NCBI RefSeq assembly: GCF_026625145.1
Contig: NZ_CP113088.1
Span: 2,273,501-2,337,500 of the forward strand
DNA: 64,000 nucleotides
Source of the DNA: Lacinutrix neustonica
GTDB lineage: Bacteria; Bacteroidota; Bacteroidia; Flavobacteriales; Flavobacteriaceae
Direction: 5' to 3'
Within the stretch, counting starts at the first letter, position 1; each line of letters starts with the position of its first letter. The translations under genes and the position numbers were made by a program. Under the pieces are notes generated by a model that did not search any database, was not told where the DNA came from, and saw only the letters and a program-made list of their open reading frames with translations. Shown one piece after another: positions 1-64,000 of the stretch.

Positions 1-1415
1 TTGACAAAGCATATGCCGAAATTATAAAAGGCAAAAAAGGACAAAAAATTATTGTTGCCGTTATCGATTCCGGAATTGATATCACTCACGAAGATTTAGA
101 TGGTGTCCTGTGGACCAATAAAAAAGAAATCGCCGGAAACGGGAAAGATGATGATGGTAATGGGTATATCGATGACATCCACGGATGGAATTTTCCGGGT
201 ACTGGCTATGATGAGCAATTAGAATACGTGCGCTTAATTGCTAGTGGTGACACCAGCGCGCCAAGATATGCTGAAGCTAAAGCGAAATATGATACCGATT
301 ATGGACAAGCGTTATCAAGAAAACAATACTATGATCAAGTATACGCGAAGGTGAATGATGCTAATAAAGTACTGTCGGCTCATTTTAAAAAACGCAGTTA
401 TACAGCAAAAGAAGTTGCCGCAATTGAAACTGAAGACGCAGAATTAAAAGCAGCTATAGAAACCGCTAATTTAATGTATAGTAATGGTATGACGTCTCTT
501 GAAGAAGGTTTGGAACAAGTTAAGGGAGGTGTAGAGTACTTTACAGATCAAGTAAATTTTAATTTAAACAAAGACTTTAAAGGTAGAAAAACAGGGGATA
601 ACCCAAACGATTTTAACGATAAATCAGGCTACGGTAATGGAAATGTTTTGCCAGTAAAAAAATCTGAAGCTCATGGAACGCACGTTGCAGGTATTATTGC
701 TGCCGAACGTAATAATGGAAAAGGAGCAAATGGCGTTGCTAATAATGTTGAAATCATGAGTATTCGTGCTGTTCCAAATGGTGATGAGTATGATAAAGAC
801 GTTGCAAAAGCCATTCGCTACGCTGTTGATAATGGTGCAAAAATAATTAATGGTAGTTTTGGAAAAAGTTTTTCTCCACATGCAGATTGGGTAAGAGATG
901 CTATTAAGTACGCTAGTGATAAAGGTGTGGTCTTTGTCCATGCTGCAGGAAATGATGGTAAAGATGTCGATACAGCCCCAAATTTTCCGAGACGATAACA
1001 TAAATGGTGAGGAAGTGAGCAATACGTATATTCGTGTTGGTGCTTTAGCCCCTAGTTATGGCACCAATATGGTTGCAGGGTTTTCTAACTATGGAAAGAA
1101 AAATGTAGATGTTTTTGCGCCTGGTGCTCAAATATATTCTACAACACCGTGAAAACGAATATAGTACTTTTGGTGGTACATCTATGGCTGCTCCTGCGGT
1201 TGCTGGGGTTGCTGCTTTAGTATGGTCTCAGTATCCAAAACTAACCGCTGCTCAAGTGAAGCAAATTATTTTAGATTCTCGGTTTAGCGGTTACAACTAA
1301 GGTTGTTGTTGGTGGTGATGCTAATAATATACAAGCCTTTGGAAGCTTAACAAAATCAGCAAAAATGGTTAATGCTTACAATGCATTGGTTATGGCTGCT
1401 CAATTATCTAAATAA
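1..1415 (+). CDS. S8 subtilisin-like serine peptidase (5' end outside window)
   Basis: The reading frame is open from base 3. It carries the catalytic Asp in VAVIDSGID (about nt 55-80), the His in HGTHVAGI (about nt 672) and the Ser in GGTSMAAP (about nt 1174), the complete S8 triad, with an oxyanion-region Asn in HAAGND. The family consists of secreted endopeptidases. As printed the gene is split into three frames by single-base insertions at 987-992 (CCGAGA for CCAGA), 1147-1152 (CCGTGA for CCTGA) and 1277-1282 (TCTCGG for TCTGG). Removing them gives one continuous protein ending in MAAQLSK. The signal peptide would lie upstream of the window. A genuine pseudogene is possible but less likely, because every domain is conserved around the breaks. 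Confidence 0.88.
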
Positions 1416-1427
1416 TTAGTAATTAAC

Positions 1428-1477
1428 AAACCGCTTAATATAGTTATCCTCTTGGTTAACCATTAAGCGGTTTATTT
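1428..1477 (+). terminator. Rho-independent terminator after the S8 peptidase
   Basis: A 12-bp perfect stem, AAACCGCTTAAT at 1428-1439 and ATTAAGCGGTTT at 1462-1473, is followed by an A/T-rich tail. It lies directly after the corrected peptidase stop codon. Confidence 0.7.
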
Positions 1478-1491
1478 TTAAATAAATTCAA

Positions 1492-3338
1492 ATGAAAAAG
1501 CTTTTTTTCTTCGCGGTATCGGTGTCTCTTATTTTAGCCTCATGTGGCTCATCTAAAAGTGTTTCAAAAACTTCAAGCCCTTCACTAAGCAGTCCCATGG
1601 CCGTGACAGCTAGTTCTGCTAAGTCTACCTATTGGCAACAACATGTTGACTACAAAATGGATATAGATATGAATGTGAATGACTACCAATATCAAGGCAA
1701 GCAGACATTAGTGTATACCAATAATTCTCCGAGATGTTTTAGACAAAGTATTCTATCACTTATACTTTAATGCGTTTCAACCAGGAAGTGAAATGGATAT
1801 TCGATTACAAACCATAGAAGATCCGAGACGGCAGGATGGTTACTCAAGTTGGCGATGTCAAAGAAAGTAGAATAAGTAAATTAAAACCCAATGAAATTGG
1901 GTACATCAATGTCTCCTCTTTGAAGCAAAATGGAAACAAAGTAGAGCATATAACTGCAGGAACTATTTTAGAGGTAACATTGAACAAAGCCATTCAGCCC
2001 GGTGAAAGTGTCACTTTTGATATGGTTTTTGATGCTCAAGTCCCAGTACAAATTCGACGTTCGGGCAGAAATAATGCCGAAGGTGTGGCATTGTCAATGA
2101 CACAATGGTATCCTAAGTTAGCAGAGTATGATTTTGAAGGTTGGCATGCTGATCCTTACATTGGAAGAGAATTTCATGGTGTGTGGGGTGATTTTAATGT
2201 GAACTTAACTATTGATAAAGACTATATCGTTGGGGGTACGGGATATCTTGAAAAAGAGACTGTGAACGGGAATAAAAAAACCTTACGTTATACCGCGCCT
2301 AACGTTCACGACTTTACTTGGGCTGCAGATCCTGATTATATTCACGATACGATGCAGGTGCCTAACGGACCTCTGCTTAATTTCTATTACAAAAAAGATT
2401 TACCTGCTGAAAATCTTCAGTTTTGGAAAGTATTACAGCCGAAAACTGTGGAAATGATGCAATATTTTAGTGAAAATATAGGCCAATATCCATACGATCA
2501 GTATTCAGTTATCCAAGGAGGTGACGGCGGTATGGAGTATGCGATGTGTACTTTAATTACAGGAAAAAGAAAGCTTGGAAGCCTCATCGGGGTTACTGCT
2601 CATGAATTGGCACACACCTGGTTTCAATTCTTATTGGCCTCCAATGAAGGTAAGCACGAGTGGATGGATGAAGGTTTCACCAGTTACATTAGTGATTATG
2701 CTATGGATTTTATTAACAAAGAAAATGCTGATAACCCTGTTGCAAGTGCTTATAAAGGATACTATTATTTAGTTAAATCAGGTAAAGAAAAACCACAATC
2801 CACACACGCCGATCGTTTTGAGTCTAATATGGCTTACGGCATTGCTGCTTATAATAAGGGTGCGGTATTTTTATCTCAACTAGGCTATGTTATTGGACAG
2901 GAAAATTTAAATAAAACCTTAAAACAGTATTTTAGAGATTGGGCTTTTAAGCACCCTACACCTAACGATTTTATTCGTGTGGCCGAAAAAATATCCGGAT
3001 TAGAGTTAGATTGGTATTTAACCGATTGGACAATGACCACCAATACCATTGACTACGGCGTAAAAAATATTGATGCTAATAAAGTCACATTAGAACGTAT
3101 TGGCTTAATGCCAATGCCTTTAGATGTCGAAGTTACCTATACCGATGGTTCAACCGAGAGTGTTTATATTCCTTTACAAATGATGCGGGGTGAGAAACCA
3201 ACCTCAGCAACTATTAAACCAGATTGGGCTTGGGCATATCCAACCTATACTTTTGAGGTTAAAAAGAATGTGAAAAGCGTTGAAATTGATCCTAAAGGGT
3301 TAATGGCAGATATTAATAAAGAGAATAATAAAAAGTAA
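1492..3338 (+). CDS. M1 family metallopeptidase, lipoprotein
   Basis: The N-terminus has a lipoprotein signal with lipobox LASC (residues about 15-18), so the enzyme is probably membrane anchored in the envelope. The M1 signatures are present: a GAMEN-like GGMEYAM (about nt 2527) and the zinc site HELAHTWFQ with a downstream Glu in WMDEGFTSY (about nt 2600-2690). M1 enzymes are zinc aminopeptidases. Two insertions break the printed frame, CCGAGA at 1729-1734 and at 1823-1828. Reading CCAGA at both sites joins residues NNSPDVLDKV and EDPDGRMVTQ into one protein of about 615 residues. A convergent hairpin follows the stop. Confidence 0.9.
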
Positions 3339-3358
3339 ACGTTCAATTTTAAAAATTT

Positions 3359-3392
3359 AAAAAAGCAGTATTTAAAAAATACTGCTTTTTTT
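3359..3392. terminator. Bidirectional terminator between convergent genes
   Basis: AAAAGCAGTATTT and AAATACTGCTTTT form a 13-bp stem with A- and T-runs on both sides. It serves the M1 peptidase on the plus strand and the M14-like gene that ends here on the minus strand. Confidence 0.75.
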
Positions 3393-4580
3393 ATACCACA
3401 ATTCATTTTTATACTGCAGAACCTTTGCTGTTTGTTCTCTATTAAATAGCATCATAAAATGTCTACTTATTTTTTTTTTGCGATACCCAAATAAATGAAA
3501 AATAGATTTAGCGAAAAATTTAGTGACCCTTAAATCAATCATAAGTACTTTTCTGTCCCTAGTTTCCCAAAAAACGCCTGGAAGCATTACAAATAAGCGT
3601 TCTAATTTTAAGCGTCGTAAAACTATTGAAAGTTGCAAAATTAAAGGCGTGATTGTTTTTATAATAAAAAAGCCTTCTTGACCTTTACTTTGATACAATG
3701 GCATAAAAAGTCTCGCATTAAATTTTGATAATATCTTGTTATTGTTGCTTTTAGCTAAAGCGGCTCCTTTCTTAATTCGTTGAAAACTTTTAAAACCAGG
3801 AAGCATCTCAAATCGCTCTTCTTTATTAATAGCGTATAAATAAACGACTTCAAAAAAATGAATGTTGTTTTTTGATTGTTCTTTAAGTTGGTTATAATAA
3901 ACAGGATACCCAGTAATATCTTCGCTTTGCATCACAGTCGTATTTACTAACACAAGATAAATAAATGCAATACTATTTGAGAAGGCCGCTGCGCTATCGT
4001 GTTGACCTGATTCAAAACCCAATGATACATAACCTAGTGTATTTATATAACTTAATAATGGACCATTAAGGTATTCTTCAATTCCTAAAACAATTGGGAC
4101 CGGGAAAACCTTTGAAAAATAACGATTTATTAAAGCGTCGTTAATGGTAATAAATGGAAGTGTCTTACTAGACGTTGTGTGTAGGTCTATAAAATAAAAA
4201 GGACCTGTATTCGTATTTATAATGTCCTTTAAAATACTGTAAAGTTCTGTTTGTTCTTTTTCTTCTATGTTGTAAACCAATTTGTTTTTAAGTGCGTTAA
4301 GCTTCTCATCAGTCCATAGCCTATTTAGATCTTCATCTATATAACGCTGATGATGGTTTAAGGCGTTTAAATTTCCCGCGATGCCATAAACTGTCCCATT
4401 TACCAAACTATTAGTAAGTGTTCTAAAAATAGAATCTAGAGCAAAAACGCCTGCGGTTTCATTACCATGAATCCCTGCAAAAAAAACGACGGTTGGCCCT
4501 TGAGAATGGCCTTCCACTTTTCCAATTATTCTATTGACCTGAATGGTTTCATCCAGTGCCTTATTGAAGACATTCACCAT
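3372..4580 (-). CDS. Succinylglutamate desuccinylase/aspartoacylase family (M14-like)
   Basis: 402 residues. Near the N-terminus is the zinc-binding motif GIHGNETAG (residues about 37-45), and further on DLHTTSS supplies the second His, both typical of the AstE/AspA branch of the M14 carboxypeptidase fold. These enzymes remove an acyl group from an amino acid. The gene starts five bases after the stop of the GCS2-CBS gene and is clearly co-transcribed with it, which suggests that the ligase makes and this enzyme cleaves an amide of an amino acid. The substrate cannot be told from the sequence. The C-terminal third is basic and unrecognised. Confidence 0.8.
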   Translation of the reverse strand: MVNVFNKALDETIQVNRIIGKVEGHSQGPTVVFFAGIHGNETAGVFALDSIFRTLTNSLVNGTVYGIAGNLNALNHHQRYIDEDLNRLWTDEKLNALKNKLVYNIEEKEQTELYSILKDIINTNTGPFYFIDLHTTSSKTLPFITINDALINRYFSKVFPVPIVLGIEEYLNGPLLSYINTLGYVSLGFESGQHDSAAAFSNSIAFIYLVLVNTTVMQSEDITGYPVYYNQLKEQSKNNIHFFEVVYLYAINKEERFEMLPGFKSFQRIKKGAALAKSNNNKILSKFNARLFMPLYQSKGQEGFFIIKTITPLILQLSIVLRRLKLERLFVMLPGVFWETRDRKVLMIDLRVTKFFAKSIFHLFGYRKKKISRHFMMLFNREQTAKVLQYKNELWYKKSSIF

Positions 4581-4585
4581 AAAGT

Positions 4586-6437
4586 TTACATATCATTTAA
4601 TGTAATAATCCCTATTAATTTTTTTCCTTTAACAACAGGAAGACACCCAATTTGGTGCGTCTCCATTAAGGCTTTGGCTTTGGTTACCGTTTCATCTTCA
4701 GTACTGGTTATTAAGTCTTGTTTCATTACATTCTGAACCGATTTTGTAGTGGCCTCGTATTTATGTAAATAGCTTTTTACATCATTCCAGCTTAATAATC
4801 CAATTAAATTTTTACGTTTATTAATGACCGGCATATGGTGAATGTTTTTCCATTTCATAATTTGAAGAACAAGCTCCAAGCTGTCTTTTTTGTCTACAGA
4901 AAAAATATCTGTATTCATAATGTGCCGCACCTTTTTTTTAATCTTAAATGTCGTGGTTGCATCAGGCTGAAGGACCTCCCAACTGGAAACCGGATAATCG
5001 TGTGCCTGTTTTAAATACAAATTAGCCGTTAATACTTGTAAGGCTTCATGTCGTTTTTTTGATTGCAATACATTTCTATAACTCTTAATTAGCCATTCTG
5101 AAGCTGTAAAAGAATGTGCCCTATTTTCAATAATGCCTAAATAGTATTCTGCATCTTTGGGAGAAATACCTTTACTATAAAGCCCCCGATAAGCCATAGG
5201 CAATAATTCATCTAGAATTAAATCCTGACTGGAAATCGTTTTGTTATTCCATTTAAACTGAGTTCCCATACCATAACGTGCCGCACTAAAGAAGTTTAAT
5301 TTTACATCTTTAAAATCCATCGTTTCATGTATGGTTTTGTATTGTTTTGGTTTGCCAAGCATGACACCAACCCAAAACATCATGTTAGCAATTTCGTCTG
5401 TCATTGAAGGGCCTGAAGGAATGTATCTGTTTTCTATTCTAATATGAGGCTTTCCATTTCCAACCCCATAGCATACTCTATTCCAGCGATAGACTGTTCC
5501 GTTGTGAAGATTTAATGCTTTCAGTTCCGGAATGTCATTTTGATCTAACATTTCAATACTGTCTTTTTCGAATTCAGAGGTCACCAAACTTCTAAACCTG
5601 GAAATATTATCTTTAAAAATATCAGTAATACTTCCTGTTTCCCAAGCGCGACCAAAACTAACTCTAGACTGCTTTTCATTAAGTAAAAATGAATTTGCTC
5701 GCGGTGTCTACACTTTGCGTAAATAGTGCAATTCTAGTTTCACTCCACAACTCCTTACCAAAAAGCAACGGAGAGTTAGTACAGACACTTAAGATTGGCC
5801 CGTAAATAGCTTGTGCCCAATTATAGTCTTCCACAAAAGTCTCCGGATTCATTTGTAAATGGGATTGAAAACTGGTATTACAGCCTTCAAGCATGACGGA
5901 ATCATGTAACAAATTAAGTTCATCTACACCTTTAATGTGAATGTTAAAATCTTGTTTTCTCGATTCTTTTACAGCATCATTTAACACATAATACCGCTGT
6001 ATTGGCGCCATATTATTTATACTTATATGTTTTAAAGAAAGGGTTGGAAGAATGCCTGTAAGAACTATTTTTGAGTGGTGTTTTTTTGCACTTATTTTAG
6101 CCTTTTCCATTAATGTGATGAGCTGAGTATGCATTTTAGAAAAACAGTTTGTTTCCAACTCAATCGGATCAAGATTAATTTCCAAGTTGTAGTTACCAAT
6201 TTCTGTAGTGAAATGGGTATCATCGATGTCTTTTAAAATAGCAATTGCATTATTATTTGGTAAAAAAGCATTATCAACAATACAAAACTCTTGTTCGGCA
6301 CCAATTCTAATAGGTGCTTTTTCAATGAGGTCTTCATTAATCATTCGATCTAAAGCCTCAATATCTTTAGAAAGGTGATATATATAATTTGCTTTATCTC
6401 TTTTTTTATTTAGCTTAATAACATTTAAGTTTCCCAT
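4586..6437 (-). CDS. Glutamate-cysteine ligase-like (GCS2) protein with C-terminal CBS pair
   Basis: The N-terminal part has GAEQEF (residues about 44-49) and EINLDPIE, typical of ATP-dependent carboxylate-amine ligases of the GCS2 type. The C-terminal 130 residues form two CBS repeats (VRHIMNTDIFSV... HMPVINKRKNLIGLLSWND and VQNVMKQDLITST... GCLPVVKGKKLIGIITLND), which in other proteins bind adenine nucleotides and regulate activity. As printed the gene is split at 5699-5704, where TCGCGG on the plus strand is an inserted form of TCGGG (CCCGA on the coding strand). Correcting it joins VDTRANSFLLNEKQSRVSFG. The protein is about 616 residues. The downstream desuccinylase-like gene follows after five bases. 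Confidence 0.82.
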
Positions 6438-7036
6438 TGTATTAGAGTTAATGGTATTAAAATTACTTTAAACACTGCTATTAAAACATGATTAAAATCA
6501 TATTTTATTGTGCATTTAATTAAACTAACAGTATAATTGAAAGGGCACTACCTGGTTTTGAGCTTAAGTGTCATTTTATAATCTTTGGTAATAGACAACA
6601 AACAATACCTTATAAAATCAAAATAAAACAGACCTTGTCTTTCTTATAAAAAACACTTTAACTAGAACCCTATAAACATCCCTTTTACAGGTTATTTACA
6701 TTTCAACTCTTTTTCGCGATGCGGTGTACTCAAAATAAAATCAAATATTTCTTCTGGCGGTTATATACAAATGTCTGATTTATTGATAAATTTGTATCTT
6801 CGTCTCGTCTATAGCATAAGTGCTAAACATTTAGTAAAAGATTATTATATTTTAAGTATTTATGACTACTATAGATGAAAAACACTGCTATTATTAACCC
6901 CTTTCATTTAAATAATTATGCCTTTTCAAAACGAATAGGGGTTAAAGAGACCACTATAAAATAGTATTATTAATGGAAGGCTATAAGAGGATGGGGTCTA
7001 AAAAAACAAGTAAGAACTAATTTCGGTTCTATTACA
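6438..7036. other. Intergenic region between divergent genes
   Basis: About 600 bases, very AT-rich, with no open frame that looks coding. It should hold the promoters of the leftward GCS2-CBS operon and the rightward rnpA operon. A Bacteroidota-like box (TTG ... TATCTTCG, around 6783-6801) could belong to the latter. No rpmH is seen ahead of rnpA. Confidence 0.4.
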
Positions 7037-7411
7037 ATGAAATTCACTTACAATAAAAAAGAAAAACTTAAAAGCCAAAAAGCGATTGCCCAACTATTTC
7101 TTGAGGGCCATAGTCTTTCGGCATACCCTTTGCGGTTAGTATACCAACAAAATGAAACTGGAATTAAGGCTGGTGTTTCTGTAAGCAAGCGTAATTTTAA
7201 AAAAGCGGTAGACCGAATAAGAATAAAACGATTGCTTAGAGAGGCTTATCGCCTCAATAAAAATATGTTAATAGACAACAACAGTACACATTACTCGTTT
7301 ATGATTTTATATATTAGTAAAGAAATGCCCGATTTTATATTGGTTGATACCAAAATGAAAAGCTTATTGCATAAATTTATAGATCAAACTTCTAAAAACC
7401 TGAAGTCATGA
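7037..7411 (+). CDS. rnpA: Ribonuclease P protein component
   Basis: 124 residues, the usual length. It is strongly basic, with the family core GVSVSKRNFKKAVDRIRIKR followed by LLREAYRL (residues about 48-76), the RNR-like motif that contacts the RNase P RNA. It assists 5' maturation of tRNA. The stop overlaps the start of the S41 peptidase gene by four bases (ATGA), so the two form one transcription and translation unit. Confidence 0.93.
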   Translation: MKFTYNKKEKLKSQKAIAQLFLEGHSLSAYPLRLVYQQNETGIKAGVSVSKRNFKKAVDRIRIKRLLREAYRLNKNMLIDNNSTHYSFMILYISKEMPDFILVDTKMKSLLHKFIDQTSKNLKS

Positions 7412-9051
7412 AAAAGATACTCAAAAGAAAAATTCTCATTCCAATTTTTGCTCAGGTTATTTTAATAACCGGTTCTGCCTTTAAAACATACAATAATGAC
7501 TTCTTTGAAATTGCAAAGCAAATAGAAATTTTTACTACGCTTTTTAAAGAGTTAAATATGAATTATGTAGATGAAACAAACCCTGCAGATTTGATGGATA
7601 ATGCCATTAAAAACATGTTGAATGAATTGGATCCCTATACAAAATTCTATAATGAGCAAGATGTTGAAGCTGCTAGAATAAAACAAACAGGAGACTATAC
7701 AGGTGTAGGTGCGAGTATTAAAACATTAAAAGACAAATTAGTAGTTATTGAGCCTTATAAGGGCTATCCTGCAGATAAAGCAGGATTAAAGGCAGGAGAT
7801 GAAATTATTAATGTAGATGGCCACAGTGTAGAGGATTACGAAGATGATGCCGGAAACCTGCTTAAAGGCACTCCTAATTCTACGGTAGAACTCGTTTATG
7901 TAAGACAGGGTAAAACTTATAAAGCGATAATAAAACGTTCTGAAATTGCAATCGATGCGGTTCCTCATTTCTCAATGGTAAATGAAACAACAGGATATAT
8001 TGTTTTAAAGAAATTTAATGAAAAGGCCTCACAACAAACAGAGTACGCGCTAAAAGATTTAAAAGCACAAGGTGCAAAAACGGTTATTTTAGACCTCCGT
8101 AGTAATCCTGGTGGCCTGTTGAGAGAAGCGGTAAATATTGTGAATTTATTTGTACCAAAAGGGCAATTAGTGGTAACTACAAAATCTAAGGTTAAAAAAT
8201 ACAACCGTACCTATTATACCAACAGCGATCCTGTGGATACAGAAATCCCTGTAGTGGTTTTAATAAATGGGCAAAGCGCATCTGCTAGTGAAATTGTTGC
8301 TGGAACGCTACAAGATTTAGATCGTGCAGTGATTGTTGGCGCTAGGAGTTTTGGAAAAGGTTTAGTTCAGCGCCCTAAAAAATTAACATACGGCACACAA
8401 CTAAAAGTTACGATTTCTCGGTACTACACACCTTCTGGTCGTTGTATTCAGGCTTTAGATTATTGGAATAAAGACGATAAAGGCAATGCAGTAAGAGTAA
8501 AACAAAAAGACTATAACGTTTTCAAAACTGCAAAAGGAAGAAAAGTTTATGATGGCGGCGGTGTGTTTCCTGATGAAGCTTTAGATTATTCTAAAAACTC
8601 AGCCATTACAAAAGCTATTTTGAGTAATCAAAGTATCTTTGATTATGCTACTAAATATTATTATAGTCATGAGATTGAAGACATCAATGCGTTTAAATTA
8701 TCAGATTCAGATTTCCGAAGCTTTAAAAGCTTTTTAAAATCCTCTCATTTCTCCTTTGAAACAGACACAGAAATGGCCCTTTACAAGGCTCTAGAAGTGG
8801 CAAAATCTGAAAATCTCGATGACGATATTCGTCGCGACTTTAATTCATTGCTTGAAAATTTAAATAATTCTAAATTAAAAGCTGTTGATGATAATAAATC
8901 GCAACTTATGAGCTTATTAAGTGATGAAATCATTAAACGCTATGTTTACAGAGAAGGCTTATATGACTATTATAAAATGCACAACGCTGAAATAAAAAAG
9001 TCTACCGAAATTTTAGAAAACCTTTCTAAATATAACAGTTATTTAAAGTAA
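7408..9051 (+). CDS. S41 family carboxy-terminal processing peptidase
   Basis: 547 residues with an N-terminal signal or anchor. A PDZ domain covers residues about 85-165 (GVGASIKTLKDKLVV... GLKAGDEIINVDG). The S41 core follows, with the substrate motif LDLRSNPGG, the catalytic Ser in NGQSASASEIV (about residue 292) and the Lys in ARSFGKGLVQ (about 317), the Ser/Lys dyad. These periplasmic proteases cut unfolded or tagged proteins from the C-terminus. It overlaps rnpA by four bases. Confidence 0.9.
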   Translation: MKKILKRKILIPIFAQVILITGSAFKTYNNDFFEIAKQIEIFTTLFKELNMNYVDETNPADLMDNAIKNMLNELDPYTKFYNEQDVEAARIKQTGDYTGVGASIKTLKDKLVVIEPYKGYPADKAGLKAGDEIINVDGHSVEDYEDDAGNLLKGTPNSTVELVYVRQGKTYKAIIKRSEIAIDAVPHFSMVNETTGYIVLKKFNEKASQQTEYALKDLKAQGAKTVILDLRSNPGGLLREAVNIVNLFVPKGQLVVTTKSKVKKYNRTYYTNSDPVDTEIPVVVLINGQSASASEIVAGTLQDLDRAVIVGARSFGKGLVQRPKKLTYGTQLKVTISRYYTPSGRCIQALDYWNKDDKGNAVRVKQKDYNVFKTAKGRKVYDGGGVFPDEALDYSKNSAITKAILSNQSIFDYATKYYYSHEIEDINAFKLSDSDFRSFKSFLKSSHFSFETDTEMALYKALEVAKSENLDDDIRRDFNSLLENLNNSKLKAVDDNKSQLMSLLSDEIIKRYVYREGLYDYYKMHNAEIKKSTEILENLSKYNSYLK

Positions 9052-9761
9052 CAACATAGACTAAAAGCTATTGGTGCCGTGTTATCTCGGCAACAGCCCC
9101 TGATTTCATTTAAAGGATATCTACTCAAAGCGTATCGAGTGGTATACCTTTTTGTAAAAAAAAGCATTCAAGTACGCACTTTTAATCGTCAGCTTTAAGT
9201 TGTTCCCATAACTGAACAACACTAGCTAAGCCTATTTATCGCTTGATTAGAAGCTGCTAGAGAAAAAAAGGGTCCGTTTATTGGTTTTAATGATCATGAA
9301 GCCCGTAATAGCTATGTTTTAAAGCAGCTTGATTGTTATTTACTGGTTTTGTAGCGGAAGCATCCCGTAACGGTAAAATTACTACATGAGCCATCCTGAA
9401 TAAAGTCAACATGTTTTTAAGCCTTTTGTAAAACATTTTTAAACTAATTTAATCCTTCATCACCTAAAACCTTATAAGCACATCCTTATATTTTAGTAAA
9501 AAAGGCTTTGTTATAAAAACAAACACACCATTTTAAAGAAGTCACAAAACGATCAACTTTAGAGACCCTTTTTTAGGTCTACTTGTTAACGTATCCATGA
9601 AACGTGCATAAAATCAGTTGTTTAGCACTGCTATTTGTCGATAAAAAGGCGCGTTTTAACAGAAGTTGTGCATTTAAACCAAATAAATATGAAACTGGTC
9701 TAAAATTTTTCGCAAGAAGATAATGTAGCTCTATGTTTGAAAGACCTACAATACTATTAGC
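9052..9761 (+). other. Long intergenic stretch with a possible gene remnant
   Basis: About 710 bases without an intact gene. One short open stretch (about 9245-9354) reads LEAAREKKGPFIGFNDHEAR and onward in codons like those of real genes, then stops, so this may be a decayed gene I cannot name. A TCTCGG at about 9094 also fits the recurrent indel motif. Nothing else is recognisable. Confidence 0.3.
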
Positions 9762-10602
9762 ATGAAAATTTTAACCTACATATTCGCTGTTATCTTCACT
9801 TTAAATATTGCTTTCGCAATAGATGAATCAAAAAATGAGGCATTAGGAAAAACTTCAGTAGTTAGTCATGATGTTTTTTTTGATACTGACAAGGCGCAAG
9901 TGACTTCTGAAGAATTTTTAAAATTGGTAACTTTTATTAAGGCTACTGAAACCATAGATATTGAAAGAATAACTATTGTTGGGTATTGTGACGATAGAGG
10001 TAGTACTTCATACAATAAGGCATTATCTAATAAAAGAGCACAAACGATTAGAGACATTATTGCTAAATACAGAAATAGCTTAGACAAGCCGAAGTTGTAA
10101 CTGTAAATGGTAAAGGAGAAGTCGCTTTAACCACTTCAGAATCGACTTTATTTAATGAGTTGAGAAGCTTGAATAGAAGAGTGACTGTTATTGTTGCTCC
10201 TAAGAAATTTATCGCTGGTTCGTTTTATGGTGAAGATTTAAGAAAAGGAGATGTTATAAATTTAAAGAACTTAAACTTTAAAAGAGGTTTACGTTATTTA
10301 ACTCTGAATCTTCAGAGACATTAAAAGAATTGGCAGATTACTTAGTGAGACGTACAGATATCTTTTTCACCATCAACGGTCACGTATGTTGTACTTTCAA
10401 TGGAAAAGATTCTAGAGATAAAGAAACAGGCAAAGTTAACTTAAGTGTTGTAAGAGCAAAATTCATTCGTGATTACCTCGTAAAAGCGGGTGTCGATGCC
10501 AATAGAGTAAGGTACCAAGGCTTAGCAGGCCAGTACAACTTAGGAGGAGCAGATAAAGAAGATAGAAGAGTTGAATTGGAAGTAAGATATATTTCTAAGT
10601 AA
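9762..10602 (+). CDS. OmpA family protein with two OmpA-like domains
   Basis: A signal peptide (residues 1-19, ending IAFA) is followed by an OmpA-like domain with VFFDTDKAQVT and VGYCDDRGSTSYNKALSNKR, then a second with TLFNSES... TINGHVCCTFNG... LSVVRAKFIRDYL... VRYQGL... RRVELEV. Such domains bind peptidoglycan and tie the outer membrane to the wall. Two breaks occur: CCGA at 10089-10092, where CCNGA restores DKPEVVTVNGKGE, and a one-base deletion near 10292-10296, probably a lost T in a T-run, restoring KRGFTLFNSES. A rho-independent terminator follows. Confidence 0.78.
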
Positions 10603-10632
10603 TTAATTTTTAGTAGGGTTTATTACTTATAC

Positions 10633-10660
10633 AGCCAGCGCTTTGCGCTGGCTTTTTTTA
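10633..10660 (+). terminator. Rho-independent terminator
   Basis: AGCCAGCGC, loop TTT, GCGCTGGCT (10633-10653) followed by seven or more T. It follows the OmpA gene and abuts the convergent GNAT gene. Confidence 0.9.
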
Positions 10661-11104
10661 TGGTTTATAAAGCATTGCAATATGTGGTATACCGTCTTCT
10701 AAGTAAGTCTCACCTAACTCTTTAAAACCTAAATTATTATAGAACCGTTTTAAATAACATTGTGCTGATATTTTTATTTCCGAAACTTTGAAATGCCTTT
10801 TAATGGTTTCAATCGATGCAGCCATAATATCATAACCGTATTTATGTTCTCTTTCATTTTTAGCCACTACCACTCGACCAATACTGGCTTCTTTAAAATA
10901 ATCACCAGGTTTAAAAAGCCTAGTATAGGCAATAATTTTTTTATTTTTAAAACCTATAACGTGTAATGCCTTTTCGTCTTTACCATCTAGGTCCTGATAG
11001 ACACAATCTTGTTCTACCACAAAGACTTCACTGCGTAATTGAAGTAAATCGTAAAGTTCATGAATAGTGAGTTCTTTAAATGTTTTAGTTGTAATGTCTA
11101 ACAT
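10658..11104 (-). CDS. GNAT family N-acetyltransferase, ElaA type
   Basis: 148 residues, the normal length for ElaA. The N-terminal signature LYDLLQLRSEVFVVEQDCVY is followed by DLDGKDEKALHVIG, then the acetyl-CoA loop region IGRVVVAKNEREHKYGYDIM (residues about 76-95). The substrate of this family is not known. It is a single gene, convergent with the OmpA gene. Confidence 0.88.
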   Translation of the reverse strand: MLDITTKTFKELTIHELYDLLQLRSEVFVVEQDCVYQDLDGKDEKALHVIGFKNKKIIAYTRLFKPGDYFKEASIGRVVVAKNEREHKYGYDIMAASIETIKRHFKVSEIKISAQCYLKRFYNNLGFKELGETYLEDGIPHIAMLYKP

Positions 11105-11262
11105 ATAGTTCCTTATCCTTTGGTTCGCTTTTTTCTTAGGGAAGGGTATGTATACCCCTTAATTATTTTTTTCTTAAGACAAAATGCACGTCTTCAATAC
11201 CGTTTGTAATAATGAGCCGGCGTCTTCCATAATATCAATCTTGCACAATTAAATCCTTAACA

Positions 11263-12153
11263 TCATCTTTTCCATATTCTCGGTTGAATATTAACGTGGT
11301 TGATTTCAAATTTATCAAACAATAAAATTTCTACTTCATGAAGTATTTTATCAAAATGAGACAAAGTGATGTCTTTTTCAAAATCAATATGAGCTTCAAA
11401 ATGAATTTCGTTTTCATTTAATTGCCATACATGAATGTGATGCACGTTTTTTATGCTTTCAAACTGGTGTAATTCTTCAACTATTTTATCAACAGGAATA
11501 GTATCTGGTGTAAACAACATAAGCACTTTGGTAGAGGCCATTAGTAAATCATATCCCATATAAATGAGATATAAAGCGATGGCTAAAGTAAGCGCACTAT
11601 CTATCCGGAATATCTGATAGAATTTCATTAGAAGTCCGCCTATTAAAACGGCAACACTAGCCATCATATCTGTAATAAGATGTAGATAAGCACTTCGCAT
11701 ATTCATGTTAGACTGGCTGTCTTTTTTAAGTAACAATACACTAAAACCATTTCCTAAAATAGCAATTAAAGACAACCAGATGACTAAATCACTTTCAATC
11801 TCGCGTGGATTTTGAAATCGGTCAACAGCTTCCACTATTAATAAAACAGCAACAATTATTAAGGTTGAAGCATTGATAAATGCAGCCAATATTTCTGCCC
11901 GTTTATAGCCAAACGTTTTATTTAAAGATGCCTTTTTCTTAGTTAAGCGATTGGCAACGTAGCTAACAATTAATGAGATAACATCACTAAAATTATGCAG
12001 GGCATCACTTAATAAAGCCAAACTCCCGGAGAGTACGCCCCCAATAACCTGTGCCACAGTGATGACAACATTTAAAAAAATAGAAATTAAAAGGTTGCGT
12101 CCTCTAAGGTCGTTATGATCATGTCTATGATTATGTAAATGGTCATGACTCAT
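11263..12153 (-). CDS. Cation diffusion facilitator (Zn/Co/Cd efflux)
   Basis: 296 residues, beginning with a histidine-rich stretch HDHLHNHRHDHND that can bind metal. Six hydrophobic segments follow; the second holds the typical ALLSDALHNFSDV (residues about 47-59). The cytoplasmic C-terminal domain contains VHHIHVWQLNENE. The family exports divalent metal ions in exchange for protons. It begins four bases after the rpiB stop and is probably in one operon with it. Confidence 0.92.
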   Translation of the reverse strand: MSHDHLHNHRHDHNDLRGRNLLISIFLNVVITVAQVIGGVLSGSLALLSDALHNFSDVISLIVSYVANRLTKKKASLNKTFGYKRAEILAAFINASTLIIVAVLLIVEAVDRFQNPREIESDLVIWLSLIAILGNGFSVLLLKKDSQSNMNMRSAYLHLITDMMASVAVLIGGLLMKFYQIFRIDSALTLAIALYLIYMGYDLLMASTKVLMLFTPDTIPVDKIVEELHQFESIKNVHHIHVWQLNENEIHFEAHIDFEKDITLSHFDKILHEVEILLFDKFEINHVNIQPRIWKR

Positions 12154-12156
12154 ATA

Positions 12157-12591
12157 TTAACAAGACACTGGTATTTTATCCACACGGTTTTGGTGTCTTC
12201 CGCCTTCAAATTTGGTTTCCAAAAATGTGTCTACCATAGCCATTGCTTGCTCCACGGCTGTATAACGCGCAGGAATACATATGATGTTAGCATTATTATG
12301 TTGTCCGGTTAATTGCGTAATTTCTTTGGTCCAGCAAATTCCTGCACGTACTTTTTGGTGCTTATTAGCAGTCATGGCAACACCGTTAGCACTACCACAA
12401 ATAAGAATACCAAAATCTGCTTTGTCGTTTTCAACATCTGTGGCTACCGGGTGCACAAAATCAGGGTAATCCACACTATCTGTAGCATCTGTACCATAAT
12501 TGTTAACCGTATAGCCTTTGGCTTCTAAGTGCTTTAAAATAGCAAATTTATAGGCGGTACCTGCGTGATCATTTCCAATTGAGATAGTCAT
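12157..12591 (-). CDS. rpiB: Ribose 5-phosphate isomerase B
   Basis: 144 residues with the LacA/RpiB hallmarks: ISIGNDHAG at the N-terminus, ICGSANGVAMTANKHQKVRA (residues about 69-88) with the catalytic Cys, and HNNANIICIPAR. It interconverts ribose 5-phosphate and ribulose 5-phosphate in the pentose phosphate pathway. The first gene of a likely two-gene unit with the metal exporter. Confidence 0.93.
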   Translation of the reverse strand: MTISIGNDHAGTAYKFAILKHLEAKGYTVNNYGTDATDSVDYPDFVHPVATDVENDKADFGILICGSANGVAMTANKHQKVRAGICWTKEITQLTGQHNNANIICIPARYTAVEQAMAMVDTFLETKFEGGRHQNRVDKIPVSC

Positions 12592-13355
12592 TTTTTTAAT
12601 ATTTTATAGTTGTGTGTTTAAGACTATAAAGTTAATGAAACCCTTTATAAATTAATTGCTTTGCCGCGTAATAAAATATCTTATTGCATAAAATATAATG
12701 TGAACAGTCTTTTAATAATACCATATAAGTAGGCATAACTTATAATCCTCTACCATTGGAATTATATTAAATTTGACAAAGATTTTTTACTATAAAAGGT
12801 TTGTGGTCAAGGGTTAATTATAATAATAAAAGAGTGTTGATAACTGTGAGGTTAAATAGGGACTACTTGTTAATATCTAATCATTGTTTTTTAAAAGTTT
12901 TATTAGGATTATCCAGTTAATTTTACAAACAAAAATGCAAAGCAAACGACCAAAAAAGTTAGCCTTTTTATTTAGACTATTTATCACGTAAAATAGAACA
13001 TATACCAACAGTAAAAAATAAAATACTTATTAAAAACAACTGGTGAATTGTAGTTATAAACAGTTGTTAATAGTGTAAGTAATTGCTTTTAAAATGAGAC
13101 TATTAACAAGTGTATAACCTGTTAATAGAAAGAGACAAGTCACCTATACAATAGAAACTTTAAAAAGTTATACCGCTATTCACAAGCCATCATCATCATT
13201 AATTTTTTTTTAAATTTTAAAGAAAGAATAATAATATATAGTATAAATGTGGATAAGTCAATAAGTCTCGGGTAACAAAAGTGATATATTTGAAACTGTA
13301 AAGTAGTTACTCAATATTTTATAAATATAAATACTGACTCTTAATTCTAAAACTA
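12592..13355. other. AT-rich noncoding region with DnaA-box-like motifs
   Basis: About 760 bases with no coding frame, distinctly AT-rich. It contains an exact TGTGGATAA (13248-13256), near matches AGTGTATAA (13109-13117), CTATTCACA (13176-13184) and TGTTGATAA (12835-12843), and a further exact TTATCCACA just outside, in the end of rpiB (12176-12184). It could be a replication origin or simply an AT-rich intergenic region; see findings. Confidence 0.3.
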
Positions 13356-14820
13356 ATGACATTCTTAAAAAGATTAAGCTTATCCATCTGTCTATTTATG
13401 TGTTTCATAACTACTGTTAAAGCACAAAATGTAAACATTCCGAGATACTAATTTTAAAAATTACTTAATAGGCAATGCACTAATAAATATTAATAATGAC
13501 ACAGAAATACAAGTAAGTGAAGCACAAGCGTTTACGGGTACAATAGATTGTAGTAATTTAGTTATTTACTACCTTACAGGGATAGAAGCCTTCATCAACC
13601 TTACAGATCTTAGATGTAGCAATAATAAGTTAACTAATCTAGATTTGAGCCAAAATACTAGCCTTACAACGCTTCATTGCGATAAAAATTTCTTATATGA
13701 TATAGATCTCAGTTATAATACGAGTCTTGTAGAACTTCAATGCGGTAACGTTTACTTTACTAGTCTAGATTTAAGCCAAAATATTAATCTTGAAAATTTT
13801 ACTTGTAACTATACAAGCATTAATAGTTTAGATCTCAGTCAGAATAGGAGTCTTAAAACAATTTCTTGTTCACAGAATAATAACCTAAGTAATATTATTC
13901 TTGGACAAAACACAAGTCTTTTGAGTCTTTATTGCACTTATAATAACTTAAGTAGCTTAGACGTCAGCCAAATTACGAGTCTTGAAAAACTTTGGTGCCA
14001 AAATAATAACATAACTAGTTTAAATTTAGGTCAGAATTCCGGTCTAACATATATTCAATGTTCTAATAATAGTATAAAAAGTTTAGATGTTAGCCAAAAT
14101 ACAAGTCTTGAACGGTTGTTCTGTAACAATAATAGCATAAGTAGTATTAATTTTGGTCAGATTACGAGTTTAAAAACTATTTCATGTTATGTAAATAATA
14201 TAAATAACCTTGACATAAGTAAAAATGGCAATCTTACATATCTTCATTGTTCTACTAATTTCTTAAGTAGTTTAGATGTAAGCCAAAATACTAATCTGGA
14301 AGTTCTTGGTTGTACTGATAATAACATAAGTAGTTTAAACTTAAGTCAAAATACAAGCCTTCTATACATTAAATGTGACAACAACAATTTAACTAGTCTA
14401 GATCTAAGAAATGGAAATAATGCGGCCATTATTGAAACTCAATATGGTTCATTAAATAATCCTAATTTAAATTGTATTTTAGTAGATGATGCCAACTATA
14501 GCTCGACAACCTGGACAGCAATTGATGCTAGCAGTGCATTTGTAGAAAATCAAGGGCAGTGCAATGCGCTTAGTACAAAAACCTTCAGTTTAAATAGCAA
14601 TACTGTTGCGCTATATCCTAACCCAACGTCACAATTTTTAAACATTGCCTTAAGTAATAATACAACTTTAAAAAACCTCAGCATCTATAATCAACTGGGG
14701 CAATTAATATTAGAAACAAACCAAACCAAGCTTGATGTTTCACAGTTTTCTAAAGGTGTTTATTTTGCTCAAATAATCACAAATACTTGGAAAGTGACCA
14801 AGCGATTTATAGTGGAATAA
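13356..14820 (+). CDS. Leucine-rich repeat protein with T9SS sorting domain
   Basis: A signal peptide ending VKAQ is followed by about a dozen repeats of roughly 21 residues in the style LDLSQNTSLxxLxCxxNN, then a Cys-containing linker and a C-terminal type IX secretion sorting domain (YPNPTSQFLNIAL... IYNQLGQ... LDVSQFSKGVYFAQI... KRFIVE). It should be exported to the cell surface or medium. The printed frame breaks at 13440-13445, CCGAGA; reading CCAGA gives QNVNIPDTNFKNYLIGNAL and a protein of about 487 residues. Confidence 0.88.
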
Positions 14821-14844
14821 TTGTATTAAAATGTATAAAAGACT

Positions 14845-14878
14845 AAAGGGCTTGCATTCATTTGTAAGCCCTTTTTGT
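14845..14878 (+). terminator. Rho-independent terminator after the LRR gene
   Basis: AAAGGGCTT (14845-14853) pairs with AAGCCCTTT (14866-14874) and is followed by a T-run. Confidence 0.75.
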
Positions 14879-15037
14879 TATCAAATAGTTAATATACTGT
14901 TCCTTTTATTTTCATTTAATAATAAAAACGTAGCTTTGTAAAAAGGTAATACATAATCTTCTCCATAGATTACCTTTAAATAACATGATTTTTCTCGAGA
15001 CTTCGGGATTAGAAAATCGATATAGATTACAAATTAA

Positions 15038-17282
15038 ATGACAAATAAAAAACACAGGAAACCTTCAAATAACAAGATTTCTAACCTAACCAATACAATC
15101 TTAAGTATTTTAAAAAAAGAGAGAAACGCAACTTTTAATTATAAACAAATAGCGGCAAAACTAGACGTAAACGATGCTAGTAGTCGCAACCAGATTATAA
15201 AAAAATTAGCCGAGCTTAAAGCTAAAAACGAAATTGAAGAAATAGAGCGTGGCAAATTTAAGATCATTAACAATACAGAATACCATACCGGAATTTTCGA
15301 TGCCGCACAACGTGGCAATGGCTATGTTATTTGTGATGATTTTGAAAATGATATATACATTGCTTCAAACAATGTTAACAAAGCTTTAAATGGTGATGAA
15401 GTAGAGCTCTATGTTTACAAACGTAGAAAGCGTGGCAAATTAGAAGGTGAAATTACCAACATTATAAAACGTGCAAAGACCGATTATGTTGGAGTTATTC
15501 AAATTCATGCCAAAAAGAACTTTGCTTTTGTAGTGGTTGATGGTAATAAAATGAAGACGGATATTTTCGTGCCTATTAGTAAAACCATGCAAGCCGACGA
15601 TGGTGATAAAGTATTGGTTACAATGGAAGAATGGCCCGAAAAAGCCGATTCTCCTAATGGAAAAGTGATTAAAGTTTTAGGAAAAGCTGGAGAACATAAT
15701 ACCGAAATCCACGCTATTTTAGCAGATTATGGACTACCGTACGAGTTTGCACCGTAAGTGGAAGCGTATGCTAATAACATTGATTTAGATATAAAACCTG
15801 AAGAGATAGCCAAGCGTCGCGACATGCGTAAAGATTTAACCTTTACGATTGATCCCAAAGACGCAAAGGATTTTGATGATGCTTTATCCTTTACCGTTTT
15901 AGAAAATGGTAATTTTGAAATAGGGATTCACATTGCAGATGTGTCTCATTATTTACAAGAAGGGACTGTTTTAGACGATGAAGCCTATGAACGTGCTACA
16001 TCTGTATATTTAGTAGATCGTGTTGTTCCGATGTTGCCTGAAATACTATCAAACGGTGCATGTTCGCTTAGACCACATGAAGAGAAATATACATTTTCTG
16101 CAGTATTTGAATTGAATCATAAAGCTGAAGTAAAGAACCAGTGGTTTGGTAGAACCGTGACGTATTCTGATGCGCGTTTTGCTTATGAAGAAGCTCAAGC
16201 CATTATAGAAAACAATGTCGCTTTGAATGCTGGGGACGTACTTAAAAAACCGGATACTATTAATACCACCATTCCTAACGAAGTTTCATTAACAGGTAAA
16301 GTATATAACACCACCCTTGAAATAGCACAAGCTGTTTTAAAAATGGACGAACTTGCTAAAATGATGCGTGGCAAACGCATGCGTGATGGGGCGATTTCTT
16401 TCGATAAAGTAGAAGTAAAATTCGATTTGGATCAAGATTCAAACCCTGTTGGTGTCTTTTTTAAAACCAGTAAAGATGCCAACAAGTTAATTGAAGAATT
16501 TATGTTGTTAGCAAACCGAAAAGTATCAGAGTTTATTGGCAAACAAAAACCAGAGAAGACATTTGTTTATAGGGTACACGATGAACCAGATGAAAGTAAA
16601 TTAATGGCGTTACAAGGCGTGGTTTCAAAATTTGGTCACAAGCTTAATTTTAATAGTAAAGCAGGTATTGCCTCTTCTTTAAATAAATTATTAAGCGATG
16701 TTCAAGGTAAAAAAGAACAAAATTTAGTCGATACATTGGCCATTAGAACCATGTCTAAAGCAGAATATACTACTAATAATATAGGGCATTACGGCTTGGC
16801 TTTTGAATACTACAGTCATTTTACGTCACCAATTCGTCGTTATCCGAGATGTGATGGCACACCGTTTACTACAACGCTATTTAGATGGTGAGAAATCGGC
16901 GAATGCAGAGGTTTATGAAGAAAAATGTAAGCACTCTAGTAACATGGAATACCTAGCTACGAAAGCCGAGAGAGACTCTATTAAATACATGCAAATACGT
17001 TTTATGCAAGATCATTTAGACGAACCTTTTAGAGGGGTTATTTCCGGGGTAACAGACTGGGGCATCTACGTAGAAATTATAGCTAATAAATGTGAAGGTA
17101 TGGTAAGAACTCGTGATATTAAAGGTGATTACTATGAATTTGATGAAAGTCAGTTTGCATTAATTGGTCGCGATACAAAAACCATGTATCAATTGGGAGA
17201 TGAAATAATTGTAAAAGTGAAACAAGCCGATTTAGTGAAACGACACTTAGATTTTGAATTAATAGGTAAAGCTGAAGATTAA
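15038..17282 (+). CDS. rnr: Ribonuclease R
   Basis: The domains are in the expected order: an N-terminal winged-helix stretch (residues about 20-75), a cold-shock OB domain, the RNB catalytic domain with DPKDAKDFDDALSF (active-site Asp residues) and HFTSPIRRYPD, and a C-terminal S1 domain (FRGVISGVTDWGIYVEI). It degrades structured RNA 3' to 5'. Two lesions: CCGTAA at 15752-15757 makes an in-frame stop where CCTGAA would give EFAPEVEAYANNID, and CCGAGA at 16844-16849 shifts the frame where CCAGA gives RRYPDVMAHRLLQRYL. Both are at the recurrent motif, so the enzyme is probably intact. Confidence 0.9.
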
Positions 17283-17329
17283 TTTGGAAATATTTATACA
17301 ACATGTGCAACCAATAGTAAATAATAATT

Positions 17330-17638
17330 ATGGTTTTAACGACAACGAATTCAATAGAAGGTTTTAAAATATTAGAATATAAAGGGATTGTAACCGGCGT
17401 AAGTGTAAATACTAGAAAGGCATCGTTTTCGTTTAAAATGGATAAGTATTACGCTTCTGTTGAAGCGACTATGAACGATGCTAAAGAAGAAGCATTTCAA
17501 AGACTAAAAGATAATGCTAACAAACTACAGGCAAATGCAGTGGTTGGTATTAAATTAGATTTAGAAACCAATCCTAACTTAGCCATGACCATGGTTTCTG
17601 TGACTGGGACGGCTGTTCACGTAGTTCCTAGTAAATAA
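17330..17638 (+). CDS. YbjQ/UPF0145-like heavy-metal-binding domain protein
   Basis: 102 residues, mostly a single small domain. MVLTTTNSIEGFKILEYKGI followed by VTGVSV resembles the start of the YbjQ family, with conserved ANAVVGIKLD and the C-terminal TGTAVHV. The function is unknown; related proteins form small barrel-like oligomers. It starts 47 bases after rnr and may be read through from it. Confidence 0.75.
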   Translation: MVLTTTNSIEGFKILEYKGIVTGVSVNTRKASFSFKMDKYYASVEATMNDAKEEAFQRLKDNANKLQANAVVGIKLDLETNPNLAMTMVSVTGTAVHVVPSK

Positions 17639-17699
17639 TTTTTTTAAACTGTAACAATGTTAAAGAAAGGGACTCTTTAGTAGTAACAAAACTCTTATA

Positions 17700-18383
17700 A
17701 TGATGAAATATAGACTCTCAACATTTTTATTAGGCATAGCATTCATTGGCTTTTCTCAAAACCCGATGGAAAAAAGGGTGAACAATTTTACAACTGTAAA
17801 AGTGTTCGACTTAATTCATATCAGCTTAGTAAAATCAGATGAAAATAAAGTTATTATTTCAGGACAGGATGCAGATGATGTAGAAGTATTATCTAAAAAT
17901 GGAACTTTAAAAGTAAGAATGAAATTTGAACGTAGTTTTGATGGCACTAAAACATTTGTTGCTGTACACTATAAAAACATTGAAGTGATTGACGGTAATG
18001 AAGGATCAAAAATATTTTCAAATGAGCTTATTGAGCAAGATAAAATAGAATTAAGAGCCCAAGAAGGTGCTGTTTTAAAAGTAGGATTAGATGTAAAAGA
18101 ATTAATAGTAAGAGCTGTTTCCGGTGGTATTATCATACCAAAAGGAAAGGCTGAAACACAAGATATTACCATAAATACAGGAGGCGTTTTTGAAGGCAGA
18201 GACTTTGATACAAAGGAAACCTATGTAAAAGTAACAGCTGCTGGAGAAGCCGAAATAAAGGCCAGTGATTTAGCAGATGTTAAAATAACGGCAGGAGGTG
18301 ATGTGTATATTTATGGTAAACCTAAAAAACTCAATAAAAAGCAAACCTTTGGTGGTAGAATAGAAATTAGAGACGGCCTTTAA
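17700..18383 (+). CDS. Head GIN domain-containing (DUF2807) secreted protein
   Basis: 227 residues with a short signal peptide (ending GFSQ). The body is a beta-helical series of short repeats (IHISLVKSDENKVIISGQ... LKVRMKF... VKVTAAGEAEIKASDLADVKITAGGDVYIYGKPK), typical of the auto-transporter adhesin-like DUF2807 family common in Bacteroidota. A second ATG lies one codon downstream of the start used here. The role is not known. Confidence 0.8.
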   Translation: MMKYRLSTFLLGIAFIGFSQNPMEKRVNNFTTVKVFDLIHISLVKSDENKVIISGQDADDVEVLSKNGTLKVRMKFERSFDGTKTFVAVHYKNIEVIDGNEGSKIFSNELIEQDKIELRAQEGAVLKVGLDVKELIVRAVSGGIIIPKGKAETQDITINTGGVFEGRDFDTKETYVKVTAAGEAEIKASDLADVKITAGGDVYIYGKPKKLNKKQTFGGRIEIRDGL

Positions 18384-18406
18384 AAATGGACCTTTTATTA
18401 TATTTA

Positions 18407-18440
18407 AAAGCTTCAAATTATATTTGAGGCTTTTTTTTAT
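18407..18440 (+). terminator. Rho-independent terminator
   Basis: AAGCTTCAAAT (18408-18418) pairs with ATTTGAGGCTT (18422-18432), with one G-T pair, and is followed by a run of T. Confidence 0.7.
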
Positions 18441-18536
18441 GGATAAAGTGTGCAAGTCACTTTATTTACTCATTAGTCATAATACTTTAATAACACCAAT
18501 TATTTTCTTTACTTTGTAGGAAACACTTACTTAGTT

Positions 18537-19220
18537 ATGATAGAAGATATCCAGGCAGCAATTCCCTTAGGCTTTTTTTTAGCTTTTATGATTGGTCCTG
18601 TATTCTTTGTTTTACTTGAAACTAGCGTGATTAAAGGTTTTCGTGCAGCTGTGGCTTTCGATTTTGGTGTTATTGTGGCCGATGCGTTGTTTATTGCCGT
18701 AGCCTATTTTTCAAGCTTTCAACTCTTAGAAAACTTAAGTAACCAACCCGGATTATATGTCTTTGGAGGCACTATTTTAGCGGTTTATGGACTAATTATC
18801 TATTTTAAAAAGTCTAAAAAGGATTTGGAAACCACCGTTGATATTATAGCACCTAAAACAAATTATATAAGATTATTTGTTAAAGGCTTCTTTTTAAATT
18901 TTATAAACATTGGGGTTCTCGTATTTTGGTTAGGTGTTATTATTGTGGTGAGTCCCAATTTAGGGAACAGCACGAATCGCTTTTTAACTTTTTTTAGCGC
19001 TATGTTAGGAGCTTATTTTGTTACCGATTTAATAAAAATCGTGTTAGCAAAACAGTTAAAAAGTAAGCTTACGCCCGTTCGCATTATTAAAGTTAAACGA
19101 CTGTTAGGTCTTATTCCGGTTGTGTGTGGTACGATTTTAATCGTTAAAGGATTCTTACCTAAAGATCAATTTAACCCTAAGGATATTATTGAAGACATCG
19201 AGCATCAAAGTCATGAATAA
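18537..19220 (+). CDS. LysE family amino-acid exporter
   Basis: 227 residues with six hydrophobic segments and the early motif GFFLAFMIGPVFFVLLETS (residues about 12-30), which corresponds to the conserved G-x-x-x-G-P of LysE/RhtB transporters. It should export an amino acid or similar small molecule across the inner membrane; the substrate cannot be inferred. Confidence 0.85.
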   Translation: MIEDIQAAIPLGFFLAFMIGPVFFVLLETSVIKGFRAAVAFDFGVIVADALFIAVAYFSSFQLLENLSNQPGLYVFGGTILAVYGLIIYFKKSKKDLETTVDIIAPKTNYIRLFVKGFFLNFINIGVLVFWLGVIIVVSPNLGNSTNRFLTFFSAMLGAYFVTDLIKIVLAKQLKSKLTPVRIIKVKRLLGLIPVVCGTILIVKGFLPKDQFNPKDIIEDIEHQSHE

Positions 19221-19329
19221 GACTAAAGCAGCTGCTCCATTAGAATTAACGAACACATAGAACCAAAGGATCCTTTAGTGATCGTTTTTAATGGCTGAAA
19301 TCAATCAATGCAGGGCATGGTTGCTTGAG

Positions 19330-19392
19330 AGATTGATGGTATTCGAACCGGGCTGTAATAGCACCCATATGGCGTTGAGATTTAAGCATAAA
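19330..19392 (-). other. Possible decayed tRNA fragment
   Basis: On the minus strand CAGCCCGGTTCGAATACC looks like the variable/T-arm part of a tRNA (T-loop GTTCGAAT), but no matching acceptor, D or anticodon arm can be drawn. It lies about 90 bases downstream of the intact tRNA-Cys in the direction of transcription. Confidence 0.25.
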
Positions 19393-19425
19393 AAAAGAGC
19401 TACTTAAAAAGCAACTCTCTTTTTG

Positions 19426-19496
19426 AGGTGTCGAGCGGATTCGAACCGCTGTAGATGGTGTTGCAGACCACTGCCTAGCCACTCGGCCACGACACC
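19426..19496 (-). tRNA. tRNA-Cys (anticodon GCA)
   Basis: Read on the minus strand, the acceptor GGTGTCG pairs with CGACACC at the 3' end, the D-arm contains GAGTGGCTAGGC, the anticodon loop is CTGCAAC with anticodon GCA, and the T-arm is CGGTTCGAATCCG. CCA is not encoded. Length is about 71 nt, short as usual for tRNA-Cys. Confidence 0.93.
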
Positions 19497-19537
19497 TTAT
19501 TTGTGACAGCAAATATAAAAACTTTTCCCTTTTTACA

Positions 19538-19909
19538 CTATTTACTGCCCACTTTTCTTTTTTCGGTTATTTCTATCGTAACCATTTCAACATCACCTCC
19601 TATAGGTGGATTAATTTTACTAACAGCTACCGTACCAATAGTAACTAATTTATCTTCAGCAAAAATACGGTCTAATATGCGTTTAGCAACGTGCTCTAAA
19701 AGGGCGCTAGGTATCGCCATTTCTTCAACAACTACTCTATTTAAAAACACGTAGTCTACGGTATCTTTTAATGTATCGCTAGAAGCACTTTTTTGTAAGT
19801 CGGCTTTTACTTTTAAATCCACACGGTAATCACTACCAATGGCGGTTTCTTCTTTTAAGCAACCGTGATGTGCATACACACGTATATTTTCAACTTTTAT
19901 AATTCCCAT
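19538..19909 (-). CDS. folB: Dihydroneopterin aldolase
   Basis: 123 residues, usual length. It starts MGIIKVENIRVYAHHGCLKEE, containing the conserved Y-A-x-H-G-C and Glu of FolB, with LLEHVAKRILDRIF in the middle and SKINPPIGGDVEMVTIEI at the end. It converts dihydroneopterin to 6-hydroxymethyl-dihydropterin in folate synthesis. It is a single gene next to tRNA-Cys. Confidence 0.92.
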   Translation of the reverse strand: MGIIKVENIRVYAHHGCLKEETAIGSDYRVDLKVKADLQKSASSDTLKDTVDYVFLNRVVVEEMAIPSALLEHVAKRILDRIFAEDKLVTIGTVAVSKINPPIGGDVEMVTIEITEKRKVGSK

Positions 19910-19946
19910 AGTTTTTTGTTAATGGGCAAAGATAACTACAAACCGC

Positions 19947-20549
19947 TTATTTTTTTGTAAAAATGCCAAACAGTTCGTTTTCTTTTCTAGCAGGTATAGA
20001 ATTATAGCAGTGCTCAAAGCATTGAACTTCAAAATATGGAGTAAGATGATTTAAATACATTTCTCGTGTACCTCCAAAGGGTCTTTCAGAGGCTTTGTTG
20101 AGTGGTATATTAAACCACAACCCCGCAAGCTTACCATGAGCATTAAGTAAGCTATGCATGTGTTTAGCATAGGTATCTCTGTTTATTTGAGTTGGTTCTA
20201 ACGCACAAAAAAAAGTCTGTTCTAAAATTAAATCATAGGTGTTTTTATGAGAAAATAAATTCTCATGAATAAGCTGGTTTGAAGGAAAGTGAGGCACTCG
20301 ACATTGTAAATTTTCTAGTGGAAGTTTTGCAATATCTAACACAAAAACGTTTTTAAATCCATTATTGAAGAGGTATTCTGCTTCATATGCATTTCCGGCT
20401 CCCGGGATTAGAATTTTTAGGGTTTTGTCTTTTAACTGATTGATATAGGCTACCAGTGGAGTAGAAGGCCTGCCTATATCCCAGCCAGTAGCCGCCTCTC
20501 GATATCGCTGGTTCCAATAGTTTCTTTCAAAGGAATCTGTATTCATCAT
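19947..20549 (-). CDS. TPMT-family class I SAM methyltransferase
   Basis: 200 residues. NYWNQRYREAATGWDIGRPS (residues about 10-29) and the SAM-binding ILIPGAGNAYEAEYLFNNGF (about 45-65) match thiopurine S-methyltransferase-like proteins of Bacteroidota, with LEQTFFCAL after the third strand. It methylates an unidentified small molecule. Confidence 0.85.
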   Translation of the reverse strand: MMNTDSFERNYWNQRYREAATGWDIGRPSTPLVAYINQLKDKTLKILIPGAGNAYEAEYLFNNGFKNVFVLDIAKLPLENLQCRVPHFPSNQLIHENLFSHKNTYDLILEQTFFCALEPTQINRDTYAKHMHSLLNAHGKLAGLWFNIPLNKASERPFGGTREMYLNHLTPYFEVQCFEHCYNSIPARKENELFGIFTKK

Positions 20550-20650
20550 AGATGCATTTCGTTTAAATATACTTAAAATCTATGGTTTTTTCACTAATTT
20601 TACAGCGCACTATAAATTGATTTAATAGCTGTAATCAATAGTATTTTTTT

Positions 20651-22645
20651 ATGTCTGAAGAAACAAGATCGCTCAACTTTTTAGAGCACATTATAGAAGA
20701 AGATTTGTCACAGGGAATTTCTAAAAACGATCTTCGTTTTCGTTTTCCACCGAGCCTAATGGCTATTTACATATTGGTCATACAAAAGCCATTGGTATTA
20801 GTTTTGGTTTAGGTGAAAAATATAATGCACCAGTAAACCTGAGGTTTGACGATACTAATCCAGCAAAAGAAGAGCAGGAATACGTGGATGCTATTAAAAA
20901 AGACGTTTCTTGGTTGGGATACCAATGGGCTGAAGAGTGCTATTCTTCAGATTATTTCCAACAACTTTACGATTGGGCAGTCCAATTAATAAAAGATGGA
21001 AAAGCCTACGTTGATTCGCAATCTAGCGAGGCGATGGCTGCGCAAAAAGGAACACCAACACAACCAGGGGTCGATGGCCCGTATAGAAATCGTTCTGTTG
21101 AAGAAAATCTCGACTTATTCGAGAGAATGAAAGCCGGCGAATTTAATGAAGGGGAGCATATATTACGCGCTAAAATTGACATGCAGCACCCCAATATGTT
21201 AATGCGTGACCCCTTAATTTATCGTATTTTAAAGAAACACCATCACCGTACAGGAAACGATTGGTGTATTTACCCCATGTACGATTGGACGCATGGTGAA
21301 AGTGATTATATAGAACAAATTTCACACTCGTTATGTTCGCTTGAATTTAAGCCTCATAGAGAGCTTTACGATTGGTTTTTGGACCAAGTTGTAGAGGGGA
21401 ATAGATTACGTCCTAAACAACGTGAATTTGCGCGTTTGAACCTGAGCTATACGATCATGAGTAAGCGTAAGCTACTTAAATTAGTAGAGGAAGGGATCGT
21501 AAACGGATGGGACGATCCAAGAATGCCAACCATTTCTGGTTTACGTCGCCGAGGTTACACTCCTGATGCTATTAGAAAATTTGTAGAAACCGTCGGTGTT
21601 GCTAAGCGTGAAAACATCATTGATGTGTCTCTTTTAGAATTTTGTATTCGTGAAGATTTGAATAAAATAGCGCCGCGAGTGATGGCTGTGTTAGATCCCG
21701 TTAAATTGGTGATTACTAATTATCCGGAGGATAAAGAAGAATGGCTGGAGGCAGAGAACAACCCGGAAGATGAAAGTGCCGGTTACAGACAAATCCCTTT
21801 TTCTAGGGAATTGTATATTGAAAAAGAAGACTTCAAAGAAGTCGCGGGGAGTAAATTTTTTAGATTGAAACTTGGTGGAGAAGTGCGATTAAAAAACGCT
21901 TATATCATTAAGGCAGAGCAGGTGGTAAAAGACAAAAATGGAACCATCACCGAAATTCAATGTACCTATTCTGAAGATACCGATAAGAAAGTTAAAGGCA
22001 CCCTCCATTGGGTCTCTATAAAACACGCCGTTAGGGCAGAGGTTAGAGAGTATGATCGATTGTTTGTAGATGAAGCACCGAGATAGTCATACTGATAAAG
22101 ATTTTATGGATTTCATAAATCCTAATTCACTTAAAATTATTAACGCTTTTGTAGAACCTAGCTTATTAGAGGCTAAAGTGGGAGATCAGTTTCAGTTTCA
22201 GCGTTTAGGGTATTTTAACGTTGATGAGGATGCAACAGCACAAAAATTAGTGTTTAATAAAACAGTGGGTTTAAGGGATTCTTGGGCGAAGCAAGCGCCT
22301 AAACCCGCTCAAAATAATGAGCACAAACAACCGCAACAGAACACGCGTTCAGCTATAGAGCAAATAAAATCTTTTGGTAAAAAATATGATAGAATGAATG
22401 CCGAACAGCAAGCAAAAGCAAAGGCTGAAATTCAAGAACTAGCCAAAAAGGTACACTATGATGAGCTAGAGCCTTTATTTGGAACCGCTGTTAAAAAGGT
22501 AGGGACTCGTATAATTACCATGATAACATTAGGGGTGTTATTGAAGGATGGCTTAGAGAAGAATGACGCCATAAACGCTTTTATTGCTAAGGCGTTGGAA
22601 GACAAAAATGAGCTATTGGTTAGTGAAACTAAGGGCATAGCTTAA
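20651..22645 (+). CDS. glnS: Glutaminyl-tRNA synthetase
   Basis: Class I aminoacyl-tRNA synthetase. The HIGH motif is in [14 protein letters not shown], the KMSKS equivalent in [16 protein letters not shown], and the anticodon-binding beta-barrels fill the C-terminal half, with an extra GatB/YqeY-like tail (residues about 560-660) as in other Bacteroidota. Start ATG at 20651. Two breaks at the recurrent motif: CCGA at 20750-20753 (CCNGA restores [15 protein letters not shown]) and CCGAGA at 22078-22083 (CCAGA restores [15 protein letters not shown]). An essential gene, so real double disruption is very unlikely. Confidence 0.93.
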
Positions 22646-22748
22646 AAAGGCAGAAATGTAAGAGTAGGGATGTCTGCTAGAAAGACCACAAATCCGTTTC
22701 AATAATTTTTTAGTACATTTAAAGTACTAACTTAAAAATCAAAACAGT

Positions 22749-23234
22749 ATGGAAGGATTTAATTATTTGGCAATTTTCGTTGCTGCTCTAGTACCTATTT
22801 TTATTGGATTTATTTGGTATAATCCAAAAGTATTTGGAACGGCGTGGATGCGCGAAGCCGAAATGACTGAGGCTAAAATGAAATCCGGCAATATGCTAGT
22901 TATTTTTGTTATCACCTTAATTCTGTCTTTTATATTAGCATTCTTTGTTCAAACATTAACCATTCATCAAACGGGAGCTTATAGTTTAATGGGTGGAGAT
23001 CCAGCACTTGCGAAACCATCATACGAAGCCTTTATGAGGGATTACAGGGATGCATTTAGAACCTTTCAGCATGGTGCTTTACATGGTGTCTTAGCAGGAT
23101 TATTTCTCTTTTTTCCAGTGATTGCTATAAATGGGTTATTCGAGCGTAAAAGTTGGAAATACATTCTAATGAATTCAGGGTATTGGGTAATCTCTTTGGC
23201 TGCGATGGGTGCCATTGTATGCGGTTGGAGGTAA
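22749..23234 (+). CDS. DUF1761 domain-containing membrane protein
   Basis: 161 residues with four hydrophobic segments. The start (NYLAIFVAALVPIFIGFIWY followed by NPKVFGTAWM) is the DUF1761 signature. Function unknown. Confidence 0.8.
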   Translation: MEGFNYLAIFVAALVPIFIGFIWYNPKVFGTAWMREAEMTEAKMKSGNMLVIFVITLILSFILAFFVQTLTIHQTGAYSLMGGDPALAKPSYEAFMRDYRDAFRTFQHGALHGVLAGLFLFFPVIAINGLFERKSWKYILMNSGYWVISLAAMGAIVCGWR

Positions 23235-23299
23235 GTCTAAAATAAAGTATATTTACAAAGACTGGAAGCCTTACGTTTTCAGTCTTTTTCTTTACGCCT

Positions 23300-24456
23300 T
23301 TGATACACTATAAATTATACGATACAGTAAATAATCTACCTGATTCTTGGGACAGTGTACAAAACCATGATGTTTTTTTAAAATCGAACTTCCTCAAAGG
23401 ACTAGAATGCTCCTGTCCGGATAACATTACCCCATTTTATGTAGGAATATTTAAAGCAGAGGCGCTCGTTGGAATAGCAATTATACAACGTGTAGAAATG
23501 TATTTTGACGATATATTTAGAGACACTTCTGATAACTTCTTGTACCAAAAAGCTAAGCAAATAGTCGCTAAAATTGTTAGAGGGAATGCTTTAATTGTTG
23601 GCAATCTCATGCATACTGGACAACATGGTTTATATTGTAATACTCAAGCCATTACTTTTGCAACGTATTTAAATACCATAGACCAAGCGTTAACCCAAAT
23701 AAAAGCAGAAATTAGAAGGAAGCACAACAAAAAAATCCGGATTATCGCTTTTAAAGATTATTTTGAAGAGGACGGCATTCATCAAAACAGCTTTTTTTTA
23801 AAAAGCAGAAGTTGTATAGGGTAGAAGTGCAACCTAACATGGTTTTTGATATTCCTGAGTCTTGGACCACGACAGGGGATTACATTTCTAGTTTCAGAAA
23901 AAAGTATAGAGACCGTTACAAGACGGCTAGAAAAAAAGGATTTACTATTGTTAAAAAGGAACTAACATTAGTTGAAATAGAAGCCTTGGAAGCCGATTTA
24001 TTCCAACTCTATAAAATGGTCTCAGATGGCGCCGGGGTGAATTCTTTTGTTCTTCCTAGGGATCACTTTAGCCATTTAAAGAAAGCATTAAATACCCAAT
24101 TTAAAATTTTCGCCTATTTTCTAGATAATAAGCTTGTTGGTTTTTATACCCTGATTTTAAATAACAACAACTTAGAAACTTATTTTTTAGGCTATAATAA
24201 AAATCTACAACACAAACACCAGTTGTATTTAAATATGCTCTATGATATGGCTTTTTATGCTATCGAGAACCATTGTGTTCAGGTGATTTATGCGCGAACC
24301 GCCATGGAAATTAAAAGCTCTGTTGGTGCGCGGCCTAGAAACATGCATATTTACATGAAACATACCAATAATTTTATCGCCAATACAATTTTGAAAATCA
24401 TTGTTAGATACCTCAATCCTACAACTGCTTGGCAAGAGCGTCATCCTTTTAAATAA
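23300..24456 (+). CDS. FemAB/BioF2-like acyltransferase of the GNAT fold
   Basis: TTG start assumed at 23300, because the frame opens there and no good ATG is near. The C-terminal half (YISSFRKKYRDRYKTARKKG... LVGFYTLILNNNNLETYFLGYN... IYARTAMEIKSSVGARP) resembles the BioF2-like acetyltransferase domain group. The frame breaks in a run of eight T at about 23792-23799; one more T joins FFLKSRS-type sequence to KKQKLYRVEVQPNMVFD. This is a homopolymer error rather than the CCNGA type. Substrate unknown. Confidence 0.65.
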
Positions 24457-24530
24457 ATTTAATAAAAGATTAGCATTATATTTTTGAGGTTCTTTTGAAG
24501 TTTAAATACCTTTAAGTAAATCAACAGATC

Positions 24531-24743
24531 ATGAAAAAAACACAACAAGATATTCTTACCGAAATTTCAACATTACGTAGAACAATCGAAGAGAACTATC
24601 CAGAATTACAAAAATACCTAGATGAAACACGAGAAACTCTTCCTCAGGGCGGTATAGGTGGAGAAATAGATGTAGATTCTTTAAAAAATCATAGAGATAG
24701 CTTAAAGAGCCTGATTGATAAATATAAAAAACAGGAAAAATAA
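24531..24743 (+). CDS. Small charged hypothetical protein
   Basis: 70 residues, highly charged and predicted helical (TLRRTIEENYPELQKYLDET ... SLKSLIDKYKKQEK) with a Gly-rich hinge GGIGGE. It is followed immediately by a strong terminator, which supports a real short gene. I do not recognise the family. Confidence 0.65.
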   Translation: MKKTQQDILTEISTLRRTIEENYPELQKYLDETRETLPQGGIGGEIDVDSLKNHRDSLKSLIDKYKKQEK

Positions 24744-24754
24744 AAACAATTCTA

Positions 24755-24792
24755 TAAAAAAGCCTCAAGTATTATACTTGAGGCTTTTTTAT
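24755..24792. terminator. Bidirectional rho-independent terminator
   Basis: AGCCTCAAGTA, loop TTA, TACTTGAGGCT flanked by A- and T-runs. It separates the small hypothetical gene from the convergent SPFH gene. Confidence 0.9.
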
Positions 24793-24807
24793 GGCATGAT
24801 CTGCGTA

Positions 24808-25725
24808 TTATTCTTTTTTCTTTTTTTGATTTTTCATGGCTTCACCAATTTGATTACTAGCAGTAAAACTTGCCACCATGTCGTTTAACATTTGACTTCC
24901 TGCTTGTGGAGAGTTTGGTAATAGAATTAAGTTACTATTCGTCTCTTGACCAATGGATTGAAGTGTGTCGTAATGTTGTGTGACTACTATTAAAGCCGAG
25001 GCTTCTTGAGAATTAATACCCACTTTATTAAGTACTTCTACCGATTCTTCAAGACCACGCGCAATTTCTCGACGCTGGTCTGCGATACCTTGACCTTGTA
25101 AACGCTTACTTTCGGCTTCAGCTTTCGCTTTTTCTACGATTAATATACGTGCAGCATCCCCTTCAAATTGCGCGGCGGTCTTTTCTCGATCGGCCGCATT
25201 AATACGATTCATCGCTGCTTTTACTTGCGCATCAGGATCTATATCTGTAACTAAGGTTTTAATAATGTCAAAACCATAATCAGACATGGCATCGTTTAAT
25301 TCGGTTTTAACCGCGATTGCAATATCATCTTTTCTTACAAAAACATCATCTAATTTCATTTTTGGGACTTCGGCACGAACCACATCAAAGACGTAACTTG
25401 TAATTTGATCATGTGGATAATCTAATTTATAAAAAGCATCATAAACTTTTTGACTAATAACACGGTATTGTACAGATACTTTAAGGCGAACAAATACATC
25501 GTCTAATGTTTTCGTTTCGATGATGACGTCTAATTGCTGAATTTTTAAACTTAATCGACCAGCGATCTTATCAACCGGAGGAACCTTTAATTGTAGGCCG
25601 GATTGACGGATACTTTGAAATTTTCCAAAACGTTCTACAATGACCGCTGTTTGTTGTTTCACGACAAAAAAAGCAGAGAATAAAATGATTATTCCGAGGA
25701 ATACAATAGGTATTAAATAAAGCAT
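24808..25725 (-). CDS. SPFH domain / band 7 (stomatin-like) protein
   Basis: 305 residues. One N-terminal membrane segment is followed by QTAVIVERFGKFQSIRQSGL, the SPFH domain, and an Ala/Glu-rich coiled coil (AAQFEGDAARILIVEKAKAE, residues about 183-203). Such proteins form oligomeric microdomain scaffolds in the membrane and often influence membrane proteases. Confidence 0.9.
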   Translation of the reverse strand: MLYLIPIVFLGIIILFSAFFVVKQQTAVIVERFGKFQSIRQSGLQLKVPPVDKIAGRLSLKIQQLDVIIETKTLDDVFVRLKVSVQYRVISQKVYDAFYKLDYPHDQITSYVFDVVRAEVPKMKLDDVFVRKDDIAIAVKTELNDAMSDYGFDIIKTLVTDIDPDAQVKAAMNRINAADREKTAAQFEGDAARILIVEKAKAEAESKRLQGQGIADQRREIARGLEESVEVLNKVGINSQEASALIVVTQHYDTLQSIGQETNSNLILLPNSPQAGSQMLNDMVASFTASNQIGEAMKNQKKKKE

Positions 25726-25803
25726 GAGTTTTTAAATTATTGGGTTAGACATTTGTTGATTACTAAATTAAGTTATATTTATACAATAAACCTTTAAGTT
25801 ATT

Positions 25804-26491
25804 ATGAAAAAGATACCATTTGTTTTATTAGTAGCACTTAGTATATGTTTCGTTACAATAAGTAGCGCACAAAGTAATAAATATGTTATTAAAAACGGTT
25901 TTGCTATAGGTGGAGGACTTACTCAATTTGATATCATTACAGACAACTTTGAAACCACAAAAGGAGAAGGCTGGATTGGTGGTATGAGTGCCACAGTGAT
26001 GCCACCACACAGGCCATATGGTGTAAGTTATGGGATGCAACTCTCTGAAAACAGCATAGGTGTTTCTCGGTTATACATCCTTAACAGATTTAACGGCACA
26101 AGAGGTAGAATATAAAATATTCACCGCACAACTGGCTTTTTTGTGGCACATTAAATTAGTTAACGAATTTGTAACTTTAGATTTAGGACCTATGTTACAA
26201 TATAATAGTGACTTAGAATTAAAGGACTATACTCAAGAAACCTATTTAATTAGGAATTACAATAACTTAACAGCAAACGACATCACCGAAATTTCAAATA
26301 TTAATTTCAACGCGGCAGCAGGTGTAACCGCCGGTTTTAGTCATTTTAAGATTAGGGCTCAATATATTTATGGGGTGACCAATATCCTGAATAAGTTAAA
26401 CTCTAATAATAATTTAGATGTAATCGATAATGATAAAAAGTTTAAAGGAAACCAATCTATGCTCGCGTTTACAGCTATGATTACTTTTTAA
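25804..26491 (+). CDS. Outer-membrane beta-barrel-like hypothetical protein
   Basis: A signal peptide (residues 1-22, ISSAQ) is followed by alternating hydrophobic strands and C-terminal aromatic sequence (MLAFTAMITF), typical of small Bacteroidota barrels. The break at 26065-26070, TCTCGG, is repaired by TCTGG to give GVSGYTSLTDLTAQEVEYKI, total about 228 residues. No specific family recognised. Confidence 0.6.
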
Positions 26492-26566
26492 TATATTGAG
26501 TTTTAGGCGTTAATGTTTATATTTGGATTTTAATGCAATCTAAAAACCATTAATATTATCCTTAAT

Positions 26567-28406
26567 ATGAAGCAAAAATTAGTCTTTTTAGTCTTAGTAA
26601 GCATTACAATGCTTTCTTATGCACAGCACGATAAGGACGTTATTGCTCTTAAATGGCTAACAGCGAATCAGACGCGACTAGGTATTCACTCTAATCACTC
26701 TTTCAAGATGTTGTTTAGTACTGCTGGATTATCCGGAGAAACCTTTCGTTTTTACCAAATGATTAATGGTGTTCAGGTTTATGGCGCTGAAGTAACTATT
26801 CATGTCTCAAATGATAATAACGTGACCTTTCATCAAAGTACATATGATAGAGCGGTAGCTACTATCAATACCACTCCTACCATCTCTAAACAGAAAGCAA
26901 TCCATATCGCCGAGACAACACATCCACGCCGGAACTATTGCTTTCGAAAAGAATGACTTATACATTTATAATAAAATGGGAAAGACATTACTCACTTACG
27001 TTATAACTATAGAGCCTAAAGTGACCCCAATAGGAAGTTGGGAAATTATAATCAATGCGCTAACGGGTGAGGTTTTAAGTGCTCGAGATAAAGCGTATTA
27101 TTATAATGGGGAGGATGAAAAACAAGGAAATAAGAGACATAGAAAAGAGTTTATAAAAAGGAAAAAAAGCACCGTGAATGGGAGCGGATTCGTTTATGAA
27201 ACAGATCCCTTGACAGCGACTTTAAATGTATATGGTGGTCAATATGTAGATGCAAACGACGCAACCAACCCTGCTTTAGATGCCGCAAGATCTAGTGTTA
27301 CATTATTAGATATCACCCAAACGGGAGGGGAGTTTTTCTTAACAGGACCTTATGCTGAAATACAAGACTTTGAAGCACCAAATAAAGGCGTTTTTTCTCA
27401 AGGCACGAGTGTCTTTAATTTTAATAGAAATCAGGATGCTTTTGAAGCAGTAAATGTGTACTATCATATCGATAAAAGCATGCGATATTACAATGAAACC
27501 TTAGGGTTGAATGTTAAGCCCTATCAATATAACTCCGGTGTAAGAGTAGATCCTTCCGGTTTAAGTGGAGCTGACAATTCACACTACCTTCCCGGCTCCG
27601 GTAGGTTAGCTTTTGGTGAAGGTTGTGTGGACGATGCAGAGGACGCAGACGTCATTATTCATGAACTTGGACATGGCATTCATGATTGGATTACAAATGG
27701 TGCTACATCGGCTTATTTGGGTGAAGGTAATGGGGACTATTTAGCAGCCTCTTATAAAAGAAGTTTTGCACAGTGGTCCCCTTCAGATGCCTCCTATGAT
27801 TTTATGTTTGGATGGGATGGAAATAATCCCTGCTGGCCAGGACGAACGACGGCAGATACACGAAGCTATCCAAATGGATTGATTGGACTCCAAGGCGGGG
27901 CCGCTCATTTTGATGGCGAGATGTGGTCATCGACATTAATGGAAATTTGGGATATTATTGGTCGTGAAAAAACAGATAAAGCCTTTATCGAAGGGATCGC
28001 CATGACCAATAGTAATACCAATCAAGAACAGGCTGCCATTGCTGTAAGGCAAGCAGCTATAGATATGGGAGTTGCGGGTGGTTATACCTGCGAAGATATT
28101 CAAGTATTCACAGATAGATTTACGGCAAGAGGTTATAATTTACCAACCTATACGTGTACATTAAGTGTCGCGGCATTTGAAACCAAGCCAATCGTAATGT
28201 TCCCTAACCCAACAAAAGGGGCCCTCACTTTTAAAAACCTTACGGAAACATATAATATTTCTGTTTTCAATATGCTGGGTCAAAAAATTAAGAACCATAC
28301 CTTAAGTACATCGCAAAACTCTTTAGATGTGTCACACTTTGCCTCGGGAACTTATTTTATAAAATTTTATGGAGCAGATACCGTGTTAAAGTTTGTAAAA
28401 CAATAA
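26567..28406 (+). CDS. Secreted zinc metallopeptidase with FTP-like propeptide and T9SS sorting domain
   Basis: A signal peptide (ending SYAQ) is followed by an FTP-like propeptide (YQMINGVQVYGAEVTIHVS), then the catalytic region with zinc motif HELGHGIHDW (about residue 364) and a downstream Glu in LGEGNGDYLAAS. The C-terminus is a T9SS sorting domain (MFPNPTKGALTFKNL... VFNMLGQKI... FASGTYFIKF). It should be an extracellular protease. The break at 26910-26915, CCGAGA, is repaired by CCAGA to give IHIARQHIHAGTIAFEKND. It resembles thermolysin/M36-like enzymes, but the exact family is uncertain. Confidence 0.78.
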
Positions 28407-28426
28407 GAACAGTTTATACATAAAAA

Positions 28427-28458
28427 AAACGGATTCAATAGTTGAATCCGCTTTTTTA
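28427..28458. terminator. Bidirectional terminator
   Basis: ACGGATTCAA, loop TAG, TTGAATCCGC with flanking A- and T-runs, lying between the convergent metallopeptidase and gltX genes. Confidence 0.85.
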
Positions 28459-28473
28459 TAGCTGATGCTTAAG

Positions 28474-29982
28474 TTATAGCGTGGCTATTACTTTTTCTAT
28501 GCGTTTAATCGTTTCGTTTTTTCCTATCATAAACATGATATCAAAAACATCCGGGCCTTTTAAATCCCCAACTAGTGCCAGTCGTAAGGGCATCATGACT
28601 TTGCCAAAGCTTATTTCATTTCCAGTAATCCAGCCCTTGATGTCTTTTTGAAGGGTTTCTACTTCAAAAACATCTATTTTTGAAATGATGGCTCCCAATT
28701 CTGTCATTAAGCCTTTGGTGTCGTCTTTGAATGCTTTTTTAGACGCTTTTTCCTCAAAGTGCTCCGGGGTTGTGAAGAAGAAGTGGCTTAACTCCCAAAA
28801 GTCGCTTATAAACGTCGCACGTTCTTTTATTAACCCGATAGCCATGGCAATATAATTGATATCTATATTTTTTAGTTCGGTCGGGCTTCTATAAAAGCCT
28901 CTGCTAACACCTCATTATCCTGCTCTTGCATATAATGATGGTTGAACCATTTAATTTTATCTCGGATCAAAGCGCGCCCCCGCTTTATTTACTCGTTCTA
29001 GATCGAACGCCTGAGTTAATGCTTCTATATTAAAAAGTTCTTGTTCTGTCCCCGGGTTCCATCCTAAAAACGCCAAGAAATTTATAACCGCATCAGAGAA
29101 ATATCCCTCTTCCTTATAGCCTTTAGCAGGGTCACCTTCTTCAGGATGCCATTCTAAAGGAAATACAGGAAACCCTAGTTTGTCGCCATCTCGTTTACTT
29201 AACTTTCCTTTTCCTGTTGGTTTTAAAATAAGTGGTAAATGTGCAAATTGTGGTGCTTCCCATCCAAAAGCAGTATAAAGCTGCATGTGTAACGCTAAAC
29301 TTGGCAACCATTCTTCACCTCTAATAACATGAGAGATTTCCATTAAATGATCATCTACAATATTGGCTAAGTGATAGGTAGGCATACCATCACTTTTAAA
29401 TAAAACTTTGTCATCTAAAACATTCGTGTCTATTTTAATTTCACCACGAATAATATCTTTTAAGTGCAGAGTTTCGTCTTGGGGTGATTTAAAACGAATC
29501 ACATAATCGTCACCTGCCTTTAATTTTTCTTGTACGGCCTCTTCAGTTAGCGATAATGAGTTACTTAATTTTAAACGGTTGTGCCAATTATAGATAAATG
29601 TTTTCCCTTTTGACTCGTGATCAGCCCTGTGGTAATCCAGTTCTTCTGAAGTGTCAAAGGCATAATAAGCATTGCCACTAGCGATTAATTGATCGGCATA
29701 TTGCTTATATAAATGTTTCCGCTCGCTTTGTCTATAAGGACCAAATTTTTCGTTTTTATCTGGGCCTTCATCAAAAGGAATATTGCACCAAGTTAAGGCG
29801 TTTACTATATAATCTTCTGCGCCTTCAACATATCGGGTTTGATCGGTATCTTCTATTCTTAATATAAAAGTACCGTTGTGTTTTTTAGCATATAAATAAT
29901 TGAAAAGCGCTGTTCTTACGCCTCCAATGTGTAAAGGTCCTGTTGGACTTGGTGCAAATCGCACGCGAACATTTTTAGACAT
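28474..29982 (-). CDS. gltX: Glutamyl-tRNA synthetase
   Basis: Class I synthetase: HIGH motif in [20 protein letters not shown] (residues about 8-27), KMSKS equivalent KLSKRDG (about 260), then the helical anticodon-binding domain. Two lesions at the recurrent motif on the coding strand: CCGAGA at 28960-28965 (CCAGA gives [17 protein letters not shown]) and CCGAA at 28876-28880 (CCNGAA gives [19 protein letters not shown]). Repaired length about 503 residues, normal. Essential, so the breaks are almost certainly not real. Confidence 0.93.
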
Positions 29983-30115
29983 GTTTTAATTTTAATCTCC
30001 AACTGTCACATTAAGCACAGTTCAAGTGTTGTTTTATATAACGACAAAGATAGAGTGATAAGTCTAAAGAAGAAAGAGAGCGTGTACAAGATTTATAAAA
30101 TCACGCATATTTATT

Positions 30116-31159
30116 TTAAATGGAAACCATGTCACGAGGTACACGTTTATTCATAATCTTAAACCATAAAGGCGGCATTAAGGCTAAAACCATAGAAGTA
30201 GGATATCCAAAGGGCATTTGTGGACTCTCATCGTGGCAATCTAAAATTTGATATTTTTTAGATGTTTTGTAATGGTGGTCACTATGCCTTGTCAACTCAT
30301 AAAGGACAATACGTCCAACAACATGATTGGAATTCCATGAATGCATTTCACGTACGCGTTCGTATCGTCCAGATTTGGTTTTATGTCTTAGTAGGCCATA
30401 GTGTTCAATATAATTAACGGTTTCCAGCATAATAAACCCTCCAATTCCTGATAAAATGGCAAAGAGTAGGACCGTTTTTCCGAAGACCATAAAAACAACA
30501 GCTAAATAAGCTAGTTGCAGTATCGTGTACCAAAGCATGTCGTTTTTTACAGACAAAAAGGATTGATTATTGTTTTCAAGTCTTTTCGTTTGAATGCGCC
30601 ACGCATTAAAATATTGTCGAACCGTAGAGGTAAACCAAAAGGAGTAAACGCTTTGATTGTATCGAGCTGTAGCTGGATCTTCAGGGGTAGCTGCATGTAA
30701 ATGGTGGCCAAAGTTATGCTCAATATAAAAATGCATATAGAAGGCAGGTAAAAGCAATGCTTTGCCTATAAATCTTTCGTTTGTAGCTTGTCTATGCCCT
30801 AATTCGTGGGCAACATTGATACCATTCGTTCCTAGTACAATTCCCATAGAAATAAACAAACCTATGAATTCGTAGGTTGCTAAAACGTTTGTTGAAACTA
30901 TGATAAAGCTATAGATGAGCAAAGCTAAAACTACAGGTAAATTCATATAGAGCAACCAATCGAACACTTTTCTTTTTAGTTTAGAATCCGCTTCTTCTGC
31001 TGTTAAATTTTCCGTTTGTATAGGAAGGAGAAGGTCTAAAACAGGAATGATTCCAAAGGCATAAACTGGCGTTAAAAAAGTATAGACACCTTTAAAATAT
31101 AAGCCAATAATTGCAACTACGGGAAGGGAAAAGGCAGCGATGTATTTGATATCTTTCAT
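30116..31159 (-). CDS. alkB: Alkane 1-monooxygenase (AlkB-type membrane hydroxylase)
   Basis: 347 residues with several membrane segments and all histidine boxes of the family: HELGHRQ, HNFGHHLHAATPEDPATAR, NYIEHYGLLRH and HSDHHYKTSKKYQ. These bind the di-iron centre that hydroxylates the terminal carbon of n-alkanes or fatty chains with rubredoxin as electron donor. No rubredoxin gene is next to it. Confidence 0.92.
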   Translation of the reverse strand: MKDIKYIAAFSLPVVAIIGLYFKGVYTFLTPVYAFGIIPVLDLLLPIQTENLTAEEADSKLKRKVFDWLLYMNLPVVLALLIYSFIIVSTNVLATYEFIGLFISMGIVLGTNGINVAHELGHRQATNERFIGKALLLPAFYMHFYIEHNFGHHLHAATPEDPATARYNQSVYSFWFTSTVRQYFNAWRIQTKRLENNNQSFLSVKNDMLWYTILQLAYLAVVFMVFGKTVLLFAILSGIGGFIMLETVNYIEHYGLLRHKTKSGRYERVREMHSWNSNHVVGRIVLYELTRHSDHHYKTSKKYQILDCHDESPQMPFGYPTSMVLALMPPLWFKIMNKRVPRDMVSI

Positions 31160-31378
31160 ATGGAAGTCTGGTTATTATTTATGTGTAGTCGGAACGCTTT
31201 GTTGGGACACGTACTAAATTAACAATAGATTATAAATCTAAACAATTCTTTTATAAAATAAAACTGTATTTTAGTAAGTTAGAACATTATAAGCAATATA
31301 ATATGTTACACGGTGTGTTGTTGAAACGCTTTTTAATAAAGTTTAGATTGTCGTTCCACTCTTAATAAGCGCCAAAAA

Positions 31379-34300
31379 ATGAATATCACATTGAATAATT
31401 TTAAAGACATACAAACTAAATTAGAACAGTTCATTCGTAAATATTATACCAATGAACTTATTAAAGGCATCCTTCTGTTTTTTAGTATAGGGCTTCTGTA
31501 CTTTATACTTACGTTACTTATTGAACATTTTTTATGGTTGAATACGGGGGCAAGAATGCTATTATTCCGGTTATTTATTTTTGTCGAGTTGGTTTTATTT
31601 ATCAGGTTTATTGTGATGCCGTTAACCAAGCTAGCGAAGCTTCAAAAGGGAATTAACTATGAAGAAGCCGCCGATTGATAGGAAGCCATTTTCCTGAGGT
31701 TAGTGATAAATTATTAAATGTACTTCAGTTAAACACGGCATCGACTCAATCTGAATTGTTATTAGCAAGTATTAATCAGAAATCGGAAGAATTACGTCCC
31801 ATTCCTTTTAAACTTGCTATTAATTTTAAAAAAAACCTGAAATACTTAAAGTATACTGCTATTCCAATCTTAATAATTGCCAGTGTGGTCTTGTCCGGAA
31901 AAAGCGCGTGGTTTAGTGAGAGTTACCAACGTGTTGTTAATTATCAAACAGCGTATGAGCCGCCGGCACCATTTCAGTTTTTTGTTTTGAATGAAGAATT
32001 GGAAGTAGTAGAGAACACCTCTTTTAGACTCATTATTAAAACAGCGGGAAAGGTTATTCCGGAAGCGGTGCAAATAAAATTTAATGATGAAACGTATTAT
32101 TTACAGCAACAGGGATTAGGGAGTTTCGAGTATGTGTTTGAACAGCTTAAAGACAATCTTACATTTCGTTTATCTGCGAACAATGTATATTCCAAACCTT
32201 ACAAGATACGAGTGATACAAGCGCCAACATTGCTCAGTTTTGATATGGTTTTAAATTACCCCAATTACACTAATAAACGCGACGAAATATTAAAAAGTAC
32301 GGGGAATGCGGTGGTACCGGCAGGTACTTTAGCGACATGGAAGCTTAGGACTAAGGCCACAGACCATGTACACTTGCAGGCAAAGGACACTATAGCATTT
32401 ACTAATGAAGGTAATGGCGATTTTGTGTCTAGCAAGCGTTTGTTTACTAACTATGTTTACAGCATAGCTACTAGTAATCAAAACCTTCAAGGTTATGAGA
32501 ATGCGGGTTTTAATATTTCAGTAGTACGTGATGAATATCCGAACTTAAATTGGAATCTAAAATAGATTCTTTGGACAAGCAATCCCTTTATTTTTATGGA
32601 CAGGTAAGTGATGACTACGGTTTATCTAAGTTACAGTTAGTGTATTATTCCAGTGGTGACGAAGCGAAGAAAAGCTATGTACCCATATCCATCTCAGGCT
32701 CTAATTTTAGCGAATTTGTTAGTGCTTTTCCTAATCAATTGGATATTGTTGATGGCGTCGCCTATGATTTGTTTTTTGAGGTGTACGACAACGACGCTGT
32801 GAATGCTAACAAGCGAACGAAAAGTAGGGTGTTTACTTATAGAAAGCGTACTGTAGAGGAGGAAGAAGATAAACAGTTGCGGGAGCAGAGTGAAACTATT
32901 GAAAACTTGAGTAAGTCTTTGGATCAGTTTGATAAACAGGAAAAAGAGCTAGAGGCGATATCTAAAAACCAAAAGGAGAAACCTGAACTTAGTTTTAATG
33001 ATAAAAAGAAGTTTGAACATTTTCTGAAGCGTCAAAAGCAACAGGAACAAATGATGCAGAACTTCAATAAAAAATTGCAAGATAATTTAGAGGATTTTCA
33101 AAAGGAAGAGGATCAAGAAGACCCTTTTAAAAAGGATTTAAAACAGCGGTTAGAAGAAAATGAAAAGCAACTTAAAGAAGATGAGAAGTTATTAGAAGAA
33201 CTTGAAAAACTAAAAGAAAAGATTAATAAAGAGGCCTTTTCAGAGAAGTTAGATCAGTTAGCAAAAACAGCTAAAAGCCAAAAACGCAGTCTAGAGCAAA
33301 TGTTAGAGTTGACGAAGCGCTACTATGTTAGTAAAAAGTTGGAAAAAATAGGTAATGAATTAGATAAACTGGCAAAGGAACAGGATAAATTGGCTAATGC
33401 TGCTGTTGATGAGAACACATTGCAGGAGCAAGAGGTACTTAATAAAAAATTTAATGAACTCCGAGAAAGAGTTGGAGGCCCTAGAAAAGGAAAACAATGG
33501 GCTTAGACAACCCCTGAAGCTTCCACGAAACGAAAGTACGGAGGAAAATATTAAGGAAGATCAAAAGGAGGCTTCAGAAGCTTTAGATGAAAAACAACAG
33601 GTAGAAAACCAGGAAGATAAAAAGAAAAGCGGCGATAAGGCTCAAAAAAGACAGAAAGCAGCAGCTCAAAAAATGAAACAGTTGAGTATGCAAATGCAGG
33701 CTCAAATGGGACAATCCAGTCAAGAAGCTTTAGAAGAAGATATTGAGATGTTACGACAAATTTTGGACAACTTATTATTATTTTCTTTTGATGAAGAACG
33801 TATTATGGATCGGTTTAGTAACATAGATGCTAACCACAACGAGTACGCCACCTATTTAAAGAAACAAAAGGAGTTGCGTACCCATTTTGAACATGTGGAT
33901 GATAGTTTATTTGCTATATCCTTACGCCAACCTAAAATTTCTGAACAGGTGAATAAAGAAATTTCTGAGGTGTACTTCAATATAGACAAGGCCTTAGATT
34001 TGTTATCTGAGAATGATTTATATCGAGGGGTAGCTGCACAGCAATACACCGTAACCGCGGCCAATAATTTGGCTGATTTTTTAAGTGAAACACTAGATAA
34101 TCTTCAAAATGCGATCCCTTCTCCTGGTTCAGGAAGTGGTGAAGGGGGAACACCATTACCCGATATTATTATGAGTCAAGAAGAACTTAATAAGCAAATG
34201 GAAGAAGGGGTTAATAACAGTGATAAGGGAAAGCCAAAAGAAGGTGAAGGACAGAAGCCGGGTAGTAAACCTGGCGATACACCTAGCGATAGTGATGGAC

Positions 34301-34845
34301 AGGGACAAAAGACCGGGGGCCAACAATCGGGAAGTGAGAAAGGGGAAAGCGGTAACTGCGGAAAAGGAGAGGGAGAAGGAAAAGGGGCTAATAAACTGGG
34401 GGGTGATGGGTTTAATGAAGACCTGAATGGTGAATTGTATCGTATTTATCAACAGCAGCAACTTATTCGTCAAGCTCTTGAAGAACGCTTATTAGAGGAT
34501 AAATTAGGGAAAGGTGCTATTGGTGAAACCAAACAATTATTAAAAGACATGGAACATGTAGAACTGGATTTAATAAATAATGGCTTTACCAACGAGACGC
34601 TGAGTAAAATGATGCAGTTACAACATCAATTATTGAAGTTAGAAAAGGCAACTTTTGAACAAGGGGAGGATACGAAACGCAAATCGGAGACGAACAAAAA
34701 AGAGTTTGAAAACACAACGAGTAATCAAATTCCCACTGCAAAAGAATATTTTAACACCACTGAAATTTTGAATAAACAAGCCTTACCTTTGCAGCAAATT
34801 TACAAAATGAAGGTACAAGAATATTTTAAGAAATTTGATGATTAG
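31379..34845 (+). CDS. DUF4175 family large membrane protein
   Basis: About 1,155 residues once joined. Two N-terminal membrane segments ([19 protein letters not shown], and [13 protein letters not shown]) and a third near [13 protein letters not shown] precede beta-rich domains, a long charged coiled coil (about nt 32,860-33,700), a Gly/Ser/Lys-rich low-complexity stretch (34,120-34,400) and a helical end. Three breaks, all at the motif: CCGA at 31671-31674 (gives [14 protein letters not shown]), CCGA at 32539-32542 (gives [16 protein letters not shown]) and CCGAGA at about 33463-33468 (CCAGA gives [14 protein letters not shown]). The function is unknown. Its end overlaps ybeY by 11 bases. 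Confidence 0.85.
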
Positions 34846-35248
34846 TTTTAACTACGAGAACAATTTTAAATTACCAAACGAGCATAGAGTATCGAGTTGG
34901 ATTTCCGATGTTATCCAATCAGAAGGATGTATAGAGGATGAGGTGAATTATGTATTTTGTGATGATGCGTATTTGTATAAATTGAATGTCGAGTTTTTGA
35001 ATCATGACACACTCACTGATATTATTAGCTTTGATTATTCGGTAGGAAAAACACTACAAGGCGATGTGTTTATCTCCACCGAAAGAGTCTCAGAAAACGC
35101 CAGTGATTTTGATGTAGCATTTGAAGATGAATTACACCGGGTTATGGTTCATGGTATATTGCACTATTGTGGGTACAAAGACAAATCTGAATCTGAGGCA
35201 AAATTAATGCGGGAAAAAGAAAATCACTACCTCGGCCTAATTAAATAA
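34835..35248 (+). CDS. ybeY: rRNA maturation endoribonuclease YbeY
   Basis: 137 residues. LNVEFLNHDTLTDIISFDYS and VMVHGILHYCGYKDKSESE match YbeY, a metal-dependent RNase of 16S rRNA maturation and ribosome quality control. The third metal-ligand His of the usual HGxLHLxGYDH is Lys here (GYKD), as I recall for Bacteroidota homologues. It overlaps the end of the DUF4175 gene, implying translational coupling. Confidence 0.88.
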   Translation: MMISFNYENNFKLPNEHRVSSWISDVIQSEGCIEDEVNYVFCDDAYLYKLNVEFLNHDTLTDIISFDYSVGKTLQGDVFISTERVSENASDFDVAFEDELHRVMVHGILHYCGYKDKSESEAKLMREKENHYLGLIK

Positions 35249-35299
35249 GACCCGTTAAATAGTTGTACATTTGCCAACTTTAATTTTTGAAATGCAAAT

Positions 35300-35315
35300 T
35301 GTTTCACGTGGAACA
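35300..35315 (+). promoter_or_regulatory. parS-like site 1
   Basis: TGTTTCACGTGGAACA differs by one base from the common bacterial parS consensus TGTTNCACGTGAAACA, the ParB binding site. It lies between ybeY and mnmG. Confidence 0.75.
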
Positions 35316-35369
35316 CGGGTATTCGAATAGGAGATATGGTTGGTTTTATTTAGAAACTGATGGATTGAT

Positions 35370-35385
35370 TGTTTCACGTGGAACA
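35370..35385 (+). promoter_or_regulatory. parS-like site 2
   Basis: The same 16-mer as site 1, TGTTTCACGTGGAACA, 70 bases downstream in the leader of mnmG. Confidence 0.75.
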
Positions 35386-35445
35386 CAAGATTATTTTATT
35401 ATAAGTCACGACTGTTTTGTATAAAGGAGTCTAAAAAAGAGTAAT

Positions 35446-37318
35446 ATGTTTAACGAAGTATATGATGTTATTGTTGTTGGGGCTGGGCACGCTGGAAGTG
35501 AGGCGGCGGCTTCTGCTGCAAACATGGGGTGTAAGACATTGCTCATCACGATGAGTCTACAAAATATTGCACAAATGTCGTGTAATCCTGCTATGGGAGG
35601 TATAGCAAAAGGACAAATTGTTCGAGAGATTGATGCCCTTGGCGGGTACTGCGGGATTGTGAGTGACACCTCGGCTATTCAGTTTAAGATGTTGAATAAA
35701 TCTAAAGGACCTGCGATGTGGAGCCCTAGAGTGCAGAGTGATCGCATGCGTTTTGCCGAAGATTGGAGACTGCTTTTGGAGAACACGCCTAATCTTGATT
35801 TTTATCAAGAAATGGTTTACGGGTTGATTATTGAGAATAACAGGGTCGTTGGTGTTAAGACCTCTCTTGGTGTTGAGGTGAAGGGAAAAACCGTAGTGCT
35901 TACTAATGGGACTTTTTTAAATGGGTTAATTCATATAGGCGACAAAAATTTTGGTGGTGGTAGAGCAGGAGAAAGAGCGGCAACTGGAATTACAGAGCAG
36001 TTGGTTGGTTTGGGTTTTGAGTCTGGAAGAATGAAAACTGGAACACCTCCAAGAGTGGATGGCCGCTCATTGGATTTTTCTAAAATGGTGGAACAGCCAG
36101 GAGATGTTAATCCGAGAGAAATTTTCATATTTAGATATTACAAAGCCGTTAGAAAATCAGCGCTCATGTTATATGACTTATACAAGTGCATTGGTACATG
36201 ATTTGTTGAGAGAGGGGTTTGATCGTTCTCCTATGTTTAATGGTAGGATTAAAAGTTTGGGACCGAGATATTGCCCAAGTATTGAAGATAAGATAAACCG
36301 CTTTGCAGATAAAGATAGGCATCAATTGTTTGTAGAACCAGAGGGATGGAACACTTGTGAAATGTATGTAAATGGTTTTTCTACCTCCTTGCCGGAAGAT
36401 GTTCAATTTAAGGCGATGCGTTCCATTGTTGGTTTTGAAAACGTAAAATTCTTTAGACCAGGCTATGCTATAGAGTATGATTATTTTCCGCCCACACAAT
36501 TAAAACATACCTTAGAAACGAAACTGATTGACGGGTTGTTTTTTGCTGGTCAAATTAATGGGACTACAGGTTATGAAGAGGCGGCTTCACAGGGTTTGAT
36601 GGCGGGTATAAATGCGGCATTAAAAGTACAAGAAAAAGAACCTTTTATTCTTAGAAGGGATGAAGCGTATATTGGTGTGTTGGTGGATGATTTAATTACA
36701 AAAGGAACAGAGGAGCCGTATAGAATGTTTACCTCTAGGGCTGAATACAGAACGTTATTGAGACAAGATAATGCAGATTTTAGGTTAACGCCTAAAGGTT
36801 TCGATCTGGGTTTAGCAAGTGAAAAAAGACTGAGAAGAATGGAGGAGAAGAGGGAGCAGTCTGAAAATTTCGTACAGTTTTTTAAGGAGACGAGTATAAG
36901 CGCTGAAGAAGCAAATCCTGTTTTGGAAGCTAAGGATTCTGCGGCGGTTTCGCAACAAGGAAAAATGTTTAAATTGTTTGCAAGGCCTAATATAGGTATT
37001 GAGGATGTGAGGAAATTTGAGGCGGTTGAAAGTTATATTCGATCGCATAATCCGGATCGGGAGGTTATAGAGCAGGCGGAAATTCAGGTTAAATATTCGG
37101 GTTATATTGAGAAAGAAAGGAACAATGCTGATAAGCTAAGTCGATTAGAAAACATTAAAATCCCAGCTAATTTTGATTACTCAGCATTGCAGTCCATGAG
37201 TCTCGAAGCAAGGGAGAAATTAAATAAAATACAACCAGTGACGATTTCACAGGCCTCACGAATAAGCGGGGTGTCGCCGAGTGATGTCTCTGTTCTTTTA
37301 GTTTATATGGGACGTTAA
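35446..37318 (+). CDS. mnmG: tRNA uridine 5-carboxymethylaminomethyl modification enzyme
   Basis: FAD-binding start DVIVVGAGHAGSEAAASAAN (residues about 5-24), then CNPAMGGIAKGQIVREIDAL and FFAGQINGTTGYEEAASQGL, all MnmG (GidA) hallmarks. With MnmE it modifies U34 of tRNAs. Normal length of about 624 residues after repairing CCGAGA at about 36113-36118 to CCAGA, which joins PGDVNPEKFSYLDITKPL. It is flanked on both sides by parS-like sites. Confidence 0.93.
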
Positions 37319-37337
37319 ATTATTCGTGTTGTTTGTT

Positions 37338-37353
37338 TGTTCCACGTGGAACG
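37338..37353 (+). promoter_or_regulatory. parS-like site 3
   Basis: TGTTCCACGTGGAACG, a nearly perfect palindrome, two bases from the parS consensus, just after mnmG. Confidence 0.6.
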
Positions 37354-37937
37354 TCTTATTAAACATGAGTCTTGATTGAAATTTCACTAATTGATGGATG
37401 GTTTCGATGCTTATAGGTGATTGGTTATAGAAGATGCTTTGGGTCTTTTAAGACTTTAAAGTTTGCCTTTATTCTTTAACACAATGACAAGTGTTTCTTT
37501 GAATTCGTGGTTTGCTATTTTTGTTTTAGAAAGAGCGGTTGGTCTTAGATTAAAAAACGCATTAAGTAACGCGACTGGGTTTATGAGTGGTGATAATGGT
37601 GTTGTTTGTTGACTCTAAAACAAATGCTTTTGTTTTTTTATCGCAAAGAAATTGTGGTGATCTAGAAAAAAGTCTAGGGAGATATGCTAAGTTTTTATTA
37701 GTACATGCATGTGTTTCTTTAAAACGAATGACCAAAAGACAACGTAAAAAGAAAAGGAAAAGGGCATGATTGGCTATGAGGTAGCGCGCGAACTTGTTTG
37801 TGATAAGAACGTTTTATTTACAAAAACTATTAAAATAAGCGCTAAAGAAAGTAATGAGAACAAAATTATAAATTCAAACGTTATTATTCCGTGTTCACGG
37901 AAGCTTTTTAAAAACAAATTTTTAACACCCTTTTATT
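37354..37937. other. Intergenic stretch without recognisable gene
   Basis: About 580 bases. Two short open frames (37587-37769 and 37766-37948) have Lys/Arg- and Asn-rich, non-protein-like translations and no homologue I recognise; I treat them as chance. Nothing else supported. Confidence 0.4.
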
Positions 37938-38768
37938 GTGTCTTCTAAAAACAACCCCTATTTAAAAGTTATTGACTATACCGTTTACGGAGAGGCCTTT
38001 CAACTGGTCCATAATTTAGAGATGGACTATTTGGAAACGAGACCAAAACCTTCTGCAGATAAATTACCAGCCTATTATAAAAGTGAAGATTATATTTCTC
38101 ATACCAATGCCAAACGAAACCTGTTTGAAAAAGTGTATCACCAAATTAGAAATATTTCTTTAAAGAGAAAACTAAAGTTGATTAATAGTTTTAACCCTGA
38201 AGACAAACAGCTTCTAGATATTGGTTGTGGTACGGGGGCCTTTTTAAAAACAGCACAAAACAATGGTTGGCATGTGTGTGGTGTGGAACCAGATACAGAA
38301 GCAAGAACCGTAGCCAATAACATCACTAATAATAAAGTTTTTAATGTTGATCATTTATTAAACCTTAAGGAGCATAGTTTTGATGTCATTACGTTATGGC
38401 ATGTTTTAGAACATTTACCAAATCTCGACGAGCAGGTTTCTGTTTTAAAACGTTTACTCAAGCCAAATGGTTTTTTGCTTATTGCCGTTCCTAATTATAA
38501 AAGCTACGATGCCTCAGTATATAAAAATTTTTGGGCTGCTTACGACGTACCGAGACACCTTTGGCATTTTTCACAGACAGCGATTAAAAAACTATTTGGA
38601 AAAGAACATATGGAAGTTGTGAAAACCTATCCCATGATTTTTGACGCGTTCTATGTAAGCTTACTTTCTGAAAAATATAGAAACAACTCAATGAACCTTA
38701 TTAGAGCTTTTACTGTTGGATTGCAATCCAATTTAAAAGCTAAGCGCTCTGAGAGTATTCTTCTTTGA
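37938..38768 (+). CDS. Class I SAM-dependent methyltransferase
   Basis: 276 residues, GTG start. SAM motif LLDIGCGTGAFLKTAQNNGW (residues about 93-112), then DVITLWHVLEHLPNLDEQVS and PNGFLLIAVPNYKSYDA, typical of the Methyltransf_23/UbiE-like proteins of Bacteroidota, often placed near mnmG in this group. The target is unknown. Confidence 0.85.
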   Translation: MSSKNNPYLKVIDYTVYGEAFQLVHNLEMDYLETRPKPSADKLPAYYKSEDYISHTNAKRNLFEKVYHQIRNISLKRKLKLINSFNPEDKQLLDIGCGTGAFLKTAQNNGWHVCGVEPDTEARTVANNITNNKVFNVDHLLNLKEHSFDVITLWHVLEHLPNLDEQVSVLKRLLKPNGFLLIAVPNYKSYDASVYKNFWAAYDVPRHLWHFSQTAIKKLFGKEHMEVVKTYPMIFDAFYVSLLSEKYRNNSMNLIRAFTVGLQSNLKAKRSESILL

Positions 38769-39022
38769 TTTATGTGATTAAAAATAGGTAAAATTCATTT
38801 TTAAGCTTTATTCGGAAGGGTCTTGGTTTTAAACAAAGCTTTACCTCGGCTTTTTTCATTAATGCCTTAAAACGGCTTATTTGAAGCTGTTTTTGATAGA
38901 GGGTTGTTATTAAAACTAATTTTCATGATAAGTATTTCTTATAGTTGGAAATTCAGACCAATTTATTTCTAAAAATGTAAGTCTACTTTTATATTTTTGC
39001 GTCACACTTAAAAAACATAAAA

Positions 39023-39534
39023 ATGAAAAATTTAATTTTAGCGGTAATGGCCATGGTGACATTAGCGTCTTGTCAACAACAAAAAATTGGGTATGTTGAT
39101 AATGGTAAAGTCATAAATGACATCCAAGAAAAAAAGACGTCGAGTCTAAATATGAAGCTTTAAACGAATCGTTTAAAAATAGAGCTGATAGCCTTGGTAA
39201 AAGTTACCAAATGGAATACCAAGAATTACAAACTAAAGCGGCTAAATTATCTCAACAAAAACAACAGGAAATGATGCAGCCTTTTCAAATAAAAGCACAA
39301 CAGTATCAACAAAGGATGCAAGCCGAGCAGCAAAAGTTGCAGACAGCTTACCAAGCCGAAATTGATTCTGTAATAAGTAAAATGAAAACGACTGTTAAAG
39401 AATATGGTAAAGCTAATGGGTATACATTTATTTTAGGAACTAATGAATCTATTGGAACTGTTTTGTATGGTGAAGAGACTGCGGATTTAACGGAGGCTAT
39501 TCTTAAAGAAATTGATGCTAAATACGCTAAATAA
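39023..39534 (+). CDS. OmpH/Skp family periplasmic chaperone, lipoprotein-like
   Basis: N-terminal signal with lipobox TLASC (residues about 13-17), then IGYVDNGKVIND and a long helical coiled coil rich in Gln/Lys (KSYQMEYQELQTKAAKLSQQ), as in Skp tentacles, and the C-terminal NGYTFILGTNESIGTVLYGE. It carries unfolded outer-membrane proteins. The frame breaks in an A-run at about 39129-39135; one extra A restores QEKKDVESKYEALNESF. A terminator follows. Confidence 0.8.
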
Positions 39535-39550
39535 GAGCATATAAAAATTT

Positions 39551-39588
39551 TAAAAGCGCTGGACCTACCGTTCGGCGCTTTTTTTATG
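39551..39588 (+). terminator. Rho-independent terminator after ompH
   Basis: AAAAGCGC and GCGCTTTT around a 15-base loop, followed by T residues. Confidence 0.6.
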
Positions 39589-39673
39589 CAATAAGCTCAT
39601 ACATTTCATACGTATTGAATAATTAACTATATTTAACTAGCATAATTTACCGCTATTAATTATTCTATTTAAG

Positions 39674-41568
39674 ATGATGAGTACAACCACTTGGCTATCT
39701 CTTGTTTTCTTTACTTCATACGGTTACCTATTAGCTCAAGAGGCTATTCCATTTAAAATTCAAAATGAGTTTTATATCTATGGGGACGCTTTGGTTATTG
39801 GTAATAATGTTTTAAGTAAGGATGCGAAAGAACCGTTCAATGATCCCGATTTAACGAATGACGATATTGACATGGTATTTGTTGATGTCGACGATGACGT
39901 GTCTACTTTTAGTTCTAGTTCTGCAAATTTAATCTTGCCTTTAAATCATACTAAAATAAAGTACGCAGCATTATATTGGAGCGCGACTTATAGTTATGAG
40001 CAAGGATTTAGAAAAGAGTCCGATGGACAATTTCTCTTTCAAGGAAAGCGTGATAATAAACGTAATAAAATCAATAATATTAAATTAAAAACTCCGAACG
40101 GGAGGTATACAGACGTTATTGGCTCTGTTATTTTTGATGGCGCTAGAGATCGTGCGTTTACTCTTAACTCCCCTTACGTCTGTATGGCAGATGTTACTAA
40201 GCTTTTAAAGAATTCAGAAATTATAAATGGAGAATATATGGTTGCCAATGTTGTTGCTACCCAAGGCTTTGTTTCGGGGGAAGCGCTGCGGGTTGGTTAC
40301 TTTATGTTGTTTACGAAGCCCCCACAAAAAATCCTAAATATATAACAACTTATAATGGGTTTGCTCACGTAAGTGGAGATCCAGTAACACTAAAATTTAG
40401 TAATTTTAAGGCTTTGGAGACAGGAGACGTGAAAACGTCATTAACGTTCGCTGCATTGGAAGGTGATTCAGCACTAAATGAAGATGAGTGTCTTTTTTTA
40501 AACCCAAAGTCGAAACGCGTACTGCTCTTAAATACGTTGGAAAGACCGAGAAATAATTTTTTTAATAGTAAAATCACCTATGGAAATGAAGGTTTGGCAA
40601 CACGGTTCCCTAGCAGTGAAAACACCTTAGGGTTTGACATCATTTCTATGGATTTACCGGAGACCTCCCAGCCTTTAGTGGACAATAATACGACTGATGT
40701 AGAAATGGCTTTTAATACCAAAGCAGATCGGTTTTATTTGTTTTTCACCGCATTTCAAACCGAAATAAGTAAGACCTATTATGAAGAAAAGAAGAACATA
40801 GAAGAAGCTCTCGCGGAAAACATAAACACCATTCCTGTAACTAAGGATAAAATGGTAATAAAGAAAAAACCGCGACCTGGAAAACAACAAGCAAATAACA
40901 AAATTGTTCAGACAAAAAGAGATGTGCTCTCAATAAAATCGGAATATAAGCCTGATAATAAAGAGGTTAGCGATAATGAACAGAATGATGATAAAAGGGT
41001 ATTTAAACCTTTACTATGGGCTAAAAGAGCTAAACCAAATACCACAGTAACAACAAAGGACTATATACCGGAGGTTGTAGACAAAGAAAAATCTCTACCA
41101 ATATGGCTTAAAGAAAAGCAAGCGGCTGGCTTTGTTAAGGATACCACTATTTATCAGCCGGAAGGGTCTTTCAAACCGCTTTTAGCTCGTACTTTAGTTT
41201 TAAATCGTGAGAATTACGAAAAATTACTTACTAAGGAAGATTATATTTACGAAACACAAAATTTCAAGCGAATTCTTAACCAAGAGCCCACTTTTATTAA
41301 AGACGTGGAACAGGGCTATTATATTATAGCTAGCTTAGTTTACGATCTTGACAGCGCAGTTAAGAGTCAGAATGAATTATTAGAAAAAGGAGTACATTCT
41401 AAGATATTTATAGACCATTTGCAAGAAAAATATTACATCTACCTTTTTAACTCTGAAAATTTTTACGACGTATTTATGCTTAGAAAAGCATTTATAAAAA
41501 ATCCGTTTTTAGAAGATGTGTGGATTTTGAACGTTAACATTGAAAAGCAACTGGGTAAAAAATTATAG
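39674..41568 (+). CDS. Secreted DUF3344-like/SPOR-containing hypothetical protein
   Basis: A signal peptide (ending LLAQ) is followed by a beta-rich domain (YAALYWSATYS... SGGSAAGWLLYVVYEAP) resembling adhesin-like domains of Bacteroidota, a charged linker, and a C-terminal SPOR-like repeat (GYYIIASLVYDLDSAVKSQN... YYIYLFNSENFYDVFMLRKA) that might bind peptidoglycan. The break at 40274-40277, TCGG, is repaired by TCNGG to join GFVSGGSAAGWLLYVVY. About 631 residues. The precise family is uncertain. Confidence 0.6.
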
Positions 41569-41649
41569 TGTTTTATATAGTTTTCAACTGTATAATAGGG
41601 TCTATTTTCATACAATACCTACCTTAAAATAAGCACTATTTAAAATACT

Positions 41650-42802
41650 TTACTCAGAGCTTTTATGAAGCAATCTCGTGAGTTTTATAGACAAATCCGT
41701 CAAGATAATTTTAGAATTACCATTTCGTTCTATATGATAAATAGCCTCTTGAATTTCACTAGATATATCTAAAATATTGTTGTTGTGTACAAAAGGAGCG
41801 AACTTTTTTAAATCAAAATTCTCGTTTTTAATTTCCATATAAACGAGTGCTTCTGCATTGTAATTAAGTAATAACGCTTGTCTAAAAAAATCTAGACAAA
41901 AATTTAAAAACAGTTTTTGAGTTTCTCTTCCTGTTTTTGCAATGTCTTCACTCCAAGAAATTAAATCATGAATGGCTGCTTTATTACCTTTAGCTTTAAA
42001 AGCGGCACGAATCCGTAAAATAAACCAGTCTTCAAACTGAGTATCTTCACTATCGTGATAAACCAAATCGGAGGCTTTATTATAGTTGCCGTTAGCTTGG
42101 TGTGCTAAATTGGTGGCTACAGCTTCATTTAAATTATAGTTTTTAATGAGCGCATTTTTGATATCTACTTCAGCTAAAGGGGGAAAATGTAGCGTTTGAC
42201 ACCGTGATCTAATCGTACTAATTATTTGTTCTTCATCTTCAGTAATTAAGATAAATACGGTTTTATTTGGAGGTTCTTCTATGAGTTTTAACAGCTTATT
42301 CGATGCTGCCGTATTCATTTTTTCCGCCATCCAAATGACCATAATTTTATAACCGCCTTCATAGGGTTTTAATGCTAAAGCCTTAACAATATCAAGTGCT
42401 TCATCAACACCAATTTGTCCTTGTTTGTTGTCAACCCCTAGCGCTTTATACCAATCAAACAGATTGCCATAAGGTTGTTCATTTAGTACATCGCGCCACT
42501 CTTCTAAAAAGTGACTGGAAACGGGGTGCTTTTTTACTTTATCATTAGTGGTTACAGGAAAAGCAAAATGTAAATCGGGATGAGAAAAATTTTTAAACTT
42601 TAGGTTACAGGCCGCGTTTCCATTAGTGTTTTCGCCTTCGGTATTGTTACATAAAAGATATTGCGCGTAAGCAATAGCCATGGGTAAAGTACGGAACCTT
42701 CGGGCCAACAAAAAGTTGGGCATGCGGAATACGACCATTATCTACACTTGTGGTAAGATGGTTTTTTATATGCTGTTGCCCGATGATATCATTAAAAAGC
42801 AT
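41650..42802 (-). CDS. holB: DNA polymerase III subunit delta prime
   Basis: True start is ATG at 42802: MLFNDIIGQQHIKNHLTTSV, the usual DnaX/HolB opening. The clamp-loader AAA+ features follow: HAQLFVGPEGSGTLPMA, ENTNGNAACNLKFKNFSHPD and ALKPYEGGYKIMVIWMAEKM. It helps load the sliding clamp. Two deletions near 42703-42715 break the start: CCGA for CCNGA (GPEG) and ACGGA for ACCGGA on the plus strand (GSGT). Both are at the recurrent motif. Without repair the N-terminus would be nonsense. Confidence 0.85.
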
Positions 42803-43171
42803 GTGGCAAATATAGTATGTCCTGTAAATAAAAGCTATTATTTATGCAGTATAAGTTGGGCCGTTATTTAAGGCGCTTTTTTAAAAAATGGTCTCAATGT
42901 ATTTATTTATCTTTGAGAGGTTAGCGGATGACGCTCTTTTTTGCAATATAATCATACCAGGAGGAGTCGTGTGTTTAAATCGTGTACCTGAGCTGTGTGG
43001 ATAACGGTTAGACTAAAGGGCGGTGCAACAACAAGAATAGCGATAAACACAATGTTGTTTGGATATATGTAGTGAGGAAGTGACTTTTATAAACACAAAA
43101 AAAATAAGCAAATCCTCGGCCTTTGTGCGTTGAGGATTTTAAAATATAGATTAATATAATACTAAGAGAGA
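42803..43171. other. Intergenic region upstream of pgk
   Basis: About 370 bases between divergent holB and pgk; no coding frame. It contains TGTGGATAA (about 43007) and a hairpin AAATCCTC ... GAGGATTT (about 43110-43140) 30 bases before the pgk start, which could be a terminator or attenuator. Confidence 0.4.
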
Positions 43172-44360
43172 ATGAAGACTTTAAATGACTTTAACTTTAA
43201 AGATAAAAAAGCATTAATTCGTGTAGATTTTAATGTGCCATTAGATGACCAATTTAATGTGAGCGATGACACAAGAATTGCATCGGCAAAACCCACTATA
43301 ATAAAGGTTTTAGAAGACGGAGGTAGTTGTGTATTAATGTCTCATTTAGGGAGGCCAAAAGGAGTGGATGACACCTTCTCACTTAGGCACATTAGGGATA
43401 AAGTGGAAGATGTGATTGGAGTGGAAACTAAGTTTGTAACGAATTGTGTAGGGGCGGACGCCGAGGAAGCTGCTGCCAACTTGAAACCGGGGGAGATTTT
43501 AATTCTTGAAAACCTACGTTTTCATGACGCCGAGACTAAGGGCGACAGGGCGTTTGCCGAGGAACTCTCTAAACTGGGGGATATTTATGTAAACGATGCT
43601 TTTGGTACCGCGCACAGAGCACACGCTTCTACGACTATTGTTGCCGAATTTTTTCCGGAAAACAAATGTTTTGGGTATTTGTTGGAGAAGGAAATTAAAA
43701 GTATAGATAGAGTTTTAAAAACAGGAGAACATCCAGTTTTAGCAATACTTGGAGGTGCAAAAGTGTCTTCTAAAATCACCATCATAGAAAACATTTTGGA
43801 TGCCGTAGACCACTTAATTATTGGAGGAGGCATGGCTTTTACATTTGTAAAAGCACAGGGTGGCAGTATTGGTGATTCTATTTGTGAGGATGATAAATTG
43901 GATTTAGCGTTACATATTTTAAAAGAAGCCAAAGAAAGAAAGGTGACTGTTCACATTCCTGTTGACGTTGTTGCCGCAAATGCGTTTAGCAACGATGCCA
44001 ATACGCAAATTGTTGATATTACAAAAATTCCGGATCGGTTGGCAAGGTTTGGATGCTGGACCAAAATCAAGAGCTCTTTTTCACGATGTGGTTATGCAAT
44101 GCAAAACTATTTTATGGAATGGCCCTTTAGGTGTTTTTGAAATGGAAAATTTTGCGGCAGGAACGAAAGCTTTAGGAGACGCTATTGCAGAAGCAACCAA
44201 AAAAGGTGCTTTCTCTCTTGTTGGTGGTGGCGACTCAGTAGCTGCTGTTAAGGAATTTGGCTTTGAGAAAAAAGTAAGTTATGTTAGCACCGGTGGAGGC
44301 GCCATGCTGGAGAGCTTAGAAGGTAAAACATTACCAGGCATTGCGGCAATTTTAAAGTAA
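43172..44360 (+). CDS. pgk: Phosphoglycerate kinase
   Basis: N-terminal [40 protein letters not shown] and [13 protein letters not shown]-terminal WNGPLGVFE and GGGDSVAAV, all PGK signatures. It transfers phosphate from 1,3-bisphosphoglycerate to ADP in glycolysis. The frame breaks near 44034-44042 (CCGGATCGG), where one base too many lies beside a CCGGA; GATGG instead of GATCGG restores [19 protein letters not shown]. Repaired length about 396, normal. Confidence 0.93.
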
Positions 44361-44421
44361 AAACGGTTTTTGTATACCATTTTTACTAACATGGCGTTAT
44401 TTTTGTAATCAATTAGAGTCA

Positions 44422-46001
44422 ATGAGAAAATTAAAAACCTACAGTATATTTTTATGTACTTCATTTTGCTGCATTTTAAGCTATGCACAAGATGCAACGC
44501 AAATTAACCCCCAAAAGAGTAGCGGGCTTCAAAGAGTAATGGACGACAACCAAGCTGTAGATGCTATCGATGGACAAACGTTATTTATAAAGGACCTGGA
44601 GCATAAAGGGCCATTAGATTTAGAAAACGCGCTTAAAGACCATCCCTTTGCCTCTGAGGTGGATAAAAAGTGGATGGAAGAACTTTACAGTAATTCTCTT
44701 TTCGACACCATTTATCGTGAGGTTTCCGACTTAAAATACGACGTAGTTGACTACCCGAGCTAACCACAGATACTTTAAAGGCGAGATTAGAAAGGTTGAA
44801 TGCTAGAACGCCCTTTAATGTAGAATATAACCCCCAATTAGAAAGTGTAATAAAAGGGTGGTTAAAAAGAAGACATCATTCCCTTGAACGTTTAATGGGT
44901 TTAAGTAATTATTATTTTCCAATGTTTGAACAAGAGTTGGACAATTACAATATTCCTTTAGAGATGAAGTATCTTGCTATAGTAGAGTCTGCTTTAAAAC
45001 CAAGAGCTAAATCTCGTGTTGGAGCTACGGGTTTATGGCAATTTATGTTTGCAACGGGGAAACAATATGGTTTAGATGTTAGCAGTTATGTAGATGAGCG
45101 TAGTGACCCTATTAAATCGACCCAAGCAGCTTCAAAATATCTCGCTAAGCTTTATGAAATTTTTGGAGATTGGGACCTCGCACTGGCGGCCTATAATTAC
45201 GGGCCAGGAAATGTGGCTAAAGCCATAAGACGCTCTGGTGGACATAGGAACTATTGGAATATAAGACCTAATCTTCCACGTGAAACAGCGGGTTACGTAC
45301 CTGCTTTTTTAGCTACAATGTATATTTTTGAGTATGCCGAAGAACATGGCTTTGTGCAACATAAACCGCAATTTAACTATGTTGAAACCGATACGATCCA
45401 TATAAAACAAATGATTACGTTAGATCAGGTTTCTGAATTTACTGAGGTAAATATAGAAATCCTTCAGTTTTTAAATCCGTCGTACAAGTTGGATATTATT
45501 CCCTATATCAAGGGTAAAGAATACACCTTGCGTTTACCACGGGAAGTTGTTGGTACCTTCGTAAACAATGAAGAAAACATGTATGCTTTTGCTAAAGCAG
45601 AGTTTGATAAACGTGAAAAACCATTACCACAATTATTGCAAGCCGATACGAAAACGCGTTACAGAGTGAGAGCTGGAGATTATTTAGGTAAAATTGCAAG
45701 AAAATTTGGGGTGCGCGTGAGCCAAATTAAACAATGGAATGGCTTAAGAAGCAATAATCTCAAAGTAGGGCAACGGTTAACCATTTTTCCAAGAAATCCC
45801 TCATCTACAACGAATAATGCTTTAAACACAAATAAGTCTTCAAATCATACAGGAACGACCTATATAGTAAAAAGTGGTGACTCACTTTGGAGCATTTCGC
45901 AAAAATTTTCAGGCGTTACCATTGAAAATATAAAAGAATGGAACGATATTAGTGGGAACAATTTAAAACCAGGAGAGACCTTAAAAATTTCTAAAGGCTA
46001 A
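44422..46001 (+). CDS. Lytic transglycosylase with two LysM domains (MltD-like)
   Basis: A signal peptide ends LSYAQ. The SLT domain has the catalytic Glu in LAIVESALKPRAKSRVGATG and LWQFMFATGK, DERSDPIKSTQAA and LALAAYNYGPGNV. Two LysM domains follow (RYRVRAGDYLGKIARKFGV and YIVKSGDSLWSISQKFSG), which bind peptidoglycan. It cleaves glycan strands in the periplasm. The frame breaks at about 44755-44758, CCGA for CCNGA, restoring VVDYPELTTDTLKARLE. Start is ATG at 44422. Confidence 0.88.
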
Positions 46002-46043
46002 ACATTTTAGAAGGTTAATATTTAAATAAAAAACAGCTCAATT

Positions 46044-47031
46044 ATGCGTAAAACGACACTCTTAGTAGTTATTGTATTATCCCTTTTTTCATGCAAAGAA
46101 GGAAGTAAAGAAAGCCAAAGAATTCTACCAGATTCAGCAGGGCCAATAAATAATGTTTCTATTGTTATAGATAACGAACTCGGAAAAATACGGTAGGTGA
46201 GGCGATAAGAGATGTTCTTGCAGCGCCAATAGATGGACTAAATCAAGAAGAGCCGTTGTTTTCGTTAAATCAAATCCCACCTCAAGTATTTACGAGTTTT
46301 GCCAAAGAAAGCAGAAATACTTTGAAAATTGAACAAGGACCGGTAGGTTTTAAAATTGTAAAAGATGCTTTTGCCCGACCACAAACGATGATTGTTTTAA
46401 GCGGAAAGGATATTGCTGAAATAAAGATGCAGATTAATAAACATGAAACGCAAATAGTGAACGCGTTTAAGGTGTCAGACATAAGAAAAACACAAAAAGA
46501 TCACCAAAAAGCGTTACAAAATGCCCAAGTGATAGAAGAATCTTTAGGTATAGAAATAGGCTTTCCTAATACGTTTAGAATTGCTACGACAGCAGCAAAG
46601 CCGGAAGATAAATTCTTTTGGATAAGACGTGATATTCCCACAGGTTACACCAATGTTCTGTTATATGAAGTGCCTATGGAAGCCCTGAAGAAGGATGACA
46701 GCCTCGTAAATCAAGTTTTAAAAATAAGAGACTCCATTGGCCGAAGTATATTGGAGGACCAGTAGAAGGGAGTTATATGGCAACAGAAATGATGTACGCC
46801 CCACACATATACGAATCCATTATCGACAATAAACCTACCATTGAAGTTAAAGGCCTTTGGGATGTAAAAGGAGGGCCCATTATGTCCGGACCTTTTATCA
46901 CTTACTTTATTGAAGATAAAGTGAATGAAAGATACCTGGTCGCAGAAGGTTTTACTTTCGCACCTTCCGTGTCTAAAAGAGATTATATGTTTGAATTAGA
47001 GGCTGTAATAAAATCTATTGAGGTGAAATAA
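46044..47031 (+). CDS. DUF4837 family lipoprotein
   Basis: Lipobox LFSC (residues about 14-17). The body contains GIEIGFPNTFRIA, FFWIRRDIPTGYTNVLLYEV, GPVEGSYMATEM and VKGLWDVKGGPIMSGPFITY, typical of DUF4837, a flavobacterial envelope family of unknown role. Two deletions at the motif: TCGG at about 46179-46182 (TCTGG gives NELWKNTVGEAIRD) and CCGA at about 46741-46744 (CCGGA gives SIGRKYIGGPVEGSY). Repaired length about 329. A perfect terminator follows. Confidence 0.85.
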
Positions 47032-47050
47032 ATACAGTTACTGAATATCT

Positions 47051-47092
47051 AAAAACAAACGCCCATGTTTAAACATGGGCGTTTGTTTTTAA
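47051..47092 (+). terminator. Strong bidirectional terminator
   Basis: AAACGCCCATGTTT faces AAACATGGGCGTTT with A- and T-runs outside. It closes the core-genome part of the window before the peptide arrays. Confidence 0.9.
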
Positions 47093-47101
47093 AGTAAGTG
47101 T

Positions 47102-47254
47102 TTAATTTGTGTCAGAAGTACGTATACTAACAGGCCTGCGAAATCCGGAACCACTATTAACTTTTAGCATTGTGTGTTCAGAAAGTTCCACAATAGTTGT
47201 TTTCATAAAAATAGGAGAATTTGAAAGTGATTTTTTTTCTTGAGTTGTTTTCAT
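47102..47254 (-). CDS. GG-leader precursor peptide, degenerate leader
   Basis: 50 residues starting MKTTQEKKSLSNS, with a second MKTTIVELSE at residue 17 that could be the true start. The double-glycine site is altered to VNSGSG, and the tail is GFRRPVSIRTSDTN, without Cys. It belongs to module 1, on the strand opposite its regulator. A decaying copy is possible. Confidence 0.5.
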   Translation of the reverse strand: MKTTQEKKSLSNSPIFMKTTIVELSEHTMLKVNSGSGFRRPVSIRTSDTN

Positions 47255-47369
47255 AATATGGAATTTTAAATAATAAGAATGTCTTTAGAAAGTCAACTTA
47301 ATTAGAGTCAACAGAGTTGTTTATTTATATATAAACGGTGAACTACTATGTCTTGTACTAATCGTTTCA

Positions 47370-47538
47370 TCAGAGGTTTTGGCCAGATCCAACGATCATC
47401 CTAGTATTTGATTCACTTAGCTTTGTACCGGAACCACCTAAAATCTCCTTCAGGTTTGGAGCATTTAATTCAATGATGGTTTGTTTATTTATTTTTGAGT
47501 GTTTTGCTATAAATCGTTTTTGTTTGAGATGTCTTCAT
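47370..47538 (-). pseudogene. GG-leader precursor, frame broken in an A-run
   Basis: ATG at 47538 gives MKTSQTK, then the frame shifts in the run CAAACAAAAACG. Removing one A gives RFIAKHSKINKQTIIELNAP, NLKEILGGSG and a core TKLSESNTRMIVGSGQNL. The leader then fits the family, so this is either a homopolymer read error or a recent pseudogene. Confidence 0.55.
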
Positions 47539-47664
47539 AGTATAAAACAAACGAAATTTACGATTATTTTTAATTTGTAATTAAATGGGATGTATAAACA
47601 CTAGTATAACGTATCGTTCTGAAACAATCTTTATGCTCTATTATAGGGGGGTACTTAGTTTGAT

Positions 47665-47847
47665 TTAGTGAGCAATACTTTTAGGTCTTGTACTATGTGT
47701 TGCCCCCGTACTACCTCCTAATGTACCTCCATTAATCTCTTTTAAATTTGAATCATTTAATTCAATAATAGAATATTTTAAAAAAGAAATTTTTTTGCTT
47801 TGCATTATTTTTTTTTGGTTAGGAAAGTCTGCTTGAATTGTTTTCAT
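47665..47847 (-). CDS. GG-leader precursor peptide, divergent to regulator 1
   Basis: 60 residues. The N-terminus is extended (MKTIQADFPNQKKIMQSKK) before the standard FLKYSIIELNDSNLKEINGG. The core TLGGSTGATHSTRPKSIAH is rich in Ser/Thr but has no Cys. It starts 170 bases from the start of regulator 1, so the two share a divergent promoter region. Confidence 0.75.
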   Translation of the reverse strand: MKTIQADFPNQKKIMQSKKISFLKYSIIELNDSNLKEINGGTLGGSTGATHSTRPKSIAH

Positions 47848-48016
47848 TTTAAGAGGGATTATAAAATTAATGTTTTGGTTAAATAAAAGATTAGTTTTTA
47901 TATATTCAATCTTTCAAAACAAAGATATAGGATATGTGTATTCAGTTAAAGTAACTACACCCTGTTTTTATAAAAACACTTTTTTTATACAGTAAATAGC
48001 TTAAAATCAAACAATT

Positions 48017-49762
48017 ATGTCTCTTAAAACATTCTTAAAAAACAAGATATTTTACCATAAGTGTTTTCGTATACTGTCATTATCCCTTCTAATTACCGTT
48101 TGTTTTAGTGTTGATGCTCAAAACCAACAGCTAAAAGATTCCATTAAGAAATACATCTATAATAATAGAGAGAAAACAGAATATTTTAATAAACAGTTGT
48201 TTACTTTAAGTGAAAGCAAAAATAACGAAGAAGATTTAAGTTGGTCTTATATGATCTATGCAATCATGCACGAACTGTCGAATGACTTGGATAGCACTGT
48301 ATTTTATTATCAAAAGGCATTAGATAGGTCTTCGACTCCTTCAGATATTATAGATTACACTTATAGTATAGGTGTTATTTATGAAGCAAAACGGGATTAT
48401 GAAAGAGCATTAAGACTTTATAATGAAGCATTATCAATAGCATCAGAAAATAATTTAGAAAGTAAAAAAGAAGACATCAGACTTTCAATCACGTCTATAA
48501 GAAATAAGGTTAATGGAACTTTAGAGTCTATCACACAACTTTTAGCCGCTTACGATAAATATGCCGATGATAAAACTTCCATTAGATATATTAGAAAAAA
48601 ATTAATTGATGGTTATGTCGCTAACAGTTTATACGATAAAGCATTAATACATATTGAGGAGGGGTTAAAACAAGCTTCGGAAGAAAATAACTCAGAATAT
48701 TTATACTATTTGAATGAACTTAAAGGAAAGTGCTATTTAAATAAAAAAGAGTACAAACGTAGTCATGAAGCTTTAGAAATTGCAATAAAACATGCTAATA
48801 TACTAGACAATGAATTGTTTTTAGATAATACTAATTATGTGTTAGCAGAAGTTAAAAATAGACAAAGAAAAACGAAAGAATCTATTGTTTTAATAAAAAA
48901 TATTTTACAGCGGGAAGACGAAAAATCATCCGAAGAGCGCTATAAATATTATAATTTACTTGCAGAAAATTACAAGTTGTTAGACAGTAGTGATGTGTCG
49001 AATACGTATTATAAAAAATCGATTAAAGAAAGAGAAAAAGCATCCATTGAAAGAATAGAAACATTAGAAAAAATTTACAAAATTTCGTTAGGCGAAGAAA
49101 TTACAGAGACTAAAGAGCAAAAAACTAAAAAAAAGTACTGGATTATTGCTTTTGTAATACTACTATTTACCGCAATAGTATTGTTTTTTAGATATATAAA
49201 AATAAAAAGAAAGGATCAAATCGCTTTCGATGCGCTTTTTAGAAAAGTTAAGGATTATGAAAATAAATCAGCCCACTTAGATATAGATCTGGTTATTAAA
49301 GATCTTTCCAAAAAGGCTAATAGTGAAGCTAAAAAATTAAAGGTTGAGACAGCTGAAACCAAAGAAGCCATTTCAAAAACCAATAGATTTGTCTTGGATA
49401 AAGCAAAAGTTGGTAAGATTCTTAAAAAAATTAAAAAATTAGAACAAGAGCATTATTTTTTAAGAAAAGACTGCAACATGCATAATATGGCTAAAGCATT
49501 AGGCACAAACACTTCATATTTGTCTAAAATTGTAAATGAACACCTTAATAAATCGTTTAGTAAGTACATAAATGATTTAAGAATCGACTATGCAGTTGTT
49601 GAATTAAAAAATAGTAGTCGATTAAGAGCTTATTCGGTAGCAGCAATTGCTGAAGAATTTGGTTATAAGAATGCAGATTCCTTCTCAAGTTACTTTAAAT
49701 CGGTAACAGGTATCACGCCTTCTGTTTATATAAAAAAGATTAAAAGCATTAGAACTTCTTAA
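48017..49762 (+). CDS. Module 1 regulator: TPR sensor with membrane helix and AraC-type HTH
   Basis: 581 residues. A basic N-terminus and signal or anchor (residues about 18-36, ending VDAQ) are followed by TPR-like helical repeats (residues about 55-340, e.g. STVFYYQKALDRSS, RDYERALRLYNEALSIA, SLYDKALIHIEEGL), one membrane helix YWIIAFVILLFTAIVLFF (about 373-390), and a C-terminal AraC-type DNA-binding domain (MHNMAKALGTNTSYLSKIVN ... IAEEFGYKNADSFSSYFKSV). The layout implies an envelope sensor tied directly to DNA binding. It is flanked by a divergent GG-peptide and a downstream GG-peptide array. Regulation of these peptides is inferred from position. Confidence 0.85.
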   Translation: MSLKTFLKNKIFYHKCFRILSLSLLITVCFSVDAQNQQLKDSIKKYIYNNREKTEYFNKQLFTLSESKNNEEDLSWSYMIYAIMHELSNDLDSTVFYYQKALDRSSTPSDIIDYTYSIGVIYEAKRDYERALRLYNEALSIASENNLESKKEDIRLSITSIRNKVNGTLESITQLLAAYDKYADDKTSIRYIRKKLIDGYVANSLYDKALIHIEEGLKQASEENNSEYLYYLNELKGKCYLNKKEYKRSHEALEIAIKHANILDNELFLDNTNYVLAEVKNRQRKTKESIVLIKNILQREDEKSSEERYKYYNLLAENYKLLDSSDVSNTYYKKSIKEREKASIERIETLEKIYKISLGEEITETKEQKTKKKYWIIAFVILLFTAIVLFFRYIKIKRKDQIAFDALFRKVKDYENKSAHLDIDLVIKDLSKKANSEAKKLKVETAETKEAISKTNRFVLDKAKVGKILKKIKKLEQEHYFLRKDCNMHNMAKALGTNTSYLSKIVNEHLNKSFSKYINDLRIDYAVVELKNSSRLRAYSVAAIAEEFGYKNADSFSSYFKSVTGITPSVYIKKIKSIRTS

Positions 49763-49793
49763 GTATAATAAAGCTTTCAACTTTCCATTATAG

Positions 49794-49809
49794 GATTTTT
49801 ATAAAAATC
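49794..49809. promoter_or_regulatory. Perfect 16-bp palindrome upstream of array 1
   Basis: GATTTTTATAAAAATC, self-complementary, between the regulator 1 stop and the array 1 promoter-like element. Similar palindromes occur at 47964-47977 (GTTTTTATAAAAAC, before regulator 1) and 53775-53794. Possibly an operator; an AT-rich chance palindrome cannot be excluded. Confidence 0.35.
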
Positions 49810-49838
49810 TAGTTTTCTATATTTTATGAAAACCGGGA

Positions 49839-49879
49839 GTCTTCACTTGCACAACACTTTTTTTTAAAATTACTTTGAC
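49839..49879 (+). promoter_or_regulatory. Array 1 promoter-like element (TTG-N20-TTACTTTG)
   Basis: TTG at 49847-49849 and TTACTTTG at 49870-49877, spaced 20 bases, fit the Bacteroidota -33/-7 promoter layout (TTG and TAnnTTTG). The 41-base block starting GTCTTCACTTGCACA is repeated at 53797-53837 with three differences. It lies 258 bases before the first precursor of array 1, leaving a long 5' leader with nothing else recognisable. Confidence 0.65.
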
Positions 49880-50134
49880 CCAACAAACGAAAACAATTGT
49901 GTTACAGTACATTAGTCTTTAAACGTTCTAAAAAATATCATTTATAAACGTAAAGTAGAAGGGTTCACTCAAGTAAGATTGACATTTCCGAACTTTCATT
50001 TTTAAGAGCTCTTTGTTAAAAATAGATACCTGGGCAGTATAAAAATTTGCGTGAGTTGGAGAAGGAGGTGGACGCTTTTAATAGTTAGGAGTCATCGTTC
50101 TTCATTTAAACACAGCAATTAAATCTTAAATAGT

Positions 50135-50278
50135 ATGAAAACACAAAAAAACAATTTACAATTTCACACAGCGACAATTTTAGAAATAAATGACAGCACT
50201 TTAAAAAGTGTGGATGTAGGAAGTAACCTTGGTGCCATTTTGCAAGCACTTTCTATAGGTACTGTAGCATTAATGTAA
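50135..50278 (+). CDS. GG-leader precursor peptide, variant cleavage site
   Basis: 47 residues. Leader MKTQKNNLQFHTATILEIND is typical, but the double Gly is replaced by VDVGS. Core NLGAILQALSIGTVALM is hydrophobic, without Cys. First gene of array 1. Confidence 0.65.
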   Translation: MKTQKNNLQFHTATILEINDSTLKSVDVGSNLGAILQALSIGTVALM

Positions 50279-50452
50279 AAAGAATAAAATATGGTGATTC
50301 TTAAAAAGTAGCAATAGAGGCTAAAGTCATCGACTTAATCCATTTACAAACATGAGCTTATCTATTTACAATAACGAGAATTACCAACAGTGGACCGCTT
50401 TGTGGCACTATAAATACACAAAGCACTTTTATTAATATAAATATTAAACATT

Positions 50453-50596
50453 ATGAAAACACAAAACACAAACTTAAGCTTTAGCAAAAACACAATGGTA
50501 GAATTAGATGAGGATCAATTATTAGCAATTGAAGGAGGAAGTTTGGGGGCCTTTGCCTTAGGCGTTGCTCTTGGAATTCTATATGAATTAGTATAA
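50453..50596 (+). CDS. GG-leader precursor peptide, hydrophobic Gly/Ala core
   Basis: 47 residues. Leader ends ELDEDQLLAIEGG. Core SLGAFALGVALGILYELV has no Cys and contains small-residue spacing like the GxxxG packing motifs of unmodified two-peptide bacteriocins. Confidence 0.75.
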   Translation: MKTQNTNLSFSKNTMVELDEDQLLAIEGGSLGAFALGVALGILYELV

Positions 50597-50644
50597 TAAT
50601 AACAAAACATAAATTGTAACAACAACAATAAAACACGAAATATT

Positions 50645-50794
50645 ATGAAAACACAAAACACACAAAATAAATTAGATTTTAGAAAGGGGTCAGTTACCGA
50701 GTTAAGTGATCAAGAGATACTTGCCATCGAAGGAGGCACCGCATTCGCAGCTGGATTTGCGATTGGTCGAATTATTTCAAAAATCATTCAATAA
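50645..50794 (+). CDS. GG-leader precursor peptide, hydrophobic Gly/Ala core
   Basis: 49 residues. Leader ends ELSDQEILAIEGG. Core TAFAAGFAIGRIISKIIQ is amphipathic and cationic at the end. It is adjacent to the similar 50453 gene, so the two could act as a pair. Confidence 0.75.
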   Translation: MKTQNTQNKLDFRKGSVTELSDQEILAIEGGTAFAAGFAIGRIISKIIQ

Positions 50795-50934
50795 GGATTA
50801 AAAATCATTCAATAAACCTGAACAATAGCTTTATTGTTCAGGTAATTTATTTCTAGTAGTCAAATTATATTAAAAGCCTAGTGTAAAACGATTAGAAAAC
50901 AGTACCCGACAAGCGAAAACAACAAACAAACAAG

Positions 50935-51063
50935 ATGAGAACACAAAATAAAAATTTAGAATTCACACAAAAGACCCTTTTGGAGTTAAATGACAATAAT
51001 TTACTAACCATTAATGGAGGAGGGAGCACAAACCTTTTTATAGAGTCATGTATTAGCTATTAA
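50935..51063 (+). CDS. GG-leader precursor peptide
   Basis: 42 residues, start MRTQNKNLEF instead of MKTQ. Leader ends TINGG, core GSTNLFIESCISY with one Cys and several Ser/Thr. Confidence 0.75.
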   Translation: MRTQNKNLEFTQKTLLELNDNNLLTINGGGSTNLFIESCISY

Positions 51064-51074
51064 AACATAACATT

Positions 51075-51212
51075 ATGAAAACAAAAACAAAAGAATTAGA
51101 ATTTCGTGTTCATTCTGTAGTTGAGATACATCAAAACGAGTTATTAGAAATTAACGGAGGCTCTTCATGTGTATGCAGCGTCCCTACAATAATTAAAACA
51201 TTAGTATTATGA
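51075..51212 (+). CDS. GG-leader precursor peptide with CxC core
   Basis: 45 residues. Leader MKTKTKELEF ... ELLEINGG. Core SSCVCSVPTIIKTLVL has two Cys near Ser, which would suit thioether chemistry if a synthetase exists. Its stop overlaps the next ATG by four bases (ATGA). Confidence 0.78.
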   Translation: MKTKTKELEFRVHSVVEIHQNELLEINGGSSCVCSVPTIIKTLVL

Positions 51213-51340
51213 AAACACAAAACAACACATTAGATTTCAAGACAAGCACAGTTTTTGAATTAAAAAAGAATGAAATGCTAAAAATCCATGGAGGATCTTC
51301 GGGTTATTTGTGCGATTTGTTTGAGTTACGGCTTAATTAG
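51209..51340 (+). CDS. GG-leader precursor peptide
   Basis: 43 residues. Leader MKTQNNTLDFKTSTVFELKK ends KIHGG. Core SSGYLCDLFELRLN. Last gene of array 1, overlapping the previous gene by four bases and followed by a terminator. Confidence 0.78.
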   Translation: MKTQNNTLDFKTSTVFELKKNEMLKIHGGSSGYLCDLFELRLN

Positions 51341-51351
51341 GCTTCCTAATC

Positions 51352-51384
51352 AAAAAACCCAACGCATTGCGTTGGGTTTTTTAT
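51352..51384 (+). terminator. Terminator closing array 1
   Basis: AAAAAACCCAACGC, loop ATT, GCGTTGGGTTTTTT. The same hairpin with loop ATA closes array 2. Confidence 0.92.
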
Positions 51385-51423
51385 TATAGTTGATTTTTAA
51401 AACTAGAATATTATATTAAAAAA

Positions 51424-51582
51424 CTACTGTTGCATATTTGTTGTAGTACCACCACCATTAGCTTCGCCAGTACCTGATGGAGTTAAAGTATTACAATTTG
51501 TAACCGTTGTGAGTCTAATATTTAAACTCGTTTCTCGAACACCACCATTAACAGTTAAAGATTTTTGTTTTTTAGATTTCAT
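51424..51582 (-). CDS. GG-leader peptide with drastically shortened leader
   Basis: 52 residues. MKSKKQKSLTVNGG lacks the central ExLN helix of the other leaders, as if about 17 residues were deleted. The core is long and Thr/Asn-rich with one Cys (SLNIRLTTVTNCNTLTPSG) and contains a second NGGG. Confidence 0.6.
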   Translation of the reverse strand: MKSKKQKSLTVNGGVRETSLNIRLTTVTNCNTLTPSGTGEANGGGTTTNMQQ

Positions 51583-51645
51583 AAAGGATTTTCATAAAAC
51601 TATTAATTGTTATGGGATACATGCTTACTAATAAAGCGTATTTAG

Positions 51646-51825
51646 CTAATTTGATTGATTTGTAGCAATAGTTGTCGTTCTTATCTCTATATGGCAATTT
51701 GTTGAATTTTGTCCCACTTCTGCAGCTGTAACAGTTCCTCCAATAATGGATAGAGATTGTTGGTTGTTAAGTTCTGTAATAGATAGTTTTGCGAAAAATG
51801 ATACTTTTCCTTTTTTACTTTTCAT
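51646..51825 (-). CDS. GG-leader precursor peptide, divergent to regulator 2
   Basis: 59 residues. Leader MKSKKGKVSFFAKLSITELN ends SLSIIGG. Core of 29 residues with one Cys (TVTAAEVGQNSTNCHIEI...) and many Thr. It starts 190 bases from regulator 2 on the opposite strand. Confidence 0.75.
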   Translation of the reverse strand: MKSKKGKVSFFAKLSITELNNQQSLSIIGGTVTAAEVGQNSTNCHIEIRTTTIATNQSN

Positions 51826-52014
51826 AATTAGGTGTTATTATAGTTACTCAATTATCAAATATAAATTAATTTGAGCTTTCTAATGCGTTGAATTTGACCC
51901 TATTTATAAAAAAGGATCATTAAAAAGGGTGTAAATAATCCCTCTCCTAATAGTAATAAAGTTTTTATAAAATGTATTTTTACAACATCTACTATAAATA
52001 ACCACCCTGATTAT

Positions 52015-53724
52015 ATGGCTTTTAAAAATAAATCAGCATTTCTATTTTTAGCTATTTTATTCGTAATAGTTGCATCTTGTAAAAAGGAGGATCTTTTTAA
52101 GGAAGAAAACCAACACTATCGAGATCAAATAAAAAAAACGATTTACAATAATCCTAATAAAGCAATAACGCTATCTGATAGTTTTCTAATAAAAAGTAAA
52201 TCAATAAATAATGTTGAAGGGATAATTTTATCTAACACATACAAAGCAGTAGCATACGATGTATTAAATATTCTTGATAGTACGATTCATTACTATAAAA
52301 AGACATTAAAAAGCATCGATAATCCAATCGATATTATTCAATATAAATATAGTATTGCACGTATTTATGAAAGGCAATACAAATACCAAAACGCATTAGA
52401 TATATACATAGAAGCCTTAATACTCGCTAAAAAGAAAAATTTTATTAGTGTTATAGAAGTCTTACGTTCTGCCATAAAAGAAATCGAGTATATATTGCTA
52501 GACAATGAAAAAGCACTTCATCTTTATTTAGTTAGATATAATGAGACCAAAGGAAAGATAGGTAACACAGACTTGAAATTTAATCGTAAAAATTTAATAC
52601 AAGCTTATTTAAAAGCGAATAAAATAGACGCGGCTTTTAATTTGATTAAAGAAGGCATCCTTGAAGCCGATGATAATAAGAATCTAGAATTTCAGTATTA
52701 CCTATATGAATTAGAGGCTAGGGCTTACATTAAAAAACAAGAATTACTTTTGGCAATTAATTCTATACATGAAGCTACAAAAAAAGCAATACTATTAGGC
52801 AATATTGGTTTTCAAAACGAAGCAAAATATACAACTGCAGTAATAAAAGGAAAACAAGGAAAGTATGATGAGCAAATTGAATTATTAAAAAGTATAATAG
52901 AAAAAACAGCTAAAAATAAGACAGCGCAACTGACAAAATATTATAAACTATTAGCAGAAGCATATAAATCTTTAGGAGAAAATGATCTACATATAAATTA
53001 TAGAGACAAATATGATGCTGGATATTCAAAAATTTCTAAAGAGAAATCCAAAATAATAAGTAACATTCATAAGGTTTTTCTTGAAGAAGAAAAGCAAGAG
53101 ACAAAGCAACAAATACTAAAAAAATGGTATTGGGTTACTGCTTTTATAGTATTATTTTGTGTTTCTACTTTTGTTTATTTACGAAATAAGAAGACACAAA
53201 AAAGAAATAAAAAACTGTTTAATGAGTTGATGCTAAAAGTTGATGCCTACGAAAAAGAAAACGTCCCAGTAGTAGAAAACACAAAAAGCAAGATAAAAGG
53301 TGATGAGGTTAATAGTGTTGCTCATGAAGCACTTGATGAAGAAACATCCTCAATTTATATTATTGACGATGAAAAGGTTAATGAGATATTGGTAAAACTT
53401 AAAAACCTGGAAGACCAGCAGTATTTCTTGCGTCAGGATTGCACTTTACACAACATGGCAAAACGATTAAAGACCAATACGTCTTACCTCTCCAAAGTCG
53501 TTAATAACCATTTAAATAAAACATTTAGCACCTACATTAATGAGCTAAGAATTAACTACGCTATTATAGAATTAAAAAAGAACAAACAGCTACGCGCGTA
53601 TTCTACTAAAGCCATTGCTCAAGAATTAGGCTATAAAAAAGCGAATTCTTTTTCTAAATATTTTAAAGAAGCCACAGGTATTACTCCTGCAGTCTATATT
53701 AAGAATATAAAAGAGTTGTCTTAA
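52015..53724 (+). CDS. Module 2 regulator: TPR sensor with membrane helix and AraC-type HTH
   Basis: 569 residues, paralogous to regulators 1 and 3. The N-terminal signal ends IVASC, a lipobox, so the N-terminus may be lipid-anchored. TPR-like repeats fill residues about 50-330 (HYYKKTLKSIDNP, YKYQNALDIYIEALILAKK). The membrane helix is WVTAFIVLFCVSTFVYL (about 368-384). The AraC-type domain holds LHNMAKRLKTNTSYLSKVVN and IAQELGYKKANSFSKYFKEA. It sits between the divergent precursors at 51424/51646 and array 2. Which DNA site it binds is not known; the element at 53797 is a candidate. Confidence 0.85.
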   Translation: MAFKNKSAFLFLAILFVIVASCKKEDLFKEENQHYRDQIKKTIYNNPNKAITLSDSFLIKSKSINNVEGIILSNTYKAVAYDVLNILDSTIHYYKKTLKSIDNPIDIIQYKYSIARIYERQYKYQNALDIYIEALILAKKKNFISVIEVLRSAIKEIEYILLDNEKALHLYLVRYNETKGKIGNTDLKFNRKNLIQAYLKANKIDAAFNLIKEGILEADDNKNLEFQYYLYELEARAYIKKQELLLAINSIHEATKKAILLGNIGFQNEAKYTTAVIKGKQGKYDEQIELLKSIIEKTAKNKTAQLTKYYKLLAEAYKSLGENDLHINYRDKYDAGYSKISKEKSKIISNIHKVFLEEEKQETKQQILKKWYWVTAFIVLFCVSTFVYLRNKKTQKRNKKLFNELMLKVDAYEKENVPVVENTKSKIKGDEVNSVAHEALDEETSSIYIIDDEKVNEILVKLKNLEDQQYFLRQDCTLHNMAKRLKTNTSYLSKVVNNHLNKTFSTYINELRINYAIIELKKNKQLRAYSTKAIAQELGYKKANSFSKYFKEATGITPAVYIKNIKELS

Positions 53725-53774
53725 AACCAACTATAACCAACTAAAAAACAGCAACTTGCTGTTTTTTTTTGCTT

Positions 53775-53794
53775 GTCGTTTTTATAAAAATGAC
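53775..53794. promoter_or_regulatory. Imperfect 20-bp palindrome upstream of array 2
   Basis: GTCGTTTTTATAAAAATGAC, self-complementary except one pair, just before the array 2 promoter-like element. It resembles the palindromes at 47964 and 49794. Confidence 0.35.
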
Positions 53795-53796
53795 AG

Positions 53797-53837
53797 GTCT
53801 TCACTTGCACACTCCTTTTTTTTAAAATTACTTTGAC
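53797..53837 (+). promoter_or_regulatory. Array 2 promoter-like element (TTG-N20-TTACTTTG)
   Basis: TTG at 53805-53807 and TTACTTTG at 53828-53835. The block is identical to the array 1 element in 38 of 41 positions. It lies 164 bases before the first precursor of array 2. Confidence 0.65.
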
Positions 53838-54000
53838 TCATCAAAACATTGATAACTGCTTGATTTTTAGTTTATAAAAATAGTGATTTAGGGACTTTCT
53901 ACATCATAGCGGTTTTTAAAAAGAGTAAACAAGACACTGATTTTTCAAAAAAACATCATATACAATCATATAATTAGCAATAACAAAAACAACACTATTT

Positions 54001-54198
54001 ATGAAAACACAAAATAAAAACAAACTAGAATTTAGTAAAAGCACAATATCTGAGCTTAATGACAAAAAATTAAAAGAAATTAATGGAGGAACAGCTAGTG
54101 GTCAAACAGATTTCTTTACTTCTGAGCCATGTATGGTTGCTGTATCTATAACTACTTCTTATAGAGATCCTTTTCAAGGAATAGGAGTGGGTAACTAA
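54001..54198 (+). CDS. GG-leader precursor peptide
   Basis: 65 residues. A consensus leader MKTQNKNKLEFSKSTISELN ends LKEINGG. Core TASGQTDFFTSEPCMVAVS continues with SITTSYRDPFQGIGVGN; one Cys, Thr/Ser-rich. First gene of array 2. Confidence 0.82.
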   Translation: MKTQNKNKLEFSKSTISELNDKKLKEINGGTASGQTDFFTSEPCMVAVSITTSYRDPFQGIGVGN

Positions 54199-54218
54199 TT
54201 TTAAAAAACAGAAACTTT

Positions 54219-54398
54219 ATGAAAAAACAAAACACTAAAAATCAGCTAAGCTTAGAAAAAAAGGATGTTGTAGAGCTAAATCATATTAGTCTAAACGAAA
54301 TAAAAGGGGGTACGACAGTCACTTCATTCCCAAATTTAACTACAATAATCAATTTTTCAAAAGATACTTTATGTACATCAGATAATCAACAACAATAA
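54219..54398 (+). CDS. GG-leader precursor peptide, LCTSD family
   Basis: 59 residues, start MKKQNTKNQL. Leader ends NEIKGG. Core begins TTVTSFPNLTTIIN and ends SKDTLCTSDNQQQ. The TLCTSD ending is shared with the corrected peptide at 61781. Confidence 0.78.
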   Translation: MKKQNTKNQLSLEKKDVVELNHISLNEIKGGTTVTSFPNLTTIINFSKDTLCTSDNQQQ

Positions 54399-54415
54399 TA
54401 ACAAAACAAAATATT

Positions 54416-54589
54416 ATGAAAACACAAAATGTGAACAAACTAGAATTTAGTACAAGCACAATATCTGAGCTTAATAACAATAAGTTAAAAGAAATAAAGG
54501 GAGGTACGCATACTTCACTCCCAAGTGATATTAGATGCACTTTTTTAGTTACAAGTAGTGGTGGTACAAATTACACAATAAGAAAGTAA
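54416..54589 (+). CDS. GG-leader precursor peptide
   Basis: 57 residues. Leader MKTQNVNKLEFSTSTISELN ends KEIKGG. Core THTSLPSDIRCTFLVTSSGG continues with TNYTIRK; one Cys. Confidence 0.78.
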   Translation: MKTQNVNKLEFSTSTISELNNNKLKEIKGGTHTSLPSDIRCTFLVTSSGGTNYTIRK

Positions 54590-54601
54590 TAAAAATAAAT
54601 T

Positions 54602-54748
54602 ATGAAAACACAACACAAGAAACTGGCATTTAAAACAAAAGCAATAGTTGAACTCCAAAACGATGATTTACATTCTATAAATGGGGGAACAGCTACAACA
54701 GTTATAGTAGGACCAACAAGCCTTTTTACCAGATTAATTACTAAGTAA
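54602..54748 (+). CDS. GG-leader precursor peptide without Cys
   Basis: 48 residues. Leader ends LHSINGG. Core TATTVIVGPTSLFTRLITK is Thr-rich, Cys-free and cationic at the end. Confidence 0.76.
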   Translation: MKTQHKKLAFKTKAIVELQNDDLHSINGGTATTVIVGPTSLFTRLITK

Positions 54749-54764
54749 AACGAAATAATATTTT

Positions 54765-54956
54765 ATGAAAACACAAAACAATAAGCAATTATCTGTGCGT
54801 AAGCATTCAATAGTAGAATTAAATAATCTTCAATTAGTGCAGGTTAACGGGGGCACAGTATCAATTACGACATATTTTTCTCCGCCTTATATAGATGAAG
54901 CTATAAGACAATCTTCATTACCATGCCAGGATAACATATTTCAGGATGGTTTTTAA
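54765..54956 (+). CDS. GG-leader precursor peptide with IFxDGF tail
   Basis: 63 residues. Leader ends LVQVNGG. The core has one Cys and ends SLPCQDNIFQDGF. The C-terminal IFxDGF is shared with the peptide at 56146. Confidence 0.8.
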   Translation: MKTQNNKQLSVRKHSIVELNNLQLVQVNGGTVSITTYFSPPYIDEAIRQSSLPCQDNIFQDGF

Positions 54957-54996
54957 GGGTTATTTATTTTTAAATGAATTTAATATTTAAACAATT

Positions 54997-55150
54997 ATGA
55001 AAACACAAAACAACAACACATTAGATTTTAAAAAAAAGGTTATTGTAGAATTAAATAACGACGACTTAAATCAGGTAAAAGGCGGGTCGACAGAGATCTG
55101 TTCTAAAGATTCTCGGAATTGGCTGTTTAATGGCTTATTTAACTTTTTAA
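54997..55150 (+). CDS. GG-leader precursor peptide, frame broken at the CCNGA motif
   Basis: Leader MKTQNNNTLDFKKKVIVELN ends NQVKGG. As printed TCTCGG at about 55111-55116 shifts the frame and the peptide runs into the next gene. TCTGG instead gives core STEICSKDSGIGCLMAYLTF with two Cys and a stop at 55148-55150, ten bases before the next start, in line with its neighbours. Confidence 0.72.
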
Positions 55151-55159
55151 TTACAAATT

Positions 55160-55330
55160 ATGAAAACACAAAATAAAAACAAATTAGACTTAAGAAAGCA
55201 AAGTTTAGTAGAATTAAATGACACACAATTACATGACGTAAATGGCGGAACATCACCAATATTTATTATGTCTTCTTCAGTCTGTTTGCGAGTAACAACA
55301 AGGGTCATTTCAGTAATAATAACAAATTAA
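55160..55330 (+). CDS. GG-leader precursor peptide
   Basis: 56 residues. Leader ends HDVNGG. Core TSPIFIMSSSVCLRVTTRVI then SVIITN; one Cys, beta-prone, with many Ser/Thr. Confidence 0.78.
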   Translation: MKTQNKNKLDLRKQSLVELNDTQLHDVNGGTSPIFIMSSSVCLRVTTRVISVIITN

Positions 55331-55341
55331 AAACACAAATT

Positions 55342-55482
55342 ATGAAAACACAAAACAAGAACACGTTAGATTTTACAAAAAAAATAATTGTAGAATTAAC
55401 CACATTAGAGTCAATCGCTATTTATGGAGGAGCAACGACTTACATCTGCTCTGCATGCATTCCAACATTAGATACTAAATAA
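55342..55482 (+). CDS. GG-leader precursor peptide with CxxC core
   Basis: 46 residues. The leader has LTTLESIAIYGG instead of the LN-D form. Core ATTYICSACIPTLDTK has a CSAC pair. Confidence 0.76.
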   Translation: MKTQNKNTLDFTKKIIVELTTLESIAIYGGATTYICSACIPTLDTK

Positions 55483-55627
55483 TATGTATTAGGTAGTTTT
55501 TAAAACCTATTAGTTAAAGACAGCGACTTTTTCGTTAATAATGAATATTACTAATATAGGGTTTAATTGTTATTCTTTTATTATGGCAACCTTTACCATT
55601 AAAAAACAAAGGATTTAATAATTATTT

Positions 55628-55846
55628 AAAACACAAAATTTAAACACAACATTAGGGTTTAAAAAAACCGCTGTATTAGAATTAAACGATGCTCAGTTAC
55701 AAGACATAAAAGGAGGTACAACGCCTTTAGTCGTATCTTCAATGGGCTGTGTAAACGTAGCTGCGATGATGTCATCTGCTGGCTGTGGTGCTGTTGGAGC
55801 AGCTATAACAGGTGCAATTGCCGGCGCTACAATTGCAACTAATTAA
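55628..55846 (+). pseudogene. GG-leader precursor lacking a start codon, Gly/Ala-rich core
   Basis: From 55628 the frame reads KTQNLNTTLGFKKTAVLELN and LQDIKGG, a normal leader, but the expected ATG is replaced by TTT and an in-frame stop lies just upstream. The core is about 44 residues with two Cys and a Gly/Ala-rich hydrophobic end (GCGAVGAAITGAIAGATIAT), the most class-II-bacteriocin-like core here. Either start-codon loss or a local sequence error. Confidence 0.6.
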
Positions 55847-55860
55847 TATATATATACATT

Positions 55861-56058
55861 ATGAAAAAACAAGAATCAAACAAATTAGATTTTACAAAAA
55901 AAAGTATAGTAGAACTAAACGAAGGACAATTAATGGAGGTCGATGGTGGGACTTCTCCTATTTGTATCATAGCTATTGCATCATCAGTGAAGTGCGTAGG
56001 AATAGGTGTTGCTAGTATAGCTCTTAGTTATAATATAACTAGAGATCAACAGAAATAG
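55861..56058 (+). CDS. GG-leader precursor peptide, hydrophobic core
   Basis: 65 residues, start MKKQESNKLDFTKK. Leader ends MEVDGG. Core TSPICIIAIASSVKCVGIGV continues with ASIALSYNITRDQQK; two Cys about ten residues apart in a hydrophobic helix-like stretch. Confidence 0.78.
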   Translation: MKKQESNKLDFTKKSIVELNEGQLMEVDGGTSPICIIAIASSVKCVGIGVASIALSYNITRDQQK

Positions 56059-56145
56059 AGTCCATGAGTCTGAATTTTATAACGTTTTGATCTATACTAT
56101 CACAAATCAAAATACGATACAAGTTAAATTTTCAAAACACAAATT

Positions 56146-56343
56146 ATGAAAACACAAAACACAAATAAATTAGAATTTATTAAAAGAGATTTACTAGAGT
56201 TGAACGATAGTCAGTTACTTGATGTAAATGGAGGAAGCACACCAACTACTTTGTTTTGCTCGATAATAATAGTATCAATTATAACAACTATTCCAGGAGA
56301 CCAAGGTCCAACGGGTGATGTTATTTTCGAAGATGGGTTTTAG
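56146..56343 (+). CDS. GG-leader precursor peptide with IFxDGF tail
   Basis: 65 residues. Leader MKTQNTNKLEFIKRDLLELN ends LDVNGG. The core holds one Cys and a Ile/Thr-rich stretch, then GDQGPTGDVIFEDGF. Last gene of array 2. Confidence 0.8.
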   Translation: MKTQNTNKLEFIKRDLLELNDSQLLDVNGGSTPTTLFCSIIIVSIITTIPGDQGPTGDVIFEDGF

Positions 56344-56375
56344 TAAAATTTAATAAACGTTAACTAATAACAACA

Positions 56376-56406
56376 AAAAACCCAACGCATAGCGTTGGGT
56401 TTTTTA
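56376..56406 (+). terminator. Terminator closing array 2
   Basis: AAAAAACCCAACGC, loop ATA, GCGTTGGGTTTTTT, almost identical to the array 1 terminator. It also faces the convergent tatA gene. Confidence 0.92.
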
Positions 56407-56428
56407 TTATTATCTTGTGACAAAGAAA

Positions 56429-56613
56429 CTATTTCTCTTTAACGTTTTCTTCGTCTTCCTCTTTACTAGCATCCTTAAATTCCTTTATGCCGCTTCCTAA
56501 TCCGCGCATTAATTCGGGATTTTTTTGCCTCCAAATAAGAGTAGTATTAACACCACGATGACTGCAATTTGCCAAGGTCCAATCATTCCTAAAAATATAC
56601 TTACTGAAATCAT
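56429..56613 (-). CDS. tatA: Sec-independent (Tat) translocase subunit TatA/E
   Basis: Start ATG at 56613: MISVSIFLGMIGPWQIAVIV, a membrane helix, then FGGKKIPELMRGLGSGIKEF, the amphipathic helix of TatA, and an acidic/basic tail. It forms the Tat protein-conducting pore. A deletion at about 56514-56517 (TTCGG for TTCNGG, coding strand CCNGA) breaks the frame between the membrane and amphipathic helices. A housekeeping gene between arrays 2 and 3. Confidence 0.85.
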
Positions 56614-57305
56614 AATAGATAGATTTAAAGTGCAAAGTTACTAATTAAAGTGTTTAAAATGCGTTAAAAAAGTAATTTCCTTTAAATGCTTTAATTAGTA
56701 AGTTTATACGCCTTAGAGTGCCCAATACACAAAATTAATTTTCATTAACATTGCTATAAATCGTGGTCTCAGAAGTAATTATATGTTCTAGATAGTGAAT
56801 TGTCTTAGTAACACTTTCATTGCCGCTAAGAATTCAAATTACTGGTTTTTTTCTCAAAAAAAGGGCTGCTAGTGTTCAAGATTTCATAGCGCGCTACATT
56901 TAACTTCAGAGTAAACTTAGTTTTTTGATATATTTAAATAGAAATTAAGCAACCTATTTTTATAAAATTATTTAGTAGATTAATACGGACGGACCCTTAA
57001 CGTCGTAAAAGTCTAATAACTCACTTATATTTAATGCACTTTTCCGTGGTAATCCTATTTTGGTCAATAGGCTAAAAGAGAGATTCTTCAATAAATTGAA
57101 ATGGATTATAGCATATTTCGTTTGAAATCATAATTATTACCGCCGAGATAAAGCCATTCTCTGTCTACATGATTATTTGAAATAGACAAGAAGAAACGTG
57201 AAATTTAACGGGATATGGAGCTTTCGCTAGGTCAATTACTATAGAAACAATGTACTAAACACCTTCTTTTTAATTAATCTGAAGATTGATGTGATATTAA
57301 AAGAA
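56614..57305. other. Intergenic stretch without recognisable gene
   Basis: About 690 bases, AT-rich, no coding frame and no repeat I can support. It separates tatA from module 3. Confidence 0.5.
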
Positions 57306-57340
57306 AAGCGTGTAACACTTTAGTGTTACACGCTTTTCTT
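57306..57340 (-). terminator. Terminator for the minus-strand precursor of module 3
   Basis: A perfect hairpin AAAAGCGTGTAACAC ... GTGTTACACGCTTTT about 50 bases past the end of the 57387 precursor. Confidence 0.8.
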
Positions 57341-57386
57341 AAAGAGTATCATGGAAGCATCGGGTAAGCCCAATGTCTAAATCAAT

Positions 57387-57569
57387 CTATTCATTATTCA
57401 TTATTAGATTGTTTCCAAGACATAACCAAGTGGTTTCAATTGGAGGCATATGACTCTGTATGGCAATACTTGTTTCACCACCTCCTTTTATATTGTAAAG
57501 AGATACGTCGTTAAGTTCTGTAATGTTCTGCTTGTTAAATGTCAATTTTTTGTTTGCTTGAGTTTTCAT
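57387..57569 (-). CDS. GG-leader precursor peptide, divergent to regulator 3
   Basis: 60 residues. Leader MKTQANKKLTFNKQNITELN ends YNIKGG. Core GETSIAIQSHMPPIETTWLC then LGNNLIMNNE; one Cys. It starts 214 bases from regulator 3, on the opposite strand. Confidence 0.78.
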   Translation of the reverse strand: MKTQANKKLTFNKQNITELNDVSLYNIKGGGETSIAIQSHMPPIETTWLCLGNNLIMNNE

Positions 57570-57782
57570 ACTTAAAAGGTTTATTTATAGATTAATTAAT
57601 TGTCTCTAACAAATATGGCTATTAATTCTTATTACCCCAAAAATAATAAGCTGCGATTTATAAAAAAAAAGAATTGCTTTATTGTTTTAACGCTATAAAA
57701 ATCAGTGCTTTACGTAGATTTATGAATTAAAAAAAAAAACGTAATTTTACAATTGAAATTTAGTCCATAGATCCCCTCGCTA

Positions 57783-59585
57783 ATGAAAAGTAAATTGTTT
57801 TTCTTCATTTTTTCCTTGTTATTTTTTAGTCACCCTATATTTTGCCAAGAGAGTACGGCGTCCACAGGGGATTCAATAAAAAAATACATTTATAACAATC
57901 GAGAAAAAGCAATTGTTTTCAGTCATAAATTTCTCAAATTAAATAAGGCTAGTAATAATACAGAAAATATAATATTGGCGTATTCTGTTTTGGCCTTTTC
58001 TCACGAGTCAATGAATCAAATTGACAGTACTCTTTATTATTATTATAAGAAGTTAAGCTTGGTTGATAAGCCGATAGACATTATCAAAAACAAGTATTTT
58101 ATTGCTCGAATATATGATAACAATTACGATTACAACGAAGCCTTAAGGCAGTATAGCCAAATTATTGATTTAGCAAAGAAAGAGAAAAATGACACTGTTG
58201 TAGAGGATATGAAATTTTCAATTGAGCTGCTAAAAACGAAAGTGGGACTTAATAGAGATGGCCTCTCTAAAGAGGCGTTTAATTATTTAAAAGAGACCTA
58301 CCTTAAGCAGAAAAACAGTAATAACATAATACTTCTTAGATATAATAGGAAAAGTCTTATTGAAGTGTATTTAAATGAAAATGATATTACCGAAGCGATT
58401 CGGCTAATAAATGAGGGAATAGAGGAGGCCAATCATAAGAAAAATGTGCTTTTTCTCTATTATATGTATGATTATAGATCAAAAAGCTACTTAAAATTAA
58501 AAGACTTAAATAGCGCGGAAAAGGATGCTAATTTAGCCATGGAGTATGCTTTACAGCTTAAAAATGAGGTGTTCAAAAATGAAATTAACTACAGGTTAGC
58601 TGATATTGCTTTTGAAAAGAAACAATATAAGGAAGCGCTTAACAATTTAAAAAAGATACTTAATAATAAAAAAAGCAGTAAATCTGCACTTCAATCTTCG
58701 AAATACTATAAGTTAACAGCGAATGTTTATAAAAATTTAGACAGTATTCGGCTATCCAATACATTCTACTCTCAATATATGGATGCAAGAGAGAAAGCGA
58801 CTCAAGAATATTTATCTGCCATTCAAAGTATTCACGATATCACACTCAAAGAAGAGCTTTCAGATATTCAAAACACCTATGAAGAAGAGCTTTTGGGAGA
58901 AATTTCTGAAAAAGAGAAATATAAAAAAACCAAATGGTTGTGGGTTTTTATTAGTGCAATACTCTTATTGTTTATGGTTGGGGTATTCATGTTCTATAGA
59001 CAGAAAGCCATTAAGAATCAAAGTCGTTTTGAAGATTTAATGATAAAAATTCGAGCTTTCGAACAGCGAAAGGCTGAAGAAAACAAACCTGTTTTAGAGC
59101 ATAAGAAGCAGATAGAACCGGTGTTAGAAGAAGAACCTATAGAATCACGTCAAGTCCTAGAAAACACGGAAGTAAAAGCGCTATCTTCCTCGCCAAAGGC
59201 TGAGGAAGCAGAAGCGACGTACGTTATCGATGATAAAAAAGTAGAAGAAATACTTATTAAACTTCAAAAACTTGAAGAGAAACAATATTACTTGCGCCAG
59301 GATTGTACATTACATAATATGGCCAAAAAACTTAAAACCAATACATCTTACCTTTCGAAAATAATAAACACACACTTAGATAAATCTTTTAGTACATATA
59401 TAAACGAACTTCGAATCAATTACGCGATTCTCGAGTTAAAAAATAACAAGCGATTACGTTCGTATTCTGTTAAAGGTATTGCGGGAGAAATGGGATATAA
59501 AAATGCAGATGCTTTTTCAAGATATTTTAGAGACGCTACAGGGATTACCCCATCTGTTTACATTAAAAAGATCCAAGAAATATAA
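57783..59585 (+). CDS. Module 3 regulator: TPR sensor with membrane helix and AraC-type HTH
   Basis: 600 residues, closest to regulator 2 in its C-terminus. Signal peptide ending PIFCQ, then TPR-like repeats (STLYYYYKKLSLVDKP, YDYNEALRQYSQIIDLAKK, DLNSAEKDANLAMEYALQL), the membrane helix WLWVFISAILLLFMVGVFMF (about 382-401), a charged Glu-rich linker about 50 residues longer than in regulator 1, and the AraC-type domain (LHNMAKKLKTNTSYLSKIIN ... IAGEMGYKNADAFSRYFRDA). It faces the largest array. Confidence 0.85.
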   Translation: MKSKLFFFIFSLLFFSHPIFCQESTASTGDSIKKYIYNNREKAIVFSHKFLKLNKASNNTENIILAYSVLAFSHESMNQIDSTLYYYYKKLSLVDKPIDIIKNKYFIARIYDNNYDYNEALRQYSQIIDLAKKEKNDTVVEDMKFSIELLKTKVGLNRDGLSKEAFNYLKETYLKQKNSNNIILLRYNRKSLIEVYLNENDITEAIRLINEGIEEANHKKNVLFLYYMYDYRSKSYLKLKDLNSAEKDANLAMEYALQLKNEVFKNEINYRLADIAFEKKQYKEALNNLKKILNNKKSSKSALQSSKYYKLTANVYKNLDSIRLSNTFYSQYMDAREKATQEYLSAIQSIHDITLKEELSDIQNTYEEELLGEISEKEKYKKTKWLWVFISAILLLFMVGVFMFYRQKAIKNQSRFEDLMIKIRAFEQRKAEENKPVLEHKKQIEPVLEEEPIESRQVLENTEVKALSSSPKAEEAEATYVIDDKKVEEILIKLQKLEEKQYYLRQDCTLHNMAKKLKTNTSYLSKIINTHLDKSFSTYINELRINYAILELKNNKRLRSYSVKGIAGEMGYKNADAFSRYFRDATGITPSVYIKKIQEI

Positions 59586-59672
59586 AACATAGATTTTATT
59601 TCAACCTACTGATTTACAATTGTTTAATAAAAAAAAAGCACTGTTTTTTTTATAAATTGTTGGCTACTTCGT

Positions 59673-59703
59673 TTGGATGTTACTTTTATTTGAGATTACT
59701 TTG
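59673..59703 (+). promoter_or_regulatory. Array 3 promoter-like element (TTG-N20-TTACTTTG)
   Basis: TTG at 59673-59675 and TTACTTTG at 59696-59703, again 20 bases apart as in arrays 1 and 2, although the surrounding sequence has diverged. It is 339 bases before the first small gene of array 3; a weak hairpin (AACAG ... CTGTT, about 59769-59790) and nothing else is visible in between. Confidence 0.55.
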
Positions 59704-60041
59704 GGACAAGAAAGAGAACAGTTCTAATAATTTTACTCAAGCATTTTTAATTATTAGACATAAAAAAAACAGAGCTCTGTAAAGCCCTGTTAATTTTGAA
59801 AACACAAATTTTCATGTATTCCGTGTCCGTCAACATTGAATACTCTACAAATATATATTTTTTTTGTGTCATCACAAAGGATATTATATCTCAAGAGTAC
59901 TTCACTACACTTTTCGGAATACAAGATTAAAATAAGATTTAGCTTAAGGCTTAACCGCGCTTGAGTTGAAGAACTGATGAACGCTTCATTTTAGTTAGTA
60001 ATCAGTTCTTTACAATATTAGTTTAATTAAAATTTTGAAAA

Positions 60042-60164
60042 ATGAAAACTACACAAAGTAACACAGACTTGCATTTGGATGCGTTAGATTTTATTTCAAA
60101 CGAATTGTGTCAAGAATTTGACAATGTCTTTCATTCATTAGATGACGCTATCGTAATTGATTAA
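60042..60164 (+). CDS. Small acidic peptide without GG site
   Basis: 40 residues: MKTTQSNTDLHLDALDFISN then ELCQEFDNVFHSLDDAIVID. It shares the MKTxQ opening but lacks the LN-D and GG elements and is strongly acidic, with one Cys. First in array 3. It may be a different kind of peptide or a helper. Confidence 0.5.
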   Translation: MKTTQSNTDLHLDALDFISNELCQEFDNVFHSLDDAIVID

Positions 60165-60183
60165 TCGTATTTAACAACGCCTT

Positions 60184-60309
60184 ATGAAAGAGGACACGAA
60201 TACTCATAAAGATAAATTGAGACAGCGAACAATTGTTGAATTACCTAATGATAAAAGTTGGTGGAAGAGACTAATAGAGCTATTCAAAAGAGAACAAAGC
60301 AAGTTGTAA
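60184..60309 (+). CDS. Small cationic peptide with partial leader
   Basis: 41 residues: MKEDTNTHKDKLRQRTIVEL then PNDKSWWKRLIELFKREQSKL. The RTIVEL fragment matches the leader helix, but there is no GG site. The end is a Trp- and Lys/Arg-rich amphipathic stretch typical of membrane-active peptides. Confidence 0.45.
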   Translation: MKEDTNTHKDKLRQRTIVELPNDKSWWKRLIELFKREQSKL

Positions 60310-60320
60310 ATCAACGTATT

Positions 60321-60497
60321 ATGAACACCTATAATACTTGAGCTGAATAAAGAAACGCTTAAAACTATTGTTGGTGAAATCTGTAACGTGGGCGGTTGTA
60401 TAAATTCTAAAAGGACTATTAATAGTCGCGGCAGTCTTATACTAGAAGTGCTCATTTACGATGCACCACCGTCGTCAACGAAAGTGAAGGAAATTAT
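60321..60497 (+). pseudogene. Degenerate precursor remnant
   Basis: ATG at 60321 gives MNTYNT and a stop. In the next frame ILELNKETLKTIVGEICNVG then GCINSKRTINS looks like a leader fused to a core with two Cys, but the GG site is absent and no stop occurs before the next gene. Probably decayed or frame-damaged. Confidence 0.35.
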
Positions 60498-60523
60498 ACA
60501 ATTAATTATTAAAACCATTTATT

Positions 60524-60703
60524 ATGAAAACACAAAAACACAAATTAGCATTTAATAAAAATGCAATCACAGAGCTTACAGACTCAGAAATAAACTCAGT
60601 TAATGGAGGCTGTCAATGGGGAGATTCATCGGGTGCTACCGTAACCATTAGAATTACCATAGTAGACAACCCAACACCAGTTTTTACCATTATACTCTAT
60701 TAA
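60524..60703 (+). CDS. GG-leader precursor peptide, family A (CQWGDSSG)
   Basis: 59 residues. Leader ends NSVNGG. Core CQWGDSSGATVTIRITIVDN then PTPVFTIILY; the first core residue is Cys. Nearly duplicated at 62000, including the 5' flank. Confidence 0.8.
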   Translation: MKTQKHKLAFNKNAITELTDSEINSVNGGCQWGDSSGATVTIRITIVDNPTPVFTIILY

Positions 60704-60719
60704 AACAAAAAAGACAACC

Positions 60720-60905
60720 ATGAAAACACAACGTACAAAGTTAGTATTTGAAAAACAAACATTAGTTGAACTCCAAAATGACGATTTAGTAGCTGTTAGA
60801 GGAGGGACCTCTATTTATCCAAGCTCTATAATAACAATTGCCGAATTAACGAAGCAAATTACACAAGGAGGCGGAGAAGATAGTGGTGTAACCAGAGAAT
60901 TGTAA
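60720..60905 (+). CDS. GG-leader precursor peptide, family B (IAELT)
   Basis: 61 residues. Leader ends VAVRGG. Core TSIYPSSIITIAELTKQITQ then GGGEDSGVTREL, no Cys. A damaged relative lies at 62425. Confidence 0.78.
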   Translation: MKTQRTKLVFEKQTLVELQNDDLVAVRGGTSIYPSSIITIAELTKQITQGGGEDSGVTREL

Positions 60906-60932
60906 TTGAGACACTTTTATATGAGCCATAAT

Positions 60933-61082
60933 ATGAAAACGCCAAGAGCACCATTAGTATTTAGTAAAAGTATCATTACAGAGCTTACGAACTCAGAATC
61001 AAAATTAGTTATAGGGGGTTCTGCAGACCTAATTGAAGATATACTTGTAGCAACAACCTATGGCACATGGTTGTTTCACTAA
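60933..61082 (+). CDS. GG-leader precursor peptide, family C (TYGTW)
   Basis: 49 residues, start MKTPRAPLVFSKS. Leader ends LVIGG. Core SADLIEDILVATTYGTWLFH, no Cys. Related to the peptide at 62735 through ATYGTW/TTYGTW. Confidence 0.75.
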   Translation: MKTPRAPLVFSKSIITELTNSESKLVIGGSADLIEDILVATTYGTWLFH

Positions 61083-61252
61083 AAAGGAAGACTCTTATAG
61101 TATGCATTAATAACCTCATATGATTTTCAATCTATGGTCATTTTTCTAACGTTCTTAACTGGGAGAACAGTTGATGTACTATAAACGCGATCAAGGACAT
61201 GTTAACTTTTTTTAATCCTTAACCTTAGTCATTAAAACAAAACTATATAATT

Positions 61253-61447
61253 ATGAAAACACAAAACAAAAGCGCATTAGAATTCACAAAACACGCAATT
61301 TCAGAGCTAAATCAAGATCAAATTAGCAAAATCAATGGAGGTACTCTTTCAATAACTCCCAACGGAGGAAGCATTAGCTGCTCTTTTTGTATCAACAGCA
61401 GTAACGGAGCAGGAACGGTTATAATAAGAGATCTTTTGCAAGCGTAA
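61253..61447 (+). CDS. GG-leader precursor peptide with CxxC core
   Basis: 64 residues. Leader MKTQNKSALEFTKHAISELN ends SKINGG. Core TLSITPNGGSISCSFCINSS continues with NGAGTVIIRDLLQA; Cys pair CSFC in a Ser-rich context. Confidence 0.8.
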   Translation: MKTQNKSALEFTKHAISELNQDQISKINGGTLSITPNGGSISCSFCINSSNGAGTVIIRDLLQA

Positions 61448-61590
61448 TTAGCGACCTTAAAAGCACTCATGACGTGCACGCTTGAAAACGGCTAAAAGAA
61501 GTAGAAAACACTCCAAAAGAGGTTAAACACCTTAGACTATGGAGCAGTTATAACAGAAACAAAATTTATAATCCTAAAACAACTTTAATT

Positions 61591-61758
61591 ATGAAAACAC
61601 AAAAGAAAAAAACGGAATTAAACTTTGCTAAAAGCGAAATTGTAGAATTAAATAGAGGCGATCTAAATGCAGTATTTGGAGGAACATTTAGTACCAATTC
61701 AGAAAGTGGGCCGCTTTGTGATATGGCAGACATTATAATAAAAGCATTTACTAGATAG
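61591..61758 (+). CDS. GG-leader precursor peptide
   Basis: 55 residues, start MKTQKKKTELNFAKSE. Leader ends NAVFGG. Core TFSTNSESGPLCDMADIIIK then AFTR; one Cys. Confidence 0.78.
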   Translation: MKTQKKKTELNFAKSEIVELNRGDLNAVFGGTFSTNSESGPLCDMADIIIKAFTR

Positions 61759-61780
61759 TATATAATAGAACCGTAATATC

Positions 61781-61958
61781 ATGAAAACAAAAGCATTAAA
61801 ATTAGCATTTGATAAGCATTCTATTTCAGAATTAAATACAAATACCCTTCAACAAGTTAAGGGAGGTACCATATTAACTTCACGGATTAACAAGGTCAAT
61901 ACAAATACCAACAGTGAACTATTCAACAAACACACTATGTACTTCAGATGCTAAATAG
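61781..61958 (+). CDS. GG-leader precursor peptide, LCTSD family, broken at the CCNGA motif
   Basis: Leader MKTKALKLAFDKHSISELNT ends QQVKGG. As printed TCACGG (about 61879-61884) shifts the frame; TCAGG (coding-opposite CCTGA) gives core TILTSGLTRSIQIPTVNYST and the ending NTLCTSDAK, matching the peptide at 54219 (DTLCTSDN). The paralogue match is direct evidence that the printed base is wrong. Confidence 0.72.
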
Positions 61959-61999
61959 CACGAGAAGACAATACAATTAATTATTAAAAACCATTTATT

Positions 62000-62179
62000 A
62001 TGAAAACACAAAAACACAAATTAGTATTTAGTAAAAATGCAATCACAGAGCTTAGCGACTCACAATCTCAGTCAATTCATGGAGGCTGCCAATGGGGAGA
62101 TTCATCCGGAGCGACTGTAACGATTAAAATATCTATTATAGATAACCCAACGCATGTTGAAACCATTATTTTATATTAA
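62000..62179 (+). CDS. GG-leader precursor peptide, family A copy
   Basis: 59 residues. Leader ends QSIHGG. Core CQWGDSSGATVTIKISIIDN then PTHVETIILY, a near copy of the peptide at 60524; the untranslated flank AATTAATTATTAAAA and CCATTTATTATG is copied too. Confidence 0.8.
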   Translation: MKTQKHKLVFSKNAITELSDSQSQSIHGGCQWGDSSGATVTIKISIIDNPTHVETIILY

Positions 62180-62191
62180 AAAAAGAAAATT

Positions 62192-62395
62192 ATGAAAACA
62201 CAAAACAACAAATTAGTATTTAGCAAAAGCTCGATACTAGAATTACAAAGCTCAGATTTATTAAATATTAATGGCGGTTCTACAATAGTAGGAGGAGATA
62301 CTTGCACGGGATGTATGTGTGGTGCCACCCAAACTATTTTAACGGCAGGTAATAAATCAATAGTTATGCCTACGCAAATTGAAGTAGCCATGTAG
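62192..62395 (+). CDS. GG-leader precursor peptide with three-Cys core
   Basis: 67 residues. Leader ends LNINGG. Core STIVGGDTCTGCMCGATQTI then LTAGNKSIVMPTQIEVAM; CTGCMC is the most Cys-dense core of the window. It is inserted between the copies of families A and B. Confidence 0.8.
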   Translation: MKTQNNKLVFSKSSILELQSSDLLNINGGSTIVGGDTCTGCMCGATQTILTAGNKSIVMPTQIEVAM

Positions 62396-62424
62396 ATTTT
62401 AAAAAATCTCAAATTTTAATTCTT

Positions 62425-62598
62425 ATTAAATTACACAAAACAAAACAGGTATTAGAGACACGTACTATAGTTGAACTTCAAAAGGAAGCACTCCTTTTAG
62501 TTAACGGCGTGACAGTGACGACCTCTATAAACATTGCAGAATTAACAGAACAAATAACCTGTGGCAGTGGCGAAGACAGTTGTGTAACTAGAAGATAA
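62425..62598 (+). pseudogene. Family B precursor copy with lost ATG and GG
   Basis: From an ATT at 62425 the frame reads IKLHKTKQVLETRTIVELQK and LLLVNGV, then TVTTSINIAELTEQITCGSG and EDSCVTRR. This is the peptide at 60720 with ATG changed to ATT, GG changed to GV, and two new Cys. Probably decaying, unless ATT is used as a start. Confidence 0.6.
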
Positions 62599-62734
62599 CT
62601 AATTTAAAAGGCAATAGAGGATCCTGGTTACGCATATAAAATGGCGTGCCGGACTCTATGCCTAAAAGGTTAAAACGGATTACCCCTTTGTTCACCAAGG
62701 ATTAAATCAAAATTAATTTTTAAAAATAACGACT

Positions 62735-62890
62735 ATGAAAACACAAAATCAAAACGTATTGTTTAATCATAATTCAATTGTCGAATTAAACGATAGAGAC
62801 ATTAGTAAGATCCATGGAGGTTCTTCTGAGGTCATTGAAATTATTACAAGAGCGGCCACTTATGGGACATGGTTCGATTTTGGACTGTAA
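62735..62890 (+). CDS. GG-leader precursor peptide, family C copy
   Basis: 51 residues. Leader MKTQNQNVLFNHNSIVELND ends SKIHGG. Core SSEVIEIITRAATYGTWFDF then GL. It keeps the ATYGTW of the peptide at 60933. Confidence 0.78.
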   Translation: MKTQNQNVLFNHNSIVELNDRDISKIHGGSSEVIEIITRAATYGTWFDFGL

Positions 62891-62909
62891 TAAAACACCC
62901 TTTTAAATT

Positions 62910-63071
62910 ATGAAAACACAAACAAATAAACCAAGATTTCACAAAAAAGCCATAGTAGACTTAAATACTTCTCAAATGGTTTCTATTAAAGGAGGGAGTA
63001 CCACTTTTTTTGTGGATTGGGTGCAAAATCAAATAGATGAAGCTAAGGAGGACATGTCTCCCTATATATAA
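62910..63071 (+). CDS. GG-leader precursor peptide without Cys
   Basis: 53 residues, start MKTQTNKPRFHKKAI. Leader ends VSIKGG. Core STTFFVDWVQNQIDEAKEDM then SPYI, acidic and aromatic. Confidence 0.75.
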   Translation: MKTQTNKPRFHKKAIVDLNTSQMVSIKGGSTTFFVDWVQNQIDEAKEDMSPYI

Positions 63072-63248
63072 TGGGGGCTATTGGGGCGTAACAAAAATTA
63101 AATTTCAATAAACAGCTTTAACAGAATTGAACGTTAGAACGTTATTGGTCGTTTAAAGCCAAGGAGCAACAGAACCCTTCTTTTCTTTTGTAGCAACTCT
63201 TACCAACTAAAAAGCATCACAAATTTCTCATTAAACAAATGCAATATT

Positions 63249-63422
63249 ATGAAAACACAAAACAAAAAATTAGACTTCAGTAAAAATTCTGTTTTAGAAT
63301 TAAACGATCAACAATTAACAGGGGTTGCCGGTGGAGGTGAATCTGTAGGAGTAACGATTTCTTTTCACGAAGTTACCAGTTGGTATTTGCCAGCATTTAG
63401 TCTTATTCTTGAAATAGGATAG
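63249..63422 (+). CDS. GG-leader precursor peptide, family D copy 1
   Basis: 57 residues. Leader MKTQNKKLDFSKNSVLELND ends GVAGG. Core GESVGVTISFHEVTSWYLPA then FSLILEIG, no Cys. First of three tandem copies. Confidence 0.8.
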   Translation: MKTQNKKLDFSKNSVLELNDQQLTGVAGGGESVGVTISFHEVTSWYLPAFSLILEIG

Positions 63423-63457
63423 GGGATTAAAGTAATCATTAAAACAAACGCAATATT

Positions 63458-63634
63458 ATGAAAACACAAAACACAAAATTAGACTTCAGTAAAAATTCTA
63501 TTCTAGAATTAAACGATCAACAATTAACAGGGGTTGCCGGTGGAGGTGAATCTGTAGGCATTACCATTTCTTTCCACGAAATTGATGGTTGGATTATTCC
63601 AATTCCAGTCATTAGTTTTATTCTAGATCTATAA
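63458..63634 (+). CDS. GG-leader precursor peptide, family D copy 2
   Basis: 58 residues. The leader is nearly identical to copy 1, but the core has diverged after the first residues: GESVGITISFHEIDGWIIPI then PVISFILDL. Confidence 0.8.
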   Translation: MKTQNTKLDFSKNSILELNDQQLTGVAGGGESVGITISFHEIDGWIIPIPVISFILDL

Positions 63635-63681
63635 CAGATCTATAACAGATTATAACAACAATTAAAACCAAACGTAATATT

Positions 63682-63855
63682 ATGAAAACACAAAACAAAA
63701 AATTAGACTTCAGTAAAAATTCTGTTTTAGAATTAAACGATCAACAATTAACAGGGGTTGCCGGTGGAGGCGAATCTGTAGGAGTAACGATTTCTTTTCA
63801 CGAAGTTACTAGTTGGTATTGGCCAGCATTTAGCCTTATTCTTGAAATTGAATAG
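63682..63855 (+). CDS. GG-leader precursor peptide, family D copy 3
   Basis: 57 residues. Same leader as copy 1; core differs from copy 1 only at WYW for WYL and the last residue. No terminator follows before the window edge, so the array may continue. Confidence 0.8.
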   Translation: MKTQNKKLDFSKNSVLELNDQQLTGVAGGGESVGVTISFHEVTSWYWPAFSLILEIE

Positions 63856-64000
63856 GTCAAAATAAGTACAATATACAAACAAAAACAAGCGAAAATTTAC
63901 AAGTTAATTTAAGATAGCCATCGACTTTTTCGATTTTTAAATCTAGACATTAAAGAACTTTAATTTAAGCAAAGGTCGGTGAGACAGACCTTAAAAATGG

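What the first reader, a model, noticed from the sequence alone, without database searches (positions are those of the whole stretch)
47102..63855. Three-module arrays of about 40 diversified GG-leader peptides, each with a membrane-spanning TPR-AraC regulator
The region repeats one design three times: minus-strand GG-precursor(s), a divergent 569-600-residue TPR/transmembrane/AraC regulator, then an array of 6, 11 and 17 plus-strand precursors. Leaders are conserved (MKTQN...F.K..I.ELN...L..INGG) and cores are not. Established: GG leaders are removed by C39-type exporters, and Bacteroidota GG-precursors include lanthipeptide-like RiPPs. Inferred: each regulator drives its own array. The scale, modularity and dedicated one-piece envelope-to-DNA sensors make this look like an undescribed peptide-diversification system.
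Basis: partly seen in the sequence, partly recalled or inferred. Interest (0 to 1): 0.95.

Follow-up and report, generated by a model that had tools for sequence, protein, structure and literature searches.

The report
Peptide arrays under one shared switch
A flavobacterium carries a 28-kb cluster with about 44 small peptide genes in three blocks, one shared set of enzyme and export genes that likely adds unusual amino acids to the peptides and secretes them, and three membrane sensor genes that are predicted to act through one DNA switch repeated in front of every block.

Summary
The arrays are real, but the window cuts the locus short. HMM-supported array precursors number 6, 11 and 21; the last 8, and the enzymes, lie beyond the window. 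Just downstream runs a HlyD / C39-ABC exporter / LanB / LanJ operon. No LanC was found in the genome, and 32 of 38 array cores hold at most one Cys. The products are therefore likely LanB-dehydrated, LanJ-reduced peptides rather than ordinary lanthipeptides. The same operon order is found in seven relatives.

Array cores are not freely diversified: 66 similar cross-genus pairs are seen against 0-4 in shuffles. Private regulons: an operator (TTTATAA, with TTTG ending 55 nt on) lies in 15 of 15 regions downstream of regulators, before 11 of 15 divergent precursors and 7 of 7 enzyme operons, but in only 2 of 15 regions facing the regulators. Paralogous regulators keep their DNA-binding domain (66-84% identical) and diverge in the TPR sensor (24-39%).

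A conserved, structured, about 340-nt 5' leader RNA without an Rfam match precedes array 3 and marks one regulator clade. Chemistry, ligands and function remain untested.

The parts
47102..47254 (-). weak divergent precursor of module 1
   Evidence: leader HMM iE 0.024, below the cut used for counting; added by eye
47370..47501 (-). divergent GG precursor of module 1, no clean start codon seen
   Evidence: leader HMM iE 1.8e-4
47665..47847 (-). divergent GG precursor of module 1
   Evidence: leader HMM iE 2.8e-7; NF038153 19.7 bits, under its cut-off of 22
47920..47974 (-). operator-promoter unit towards the divergent precursors of module 1
   Evidence: TTTATAA with TTTG ending at 55 nt
48017..49762 (+). 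regulator 1, TPR - membrane helix - AraC, 581 aa
   Evidence: HTH_18 E 3.3e-17, TPR matches below cut-off, hydrophobic segment 376-394
49823..49877 (+). operator-promoter unit of array 1 (one mismatch in the operator)
50135..51340 (+). array 1, six GG precursors
51352..51382 (+). terminator-like hairpin after array 1
   Evidence: 14-pair stem and T run
51424..51582 (-). divergent precursor of module 2 with a degenerate leader
   Evidence: leader HMM iE 12, added by eye
51646..51825 (-). divergent GG precursor of module 2
   Evidence: leader HMM iE 1e-13
51856..51910 (-). operator-promoter unit towards the divergent precursors of module 2
52015..53724 (+). regulator 2, TPR - membrane helix - AraC, 569 aa
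   Evidence: HTH_18 E 8.3e-16
53781..53835 (+). operator-promoter unit of array 2
54001..56343 (+). array 2, eleven GG precursors
56375..56405 (+). terminator-like hairpin after array 2, nearly identical to the one after array 1
57387..57569 (-). divergent GG precursor of module 3
   Evidence: leader HMM iE 8.9e-16
57610..57664 (-). operator-promoter unit towards the divergent precursor of module 3
57783..59585 (+). regulator 3, TPR - membrane helix - AraC, 600 aa
   Evidence: HTH_18 E 6e-16; model with mean pLDDT 81.6
59649..59703 (+). operator-promoter unit of array 3
59704..60041 (+). conserved structured 5' leader RNA of array 3
   Evidence: fold z -4.8, 0 of 100 shuffles; pair counts on six sequences; no Rfam match
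60524..63855 (+). array 3, thirteen GG precursors in the window; eight more follow to 65703, then LanJ x2, LanB, C39-ABC and HlyD on the minus strand to about 75.1 kb (window-extended coordinates)

Best explanation
The locus holds 38 array and six divergent GG-leader precursor genes, one HlyD / C39-ABC / LanB / LanJ operon with no LanC, and three TPR-membrane-AraC regulators, and it likely works as one regulon in which the sensors are predicted to act on a single shared operator and the enzymes would dehydrate, reduce and export the peptides. Shown: gene order, domains, no LanC found, the shared operator-promoter unit and its recurrence in relatives, and core families shared between genera. 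Inferred: (1) when the exported TPR part of a sensor meets its ligand, the cytoplasmic AraC part binds TTTATAA sites and starts transcription of arrays, divergent precursors and enzyme operon; (2) LanB glutamylates and dehydrates Ser/Thr of the cores; (3) LanJ reduces some dehydro residues to D-Ala or D-Abu, and with no cyclase and few Cys most products of this genome stay linear; (4) the C39 exporter cuts after GG and secretes a mixture of peptides. Three sensors would give three inputs to one output. The ligands are unknown; the divergent precursors are the candidates.
For: LanB: Lant_dehydr_N E 1.4e-127 and Lant_dehydr_C E 7.6e-40; C39, ABC and HlyD domains. The dehydrogenase matches the one beside ltnA2 and lanM on pMRC01 (LtnJ, named from recall) at 32.8% identity over 100% of its length, E 9e-40. 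LanC-like domain: 0 matches at E<=10 in this genome; none above cut-off in 6 of 8 genomes with the cluster, and in the other two it lies elsewhere. 32 of 38 array cores have at most one Cys. HlyD-ABC-LanB-LanJ order in seven relatives. Operator unit: 15 of 15 regions downstream of regulators, 11 of 15 divergent, 7 of 7 enzyme operons, 2 of 15 facing the regulators; shuffles of 14 regions reach at most 1 where 9 were seen under a stricter form. HTH 66-84% against TPR 24-39% identity among paralogues, 13 pairs. TPR model resembles peptide-binding TPRs, among them NprR, Rap and PlcR.
Against: Nothing here shows transcription, binding or chemistry. LanB, ABC, HlyD and both LanJ have interrupted frames in this assembly, though they are open in relatives and housekeeping genes are interrupted too. 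LanC could be divergent, or the few Cys could react unaided; in F. amniphilum 13 of 23 array cores have two or more Cys. TPR folds are generic, and eukaryotic TPRs score higher. Genome-wide the loose pattern gives 21 hits against 16 in its control, so single hits carry little weight. The unit was noticed by eye in this genome before it was counted.
Confidence: 0.68

Rival explanations
1. Three private regulons: each regulator controls only its neighbouring array and divergent precursor, and the alike operators are a family trait without cross-talk.
For: Regulator, array and leader RNA stay together as a module: the six regulators whose arrays carry the leader RNA form one clade, and 13 of 15 regulators have an array next to them.
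Against: Same operator sequence and exact spacing at all modules and at the single enzyme operon; the HTH parts are much more alike than the TPR parts.
Confidence: 0.2
2. Ordinary class I lanthipeptides: thioether rings form without an enzyme or by an unrecognised cyclase, and LanJ is a minor tailoring enzyme.
For: NF038153 leaders and LanB; many cores have one or two Cys; in F. amniphilum 13 of 23 array cores have two or more.
Against: No LanC-like domain in 6 of 8 genomes and none in the cluster of the other two; 15 of 38 array cores here have no Cys at all.
Confidence: 0.2
3. A decaying locus: frames of the enzyme genes are broken in this strain, so the arrays are relics.
For: LanB, both LanJ, ABC and HlyD have interrupted frames, and several precursors lack a clean start or leader.
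Against: Housekeeping genes of this assembly are interrupted as well, as by sequencing error (read by eye); the three regulators are open and the operators present; near-identical array copies differ mostly at silent sites.
Confidence: 0.08

Closest known systems
Bacteroidetes class I lanthipeptides with LxLxKx5L leaders ending in GG (NCBIfam NF038153; PMC7268733, passages read)
   Same: leader type, LanB, C39 exporter
   Different: no LanC, LanJ present, tens of precursors, shared operator; that survey looked for precursors near LanC-domain proteins, so such clusters would be missed
LanJA dehydrogenases of lacticin 3147 and rodencin (PMC11519912, passages read)
   Same: homologous full-length dehydrogenase next to the dehydratase gene
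   Different: there it works with class II LanM and thioether rings; here with LanB and no cyclase
Prochlorosins and synechococsins (PMC9872173 and PMC10783134, passages read)
   Same: one enzyme set for 29-79 precursors with a common leader
   Different: class II LanM, which carries a LanC domain; precursor genes partly scattered; here three ordered arrays with regulators, and core families shared between genera
RRNPP peptide-pheromone regulators (NprR, Rap, PlcR)
   Different: here a signal-like N-terminus, TPR outside, one membrane helix and a C-terminal AraC domain; other TPR proteins score as high or higher

Membership tests
class I lanthipeptide | LanB dehydratase | tested here: met
   PF04738 E 1.4e-127 and PF14028 E 7.6e-40 in two overlapping frames here, one open frame of 1039 aa in Lacinutrix
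class I lanthipeptide | LanC cyclase | tested here: not met
   0 matches in this genome; none in the cluster in eight genomes; none above cut-off in six of them
class I lanthipeptide | lant_leader_L1a leader | tested here: met
   20 of 35 matches over the cut-off
class I lanthipeptide | lanthionine rings | not testable with these tools
   needs mass spectrometry; 15 of 38 array cores have no Cys
LanJA dehydrogenase | full-length homology to LtnJ | tested here: met
   32.8% over 100%, E 9e-40, with the intact Lacinutrix copy
LanJA dehydrogenase | reduction of dehydro residues to D-amino acids | not testable with these tools
   no assay
LanJA dehydrogenase | zinc ligands | not tested
   alignment A4 made, ligands not assigned
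C39 GG-peptide exporter | C39 peptidase plus ABC domains | tested here: met
   PF03412, PF00664 and PF00005 in two frames here; one open frame of 719 aa in Lacinutrix
prochlorosin-like system | LanM synthetase | tested here: not met
   no LanC-like domain, which LanM carries, anywhere in the genome; no LanM model was run
prochlorosin-like system | cores without shared families | tested here: not met
   66 cross-group core pairs against 0-4 in shuffles
RRNPP regulators | TPR peptide-binding domain | tested here: inconclusive
RRNPP regulators | cytoplasmic protein without a membrane segment | tested here: not met
   internal hydrophobic segment in 16 of 16 regulators

The most novel reading that the evidence does not exclude
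Each regulator and its divergent precursor form a receptor-pheromone pair: the exported, modified divergent peptide is read by the diverged periplasmic TPR domain of its own regulator, and all pairs feed one operator that switches on a shared arsenal of linear peptides with D-amino acids and their enzymes. This would be an outward-facing counterpart of RRNPP quorum sensing, with an undescribed structured leader RNA setting the output of one array.
Probability: 0.3. Interest if true: 0.92.

Novelty: new variant of a known kind. Interest (0 to 1): 0.73.

Why it matters
A LanB + LanJ + C39 system without LanC that would serve dozens of conserved peptides is missed by LanC-centred mining, and could be a native route to many D-amino-acid peptides from one enzyme set. 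The shared operator with diverged sensors makes a question directly testable: how one bacterium links several envelope sensors to one peptide output. The leader RNA is a candidate new RNA family.

Tried and rejected
A short motif in divergent precursors, [ST].[LI]C, was in 16 of 25 divergent against 10 of 114 array cores.

Fast evolution of the divergent core in the Lacinutrix pair (pN/pS 0.97; array cores pN 0.015, pS 0.073) rests on one gene pair, and the ungapped alignment counts two likely small indels as substitutions. Treated as a hint only.

A small ORF inside the leader RNA was rejected as coding: one copy lacks the ATG and another has a one-base deletion in the same stretch.

Sigma-70 type promoter matches do not exceed shuffles (74 against 85). 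The TAnnTTTG form of the -7 element was not found before most precursors. In 14 other LanB loci the unit occurs 0 or 1 times each, 5 loci with one, so I do not extend it to them.

The leader RNA is not the only well-folding leader: Famn_b (z -4.5) and Fla_a (z -4.3, 85 nt) also fold better than shuffles without sequence kinship seen, one of the six kin (Biz_d) gives only -1.5, and arrays 1 and 2 here give +1.3 and -0.8.

Literature: ten searches of the open library listed no paper that by title or abstract describes LanB + LanJ clusters without LanC, such arrays, or TPR-AraC control of them. Passages were read in six papers; no paper was read whole. Subscription papers are mostly not held, so this is weak. 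Caetano et al. 2020 was seen only as a citation in a passage of PMC10352776.

Left out of the core analysis: precursors of L096, L098, L099, L101 and L103, found, were not added to the 139. Copies at contig ends (Fla L052:109; Biz L050:6444 and 6616) may be counted twice.
Full report
CHECK OF THE OBSERVATION. The three-module layout is present. The window is G000:C1:2273501-2337500 of a one-contig 3.9-Mb assembly. All 35 lant_leader_L1a matches at E<=1 fall in this locus, 20 over the cut-off. A leader HMM gives 38 array precursors (6, 11, 21) and 4 divergent ones; two weaker divergent ones were added by eye. The window ends inside array 3. The regulators have an AraC HTH_18 domain (E 3e-17 to 8e-16), weak TPR matches and one internal hydrophobic segment. 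A model of regulator 3 (mean pLDDT 81.6) shows a TPR superhelix, a long helix through the hydrophobic segment, a disordered linker and the AraC domain.

THE MISSING HALF. Beyond the window, on the minus strand, lie two dehydrogenase genes with ADH_N domains, LanB, a C39-ABC exporter and HlyD; M23 and GH3-like genes follow (named by eye). The dehydrogenase is LanJA-like by homology: the intact Lacinutrix copy matches the dehydrogenase beside ltnA2 and lanM on pMRC01. No LanC-like domain was found in the genome. Frames of these genes are interrupted here but open in Lacinutrix; several housekeeping genes of this assembly look interrupted too (by eye).

RELATIVES. Close fused LanB plus LanJ plus arrays occur in Bizionia sp. 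1139 (G363 = G397 by coordinates), Flavobacteriaceae 2-583A (G195 = G398), Lacinutrix venerupis DSM 28755, Lacinutrix 2-990-J, Flavobacterium amniphilum, and two further genomes drawn from its genus, G499 and G580; the contig length suggests that G499 is F. terrae. With this genome there are eight. The order HlyD - ABC - LanB - LanJ is the same in all seven relatives. In 397 sampled genomes of the family 35 have some LanB match, and 3, this one included, have the close one (72% identity or more); neither same-genus genome has any. In 299 sampled Flavobacterium genomes 3 have the LanJ, F. amniphilum included. The system is patchy. LanC: none above cut-off in 6 of 8 (G580 has four weak matches below it); in F. 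amniphilum LanC lies beside a second, distant LanB, and in G499 about 760 kb away.

REGULATION. Upstream of the arrays I saw TTTATAA followed by a -7-like TTACTTTG. With a fixed rule (operator with at most one mismatch, TTTG ending at 54-56 nt) the best hit lies at exactly 55 in 15 of 15 regions downstream of regulators; in two of these (Biz_c, Fla_b) no array was seen. The unit is also in 11 of 15 divergent-precursor regions, 7 of 7 enzyme operons, and 2 of 15 regions read towards the regulators; exact operators at eleven other spacings give 0-4. In dinucleotide shuffles of 14 regions at most 1 region matched, where 9 were seen under the first, stricter form. Genome-wide the pattern with one mismatch gives 21 hits against 16 in its reversed control; the four units of this locus (three arrays, HlyD) are among the 21. 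Paralogues within a genome are 24-39% identical in the TPR part and 66-84% in the HTH (13 pairs). This fits several inputs and one output. Near-identical terminator-like hairpins close arrays 1 and 2. Related TPR-AraC genes lie within 15 kb of LanB in 18 of 35 LanB-bearing family genomes, 0.39 expected by random placement at an assumed 4.2 Mb; at most three regulators were scored per genome and the list was cut.

LEADER RNA. Between promoter and array 3 lies a 338-nt stretch conserved in six modules of five genomes. It folds better than shuffles (z -4.8, 0 of 100); four other copies give z -4.4 to -6.4 and one -1.5. Counts on the predicted structure: 91.4% of cells paired, 9 pairs changed on both sides (5 of 500 shuffles reach this), covariation 0.194 against 0.127 (0 of 500), slid versions 32-43% paired. 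The structure came from the same alignment, and the RNAalifold covariation term was slightly unfavourable (+1.43). No Rfam family reached its threshold. A covariance model finds it in 3 of 397 family genomes, four places, all next to these regulators; those genomes supplied four of the six model sequences. The six regulators that have it form one clade (95/95, 0 of 500 shuffles).

CONCLUSION. It works like a LanB-dependent, LanJ-tailored, C39-exported peptide system with a common switch. It is not filed as a lanthipeptide, because the LanC feature was tested and not met. It is a new variant of a known kind; chemistry and ligands are open.

Noticed in passing
window 56429-56637 (-): A tatA-like gene with an interrupted frame sits between array 2 and module 3.
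   Followed up: partly
G000:C1 about 1661-1680 kb (L009): A second, tandem-duplicated C39 exporter locus with other GG peptides and large repeat proteins.
   Followed up: no
L067-L072, L074: Seven fetched split-LanB clusters, in genomes without LanC, have a LanB - LanB elimination part - TPR-AraC gene row and few precursors; no LanJ was found in those stretches.
   Followed up: partly
L062:11627-12510: Regulator Fla_b has the operator unit downstream but no array; an 85-aa hydrophobic ORF lies there.
   Followed up: partly
L065:17722-18012: One F. amniphilum core combines features of two core families (LPSD and SSNG) and looks like a chimera.
   Followed up: no
window, for example 35446-37318 and 43172-44360: Many housekeeping genes have interrupted frames, which suggests an uncorrected long-read assembly; completeness is given as 84%.
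   Followed up: no
window 13645-14820 (+): A repeat protein that looks leucine-rich, with a C-terminal tail like a secretion sorting domain (by eye).
   Followed up: no
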